Source of the DNA: a virus
IMG/VR virus record: IMGVR_UViG_3300031974_004723
Span: 1 to 21,668 of that record
DNA length: 21,668 nt
Strand: one strand, 5' to 3'
The notes beneath the pieces are model-generated. The model did not search any database, was not told the origin of the DNA, and saw only the letters and a program-made list of their open reading frames with translations. Below, in pieces: positions 1 to 21,668 of the stretch (its first letter is position 1; each line of letters starts with the position of its first letter). Both the position numbers and the translations under genes were made by a program.

Positions 1-200
1 AATACTATGAGAACAATAAACAAAAATGCGTAGATGCTACGATGAGTTGGAAACATAAGAATAAGGAATATATTTCTCAATACAACATCATCGCCTTCCC
101 TAAATCCAGCGCTCAGCGTTGGGTGAAGGCTGTGTCCACCACCTCCACCTCCACTCACACCTACAGCTTGAATGCTCTTGCTGCCAAGAAATACGCCTAA
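1..200 (+). CDS. 3' end of an unrecognised phage gene (partial)
   Basis: An open frame enters from the left edge (first full codon at base 3) and stops with TAA at 198-200, giving the last 65 residues of a protein. The tail is polar, rich in Ser, Thr, Lys and Tyr, with a run of Thr/Ser around the middle and the C-terminus AAKKYA. I see no domain I can name. The first ~80 bases are clearly AT-richer than the rest of the window. A strong terminator follows 22 bases after the stop, so this gene closes a transcription unit. Its place just before a head-tail connector would suit a capsid-related protein, but that is context only. No function is claimed. Confidence 0.6.
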   Translation, partial: YYENNKQKCVDATMSWKHKNKEYISQYNIIAFPKSSAQRWVKAVSTTSTSTHTYSLNALAAKKYA

Positions 201-221
201 GGTATTTCTGCGAGGGAGTGC

Positions 222-253
222 GCGCCTGGGCCATTTGGTCTAGGCGCTTTTTC
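222..253 (+). terminator. Rho-independent terminator
   Basis: An 11-bp stem (222-232 with 237-247, starting GCGCCT and ending AGGCGC, with two G-U pairs) closes a 4-base ATTT loop. It is followed directly by five T residues at 248-252. It lies 22 bases after the stop of the upstream gene and would separate that gene from the head-tail joining genes. Confidence 0.85.
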
Positions 254-264
254 TTGTCAAGCAA

Positions 265-280
265 GATCGGTAGACTGGGG
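265..280 (+). promoter_or_regulatory. Candidate promoter element GATC-GG-TAGACT-GGGG (copy 1)
   Basis: TAGACT (271-276) fits the TAnnnT form of a bacterial -10 box and sits just after the upstream terminator, where a new promoter would be expected. The same GATC..TAGACT..GGG string recurs at 2966 and 16684. A TTGTCA at 254-259 looks like a -35 box, but the spacing is only 11 bases, so it is a poor sigma-70 pair. The -10-like box ends 6 bases before the ATG at 283, so transcription from it would start at or very near the start codon. Confidence 0.35.
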
Positions 281-282
281 CC

Positions 283-663
283 ATGAACCTTACTGAAGAC
301 TTAAACGTTTTCTTTAACAGCTCTCACTTTGCTGTGAGCTGCACAGCTGGTTCGACTACTGGTAAAGGCATCTTGGAGCAACCGTCCGAAATCATCGCGG
401 ACGGAGTTGTCTTGACCACCGACTACATGCTTACGGCCAAAGCCTCTGACTTTGGCTCGCTTGCTTATGGCTCGGGTATTGAGGTCGACGGCAACATGTA
501 TCAAGTTCGCAGTTCTCAGCTCGTCGACGACGGCTTAATCTGCAAACTATTCCTTACGAAGGTCTCGGGTCGCACGCTTACCTTGGTCGACGAAGACCTT
601 GATGGCGGCGGTCCGACTACAGACCTGAGTGGTGCTGATGTCTTCGACGCCGGCGGAGTCTGA
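283..663 (+). CDS. Head-tail connector / head completion protein (lambda FII-like)
   Basis: This 126-aa protein has the size and pattern of the lambda FII family of small head-tail joining proteins. It has an N-terminal helix (LTEDLNVFF), then short beta strands with a 'G.L..P.E' segment near residues 30-36. A 'Y.LTAKASDFG.L..G..I.V.G..Y.V' core follows at about residues 48-75, and then a strand of the LICKLFLTK type. In the family this protein caps the portal after DNA packaging and provides the docking surface for the finished tail. The C-terminal ~30 residues are a Gly/Asp-rich tail beyond the usual core. There is no Shine-Dalgarno sequence before the ATG, only GGGG two bases away. The position, first after a terminator and upstream of the tail genes, fits the call. 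The family assignment comes from pattern and order, not from a database search. Confidence 0.65.
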   Translation: MNLTEDLNVFFNSSHFAVSCTAGSTTGKGILEQPSEIIADGVVLTTDYMLTAKASDFGSLAYGSGIEVDGNMYQVRSSQLVDDGLICKLFLTKVSGRTLTLVDEDLDGGGPTTDLSGADVFDAGGV

Positions 664-665
664 CG

Positions 666-974
666 ATGGCAATTCGGATTCAAAACCGCCGTGGCACGGC
701 ATCTGAGTGGACTAACGCCAATCCCACTCTTGCTGGCGGTGAAATCGGGTTTGAGACCGACACCGGCAAATTCAAGATTGGCGACGGAAGCACCGAGTGG
801 GATGATCTCGTTTACTCGTCTACTCGAAGCGCTTTTTCCTTGGGCGACCTGAACGACGTCGTGACAACGGACAAAACCGATGGCAGCGTTCTGTATTACG
901 ACTCGTCGACGTCTACTTTCAAAGCCGATGACATAAATACAAAATTGACACTTGCGGACGGCGGTAATTTTTAG
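666..974 (+). CDS. Short Mtd-N-like fibre domain protein (stub)
   Basis: This 102-aa protein starts 2 bases after the connector stop and has a GGAG ribosome site at 655-658. Residues 1-50 (pattern I..RRGTA.EW....P.LA.GEIGFE.DTGKFKIGDG...W..L) match the small N-terminal domain found at the base of many tail fibres, including the major tropism determinant N-domain. Residues 58-92 (DLNDV, then DGSVLYYDSSTSTFKADD) match the linker motif that follows this domain in many marine phage fibres. In other phages a long fibre shaft follows, but here the protein stops at residue 102. It may be an adaptor or short neck/collar appendage, or the remnant of a longer fibre gene. Recognition of the domain is firm; the role is inference. 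Confidence 0.7.
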   Translation: MAIRIQNRRGTASEWTNANPTLAGGEIGFETDTGKFKIGDGSTEWDDLVYSSTRSAFSLGDLNDVVTTDKTDGSVLYYDSSTSTFKADDINTKLTLADGGNF

Positions 975-1024
975 GGATCAATCGTGTCAAGTTTCCCGGC
1001 TAAAGTGACGTAGGCAGATCCCTA
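972..1024. repeat. 8-bp perfect inverted repeat around an intergenic gap
   Basis: TAGGGATC at 972-979 (which includes the TAG stop codon of the upstream gene) is repeated in inverted form as GATCCCTA at 1017-1024, with 37 bases between. No T-run follows, so it does not look like a terminator. The second arm lies in GATCCCTAGGTCT, which loosely resembles the GATC..TAGACT element seen elsewhere. Confidence 0.5.
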
Positions 1025-1060
1025 GGTCTTAATTCTCAGCGCTAAGGAGGCACCACCCAG

Positions 1061-2029
1061 ATGGCCAGTACCCTTCGGATCAAGCGGCGCGCATCTGGCG
1101 ACGCCGGCGCCCCTTCGAGCTTGGCTAACGCCGAACTCGCGTTCAACGAAGTTGACGACACGCTGTATTACGGCGAAGGCACCGGCGGCGCAGGTGGCAC
1201 TGCAACTTCGATCCTTGCCATTGGTGGTTCCGGCGCATTCACCACGCTGAATACCGCTCAAACGATTAGCGGTAACAAGACTTTTACCGGCACTCTTGAT
1301 TTCAGCAGCGCAACTGTTGCAACGTTTGAGACCACCGGCAACGTCACGGTCGGCGGAAACCTTGTTGTTAATGGCACGACTTCGACCATTAACAGCACCA
1401 CGGTCTCCGTGGATGACAAAAACCTTGAACTTGGTTCTACCGCTTCCCCTTCTGACGCCACTGCTGATGGCGGCGGCATCACCCTCAAGGGTGCAACCGA
1501 CAAAACCTTCAACTGGGTCAACAACACCGATAGCTGGACTAGCTCCGAGCATCTGGATCTTGCTTCTGGCAAGGAATTCAAAATCGCTGGCACCTCTGTT
1601 CTGAGTGGCAGCACCTTGGGCTCCGGTGTTACCGGGTCCAGCCTGACCAGCGTTGGCACGATTACCAGTGGCACCTGGACCGGCAGCACTATTGCAGTCG
1701 CCAACGGCGGCACTGGTGCAACCACTGCATCCGGCGCACGCACCAGCCTTGGCTTGGTCATCGGCACCGATGTTCAGGCTCAAGATGCCGAGCTTTCGGC
1801 ATTGGCTGGTCTGACCAGCGCTGCTAACAAGCTGCCTTACTTCACCGGTTCCGGGACTGCGGACCTGGCTGATTTCAGCGCGTTTGGCCGCACTCTGGTT
1901 GACGATGCCGACGCAGGCACTGCTCGCAGCACTCTGGGACTCGGCAGTATTGCCACCCAAGCCGCCAACAATGTTTCCATTACTGGAGGCACCATCGACG
2001 GCGTGACGATCGACGGAGGAACCTACTAG
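1061..2029 (+). CDS. Fibre / virion appendage protein with cyanophage-type fibre modules
   Basis: This is a 322-aa beta-rich, Gly/Thr/Ser-rich protein. Residues 1-45 form an N-terminal docking domain ([10 protein letters not shown], then [19 protein letters not shown]), related in pattern to the one in the preceding gene. Residues ~92-167 form a module with 'GNLVVNGTT', '[10 protein letters not shown]', '[15 protein letters not shown]' and 'WVN.TD.WTS', a shaft module common in marine phage fibres. It reappears in the 818-aa protein at 16737. Residues ~195-240 carry the '[19 protein letters not shown]' repeat and the C-terminus ends in '[16 protein letters not shown]'. A strong AAGGAGG ribosome site lies at 1044-1050. 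There is no catalytic motif and no C-terminal lectin or chaperone domain. It is likely a shaft-forming appendage; its place between connector and tail terminator suggests the neck or capsid as well as the tail tip. Confidence 0.75.
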
Positions 2030-2355
2030 TGCCTGAAATCTACGGAGCGTGGGCAAGTCGTCGCGACAACATCGTGACTCTTGGCACGCTCACCGCAGTT
2101 GGAGCGACAGACGCAGTTGAGGTTTCTGGCCGCAACTTCACTTTCGCTCACGTCAGCAGTGGCTCCAACATCAGAACGATTGATGAGGGCAGCCTTGATG
2201 GCACAAACTGGTTTGCCTTAGGTGACGAGAAAACCCACGAGTCAACCGGCACTTATGGGCATCACTACCAAGACGTAATCATCAGGTTTGCCCGCAGCCG
2301 CTGTACTGCTATTGGCAGCGATGAATCTGTCGTTGTGACGATGGCCTGCGACTAA
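2029..2355 (+). CDS. Small putative virion protein, unknown function
   Basis: This 108-aa protein has a GTG start that shares one base with the upstream TAG stop (TAGTG). A GGAGGA ribosome site at 2015-2020 is ideally spaced and supports the GTG. The sequence reads as a small beta-sandwich, with alternating hydrophobic residues and an 'IDEGSLDGTNWFAL' segment at about residues 50-63. That segment resembles loops of small structural domains that describe deviation around a mean-like beta strand pair. I cannot name a family. Its tight coupling to the preceding fibre gene suggests the two proteins act together, perhaps as fibre and tip or clamp. An alternative is a small decoration protein. Confidence 0.6.
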   Translation: MPEIYGAWASRRDNIVTLGTLTAVGATDAVEVSGRNFTFAHVSSGSNIRTIDEGSLDGTNWFALGDEKTHESTGTYGHHYQDVIIRFARSRCTAIGSDESVVVTMACD

Positions 2356-2370
2356 AACCATTTGCTATGT

Positions 2371-2393
2371 CCATGCTCATAATGCGGGCATGG
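2371..2393 (+). other. Hairpin covering the start codon of the 47-aa gene
   Basis: CCATGCTC (2371-2378) pairs with GGGCATGG (2386-2393) over 8 bp with one G-U pair and a 7-base loop. The ATG at 2390-2392 lies in the 3' arm. CATAAT at 2378-2383 also resembles a -10 box. A transcript starting about 7 bases after that box would begin at the ATG and would not contain the hairpin; read-through transcripts would contain it. Confidence 0.4.
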
Positions 2394-2533
2394 ACAAGCA
2401 CACATTCAACAATTGGATAAAAGTGCGCGAAGCATTAGAGCGCGCCGGGAAGACCGATTGCTTGATTTACCGTAGAGCTGTGGCCATCACTAAGGGTGGC
2501 AAAGATCCCGGTCCCTTCGGTACGAACACCTAA
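2390..2533 (+). CDS. 47-aa small protein, probably conserved, function unknown
   Basis: An ATG at 2390 opens 47 codons ending with TAA at 2531-2533. That stop overlaps the ATG of the tail terminator by one base (TAATG). This coupling, and the fact that the frame fills an otherwise 177-base gap, support it as a real gene. The protein is basic. It has a helix-like first half (NNWIKVREALERAG) and a second half with Arg/Lys, a Gly-Gly-Lys and a Pro-Gly-Pro turn (residues 35-43). No transmembrane segment or known motif is visible. There is no Shine-Dalgarno sequence. Its place next to the tail terminator suggests a minor tail or neck assembly role, which is a guess. Confidence 0.6.
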   Translation: MDKHTFNNWIKVREALERAGKTDCLIYRRAVAITKGGKDPGPFGTNT

Positions 2534-2958
2534 TGGCTACGAAGCGCGAAGACATCCTTGCGGCGATCAAAACAGCTCTAGCCGGAACCACAGGGGTTGG
2601 GACCAGGATTTACAGAAGCCGGGTCGAGGCAGTGGCTCGTGCAGAATCGCCCGCGCTTGTTATTGAGCCTCTCACAGACAACCCAGTTCAGAACACGGCT
2701 TTGCCAACGCTGGACTGGACGCTTCGAGTACGAATTAGCGTGATTGTGCGGGGCGAAACTCCTGACAAGGTCGCGGATCCGACGATTCAAAGCCTGCATT
2801 CAAAGATCATGGCGGACCTGACTTTGGGCGGCGAAGCCATTGACGTTCAGCCGGCGCAAACAACATTCAATTTCTTTGAAGCGGACAATCCCGCAGGCGT
2901 AATTTTCTGCGAATACGACGTGCGGTACAGGACGCAAGTTGCTGATCTGACCCAATAA
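2533..2958 (+). CDS. Tail terminator / tail completion protein (lambda U-like)
   Basis: This 141-aa protein fits the tail terminator family. The N-terminal helix (REDILAAIKTALAG) is followed by a strand with 'R.YRSR.EA.AR.E.PALVIEP' at residues ~24-47. Then comes 'LDWTLRVRISVIVRG..PD..ADP' with an 'IQSLHSKIMAD.TLGG' helix at ~60-100, and finally the 'Y.VRYRT...DLT' C-terminal strand. Tail terminators form a ring on top of the tail tube, stop its growth at the length set by the tape measure, and bind the connector. Size (lambda U is 131 aa) and position directly before the tail tube gene agree. Translation is probably coupled to the 47-aa gene through the TAATG overlap, since there is no obvious ribosome site. 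Confidence 0.8.
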   Translation: MATKREDILAAIKTALAGTTGVGTRIYRSRVEAVARAESPALVIEPLTDNPVQNTALPTLDWTLRVRISVIVRGETPDKVADPTIQSLHSKIMADLTLGGEAIDVQPAQTTFNFFEADNPAGVIFCEYDVRYRTQVADLTQ

Positions 2959-2965
2959 ATCACCA

Positions 2966-2980
2966 GATCTAGACTTGGGC
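2966..2980 (+). promoter_or_regulatory. Candidate promoter element GATC-TAGACT-TGGGC (copy 2)
   Basis: TAGACT at 2970-2975 is preceded directly by GATC and followed by TGGGCC, like the copies at 265 and 16684. CTGACC at 2947-2952 is a 4-of-6 match to a -35 box at 17-base spacing. The GACTTG (2972-2977) and CAAGTC (2985-2990) arms could also form a 6-bp hairpin. The element would serve the short ORF at 3003 and the major tail tube gene, which must be strongly expressed. Confidence 0.4.
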
Positions 2981-3002
2981 CTAACAAGTCACTCGACTTA
3001 CC

Positions 3003-3242
3003 ATGACTGATGAACACCGTGGTGAAGGCGGGAGTTACCTGCTGGACCCGGAAACGGGCGAGCGCAAATTAATCAAGCGCACGTCTCCCCCAACACCATT
3101 CGAGGTAATCACTGATGGCTCTGCTACTGCGGAAACGCCTAATTCTGATCGAGACGGAGTCGACTTACGGAACGGATCCAACGCCAACCGGAACCGACGC
3201 CGTCCTCGTAAGGGATCTCAACATCACTCCTCAGCAGAGTGA
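3003..3242 (+). CDS. Short ORF overlapping the tail tube gene; N-terminal ~37 residues look real
   Basis: A 79-codon frame opens in the gap before the tail tube gene and runs 128 bases into it in a different frame. The first ~37 residues (MTDEHRGEGGSYLLDPETGE and onward) have an ordered, acidic/basic, gene-like look, with a GEGGSY..DPETG.R.L motif. The remaining ~42 residues, read from inside the tube gene, are low-complexity and very rich in Arg, Asn and Ser, as expected of an out-of-frame reading. The simplest view is a small conserved tail protein whose original stop was lost, so that it now reads into the neighbour. No Shine-Dalgarno sequence is evident. The function is unknown. Confidence 0.5.
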   Translation: MTDEHRGEGGSYLLDPETGERKLIKRTSPPTPFEVITDGSATAETPNSDRDGVDLRNGSNANRNRRRPRKGSQHHSSAE

Positions 3243-4050
3243 TGTCGTCAATCGCGATGTCGTGCGGCCTTACCTCGGCGCTTCCGAGCAATTGCTTGCC
3301 AACACTCGCGTTGAATGCACCTTCAGCGTTGAACTGACCGGTTCTGGCACTGCTGGCACGGCTCCTGCATACGGCAAAGCTCTGCAAGCTTGTGGCCTTG
3401 ACGAGACCGTTGTTGCTTCCACCAGCGTCACCTACGCACCTGTAAGCGCAAGCTTCTCCAGCGTCACCATCTACTACAACATCGATGGTTTGCGCCACAA
3501 GGTGACCGGCTGTCGCGGCACCTTCCAGATCAACGCAAACGTCGGCGAAATCCCCACCATCGATTTCACCTTCACCGGCGTTTACAACGCCCCCGATGAC
3601 AGCGCACTGCCTTCTGCGACCTTCGCAAACCAAGCCACCCCGCTGATCTTTAAAAACGGCAACACCAGCAGCTTCCAGTTGCTGTCCTACGCAGGTTGCC
3701 TGCAGTCATTCAGCTTCGACATTGGCAACACCCTTGTGTACCGGGATCTCATCGGTTGCGACAAGGAAGTTCTGATTACTGACCGTGCAGCCACCGGCAG
3801 CACCACCATCGAAGCAGTGAGCATCGCAACGAAGGACTACTTTGCTGCTGCTCTGACCGACACGAGCCTGGGCAACCTGGACTTCACCCACGGCACCACC
3901 GCCGGCAACATCGTGGACTTCGCCTCCACCCGTGTTGACATTGGCGATGTGTCCTACGGTGACCAAGATGGCATTGCCATGTTCAACATCCCCTATACCT
4001 GCGTGCCCAGCACCAGTGGGAATGATGAATTCAGCCTGGCATATACCTAA
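3115..4050 (+). CDS. Major tail tube protein
   Basis: This 311-aa beta-rich protein has a recognisable tube-protein start: ALLLRKRLILIETESTYGTD, then PTPTGTDAVLVRDLNITP at residues ~20-40. Strands with 'NTRVECTFSVELTGSGTAG' follow at ~62-80. A second half has 'LQSFSFDIGN...RDLIG.DKEVLITDR' at ~199-225 and an 'FNIPYTC.P' C-terminal strand. It polymerises as stacked rings to form the tail tube. The two halves look similar in layout (N-terminal 'NITP...V.RD..RP' and central 'FSFDIGNTLVYRDLIG'), consistent with a duplicated fold. GAGGT at about 3100 gives a good ribosome site for the ATG. It lies between tail terminator and chaperone genes, as V does in lambda, and is followed by a strong terminator. 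Confidence 0.88.
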   Translation: MALLLRKRLILIETESTYGTDPTPTGTDAVLVRDLNITPQQSDVVNRDVVRPYLGASEQLLANTRVECTFSVELTGSGTAGTAPAYGKALQACGLDETVVASTSVTYAPVSASFSSVTIYYNIDGLRHKVTGCRGTFQINANVGEIPTIDFTFTGVYNAPDDSALPSATFANQATPLIFKNGNTSSFQLLSYAGCLQSFSFDIGNTLVYRDLIGCDKEVLITDRAATGSTTIEAVSIATKDYFAAALTDTSLGNLDFTHGTTAGNIVDFASTRVDIGDVSYGDQDGIAMFNIPYTCVPSTSGNDEFSLAYT

Positions 4051-4076
4051 ACTAAGCTGACCCCACACCACACCTT

Positions 4077-4100
4077 GGGCCGCCAATGCGGCCCTTTTTT
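4077..4100 (+). terminator. Strong Rho-independent terminator after the tail tube gene
   Basis: GGGCCGC (4077-4083) pairs perfectly with GCGGCCC (4088-4094) around a CAAT loop and is followed by six T residues (4095-4100). It begins 27 bases after the tail tube stop codon. It would reduce read-through into the chaperone and tape-measure genes, which are needed in far fewer copies than the tube protein. Confidence 0.95.
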
Positions 4101-4137
4101 GTGGCTGTAATATGGAGTCGAACTACTACTCGTTTTT

Positions 4138-4470
4138 ATGGCGTTCGTTCGCAAGAAGGTAAAGACCTTTAAGTGGCCCGTGACTGTCATGGAGCCCAGC
4201 AGCGAGAAGCCTGGAGAGTTTGAGGAGTCAAGCTTTACTGCGATTTTCAAGCGTGTGAAGATGTCCCAGCTTGAGGAGATGGCGGAAAGCGGCGGGACGA
4301 GCCTTCTCAATAAGGTGCTTGTCGGCTGGGAGGGAATTGAAGACGAAGACGGTTCGGAGCTGAAATTCTCCAAGTCCGCGCTTGAAGAGTTTGCCGATGA
4401 TGCTGACTGGACGCGCGCAGTTTTGAGCGCATATACCGCTACCTACGCAGAGGCAGAAGCAAAAAACTAA
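4138..4470 (+). CDS. Tail assembly chaperone, short form (G-like)
   Basis: This 110-aa protein is rich in Lys and Glu, with an N-terminal beta part (VKTFKWPVTVMEPS, EESSFTAIFKRV) and a helical second half (FSKSALEEFADDADWTRAVLSAYTATYAEAEAKN). This is the usual layout of the upstream tail chaperone encoded just before the tape measure. In lambda the equivalent gpG coats the tape measure and recruits tube subunits; it is absent from the mature virion. The reading frame ends in A AAA AAC followed by TAA, a classical -1 slippery site, so a fraction of ribosomes should make the longer GT form. The ATG lacks a well-placed ribosome site. The gene sits 38 bases after the terminator, so expression may rely on partial read-through or on a weak promoter around 4106-4113 (TGTAATAT). 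Confidence 0.85.
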   Translation: MAFVRKKVKTFKWPVTVMEPSSEKPGEFEESSFTAIFKRVKMSQLEEMAESGGTSLLNKVLVGWEGIEDEDGSELKFSKSALEEFADDADWTRAVLSAYTATYAEAEAKN

Positions 4471-4820
4471 GAGAAGCTGCGATTTATTGGGCTTCTGGCG
4501 GCGAAACCGTCGAAGACAAAACCCAAGAAGACGCAGCTGTTTTAGGCATACAGATACCGAAACCAAAGCCAAAAGAGCCAAGCCATTTCGAGGTTTGGGA
4601 CGAAAACTGGCCTGCAGTAGAGATGTTTCTACGCATGCAGACGCAGTGGAACGTCTCAATGACTGGCTTGGTTGGCTTGAAGTACGAAGTACTTGTTTGT
4701 TCTGGAGGCTTGTTTGACCTCTACAATGTGGAGGATCGAACGGATGTGCTTGAGCGTCTTCAGGTCATGGAGGCGACGGCCTTGACCGAACTGAGGAAGC
4801 GCTCTGATGGCTCAAGTTGA
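4138..4820 (+). CDS. Tail assembly chaperone, -1 frameshift fusion (GT-like)
   Basis: Slipping back one base at 4461-4467 lets the ribosome continue with CTA AGA GAA from 4467, avoiding the TAA at 4468-4470. The new frame is open to the stop at 4818-4820 and adds 117 residues, giving a 227-aa fusion. The extension begins LREAAIYWASGGE and contains 'HFEVWDENWPAVEMFLRMQT', a motif typical of the downstream (T) part of siphophage tail chaperones. It ends 'LERLQVMEATALTELRKRS'. The T frame has no credible start or ribosome site before the slippery site; its first Met, at 4623, lies inside the conserved W-rich motif. This supports expression by frameshift only. Known role: the T part binds tail tube subunits and G binds the tape measure. 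The fusion overlaps the tape-measure start by 14 bases. Confidence 0.88.
4461..4467 (+). other. Programmed -1 ribosomal frameshift site (A AAA AAC)
   Basis: The heptamer fits X XXY YYZ in the zero frame of the G-like gene, one codon before its TAA. Both tRNAs can re-pair on AAA AAA after the slip. A possible stimulatory stem, AGAAGC (4472-4477) with GCTTCT (4491-4496) and a 13-base loop, begins 4 bases downstream. GCTGCG (4476-4481) could instead pair with CGCAGC (about 4531-4536). The site is supported by the recognisable T-type coding sequence in the -1 frame. Confidence 0.9.
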
Positions 4821-7575
4821 AGATCTAAAGATCCTTCTCAAGGTCCAAGACGCCGGCGGCACGCAGGTCATTGAGAAGCTTCAAAATTCACTGAGAGGCT
4901 TGCAGAGGGCGGCCAACAAGGCCAGCACCTCAGGTATCGACGTTGTTGCACAAAGCGTTCGCAGCTTTGACACGTCCGGCAAGAAAAATATTGAAACTCT
5001 TCGGACTCAAATAACCGCAATGAAGGCCCTGCGGGAGCAGGCAATCATTGGCAGCTCGCAGTTCAAGACGTTAACGGCTGATATCAACAAGTATTCGGCA
5101 GCGCTTAATAAGGCTGAAGGCGCAAGACCCGGAGGCGGAAGGCTTGCAGGCTTAGCTAAGGGTGCTGGAGCTATTGCGGCAGGTGGTGTTTTTGGTGGAC
5201 CGGAAGGCGCAATCGGCGGCGCAGCTGGTTTGGCACTTGGTGGTGCTCCCGGGGCAGCAGTGGGTGCCGCGATTGGCGCTCAAGTTGGAATGTTTCGCCA
5301 ACAGCTTGGCGGATTAGCTGAATATTCCGCTGATTTGGCAAAGCAGCGATTGGCGCTGCAACTGGTAACCAAAGACGCTGACCAGTATCAGCGTGCATTG
5401 AATTTTATTGCCACTACTAGCAAGGACCTGGCAATACCTCAAGACATCCTTACTCGTCAATTCACGAAATTATCCGCATCTGTCCTTGGCGCTGGTGGAA
5501 ACGTTCAAGATGCAGAGAAAGCGTTCATTGGTGTCGCATCAGGCATTAGAGGCACCGGAGGAAGCCTGCAGGATCTTGAGTCAGCCCTGATCGCAACATC
5601 TCAGGTCTTCAGTAAAGGCAAGGTCTCTGCTGAGGAGCTGCGCCAGCAAATCGGCGAAAGACTGCCTGGTGCTTTCACGCTATTTGCTGAATCGCTGGAC
5701 ATGACTCCGGCGCAGCTTGATAAAGCGCTTGAGAAGGGTCAAGTAAGTCTTCAAGACTTCCAGACTTTCGCTGAAAAGCTCTTTAAGGAATACGGGGTTT
5801 CTGCACAAGTATTGGCAGATAGCCCTATGGCAGCGGGCGACAGGTTGACAACGGCTCTGGCCGGCCTGTCTGACACTGTTGGCAGCTTGCTCGCTCCAAT
5901 TGGCGCAGCTTTTCAGTCGACTTTTGCCGATATTGCCAATGCAATTAATGGCGCAGCAAAAGCGTTTATAGACTTTTTTGGCCTTACAAAGGCTGGGCAA
6001 ATGTCCCGGCTAACTCAACGGATTGGCGTAACAGTAGAAAGGCTCACTGCATTTGACGAGCGAAGGAAAAAACTTGTAGAGCGAGGAGTTGATACAACCG
6101 TCTTAGATTCTCAGATTAAAAACTTTAGGGATCGGCTGAACAAGCTCACCGATGAATACTATTCACTGCAAAAAATTGAAACGGCAATAGCAGCCGGCCA
6201 AGGGACAGCCCCAAGGCCAGGACTCCCTAGTGGTGGTGACGCAACTGGCGGTGGAGCGCAAACAAAGCGAGCACCGCTTTCTGAAAAGCTGGTCAGCCTC
6301 ACAAATGCTTTGGCTGAGAAGACGGGCAAGGTTGAGGAGCAAGAGCTTGCCACCTTGCGTTACATGATTGCAAGGCAGAAAATTCTTGACAACAATCTTC
6401 TGCCTGCAACCAACAAGGAAATAGCCCTGAATCAAGCCTTGGCTGCATTCCGAAAAGAAATCGGAAGAATCAAGGAGCGCGAAGAAAAAACTGCTGCCAA
6501 GCTTCAAAAGGATCAAGCAGCTGCCGCGAAAAAGCAGGGAAATTTAGAGAGAGAGCTAAACAAGCAGCTTCAAGAACGCAAGCATCAGCTTGGACTAATT
6601 ACCGACGAAGAGTATAAACAGTATTTGATCGCGGCAGAGCGCGAGCGCTTAAAAGCTGAGTTTCCCGGCGAGGCATTTGCAGGCAAGCGCGCCGAAGCGG
6701 AAGAGCTGTACCGCCGAGAAGTTGACCCCACTTTCAGGGAGGCCGGCGAAACCCAAGTGTCCAAGATGAAGGACGACTTGAAGGAAATGCTGAAGCCAAT
6801 TAATCAGCTGAAAGAAGGCGCGATGGCATTCGGCGAAGCTTTTAGCTCAGCCTTTACGAACGTTGTCACTGGCGCTCAGACCGCTCAGCAGGCGATGGCC
6901 TCGTTCCTCAAGAACTTGGGCCAGTACTTCATTGAGTACGCCGCCAAACTGATCACTCAGATGATCGCTATTGCCACCATCCAAGCCGTAATTAAGGCAT
7001 TGGGTGGGCCGAGCACAGGCGACGCCGCTGGAGCCAAGCCTCCTCTTCCCGGCAGTGTTGGCACCATTGCCGCTCAAGGCGCCGTTATGGATAAAGGCGT
7101 CAAGCGCTACGCCATGGGTGGCGTGGTCAACAAGCCGACCATGTTCACCTACGCCGAGGGCGGCACCGGTCGCTTCGGCCTGATGGGTGAGGCTGGCCCG
7201 GAGGCGATCATTCCGCTGAAGCGCGGCAACGACGGCCGGTTGGGCGTCTCGGCTTACTTCTCTGACGCCAATGCCGCGATGGCAAAGAGCGCTTCTAACC
7301 GCAGCTCTTCTGCCGCTTTTGAGGAGAACGCCGATGCTCTGGCGATGAGCACTAGCTACGTCCGGGAGCGCAGCCAAGAGCGCGAGCGCCAGACGATGCT
7401 TACCGGTGCCGGCGGCTCGATGTTGATTCAGACTCAGGTAATCAACAACGTCGAATACGCGACGATGGATCAGGTCGCTCAGGCCACCGCAGCAAGCGCC
7501 AAGCAAGCACGGGCTCAGGTCTTTGCCGACATCCGCAACAAGCCGGCTACTCGCTCCTCCTTGGGTATGCGCTGA
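4807..7575 (+). CDS. Tail tape measure protein
   Basis: This 922-aa protein is the longest of the tail core genes before the tip and sits directly after the chaperones. Residues 1-105 are helical and polar. Residues ~109-163 are a Gly/Ala-rich hydrophobic stretch that could insert into a membrane. Residues ~185-350 match the tape-measure N-terminal family core, with 'LAIPQDILTRQFTKL', 'EELRQQIGERLPGAF' and 'LADSPMAAGDRLTTAL'. Residues ~510-650 are charged, probably coiled coil. The C-terminus carries the lambda-type motif 'YAMGGVVNKPTMF' (~768-780) and 'GLMGEAGPEAIIPLKRG' (~792-808). It sets tail length and is ejected with the DNA. At about 0.15 nm per residue the tail would be near 140 nm, which is an estimate. 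GAGGAAG (4793-4799) gives a well-spaced ribosome site. I see no peptidase motif in it. Confidence 0.93.
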   Translation: MAQVEDLKILLKVQDAGGTQVIEKLQNSLRGLQRAANKASTSGIDVVAQSVRSFDTSGKKNIETLRTQITAMKALREQAIIGSSQFKTLTADINKYSAALNKAEGARPGGGRLAGLAKGAGAIAAGGVFGGPEGAIGGAAGLALGGAPGAAVGAAIGAQVGMFRQQLGGLAEYSADLAKQRLALQLVTKDADQYQRALNFIATTSKDLAIPQDILTRQFTKLSASVLGAGGNVQDAEKAFIGVASGIRGTGGSLQDLESALIATSQVFSKGKVSAEELRQQIGERLPGAFTLFAESLDMTPAQLDKALEKGQVSLQDFQTFAEKLFKEYGVSAQVLADSPMAAGDRLTTALAGLSDTVGSLLAPIGAAFQSTFADIANAINGAAKAFIDFFGLTKAGQMSRLTQRIGVTVERLTAFDERRKKLVERGVDTTVLDSQIKNFRDRLNKLTDEYYSLQKIETAIAAGQGTAPRPGLPSGGDATGGGAQTKRAPLSEKLVSLTNALAEKTGKVEEQELATLRYMIARQKILDNNLLPATNKEIALNQALAAFRKEIGRIKEREEKTAAKLQKDQAAAAKKQGNLERELNKQLQERKHQLGLITDEEYKQYLIAAERERLKAEFPGEAFAGKRAEAEELYRREVDPTFREAGETQVSKMKDDLKEMLKPINQLKEGAMAFGEAFSSAFTNVVTGAQTAQQAMASFLKNLGQYFIEYAAKLITQMIAIATIQAVIKALGGPSTGDAAGAKPPLPGSVGTIAAQGAVMDKGVKRYAMGGVVNKPTMFTYAEGGTGRFGLMGEAGPEAIIPLKRGNDGRLGVSAYFSDANAAMAKSASNRSSSAAFEENADALAMSTSYVRERSQERERQTMLTGAGGSMLIQTQVINNVEYATMDQVAQATAASAKQARAQVFADIRNKPATRSSLGMR

Positions 7576-8045
7576 TGACGATTGCAATCGGCACCTACAT
7601 CCGCCTTCTTAACGCCAACGGGAGCGATACCGGCTATCGCTTCCAAAACTTTTTTAAGGGCGACACTCGCACCTACGACTCCCTTACTTACACGTTCTCC
7701 GGCTTTGGATTTAGCGGTGGCACGCTTGACCTTGAAGGCGGCAACATCAGCGCCAGCCTTGTCGTAGCGCTCAACCAATTGAGCTTGGCTGTCTATACCC
7801 AAGCGGTAACTGATCGTTGGCTAATCAAACTGCGCACAGTTTGGCTCGACCCCGACACGCTTACCGAGGGCACCACGTATAGCGAAGAGCTGTATGCAGT
7901 GACCGGCTTGGAACATGACAGCTCCAGGCTCTCGGTACGATTAGGTAGCCCCCTAGATGCGGTTCGTGAGCACGCCCCACGGCGTTCATTGACCCAGCAG
8001 CTGGTCGGCTCACTGCCCACTACTGGAGAAATATCACTGCGATGA
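7575..8045 (+). CDS. Minor tail / tail-tip protein (lambda L N-terminal-domain-like)
   Basis: This 156-aa protein overlaps the tape-measure stop by one base (TGATG). Its order resembles the N-terminal domain of lambda gpL. It has an opening strand with 'F.G....YDSLTYTFSGFGFSGG.LDLEGGN' at residues ~28-58, and hydrophobic strands 'LVVALNQLSLAV'. A 'LIKLRTVWLDPDTL..GTTYSEELYAV' segment follows at ~84-108, and then 'SRLSVRLGSPLDAVREHAPRRSLTQQLVG', the 'PLD....PRR' motif seen in this group. The cysteine-rich iron-sulfur C-terminal domain of lambda L is absent. Such proteins lie at the junction of tube and tip complex. Placement between tape measure and J-like gene agrees. An alternative is a general distal-tail-type protein. 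Confidence 0.55.
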   Translation: MTIAIGTYIRLLNANGSDTGYRFQNFFKGDTRTYDSLTYTFSGFGFSGGTLDLEGGNISASLVVALNQLSLAVYTQAVTDRWLIKLRTVWLDPDTLTEGTTYSEELYAVTGLEHDSSRLSVRLGSPLDAVREHAPRRSLTQQLVGSLPTTGEISLR

Positions 8046-11000
8046 CTCTTTCTCCTAAGGGCGCTGAGCACATTGTCCTGCTGCCTCAGGACCGGGAGAT
8101 CATGGAGATCACCGGTCTAAGTGAGAGCGAGTATCGGCAATTTGTCCGTGAGCTCAAGCGTTACAGCAAGATTGAACCGGGCACGATCGTCAACATCGGG
8201 ATTGACGCTCTAATCCTGTACTTAGTCATCGGCGCTGCCCTGAGCTACGGGGCAACGCTGCTGATGCCCAAGCCCAAGACGCCGCAGCAAGCGAACGTCA
8301 CGACCAACACGGTCCAGGGCCAGAACATCGTTAACGGCGCCCGCTACACACCCAAAGCCGGCTTCGACTCGGTTCAGAACGTCGTCGAACTGGGCAGCGT
8401 TGTCCCGATTGTCTACGCCAACCGCCAAACCATTGATGGCGTGAGCTATGGCGGCTTCCGCGTCAACACCAACCTGCTCTGGAGCCAGATCTACAGCGTT
8501 GGCGGTGGTCAACTGCTTCGCAGCATGTTTCTTGTTAGTGAGGGCAGCGTTGCAGAGCTCGATCCAACGCAGTTCGCCATCGGCAACAACCTAATTAACA
8601 ACTACGACTTGGCCATCACGGACCACGGTCGCATCTCCATCTACTACCGCCCTGATGGCGGTCGCCTTACCGCAGCTGACCATATTGCGGGTCAACTTCC
8701 TGCGAATGACGTAGGCAACGCCGAAAACGATGGTGGCACGGACGTTTTCCAAGTTCGCGGCGTCGATGACGCTTTTGCTCCTGACTTTTGCTTTGTCAGC
8801 ACCCCGTCCAATCAGACGACGTTTGGCGTTCACAACTTTATCGGCAACAACTTCGGCTTTAAGGTCAACCCGGTGTTCCGCCCTGCAGTGGTGCTGCAGC
8901 CGGACCAAAACAATTACGTCCGCTGCCCTAACGACTGGCAAGCCCAAGCCCAGCGTGACAAACAGAACGTGACCTTTGCAGGCCGCGCAGGGATCGTTGG
9001 CACGGAAGGTCTGACGCCTTTGGCAGTGGGCGACACGATTACTTACACGATCTACGCCAGCACGGATAACGCTCGCACCTTCACCCAAACCAACCCCAAC
9101 GGGGCAGACGGTGAGGAAACTTGCGGTGACGTGGCTCAGTCAGTTGCTGGCCGCCAGCGCAATTACGACGAAGCCATCAGCCTTGGCGAGCAATACCGCG
9201 TGGGCAGCGCCGTTGCCATCTGCACCGGTCGCACCGAGGCCGCGTTTGTTTCCGAGGTAGACAACAGCGGTGCTGGTGGTTCGCAAGCAATCACGGCCAC
9301 CTTTGAGGTGGTTCGTGCAGGTCAAGTTGACGTTTACAGCCAAGCCACAATCGAGGGCGACGGCGGCAAAAACGCCACTAACGGCAGCCACATCCACAAG
9401 TTTGCTGAAGCTGTCTTCTCGACCGACCGCGAAGCTCGCGTCGTTGAGGTGGGCCTCCGCAGCAACATCCAGCTTCAGATCAGCGGTCTAGCCAACTTCC
9501 GCGATGCTCACAGCTATACCCGTTGCGACAACGAGGCTTGCTTTGACTACAACGGCCAGAACGCCAACAACATCGAGGCGATTGTTTTCCAAAGCGGCAC
9601 TTACAGCAGCCCCGACACCCGCTACAGCTTCTTCCGCGTCGCCTACCGAGTTGCTGGCACGGACGATGCATTTACCGACCTAGAGCAACTCTTTGGTGTC
9701 CGCAGTGCAACCGGCGTTGCGTTGTACAACTACTTGCGGTTTGAGTTCCCCACAGCCAGCCGCTGGGAAGTCCGCCTTACCCCGGTAAGTGGCTGGGAGG
9801 TGCGCAACAACATCGCTGCTGGCGACTTGGAAGTGCTGGACCCGCACATCAATTCAATCCGAACCGTCACAAGCGGCGATGTGACAGTCCGCTTCACCGG
9901 TGTTTCTGTTTCGCGCAACACCGGCACATTCAGCGTGCCAAGTCTCAGCAGCCCGGACGGTGTCTCTCTCGGCCCACAGTTCGACGATGGCACGTTCTAC
10001 GCGGACGAGTATGCCCGTCTTGCTGAATCCTTCATCTACAACGAGGTCACCAGCAGCGCCAGCCAACCCGAGCACCAAGTCGTTTACGTCAACACAATCT
10101 CCGAAAACCCCTCAACGCCTAACTACGACAACATGGCGATTGTCGGGGTCAACATCCGCAGCAGCACGGAGATTAGCCGCCTCGACCAGTTCAGCGTTTA
10201 CGTCAACCAAGGCATCGGCGGGACCAGTAACTTCCCTGACGTCCTGTATGACCTAATGACCAACAAGCGCTACGGCGTTGGCAAGGTTCTTAATGCGGAA
10301 CAGGTCGATTTGGCCAGTTTTAACGAAGCATCGACATGGACCTACCGCCGTCGTTATTTCTTCGACGGCGCCATCTCCGAGCGCATCAACATCCGCAGCT
10401 GGGGCGCCAAGGTCGCCAACGACTACTTGCTTGATCTGGTGGTTCGCAACGGCAAATTTGCGCTGCAGCCGGTGGCCACGTTCGGCGGACCTGAAACCAT
10501 CTCAGGCCTGTTTACCGCTGGCAACATCCTTGAGGACACGCTGGAGTTTGCCTACGCCGACGTCCAAGACCGTCTTCCTATCAAGGTTTCGGTCAAATGG
10601 CGCCAAGAGAAGGAGTCGTCCAACACCGTTAGCCGTGGCCTGTTCCCCGTGGTCCGTGAGGTGACCGTGCGTGAGACCGGCGTTGATGAGAACGCCCCAT
10701 TGGAGCAAATCGATCTCAGCGATTACTGCACAAGCCAAGCTCACGCTATTGACCGCGCCAAGTGGGAGCTTCGCAGCCGCCGTTACACCACTCACTCAAT
10801 TAAATTCACCACCACCCCTTCCGAGGCATCGCTGGATATCGGCAGCGTGTTCAAGCTGGGAATTGAAACTGTCACCTATAACCAGCCTGCAAACGGTGCC
10901 ATCGCTGACGACGGCACGGTGACTTCGTGGCCAGAGCTTGCTGACGGCACCTACACCGTTTTGTTCTGGGACGGTACGACCAGCGATGTAGAGCAGATCC

Positions 11001-11224
11001 AACTGCAGATCACCAACGGCAAAACCTCCAAGTCCAACGGCGTCTTCTGCATCAAAAACAGCACCACCGACGCCCAGACCTACAAGACGCAGTCGATCAC
11101 ATTCGACCAAGACGGGAACATCGAAGTCGAGGCCACTTATTTTCCGACCGACTCCAGCGGATTTAGCCTGTTAACAAAGGGCTGGAACGAGTCCAACAAC
11201 TGGGTCATCGAGGGCACGTTATGA
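8042..11224 (+). CDS. Tail tip attachment / central fibre protein (lambda J-like)
   Basis: This 1060-aa protein starts within an ATGA overlap with the preceding gene. Residues ~49-75 form one strong hydrophobic segment (DALILYLVIGAALSYGATLL) followed by MPKPKTPQ, which is unusual for a J-type N-terminus. Residues ~110-300 contain 'GSVVPIVYANRQTIDGVSYG', a motif of J-like proteins where the hub begins. Residues ~700-800 contain 'NFPDVLYDLMTNKRYGVGK', 'VDLASFNEASTWTYRRRYFF' and 'RNGKFALQP', the conserved J core. The C-terminal 250 residues are beta strands. It likely forms the trimeric hub at the tail end. No fibronectin III repeat or receptor-binding C-terminus is evident, so host binding is probably delegated to the large downstream proteins. 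No separate NlpC/P60 (K) or I gene is seen beside it. Confidence 0.8.
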   Translation: MTLSPKGAEHIVLLPQDREIMEITGLSESEYRQFVRELKRYSKIEPGTIVNIGIDALILYLVIGAALSYGATLLMPKPKTPQQANVTTNTVQGQNIVNGARYTPKAGFDSVQNVVELGSVVPIVYANRQTIDGVSYGGFRVNTNLLWSQIYSVGGGQLLRSMFLVSEGSVAELDPTQFAIGNNLINNYDLAITDHGRISIYYRPDGGRLTAADHIAGQLPANDVGNAENDGGTDVFQVRGVDDAFAPDFCFVSTPSNQTTFGVHNFIGNNFGFKVNPVFRPAVVLQPDQNNYVRCPNDWQAQAQRDKQNVTFAGRAGIVGTEGLTPLAVGDTITYTIYASTDNARTFTQTNPNGADGEETCGDVAQSVAGRQRNYDEAISLGEQYRVGSAVAICTGRTEAAFVSEVDNSGAGGSQAITATFEVVRAGQVDVYSQATIEGDGGKNATNGSHIHKFAEAVFSTDREARVVEVGLRSNIQLQISGLANFRDAHSYTRCDNEACFDYNGQNANNIEAIVFQSGTYSSPDTRYSFFRVAYRVAGTDDAFTDLEQLFGVRSATGVALYNYLRFEFPTASRWEVRLTPVSGWEVRNNIAAGDLEVLDPHINSIRTVTSGDVTVRFTGVSVSRNTGTFSVPSLSSPDGVSLGPQFDDGTFYADEYARLAESFIYNEVTSSASQPEHQVVYVNTISENPSTPNYDNMAIVGVNIRSSTEISRLDQFSVYVNQGIGGTSNFPDVLYDLMTNKRYGVGKVLNAEQVDLASFNEASTWTYRRRYFFDGAISERINIRSWGAKVANDYLLDLVVRNGKFALQPVATFGGPETISGLFTAGNILEDTLEFAYADVQDRLPIKVSVKWRQEKESSNTVSRGLFPVVREVTVRETGVDENAPLEQIDLSDYCTSQAHAIDRAKWELRSRRYTTHSIKFTTTPSEASLDIGSVFKLGIETVTYNQPANGAIADDGTVTSWPELADGTYTVLFWDGTTSDVEQIQLQITNGKTSKSNGVFCIKNSTTDAQTYKTQSITFDQDGNIEVEATYFPTDSSGFSLLTKGWNESNNWVIEGTL

Positions 11225-11601
11225 GCGTCTCTTTTCCTGCGCTTTCACCGACTACTCGGACATTTACGCCAGGCGCCTACGCCACCAAAAAATTCAATGC
11301 CGTCAATGGTGCCAGCCAGACTCGTCTGTATGGCAGCAAAGCATTCGATGCAGAGTTGCAGCTCGACTTTGTGACCAGCGACTCAGACACCGCTTCGCTA
11401 CTGGCGAGTTGGCACAATTCCAAGGGAGGCGCGTACACCCTGACGCTGCCATCCGAAGTTTTTACCGGTGTTGCCCAAGATCTCAAAGATCAGGTCCCGA
11501 CTTACTTAAACTGGCGCTGGGCTGAGATGCCCTCGGTCGAATCGCTCTTTCCTGGACGGTCTAGGGTGAAAGTACGACTCGTAGCTACTTTGGACGCCTG
11601 A
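11221..11601 (+). CDS. Small minor tail protein, tip-associated
   Basis: This 126-aa protein overlaps the J-like stop by four bases (ATGA) and has GAGGG (11210-11214) as ribosome site. It begins 'SFPALSPTTRTFTPGAYATK', then 'NGASQTRLYGSKAFDAELQL' at ~28-48 and 'SLLASWHNSKGGAYTLTLPS' at ~59-78. It ends in 'RSRVKVRLVATL', a final strand that reads like lambda M-type or other minor tail proteins ('PSVESLFPGRSRVKVRL'). I recognise this pattern as a recurrent small tail protein next to J-like genes in marine siphophages but cannot give it a firm family name. It most likely sits in the tail tip. Co-translation with the hub suggests a stoichiometric partner. Confidence 0.6.
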   Translation: MSVSFPALSPTTRTFTPGAYATKKFNAVNGASQTRLYGSKAFDAELQLDFVTSDSDTASLLASWHNSKGGAYTLTLPSEVFTGVAQDLKDQVPTYLNWRWAEMPSVESLFPGRSRVKVRLVATLDA

Positions 11602-11602
11602 A

Positions 11603-11995
11603 ATGGTCTTAACTGGAGCTGACGGCCAACTTAAGTACCAAGGCACAGTTGTCGGCAAGGTCCGTGACTGGAGCATCACCGTAACCAAGGATGCCCTTGA
11701 GGACACTTCGATCGGCTCGTACGATCGCACCTACATCGGCGGCCTGCGTGGCACGACCGGTAGCGCCACTGTTTTATACGACCCCGACAATTATCAGGCG
11801 ACTGTTTTTCTGAACTCGATCTTCAACAACACTGAAGATGTTGAGCAGGTGAACTTTGTGTTCAACCGCCTTGATAACAAGTCGTTTGCTTGCACGGGTT
11901 TCGTTACGAGCGTTAGCCCCAGCATCAGCGTCGGCAGCGTCCAGGCAGTGAGCGTCAGCTTCCAAGTTTCTGGCAAGCCCGTTGGAGAGTTCTAA
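11603..11995 (+). CDS. Tail-tube-like minor tail protein
   Basis: This 130-aa protein has the strand order of small tail tube subunits. An N-terminal hairpin (GADGQLKYQGTVVGKVRDWS) is followed by 'ITVTKDALEDTSIGSYDRTY' and 'GLRGTTGSATVLYDP'. A helix with 'ATVFLNSIFNN' comes next, and the closing strands are 'VQAVSVSFQVSGKPVGEF'. The pattern of a strand leading into 'D.LEDTS.G..DR.Y..GL.G..GSA' is characteristic of phage tube proteins. The true tube gene is already present at 3115, so this is a second tube-like protein placed in the tip cluster. It could form a specialised ring between tube and hub. It begins one base after the previous stop, with only a weak ribosome site, so coupling is likely. 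Confidence 0.6.
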   Translation: MVLTGADGQLKYQGTVVGKVRDWSITVTKDALEDTSIGSYDRTYIGGLRGTTGSATVLYDPDNYQATVFLNSIFNNTEDVEQVNFVFNRLDNKSFACTGFVTSVSPSISVGSVQAVSVSFQVSGKPVGEF

Positions 11996-13143
11996 TGGCC
12001 GTTCTTGGGATCGGTGGAAGGCTTTACCTAAAGCGTGAAGCACCCGAAGCTTGCGTTATCAGCTCGTTAACGGTCACCTCGGACGACTCCCTGTTGACCT
12101 ACTGCCCTGGTTACTGGACCGGGGACAAGGTCACGACGTCATGCCTTCCCACCGGTGGCGGCAACTTCCCGCCAAATCCTGACGGCTATGGCACGTATTA
12201 CGGAAGCCGCTATTTCCAAGGCCCCAACCGCACTCAAATCAACGGCACCAACGACACCTTTTACAAAACATCCTCCGAGGAGTACCCGACAGGCGAGGCG
12301 GGCAATGATTCGCAGTTTTACTCCCGCGTAGGCGACGTATCCAACTCCGAAACCCTGGTCGCTTGTGGCGACGGCGAATACTGGATCCACGTTGACGAGC
12401 TTGGTGCGATCAGCTTTTACACCTCACGCGCCAACGCACTTGAAGGTGACCCCGCCGATCGAGTCAACCTGTTTCAAACCATCTATGGCGTGATTGGCCT
12501 CGCCCCCTTCGGCAGCGCCAATTACAACAACGCTTTCTGGCGTTGCGTCACTGAGGTCAACGATTACACCGCCGGCGACGTCCAAGACATCACGTCGCTG
12601 GCATCGATCTGTGCTGACGCCCCGGATTACGAAAGCCCGGCATTTGACTCTGACGAGTACGAAAACGCCAACGTTTTGCCCCGCAGCACTACTGCCGGTC
12701 AGACCGCTCCTTACTGGCAGCTCATTTGCGACGTTGCCAACTGGTCGTTGGAGCTGTCCGCTCCAAGCGTCGACACCACTTCACTTAGCGAGAAGTTCGG
12801 CGAGGCCGTCAAATCGCTTGTCACTGGTGGTGGCTCCGCTGAGTTCCTGATCGACCGCAAGTCCCACACCGACGAGCAGGACAGTGGCACGACCATGATG
12901 AAGCTGCTGCTGATGACGGAGAAGGGCTGCAAAGCGTCCGCCCGTTTCTACTTGGTCAATCGCGGCGGTGGAGTCCAAGGTTCATCGGGCCAGCTGCCCG
13001 GAGACCTGTATTACTCCAGCGAATTGCTAGTCACCAACAGCGCAGTTAACGTGCGCCCAACAGAGATCATCGCTGGTACGGCGAACTTCGTTACTACGGG
13101 CGAGATTAAACTGCTAGAAGCAACTGACACTGTGATCCTGTGA
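11995..13143 (+). CDS. Two-domain tail protein with tube-like C-terminal domain, Cys-rich N-part
   Basis: This 382-aa protein starts in a TAATG overlap, with GGAGAG at 11984-11989. Residues 1-235 are polar, Tyr/Asn/Gly-rich and hold six Cys residues (for example in EACVISS, YCPGYW, SCLPT and VACGDGE). I recognise no domain there. Residues ~240-380 resemble the preceding tube-like protein: 'WSLELSAPSVDTTSLSEKFG' aligns by eye with 'WSITVTKDALEDTSIGSYDR', and both continue to 'L..G.GSA..L.D'. The rest includes 'MMKLLLMTEKGCKASARFYL' and 'PTEIIAGTANFVTTGEIKL'. It is probably a tip or baseplate ring with an added outward domain. The C-terminal overlap with the next gene (GTGA) keeps it in the tip operon. 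The function is inferred from fold pattern and position only. Confidence 0.6.
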   Translation: MAVLGIGGRLYLKREAPEACVISSLTVTSDDSLLTYCPGYWTGDKVTTSCLPTGGGNFPPNPDGYGTYYGSRYFQGPNRTQINGTNDTFYKTSSEEYPTGEAGNDSQFYSRVGDVSNSETLVACGDGEYWIHVDELGAISFYTSRANALEGDPADRVNLFQTIYGVIGLAPFGSANYNNAFWRCVTEVNDYTAGDVQDITSLASICADAPDYESPAFDSDEYENANVLPRSTTAGQTAPYWQLICDVANWSLELSAPSVDTTSLSEKFGEAVKSLVTGGGSAEFLIDRKSHTDEQDSGTTMMKLLLMTEKGCKASARFYLVNRGGGVQGSSGQLPGDLYYSSELLVTNSAVNVRPTEIIAGTANFVTTGEIKLLEATDTVIL

Positions 13144-16100
13144 CCAAAATCACTCGTGCCGGTCAAACCGGCTCCTCAGGACACATTGATGTCCCGCAAT
13201 CGGGCTTTCGGGCTCAAATCGACGCGCTGACCGATGCGATTCGTCAGCTGGGCGGCAACGCGGAAATTACAAGTGGTTCGACTGTTGTTAATGATCCGCT
13301 GAGTGCGCAATACGTTCTTTATGTAAACCCGCAGATCGGTAACGATACTTTTGTATCTGGCGATTATTCCAGCACTGACGACGGTACTCAGAGCCAAAAG
13401 CTGCGTCGCATCAGCCTGCAGCGTCTGGAGTGTGGATATACCGAAGCTCGTCCTTTTAAGACGATCAACCGTGCCGTCATTGAAGCGGCAATCATTACCA
13501 GCCGCAGCTTTTTAGACCCCGCTGCTGGCGACGATCTGGTTTCGATCGTTTTGGCTCCAGGCGTTCATACCGTTTACAACGGCCTGGGCACCGCAACTCC
13601 TGACGACTGGAGCGATGGCTTTGTTCCGACCGCAGCCCAGCTTCAGCAATACAACGACAACACCGCCGGCGGCCTGATCCTGCCCCGTGGCGCGTCTCTG
13701 ATTAGCGCCGACCTGCGCAAGACGCTGATTCGTCCTGACTACGTTCCATCCCCGACCGACGAAGCCGCCAACTACAGCAACCGTGGTGCAATCTTCCGGG
13801 TTACCGGCGGTGGTTATTACTTTGGCTATACATTCCTAGATAAGGCGGGATCAACCACCAGCCACCACTTGCTGGACTGCTTCCAGTTCACCAGCGAAAC
13901 TCAGCTTGACGCCTTCTACGCCAAGGTTTACGCCAAACTTGGCACGCTCGGCGGTCTAAGCCAAGTCAACACTGATAGCCGCGAAGTTGAATACCAGATC
14001 ACTGGTCCTCAACCTGCAACTGCAGCCGCATCTGTTGACACCGTAAGCAGCGCAAGCCCTTACATCTACAACTGCTCAAACCGGTCTACTTACGGTTTGT
14101 GCGGCATTTTTGCTGATGGTTCTGCCGCCCAGGGCTTCAAGTCCATGGTGGTGGCTCAGTACACCGGCGTGTCCCTTCAAAAGGACATGGACGCTTGGGA
14201 GAAATACGACAGCGGCAGCTGGACCGGGGTTACCGACTACGCCGACTACATCTCCCAAGATCCCGACAACGTGCGAATGAAGCCGACCTGGCGTTCATTC
14301 CACATCCGGGCTGTCAACGACGCCGTCATTCAAGAGGTCAGCGTTTTTGCGATTGGCCAAGGCATTCACCACTGGGTGGAAAGCGGCGGCGAACTGACCG
14401 TCACCAACAGCAACTCCAACTTCGGTGGTTGTGCAGCTCTCGCCGAGGGCTACAAAACTGCGGCCTTTACTGCCGACTCCGATTGGACCGTCAATCGCCT
14501 GCGGGTTGCCACCAACCTGACCGAAAAGACGGGCAACATTAAAAAGATTGTCCTGGGCACCGTTGCTAGCAGCACCAGCAACACCGCCACGACCATCACG
14601 CTGAACCTCGACCTTGAGGCCGGCACCTACGACTCCGAAAACCCTCGGGTACTGGAGCGCCTCAATTACAGCCTGTTTGAGGACTCCTACCTCTGGATTG
14701 AAAACAGCCGTTCCAACGATTACCGGGCTCAGCTGGCTGCAACCGCTTGGTCATCCAGCAACCCCAACCAAATCGTCGTCAAAGCTGCCTTTGTTAATGA
14801 GGACGGCACCGCCCCTGGCGACAATGTTCTGGACAGCCAAAACCAAGACACGGGAATTGATTATCCCGATCTGGCTGGCGCCAACGTTTACATCCGCCGT
14901 CTGCAGGACACTCGGACCACTTCCGAGCGTCGCTTCGCACTGCTCGGCGCCAACACCAGCGCTGCTGCTCGCACCCCGCTGCGTGACTACATCCTGCAGA
15001 CCAACACCGGTGCAGGTCACATTGACGCTCTGATCGGCAACGACGCCTTGATTGGCGTTGGCACGTCTGCTGCGGTTACCGACGCTGCCGGCAACAACGC
15101 TTTGGTCGAGCTGCGCCGGCTCAACCCCACCAACACTTGGACTGCCGACACCTACTACCGCGCTGGTGATGTTGTCCGCAACAACAACAAGCACTACAGC
15201 TGCATTCTTGAGAACAGCGACTCCACGTTCGATGTTTCTAAGTGGAGCGAAGCCTATGTCCACATGGAGGAGGCTTACAACGCTGAGGACTATTTCAAGA
15301 ACACCCAGCCGACGATCTACTTCGACAACGACACAGACGGCGCGGTTGCTTCAACAACTCTCGGCTACAACCTGACCACCGTCTGGTCTAGTGATGCTCG
15401 GGTTCGCGCCCAGTACCGCTCTGCCACTGACTACAAAGGTCTGCACTCCCTGCTGACCAGTCTCGGCTTCAGCGCTGCCAACGCTCACACAATTTTGCTG
15501 CCCAAGACTGCAGCTAATCGTGACCGCAACCCCAGCAGCGCACTGGACAGCATCGCTAATCCGAGTGGTGCAGCCAACGCTTGGGCGAACTGGTCGATCG
15601 AATTCCGCCGTCCGTCGAACATCCGACTGTTTGGCCACGCCTACGAGTGGGCCGGCTACCTCAACTACTCCAAGTCGCTGCCTAAATACCAGCGGGATCT
15701 GGGTACTACCAACAAATTCACCTACTACTTCACCAACCAAGATGCTGGTCGTGTTTACGGCAGCGGTTTTAACGAAGAAGGTTTCTTGGTTACGCCGCAG
15801 GGTGTCCAAGACCTGAGCACTGGCGAAACCTCAAGTTTTGACTCTCTTGGTGGCTCGCAGCCCACCGACGAGATCGAGTTCCCCACCTTCTACGACGCCC
15901 TCAGCGTTAACAACCACACGATCAACACCGAGCTAATTATCAACGGCACGGTTACCGGCAACCCCACTTGGGACGGCGGCTTTGGCGGCGTGCTTCCCGA
16001 GCTGCCCGAAGCCAACGAAACCACCCAAGGCATCGTCGAGCTGGCGACTCAAACCGAAACCCAAGCGCTGGCGTCAAACTCGCTGGCCGTCTCACCGTTC

Positions 16101-16685
16101 GGTCTGTCCAGCGCACTGACCGACCTTCAAACCACCATCGTCAACTCAATCACCAACCAGCTGGTTCCAACTGGCACGGTGATTCACGTTGCTGGTGCAA
16201 CTGCCCCGGCTGGCTGGCTGATCGCTAACGGCGATACCGTTCCAAACGGCAACGGCACGGTCCAAGGCGTAACCGCCAACTTCTCCGCCCTGTTCGCCGC
16301 ACTTGGCACGACCTACGGTGGCGCGGGCGTTCTGCCCGACCTGCGCGGTCAATTCATTCGTAGCTGGAACTCCGGCGCCAACGGCGATGGTGCAACGTCA
16401 GCACTTGATACGGGCCGCGTTCGCGGTTCCGATCAGGACGACGCAACCGCACGTCCGACGACCGCATTTACCGGAACAACCAACACCGCTGGAAACCACA
16501 ACCACACCTGGGGCGGTATCGGCGGAAGCGGTGGCAACAACGCTGCATTCGGTCAAGGTTACGCGGTCACGAACAACAACACGAGCAGCGCAGGCGAGCA
16601 CAACCACACCTGCACAATCAACGGCGGTGGTGATGCAGAAACTCGCCCGAACAACGTTGCATTGCTTGCTGTGATTAAGTACTGA
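13140..16685 (+). CDS. Large tail fibre: beta-helix-like shaft, carbohydrate-binding insert, collar tip
   Basis: This 1181-aa protein starts at GTG inside a GTGA overlap. Residues ~55-560 are rich in short strands and Gly/Asn turns, with 'YVLYVNPQIGNDTF', 'EARPFKTINRAVIEAA' and 'VSIVLAPGVHTVYNG'. This looks like the entry to a pectate-lyase-type right-handed beta-helix. Residues ~662-706 ('W.ADTYYRAGDVVRNNNKHY', then C and a final W) match a CBM5/12-like chitin/sugar-binding module. Residues ~1010-1075 are a phage tail collar domain (PTGTVIHVAGATAPAGWLIA, then LPDLRGQFIRSW). Two His-x-His motifs follow, at ~1120 (NHNHTW) and ~1154 (EHNHTC), like the metal-binding sites of T4-type fibre tips. 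It is probably the main host-recognition fibre, and a glycan-binding or -cleaving activity is possible. No catalytic acid pair could be assigned. Confidence 0.8.
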   Translation: MTKITRAGQTGSSGHIDVPQSGFRAQIDALTDAIRQLGGNAEITSGSTVVNDPLSAQYVLYVNPQIGNDTFVSGDYSSTDDGTQSQKLRRISLQRLECGYTEARPFKTINRAVIEAAIITSRSFLDPAAGDDLVSIVLAPGVHTVYNGLGTATPDDWSDGFVPTAAQLQQYNDNTAGGLILPRGASLISADLRKTLIRPDYVPSPTDEAANYSNRGAIFRVTGGGYYFGYTFLDKAGSTTSHHLLDCFQFTSETQLDAFYAKVYAKLGTLGGLSQVNTDSREVEYQITGPQPATAAASVDTVSSASPYIYNCSNRSTYGLCGIFADGSAAQGFKSMVVAQYTGVSLQKDMDAWEKYDSGSWTGVTDYADYISQDPDNVRMKPTWRSFHIRAVNDAVIQEVSVFAIGQGIHHWVESGGELTVTNSNSNFGGCAALAEGYKTAAFTADSDWTVNRLRVATNLTEKTGNIKKIVLGTVASSTSNTATTITLNLDLEAGTYDSENPRVLERLNYSLFEDSYLWIENSRSNDYRAQLAATAWSSSNPNQIVVKAAFVNEDGTAPGDNVLDSQNQDTGIDYPDLAGANVYIRRLQDTRTTSERRFALLGANTSAAARTPLRDYILQTNTGAGHIDALIGNDALIGVGTSAAVTDAAGNNALVELRRLNPTNTWTADTYYRAGDVVRNNNKHYSCILENSDSTFDVSKWSEAYVHMEEAYNAEDYFKNTQPTIYFDNDTDGAVASTTLGYNLTTVWSSDARVRAQYRSATDYKGLHSLLTSLGFSAANAHTILLPKTAANRDRNPSSALDSIANPSGAANAWANWSIEFRRPSNIRLFGHAYEWAGYLNYSKSLPKYQRDLGTTNKFTYYFTNQDAGRVYGSGFNEEGFLVTPQGVQDLSTGETSSFDSLGGSQPTDEIEFPTFYDALSVNNHTINTELIINGTVTGNPTWDGGFGGVLPELPEANETTQGIVELATQTETQALASNSLAVSPFGLSSALTDLQTTIVNSITNQLVPTGTVIHVAGATAPAGWLIANGDTVPNGNGTVQGVTANFSALFAALGTTYGGAGVLPDLRGQFIRSWNSGANGDGATSALDTGRVRGSDQDDATARPTTAFTGTTNTAGNHNHTWGGIGGSGGNNAAFGQGYAVTNNNTSSAGEHNHTCTINGGGDAETRPNNVALLAVIKY

Positions 16686-16700
16686 TCGCTAGACTCAGGG
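16684..16700 (+). promoter_or_regulatory. Candidate promoter element GATC-GC-TAGACT-CAGGG (copy 3)
   Basis: The element begins inside the TGA stop of the upstream fibre gene. TAGACT (16690-16695) is the -10-like box, and TTGCTG at 16666-16671 lies 18 bases upstream as a weak -35 candidate inside the coding region. It matches the copies at 265 and 2966. It would drive the 818-aa and 808-aa host-recognition genes. Confidence 0.4.
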
Positions 16701-16736
16701 CACCTCTGAATAGGGGTGTCCTCCGGCTAGATAGCC
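16697..16736 (+). other. Two adjacent hairpins in the leader of the 818-aa fibre gene
   Basis: AGGGCACCTC (16697-16706) pairs with GGGGTGTCCT (16713-16722) over 10 bp with two G-U pairs and a 6-base loop. GGCTA (16725-16729) and TAGCC (16732-16736) form a second small inverted repeat ending at the base before the ATG. There is no T-run after the first stem, so it is at best a weak terminator. The pair may affect mRNA stability or access to the start codon. No Shine-Dalgarno sequence is visible. Confidence 0.5.
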
Positions 16737-19193
16737 ATGTCCGTACAACTCGTTCTCAAGAACAGCTCTGTTCAGGACAAGGAGGCCACCGCAGCGCAGC
16801 TTGCAGTTGGCGAGCTTGCACTTAACTATCACTCTTCCGGCCCATTCCTCCAGTGCGAGGACAGCGCCGGCAACATCTGGCGCCTGGGCGGCGTCGTTAT
16901 TGCATCGACCGCACCATCCAGTCCAAGCACGGGCGCTTGGTGGCTGGATAGCGACGACAACCACCTTTATTTCTATAACGGCAGCAGCTGGATTGAAATC
17001 CAGACCGGCGAGATCGTCCCCGGTGATATCACCGAGGGCACCGCACGCCAACTGCTTCAAACCAACGCTGCTGGCAACGGCACCGAGTGGACCAGCAACA
17101 TTGATGTTCCTGGCACGCTTGATGTAACCGGCGTCGCCACTTTCGATAACAACGTTGTTATCACCGGCAACCTGACGGTCAACGGCACAACCACCACCAT
17201 CGACACCACGACTTTGGTTGTCGAGGACAAGAACATCGAGCTGGGTGTTGTTGGCACGCCCACCGATACCACTGCAGACGGTGGTGGCATCACCGTCAAA
17301 GGCGCCACTGACAAGACCCTGACTTGGGTCAACAGCACTGGCATGTGGACTTCAAACCAGCCGTTGGATGTGGCGGGTGAAGTTCAGTGCGACAGCCTGG
17401 ATGTTGATGGCGTAGCCGATATTTCAGGCAATGTCACCTTACACGGCAACCTGGATCTGCAGGACAACGACAAGATCCTGCTTGGTACGGGTGACGACCT
17501 AGAGATTTTCCACAACGGAACTAATAGCTTTATCAAAGATGTTGGAACAGGAGATTTATACATCCAAGGCGATGGGGATCTTTTCATTCAAAACGCTGCT
17601 GCAACTGAAAATAAAGCCCTTTTCCGCAGCGGTGGTGAAGCTAGGTTTTACTACGACAACTCTCAAAAGCTAGCCACCACCTCCGGCGGCATCGACGTAA
17701 CCGGCACGGTTGAGGCTGATTCGCTCAGCAACGGCACGTCCAACGTGTCGGTGGCAGCTAGCGGAAACATCACGGTCACCCACAGCGGTACTAATACAGT
17801 CACTTTTGCTAGCAGCTCAACTTGGCTCAAAGGAACCGCCGATGCTCAGTTAAAGATCCAGGACTCCAACAGCAGCGGAGACGCCTCTGAAACCGGGATT
17901 GAATTCGTTGATTCCAATGGCGCAATACAGGGAAGAATTGGAGTTCTTTCTAGTGGCAACGACGATCTTTACCTGGGTACATCTCAAGTTGGCGGTCAAA
18001 TCAATTTTCAGTCAGGCAGCAACCAGACCAGGCTCACTCTTAATGGAGATGGCCATTTAGTACCTAACGGCAATAATCTTTACGATCTTGGCACGTCTGG
18101 AACCCAATTCCGCAACGCCTACTTCGACGGCACGGTGACGTGTGATGGGTTGACGAGTGATGGATATGCAACTTTTAACGGTGGTGGTGAATTTAATACT
18201 GGTGACGTTGTTCTTAATGGTGCAACAGCTGGCAGACTTGTTCGTTGGGATCATTCTGAAAACGCTTTAGAGTTTGAAGATAACACCAAAGCACGGTTTG
18301 GTTCTGGTAACGACCTAGAGATTTACCACAACGGGACTGATACCTACATAGACAACAACACTGGAAATGTTATTGTTAGAAATTTTTCTGACGATAAAAA
18401 CATCCTCCTTCAAACAGACAACGGCTCTGGTGGAACCACAAACTTTGTGGAGTGCAATGGAATCGTCGGTGAAACCCGGCTATTCCATTATGGAAACCGA
18501 AAGTTAGCCACTAAGTCCACCGGCATCGACGTGACCGGCACGGTGACGTGTGATGGGTTGACCTGCGAAGGCAATGCTTTTATTAACTCAACTAGTGGTC
18601 AGTTAGATCTAAAAGATACTAACAACACAGGAACTGGTGCACAAATTTCAATTACCGCCAGGGATTCTGCTGACACGGCGAAATGGCAGATCGGTCAAAC
18701 TTCCACTAGCAACGAAAACCTTCGTGTTTGGAACTACACCAACGCAGCGTTTGAAGTTGCTACTAACAACCAGGTGCGTTTCATTGTTCAAGGTGACGGG
18801 CACGTTGCTCCAAACGGCACCAACACCTACGACCTAGGTGGCTCAAGCAACCGCTGGCGCGACATCTACACCCAAGACATTGATGTCAATGCAACCGCAA
18901 CCCTGCAAGGCAAGGTTGTTGGCATTGAGCGGACTGCAACTGCTTCTTCCTTCAACCTAAACAGCGGCAACATGTGGACCTTCGGCGCAATCGCCGTTCC
19001 AAACCCCACCAACCAAAGCGCTGGCATGATGGGCAGCCTGCGCGTTACCGCAGCACCTACCAGCTTTGCTTCTAACTGGAAATTCCCAGGGGGCACTTAC
19101 ACAGCACCCACATCATTCCCAGCCGTCGCACCATTCTTCGTGCAGGCTAGTGGGACTATTCTTGTTGGCAGCTGGACTGAAGGTATCGCCTGA
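16737..19193 (+). CDS. Modular tail fibre protein with internal repeats
   Basis: This 818-aa protein is rich in Gly, Asn, Thr and Asp. Residues 1-50 are an N-terminal docking domain (LVLKNSSVQDKEATAAQLAV, GELALNY, then LQCEDSAGN). Residues ~143-213 carry the 'GNLTVNGTTTTIDTTT', 'VEDKNIELG', 'ADGGGITVKGATDKT' module shared with the 322-aa protein at 1061. Two shaft repeats follow ('DLEIFHNGT', 'QKLATTSGGIDVTGTV' at ~252-330; 'DLEIYHNGT', 'RKLATKSTGIDVTGTV' at ~524-608). Two copies of 'GDGH..PNG...YDLG' are at ~435 and ~685. The C-terminal ~90 residues (NMWTFGAIAVPNPTN, WKFPGGTYTAPTSFPA) resemble the common closing domain of cyanophage fibres. No S74 self-cleaving chaperone is present. Some shaft segments (around 17510-17660 and 18170-18500) are AT-richer than their flanks, suggesting assembly from exchanged modules. 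Confidence 0.8.
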   Translation: MSVQLVLKNSSVQDKEATAAQLAVGELALNYHSSGPFLQCEDSAGNIWRLGGVVIASTAPSSPSTGAWWLDSDDNHLYFYNGSSWIEIQTGEIVPGDITEGTARQLLQTNAAGNGTEWTSNIDVPGTLDVTGVATFDNNVVITGNLTVNGTTTTIDTTTLVVEDKNIELGVVGTPTDTTADGGGITVKGATDKTLTWVNSTGMWTSNQPLDVAGEVQCDSLDVDGVADISGNVTLHGNLDLQDNDKILLGTGDDLEIFHNGTNSFIKDVGTGDLYIQGDGDLFIQNAAATENKALFRSGGEARFYYDNSQKLATTSGGIDVTGTVEADSLSNGTSNVSVAASGNITVTHSGTNTVTFASSSTWLKGTADAQLKIQDSNSSGDASETGIEFVDSNGAIQGRIGVLSSGNDDLYLGTSQVGGQINFQSGSNQTRLTLNGDGHLVPNGNNLYDLGTSGTQFRNAYFDGTVTCDGLTSDGYATFNGGGEFNTGDVVLNGATAGRLVRWDHSENALEFEDNTKARFGSGNDLEIYHNGTDTYIDNNTGNVIVRNFSDDKNILLQTDNGSGGTTNFVECNGIVGETRLFHYGNRKLATKSTGIDVTGTVTCDGLTCEGNAFINSTSGQLDLKDTNNTGTGAQISITARDSADTAKWQIGQTSTSNENLRVWNYTNAAFEVATNNQVRFIVQGDGHVAPNGTNTYDLGGSSNRWRDIYTQDIDVNATATLQGKVVGIERTATASSFNLNSGNMWTFGAIAVPNPTNQSAGMMGSLRVTAAPTSFASNWKFPGGTYTAPTSFPAVAPFFVQASGTILVGSWTEGIA
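18128..18154 (+). repeat. 27-bp direct repeat, copy A
   Basis: The 27 bases starting CGGCACGGTGACGTG and ending GGGTTGAC are identical to 18536-18562. Both lie in the same frame of the 818-aa fibre gene and encode a TVTCDGLT strand. They are short enough to have arisen by duplication or by recombination between shaft modules. Confidence 0.9.
18536..18562 (+). repeat. 27-bp direct repeat, copy B
   Basis: This is the exact second copy of 18128-18154, 408 bases downstream and in the same reading frame. Recombination between the copies would delete or duplicate 136 codons without a frameshift. Confidence 0.9.
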
Positions 19194-21619
19194 TGATTGG
19201 AAACTACTTCTTCAGCTCCAGCGGCGCCGCCGCCTACGAGATCGAGCAGAGCCTGCGGTTTGACAGGGACGACAGCACGCAATTAACTCGTACTTTTGGC
19301 ACATGCACCGCTAGTGGTGGTCCTTGGACCACTTCAATGTGGGTCAAACTTGGTTTTGGAAGTGGTGATGGAAATATCTATGCACTTTGGGGTGCTGATA
19401 CTGGCAGCAGCACGTCAGGCGATAACTACGGCACTTTGAACTCAGCTCGCAAATGGTCTGACTATGTAGAGCGCAACAACGGCACTTGGGGCATGAGCGC
19501 AACCGTTCAAGGCGTGGCTAGAGATCCGAGCGCTTGGTATCACTACTTGCTTTCATACAACCAACCCAACGGCGCAACACTTTGGATCAATGGCGTCCAG
19601 CAAACTTATACCTACAGCAACGGGGGCAGCAGCTCTGGAGGCAACTTTGGTTCTGAGGCTTCTCAGTGGAACCGCAATAGCGTGACTGGTTCCATTGGAG
19701 CTGCATACACAACAAACGGCTACTCAAACTTCCACTGGCAAGGCTATATCGCTGAGGTGCATCATTTAGATGGCACCGCTGTAAGCGATCAATATGACTT
19801 TGGCGAGTTTGATAGCAACGGTATTTGGCGTCCCATTGAATACACAGGCAGCAGCTATGGGAATCAAGGATTTTATTTGAAGTTTGACCCGTCAGCCAGC
19901 AATGGCATCGGTCACGACCACAGCGGCAACGGCAACAACTGGACCGCTACTGGCTTCACCACCTCCGGCACTGGAACGGACGTGATGAGCGATACGCCGA
20001 CGACGAACTGGTGTACGTTAAACCCGCTTGCTAAGTCCAACGGAACACTTTCCGAGGGTAATTTGCGATGGCAGCCAAGTGGCAATAACGCATCTGCGTG
20101 GTCAACTTTTGCCGTCAACAGCGGAAAGTGGTATTGGGAGGTAACAAAAAACAGCGGGGATATGGCGCTCATGTTGTCGCAGGAACCAAAATTTAATGGA
20201 TTTCAGCCAGACAACGTTACGACTGCTCTTTCTGCTCGTATGTATTACAGCAACGGGAGCTCCTCAACAAATAGTTTTAAGTACAACAGCACTTCTACCG
20301 CATTCCCATCCGGTTTTGGCGATGACACCAACGGGAATATTTATTCTTTTATGCTTGATTTTGATGCAGGAACTTTCAAGATCAGGCGAAATAACGATTC
20401 AGGGACAGAAGCGTCGTTCACAATGCCTGCGGCGCTAACCGCAAAACCGCTGCATATTGGTTACTCGGTAGCTTCAACTTGGCCGTCCGGCGACTTTACC
20501 TATAATTTCGGCCAACGCGCCTTTGCCTACACACCGCCTTCCGGTCACCTTGCGCTGAACACGTCGAACCTCCCCGCGCCGGACATTGCCGATGGGTCGG
20601 ATTATTTTGGAGCCGATCTTTGGACGGGTAATGATGCGACACGCGACATAACTGTTGCAGACAGTCAAGGCAACACTTGGGCTCCTGATCTGGTTTGGAT
20701 CAAGATGCGAAACAACACGATGAGTCACTATTGGTATGACACAGTTCGTGGAGCAACTAAAAGCATTTCGTCAGATTCGACTCGCGCTGAAACTACTGAT
20801 GTTGGACGTTTGACTGCGTTTAACACTGATGGGTTTGAACTTGGTTCTAGCAGTCGGGTCAATTCTTCCCCAAATACTTATGTTGGTTGGAGTTGGCTGG
20901 CAGGCGGCAGCGGCTCAAGCAACACCGATGGCAGCATTACTAGCACGGTAAGCGCCAACCCCTCGGCTGGTTTCTCGATTGTTAGTTATACCGGCAGTGG
21001 GTCAAATGCCACTGTTGGGCACGGGCTTGGTGTTGCTCCTGGGATGGTAATAATTAAAAGCAGAAGCAATGCGACTGAGTGGATTGTTTACCACTCTGGA
21101 ATTGGTGCAACGAAATTTTTAAATTTGGATGGAACTGGCGGCGAAGCTACAAATTCCAGCGTATTTAACGACACAGCACCTACAAGCACTACGTTTGCTG
21201 TTGGCACTGTAGATGCTGTTAATTACAACAACTACACATATGTCGCCTACTGCTTTGCCGAAGTCGAAGGCTACAGCAAGTTCGGCAGCTACACCGGCAA
21301 CGGGTCAACTGACGGCGTATTTATATACACCGGATTTAAGCCAGCCGTTCTAATTTACAAGAGAACCGATAATGCACAACCTTGGTACATGCTTGATACG
21401 ACAAGAGATCCGTACAACGTTAGCTACAAGCTTCTTGTGCCTAATTCCAGCGCTGCAGAAGACACTGGCTCTTCTCCGGTTTTAGATTTCCTTTCAAACG
21501 GATACAAGATGAGAAATTCATACAACACTGCTAACGCATCCGGTGGTACTTACATATTTGCCGCATTTGCTGAAAACCCATTCGGCGGGGAAGGTGTTTC
21601 GCCCGCCACGGCAAGATAA
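19193..21619 (+). CDS. Host-recognition protein: LamG-like, SPRY-like and DUF7483-like domains
   Basis: This 808-aa protein overlaps the previous stop by one base (TGATG), with GAAGG at 19179-19183. Residues ~18-210 resemble a concanavalin A/LamG lectin-type jelly roll ('SLRFDRDDSTQLTR', 'WTTSMWVKLGFG', 'ATLWINGVQQ', 'WQGYIAEVHHLDGTAVS'). Residues ~225-280 are a linker with 'DHSGNGNNWTATGF' and 'DTPTTNWCTLNPL'. Residues ~278-425 look SPRY-like ('GKWYWEV', then 'GDDTNGNIYSFMLDFDAGTF'). Residues ~476-800 fit the large DUF7483-type domain of marine phages ('WIKMRN....HYWYDTVRG', 'TDGFELGSS', 'YVGWSWLAGG', 'YVAYCFAEVEGYSKFGSYTG'). All are beta-sandwich binding folds with no catalytic motif, suggesting a receptor-binding or virion decoration protein. 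The DUF number is recalled from pattern and should be checked. Confidence 0.7.
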   Translation: MIGNYFFSSSGAAAYEIEQSLRFDRDDSTQLTRTFGTCTASGGPWTTSMWVKLGFGSGDGNIYALWGADTGSSTSGDNYGTLNSARKWSDYVERNNGTWGMSATVQGVARDPSAWYHYLLSYNQPNGATLWINGVQQTYTYSNGGSSSGGNFGSEASQWNRNSVTGSIGAAYTTNGYSNFHWQGYIAEVHHLDGTAVSDQYDFGEFDSNGIWRPIEYTGSSYGNQGFYLKFDPSASNGIGHDHSGNGNNWTATGFTTSGTGTDVMSDTPTTNWCTLNPLAKSNGTLSEGNLRWQPSGNNASAWSTFAVNSGKWYWEVTKNSGDMALMLSQEPKFNGFQPDNVTTALSARMYYSNGSSSTNSFKYNSTSTAFPSGFGDDTNGNIYSFMLDFDAGTFKIRRNNDSGTEASFTMPAALTAKPLHIGYSVASTWPSGDFTYNFGQRAFAYTPPSGHLALNTSNLPAPDIADGSDYFGADLWTGNDATRDITVADSQGNTWAPDLVWIKMRNNTMSHYWYDTVRGATKSISSDSTRAETTDVGRLTAFNTDGFELGSSSRVNSSPNTYVGWSWLAGGSGSSNTDGSITSTVSANPSAGFSIVSYTGSGSNATVGHGLGVAPGMVIIKSRSNATEWIVYHSGIGATKFLNLDGTGGEATNSSVFNDTAPTSTTFAVGTVDAVNYNNYTYVAYCFAEVEGYSKFGSYTGNGSTDGVFIYTGFKPAVLIYKRTDNAQPWYMLDTTRDPYNVSYKLLVPNSSAAEDTGSSPVLDFLSNGYKMRNSYNTANASGGTYIFAAFAENPFGGEGVSPATAR

Positions 21620-21668
21620 ATGAAAGTAAAAGCTACAGGTGTAACCAAACATCCCCTCTACTCCACTT
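21620..21668 (+). CDS. 5' end of a gene, possibly an HNH/AP2-type endonuclease (partial)
   Basis: An ATG directly follows the TAA of the previous gene and stays open for 16 codons to the window edge: MKVKATGVTKHPLYST. The 'G.TKHPLY.T' start is typical of phage HNH or AP2-domain homing endonucleases, in which a 'W..M..RC' segment would follow, but the sequence ends first. No strong ribosome site is seen. The gene is likely real because of the tight junction; the family is a tentative call from ten residues. Confidence 0.4.
   Translation, partial: MKVKATGVTKHPLYST

Follow-up and report, generated by a model that had tools for sequence, protein, structure and literature searches.

Conserved TAnnnT boxes as probable -10-only late promoters in the tail and fibre gene cluster of a cyanosiphovirus

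Described late promoters and the phage under study

The timing and dosage of late gene expression in cyanosiphoviruses are, to our knowledge, poorly understood. The late promoters of T4-type phages carry the sequence TATAAATA and are served by gp55, gp33 and gp45; they share with the sites described here a -10-like element devoid of a -35 box in late genes, but their sequence differs (here TAGRCT), and the long relatives of the present phage have no detected sigma-70 region 2. Cyanobacterial type 2 promoters, which have a -10 hexamer only (PMC2758279), are comparable in combining a TAnnnT -10 box with no recognisable -35 box, and the phage studied here has a probable cyanobacterial host. These host promoters differ in having an activator site, such as the NtcA site GTA-N8-TAC (PMC2758279), none of which is visibly conserved at the phage sites. 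Among cyanophages, the available portion of the report on Microcystis phage Ma-LMM01 describes late promoters that resemble the host SigA motif and not a phage-specific one, which is the likeness of interest here (PMC5780444). Ma-LMM01 is however a myovirus, its early promoters have -35 and -10 motifs with a late motif reported as similar, and that portion of the report describes no terminator-adjacent or leaderless layout (PMC5780444). Likewise, the accessible sections of the reports on P-SS2 and on S-CBS1, S-CBS3 and S-LBS1 mention predicted sigma-70 promoters, rho-independent terminators and phage-encoded sigma factors (PMC2784084, PMC6157547), the promoters of P-SS2 (sigma-70) and S-LBS1 differing in that they were predicted there with general programs.

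The window, i.e. the whole stretch of DNA that was analysed, corresponds to a 21,668-base virus record, a fragment with tail and fibre genes: a tail terminator (2533), the tail-tube gene (3115), a tape-measure protein (4807), a central tail protein (8042) and fibres (13140, 16737 and 19193). It is a 21.7-kb piece of a cyanosiphovirus that has S-CBS1, S-CBS3 and S-LBS1 among its relatives. The tail-tube gene has as nearest named phages the Synechococcus phages S-CBS1 (61%), S-LBS1 (50%) and S-CBS3 (41%), and the relative, in L025, of the gene that follows site 1 (see below) matches, among named phages, only these same three. Since the nearest named phages are Synechococcus phages, the host would be Synechococcus-like, most likely Synechococcus or Cyanobium. 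No integrated cyanobacterial copies were found in the genome contig collection. The two best matches in that collection (L211 and L212) are binned as Hyphomonadaceae and Maricaulis; the phage gene order is present in both, with 36% GC in L212, and they look like misbinned viral contigs of the same phage group.

Conservation of the repeated element

The original prediction described an element with three copies, in which TAGACT is flanked by GATC and GGG. Indeed, the pattern GATCn0-3TAGACTn0-3GGG matches the window at 265-280 (site 1), 2966-2979 (site 2) and 16684-16700 (site 3), in all cases on the + (coding) strand and within gaps. Shuffles of the window gave 0.01 expected matches against the 3 observed, a figure that overstates the significance because the pattern was drawn up with the sequence already in view; the fair test of the element is its conservation and not the shuffle figure. 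TAGACT alone occurs 4 times in the window, 3 times in gaps and once inside the tape-measure gene (5969), for an expected 4.9. Such a count, not above expectation, together with a pattern picked after the fact, would suit a chance repeat of a common word in the A+T-richer gaps, whose conservation reflects recent descent only. The core TAGRCT, counted on both strands of seven related contigs, occurs 16 times in 12.8 kb of gap and 17 times in 153.7 kb of gene, amounting to an approximately ninefold higher density per strand in gaps, with some contigs overlapping and the G+C content being lower in gaps. The reversed control word was mildly enriched in gaps too (1.17 per kb on both strands vs 0.40 plus 0.55 in genes).

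We have thus relied on the upstream regions of orthologs, comprising 80 tail-tube loci, 18 and 80 site 1 loci and 80 fibre loci, a set that is one lineage and whose rows are therefore not independent. At site 1, the box TAGACT (271-276, + strand) precedes a gene at 283-663 (+ strand; PHROG 24448), whose homologs support the ATG as start. TAnnnT lies at exactly -12 from the ATG in 13 of 51 dereplicated loci, every other offset being found 3 times at most. A closer comparison of 12 rows shows invariance at T-12, A-11 and T-7 only, GATC being present in 1/12 and GGG in 2/12; as possession of the box was the criterion for choosing these rows, the offset count is the fairer argument. Around three quarters of the dereplicated site 1 loci have no box at -12, and these belong mostly to phages of more distant kinship, whose ATG comes directly after the terminator or the upstream stop codon.

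At site 2 (box TAGACT, 2970-2975, + strand) the rows were picked through the conserved sequence that lies downstream, irrespective of the box, and among 13 dereplicated haplotypes T-12, A-11, T-7 and also G-4 are invariant, the boxes reading TAGACT, TAGGCT, TAGCCT, TAAACT and TAGAGT. Taking sites 1 and 2, the information content reaches 2.0 bits at T-12, A-11 and T-7, and at site 2 also at G-4. No box was found at site 2 in one related group (L063, L064, L069, L072-L074 and L077), nor in S-LBS1 and S-CBS3. As for site 3 (box TAGACT, 16690-16695, + strand), the orthologs have TAGACT, TACAAT or TAGAAT, so that TAnAnT is kept, in fibre genes at 29-96% amino acid identity. A box retained down to 29% protein identity, an offset peak at -12 in site 1 and the invariance of exactly T-12, A-11 and T-7 amid variable gaps argue against a chance repeat, an explanation that we regard as highly improbable.

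The flanks behave differently from the box. GATC and GGG, assumed in the original prediction to be part of the element, are not kept in relatives and are free to vary while T-12, A-11 and T-7 stay constant; at site 2 GATC is present in 1/13 haplotypes, only in copies almost identical to the window. The shared flanks are therefore coincidental, and at 16684 the GATC overlaps the TGA stop codon (16683-16685) of the preceding gene. GATC-TAGACT-GGG is thereby ruled out as a single unit, and the proposal of a phage-specific promoter or regulator site, as drawn from these flanks, loses its support, as they differ freely among close relatives. The corrected motif unit is TAnnnT, and GATC and GGG should be left out of searches. 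A fourth, looser copy had been proposed at 1017 (1017-1029, GATCCCTAGGTCT), which we reject as the same element, as there is no TAnnnT at the aligned position and the orthologs read GATCCCTAGGAC; the neighbouring TAAAGT (1001-1006), which three orthologs retain, offers no more than a weak alternative. The conserved gap at 1001-1060 comprises this TAAAGT, GATCCCTAGG and an AAGGAGG ribosome site, and the word CCTAGG is conserved.

A word common to three sites in one genome could also be the operator of a phage regulator, and at site 2 it forms the near-palindrome TAGACTTrGGyCTA, whose outer TAG...CTA is conserved. However, the inner positions show no palindromic covariation (TAGGCTTAGACCTA, TAGCCTTAGGCCTA), for which reason a palindromic operator at site 2 was rejected, sites 1 and 3 have the TAnnnT half only, and a fixed 12-nt spacing to the ATG is a property of promoters. 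We thus consider an operator highly improbable.

Terminators, promoter class and polymerase

Two intrinsic terminators, each a G+C-rich hairpin followed by a T-run, lie in the window. The one at 222-252 is strong (+ strand; 11-bp stem with 8 G-C pairs, then TTTTT), lies just 5' of site 1 and is kept in orthologs; the one at 4077-4100 (+ strand) lies 3' of the tail-tube gene. Past the T-run of the latter by 7 nt we noted a further -10 box, TAATAT (TGTAATAT; 4108-4113, + strand), overlooked in the original prediction, with a predicted start at about 4120 and an ATG at 4138. At this position nearly all terminator-bearing orthologs have TAnnnT, in the forms TAAGAT, TAAGCT, TATAGT, TATGAT, TATGCT and TATTGT. 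Equally overlooked was a probable box, CATAAT (2378-2383, + strand), 6 nt ahead of the ATG (2390) of a conserved 47-aa ORF; CATAATG is kept in all orthologs seen and sits within a partly conserved inverted repeat.

Considering 53 dereplicated terminators of the family, drawn from no more than a few gene boundaries that are independent of one another, TAnnnT starts 19 times in the first 8 nt past the T-run, against 0-9 times in later 8-nt bins. Boxes right after terminators are found in the window (site 1 and 4108) and in contig G006. The isolates S-CBS1 (TAGAGT) and S-CBS3 (TAGGCT/TAGAGT) have them as well, 3' of terminators ending at 7366 and 7591; these isolates share the terminator-then-TAGAGT layout but have it at a gene boundary other than sites 1 to 3. 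As the layout is also present in these cultured phages, it is amenable to laboratory tests. In G006 (L095 10775) an extra terminator and TAGGCT stand ahead of a gene that seems to have been inserted between those for the tail tube and the chaperone, and this insert looks like a self-contained transcription unit, or moron.

Conservation, the position after terminators and the fixed spacing to the ATG lend strong support to the earlier proposal that TAGACT is a -10 box of the TAnnnT form, placed where transcription units start. In respect to promoter class, T-12, A-11 and T-7 are conserved above the flanks, as in sigma-70-type -10 boxes, TAGRCT being a weak match to TATAAT. The -35 box TTGACA, searched at 15-19 nt spacing, had a best match of 2-4 of 6 positions at 23 sites, with a mean of 3.17 vs 2.77 in shuffled sequences (P 0.015, from related rows). 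An extended -10 TGn was present in 0/23 sites, and TG without the spacer in 4. The boxes (TAGRCT, TAATAT and CATAAT) do not correspond to the T4-type TATAAATA, and in comparison with type 2 promoters they have the -10 and lack the -35, an activator site being not visibly conserved. These results suggest that the element, of the form TAnnnT and in most cases TAGRCT, is very probably the -10 box of sigma-70-type late promoters that have no clear -35 box and are used by host-type RNA polymerase. This enzyme would most likely act with the primary sigma factor of the host or with one of group 2 type.

An alternative is that these are phage-specific late promoters, dependent either on a phage-encoded group 2 sigma factor resembling that of S-CBS1 or on a phage activator that works with the host polymerase. 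A phage sigma factor is conceivable because S-CBS1, S-CBS3, S-LBS1 and KBS-S-2A carry one, S-CBS1 and S-CBS3 show TAGAGT or TAGGCT past a terminator, and the absence of a -35 box would suit an auxiliary factor; moreover, the phage's own sigma gene may sit outside the window, as this is a fragment. Nevertheless, sigma-70 region 2 was not detected in G010 (39.6 kb) and seven other long relatives (G006, G016, G015, G018, G021, G027 and G029), contigs that are not necessarily complete, and Pfam gave no transcription factor among the twenty G010 ORFs outside the tail region. In addition, the motif fits the general -10 rule and no further conserved word is found upstream. The motif itself shows no sign of a phage sigma factor and such a phage-specific factor is not needed; we consider this alternative possible but rather unlikely.

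Predicted transcripts and neighbouring genes

Under the favoured reading, that of -10-only promoters used by host-type polymerase, the boxes would start new transcription units within the late tail and fibre cluster. At site 1 and at 4108, as the box follows an intrinsic terminator, transcription would be cut and then restarted at the same spot. Because the site 1 box spans -12 to -7, the first transcribed base should be the A of the ATG, at 283, yielding a leaderless mRNA. The ATG itself appears to be the true start, since in S-CBS1, S-CBS3 and S-LBS1 the gene begins in a TGATG overlap with no gap. Leaderless transcripts have been reported for Synechococcus elongatus UTEX 2973 (PMC6091082) and are considered likely in Prochlorococcus MED4 (PMC5607370).

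At site 2 the predicted start is at about 2982-2983. This copy had been described as preceding the tail-tube gene; it does not do so directly, as a conserved 79-codon ORF (3003-3242), with its ATG at 3003, starts in between. The ORF, with the motif GEGGSYLLDPETGER, runs in another frame into the beginning of the tail-tube gene, and its first half is kept in nearly all related loci inspected.

At site 3 the predicted start is the A at 16702, and the transcript would begin with a short hairpin, a stem-loop (GGGCACCTC/GGGGTGTCC; 16698-16721, + strand) that spans the predicted start and whose core begins at +1/+2. In nine related rows 88.8% of cells are paired, two-sided changes number 10 vs 2.9 in shuffles, and the covariation is 0.395 vs at most 0.284 for slid versions. 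The stem-loop thus accompanies the box, with arms that change together, in fibre genes whose protein identity falls as low as 29%. The single-sequence folding energy of the leader is not better than that of shuffles, so the argument for the hairpin is the covariation within these nine related rows. It is plausible that the 5' hairpin shields the mRNA, to which the folding energy by itself adds no support; Rfam returned no match.

These sites make up a concrete set of putative promoters for which start bases are predicted; one of the transcripts would be leaderless, and the order of terminator, then promoter, recurs. One could envisage that terminator and -10-only box form one device, in which the polymerase stays on the DNA at the T-run and restarts at a box 3 to 18 nt downstream; this would produce in one place a leaderless mRNA, and each block of structural genes would be dosed without a full promoter. 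We find this very unlikely, and nothing in the data demands a new mechanism.

Two other features of the cluster were observed. The segment 4471-4806, which separates the tape-measure gene from a tail-assembly-chaperone-like gene (4138-4470), has no clear gene of its own, and is possibly read through a programmed frameshift, by analogy with lambda G/GT. Within a fibre gene, 47 bases (17729-17775) have 96% identity to the Synechococcus podoviruses S-RIP2 and KBS-P-1A, a likeness which suggests a recent swap of fibre parts.
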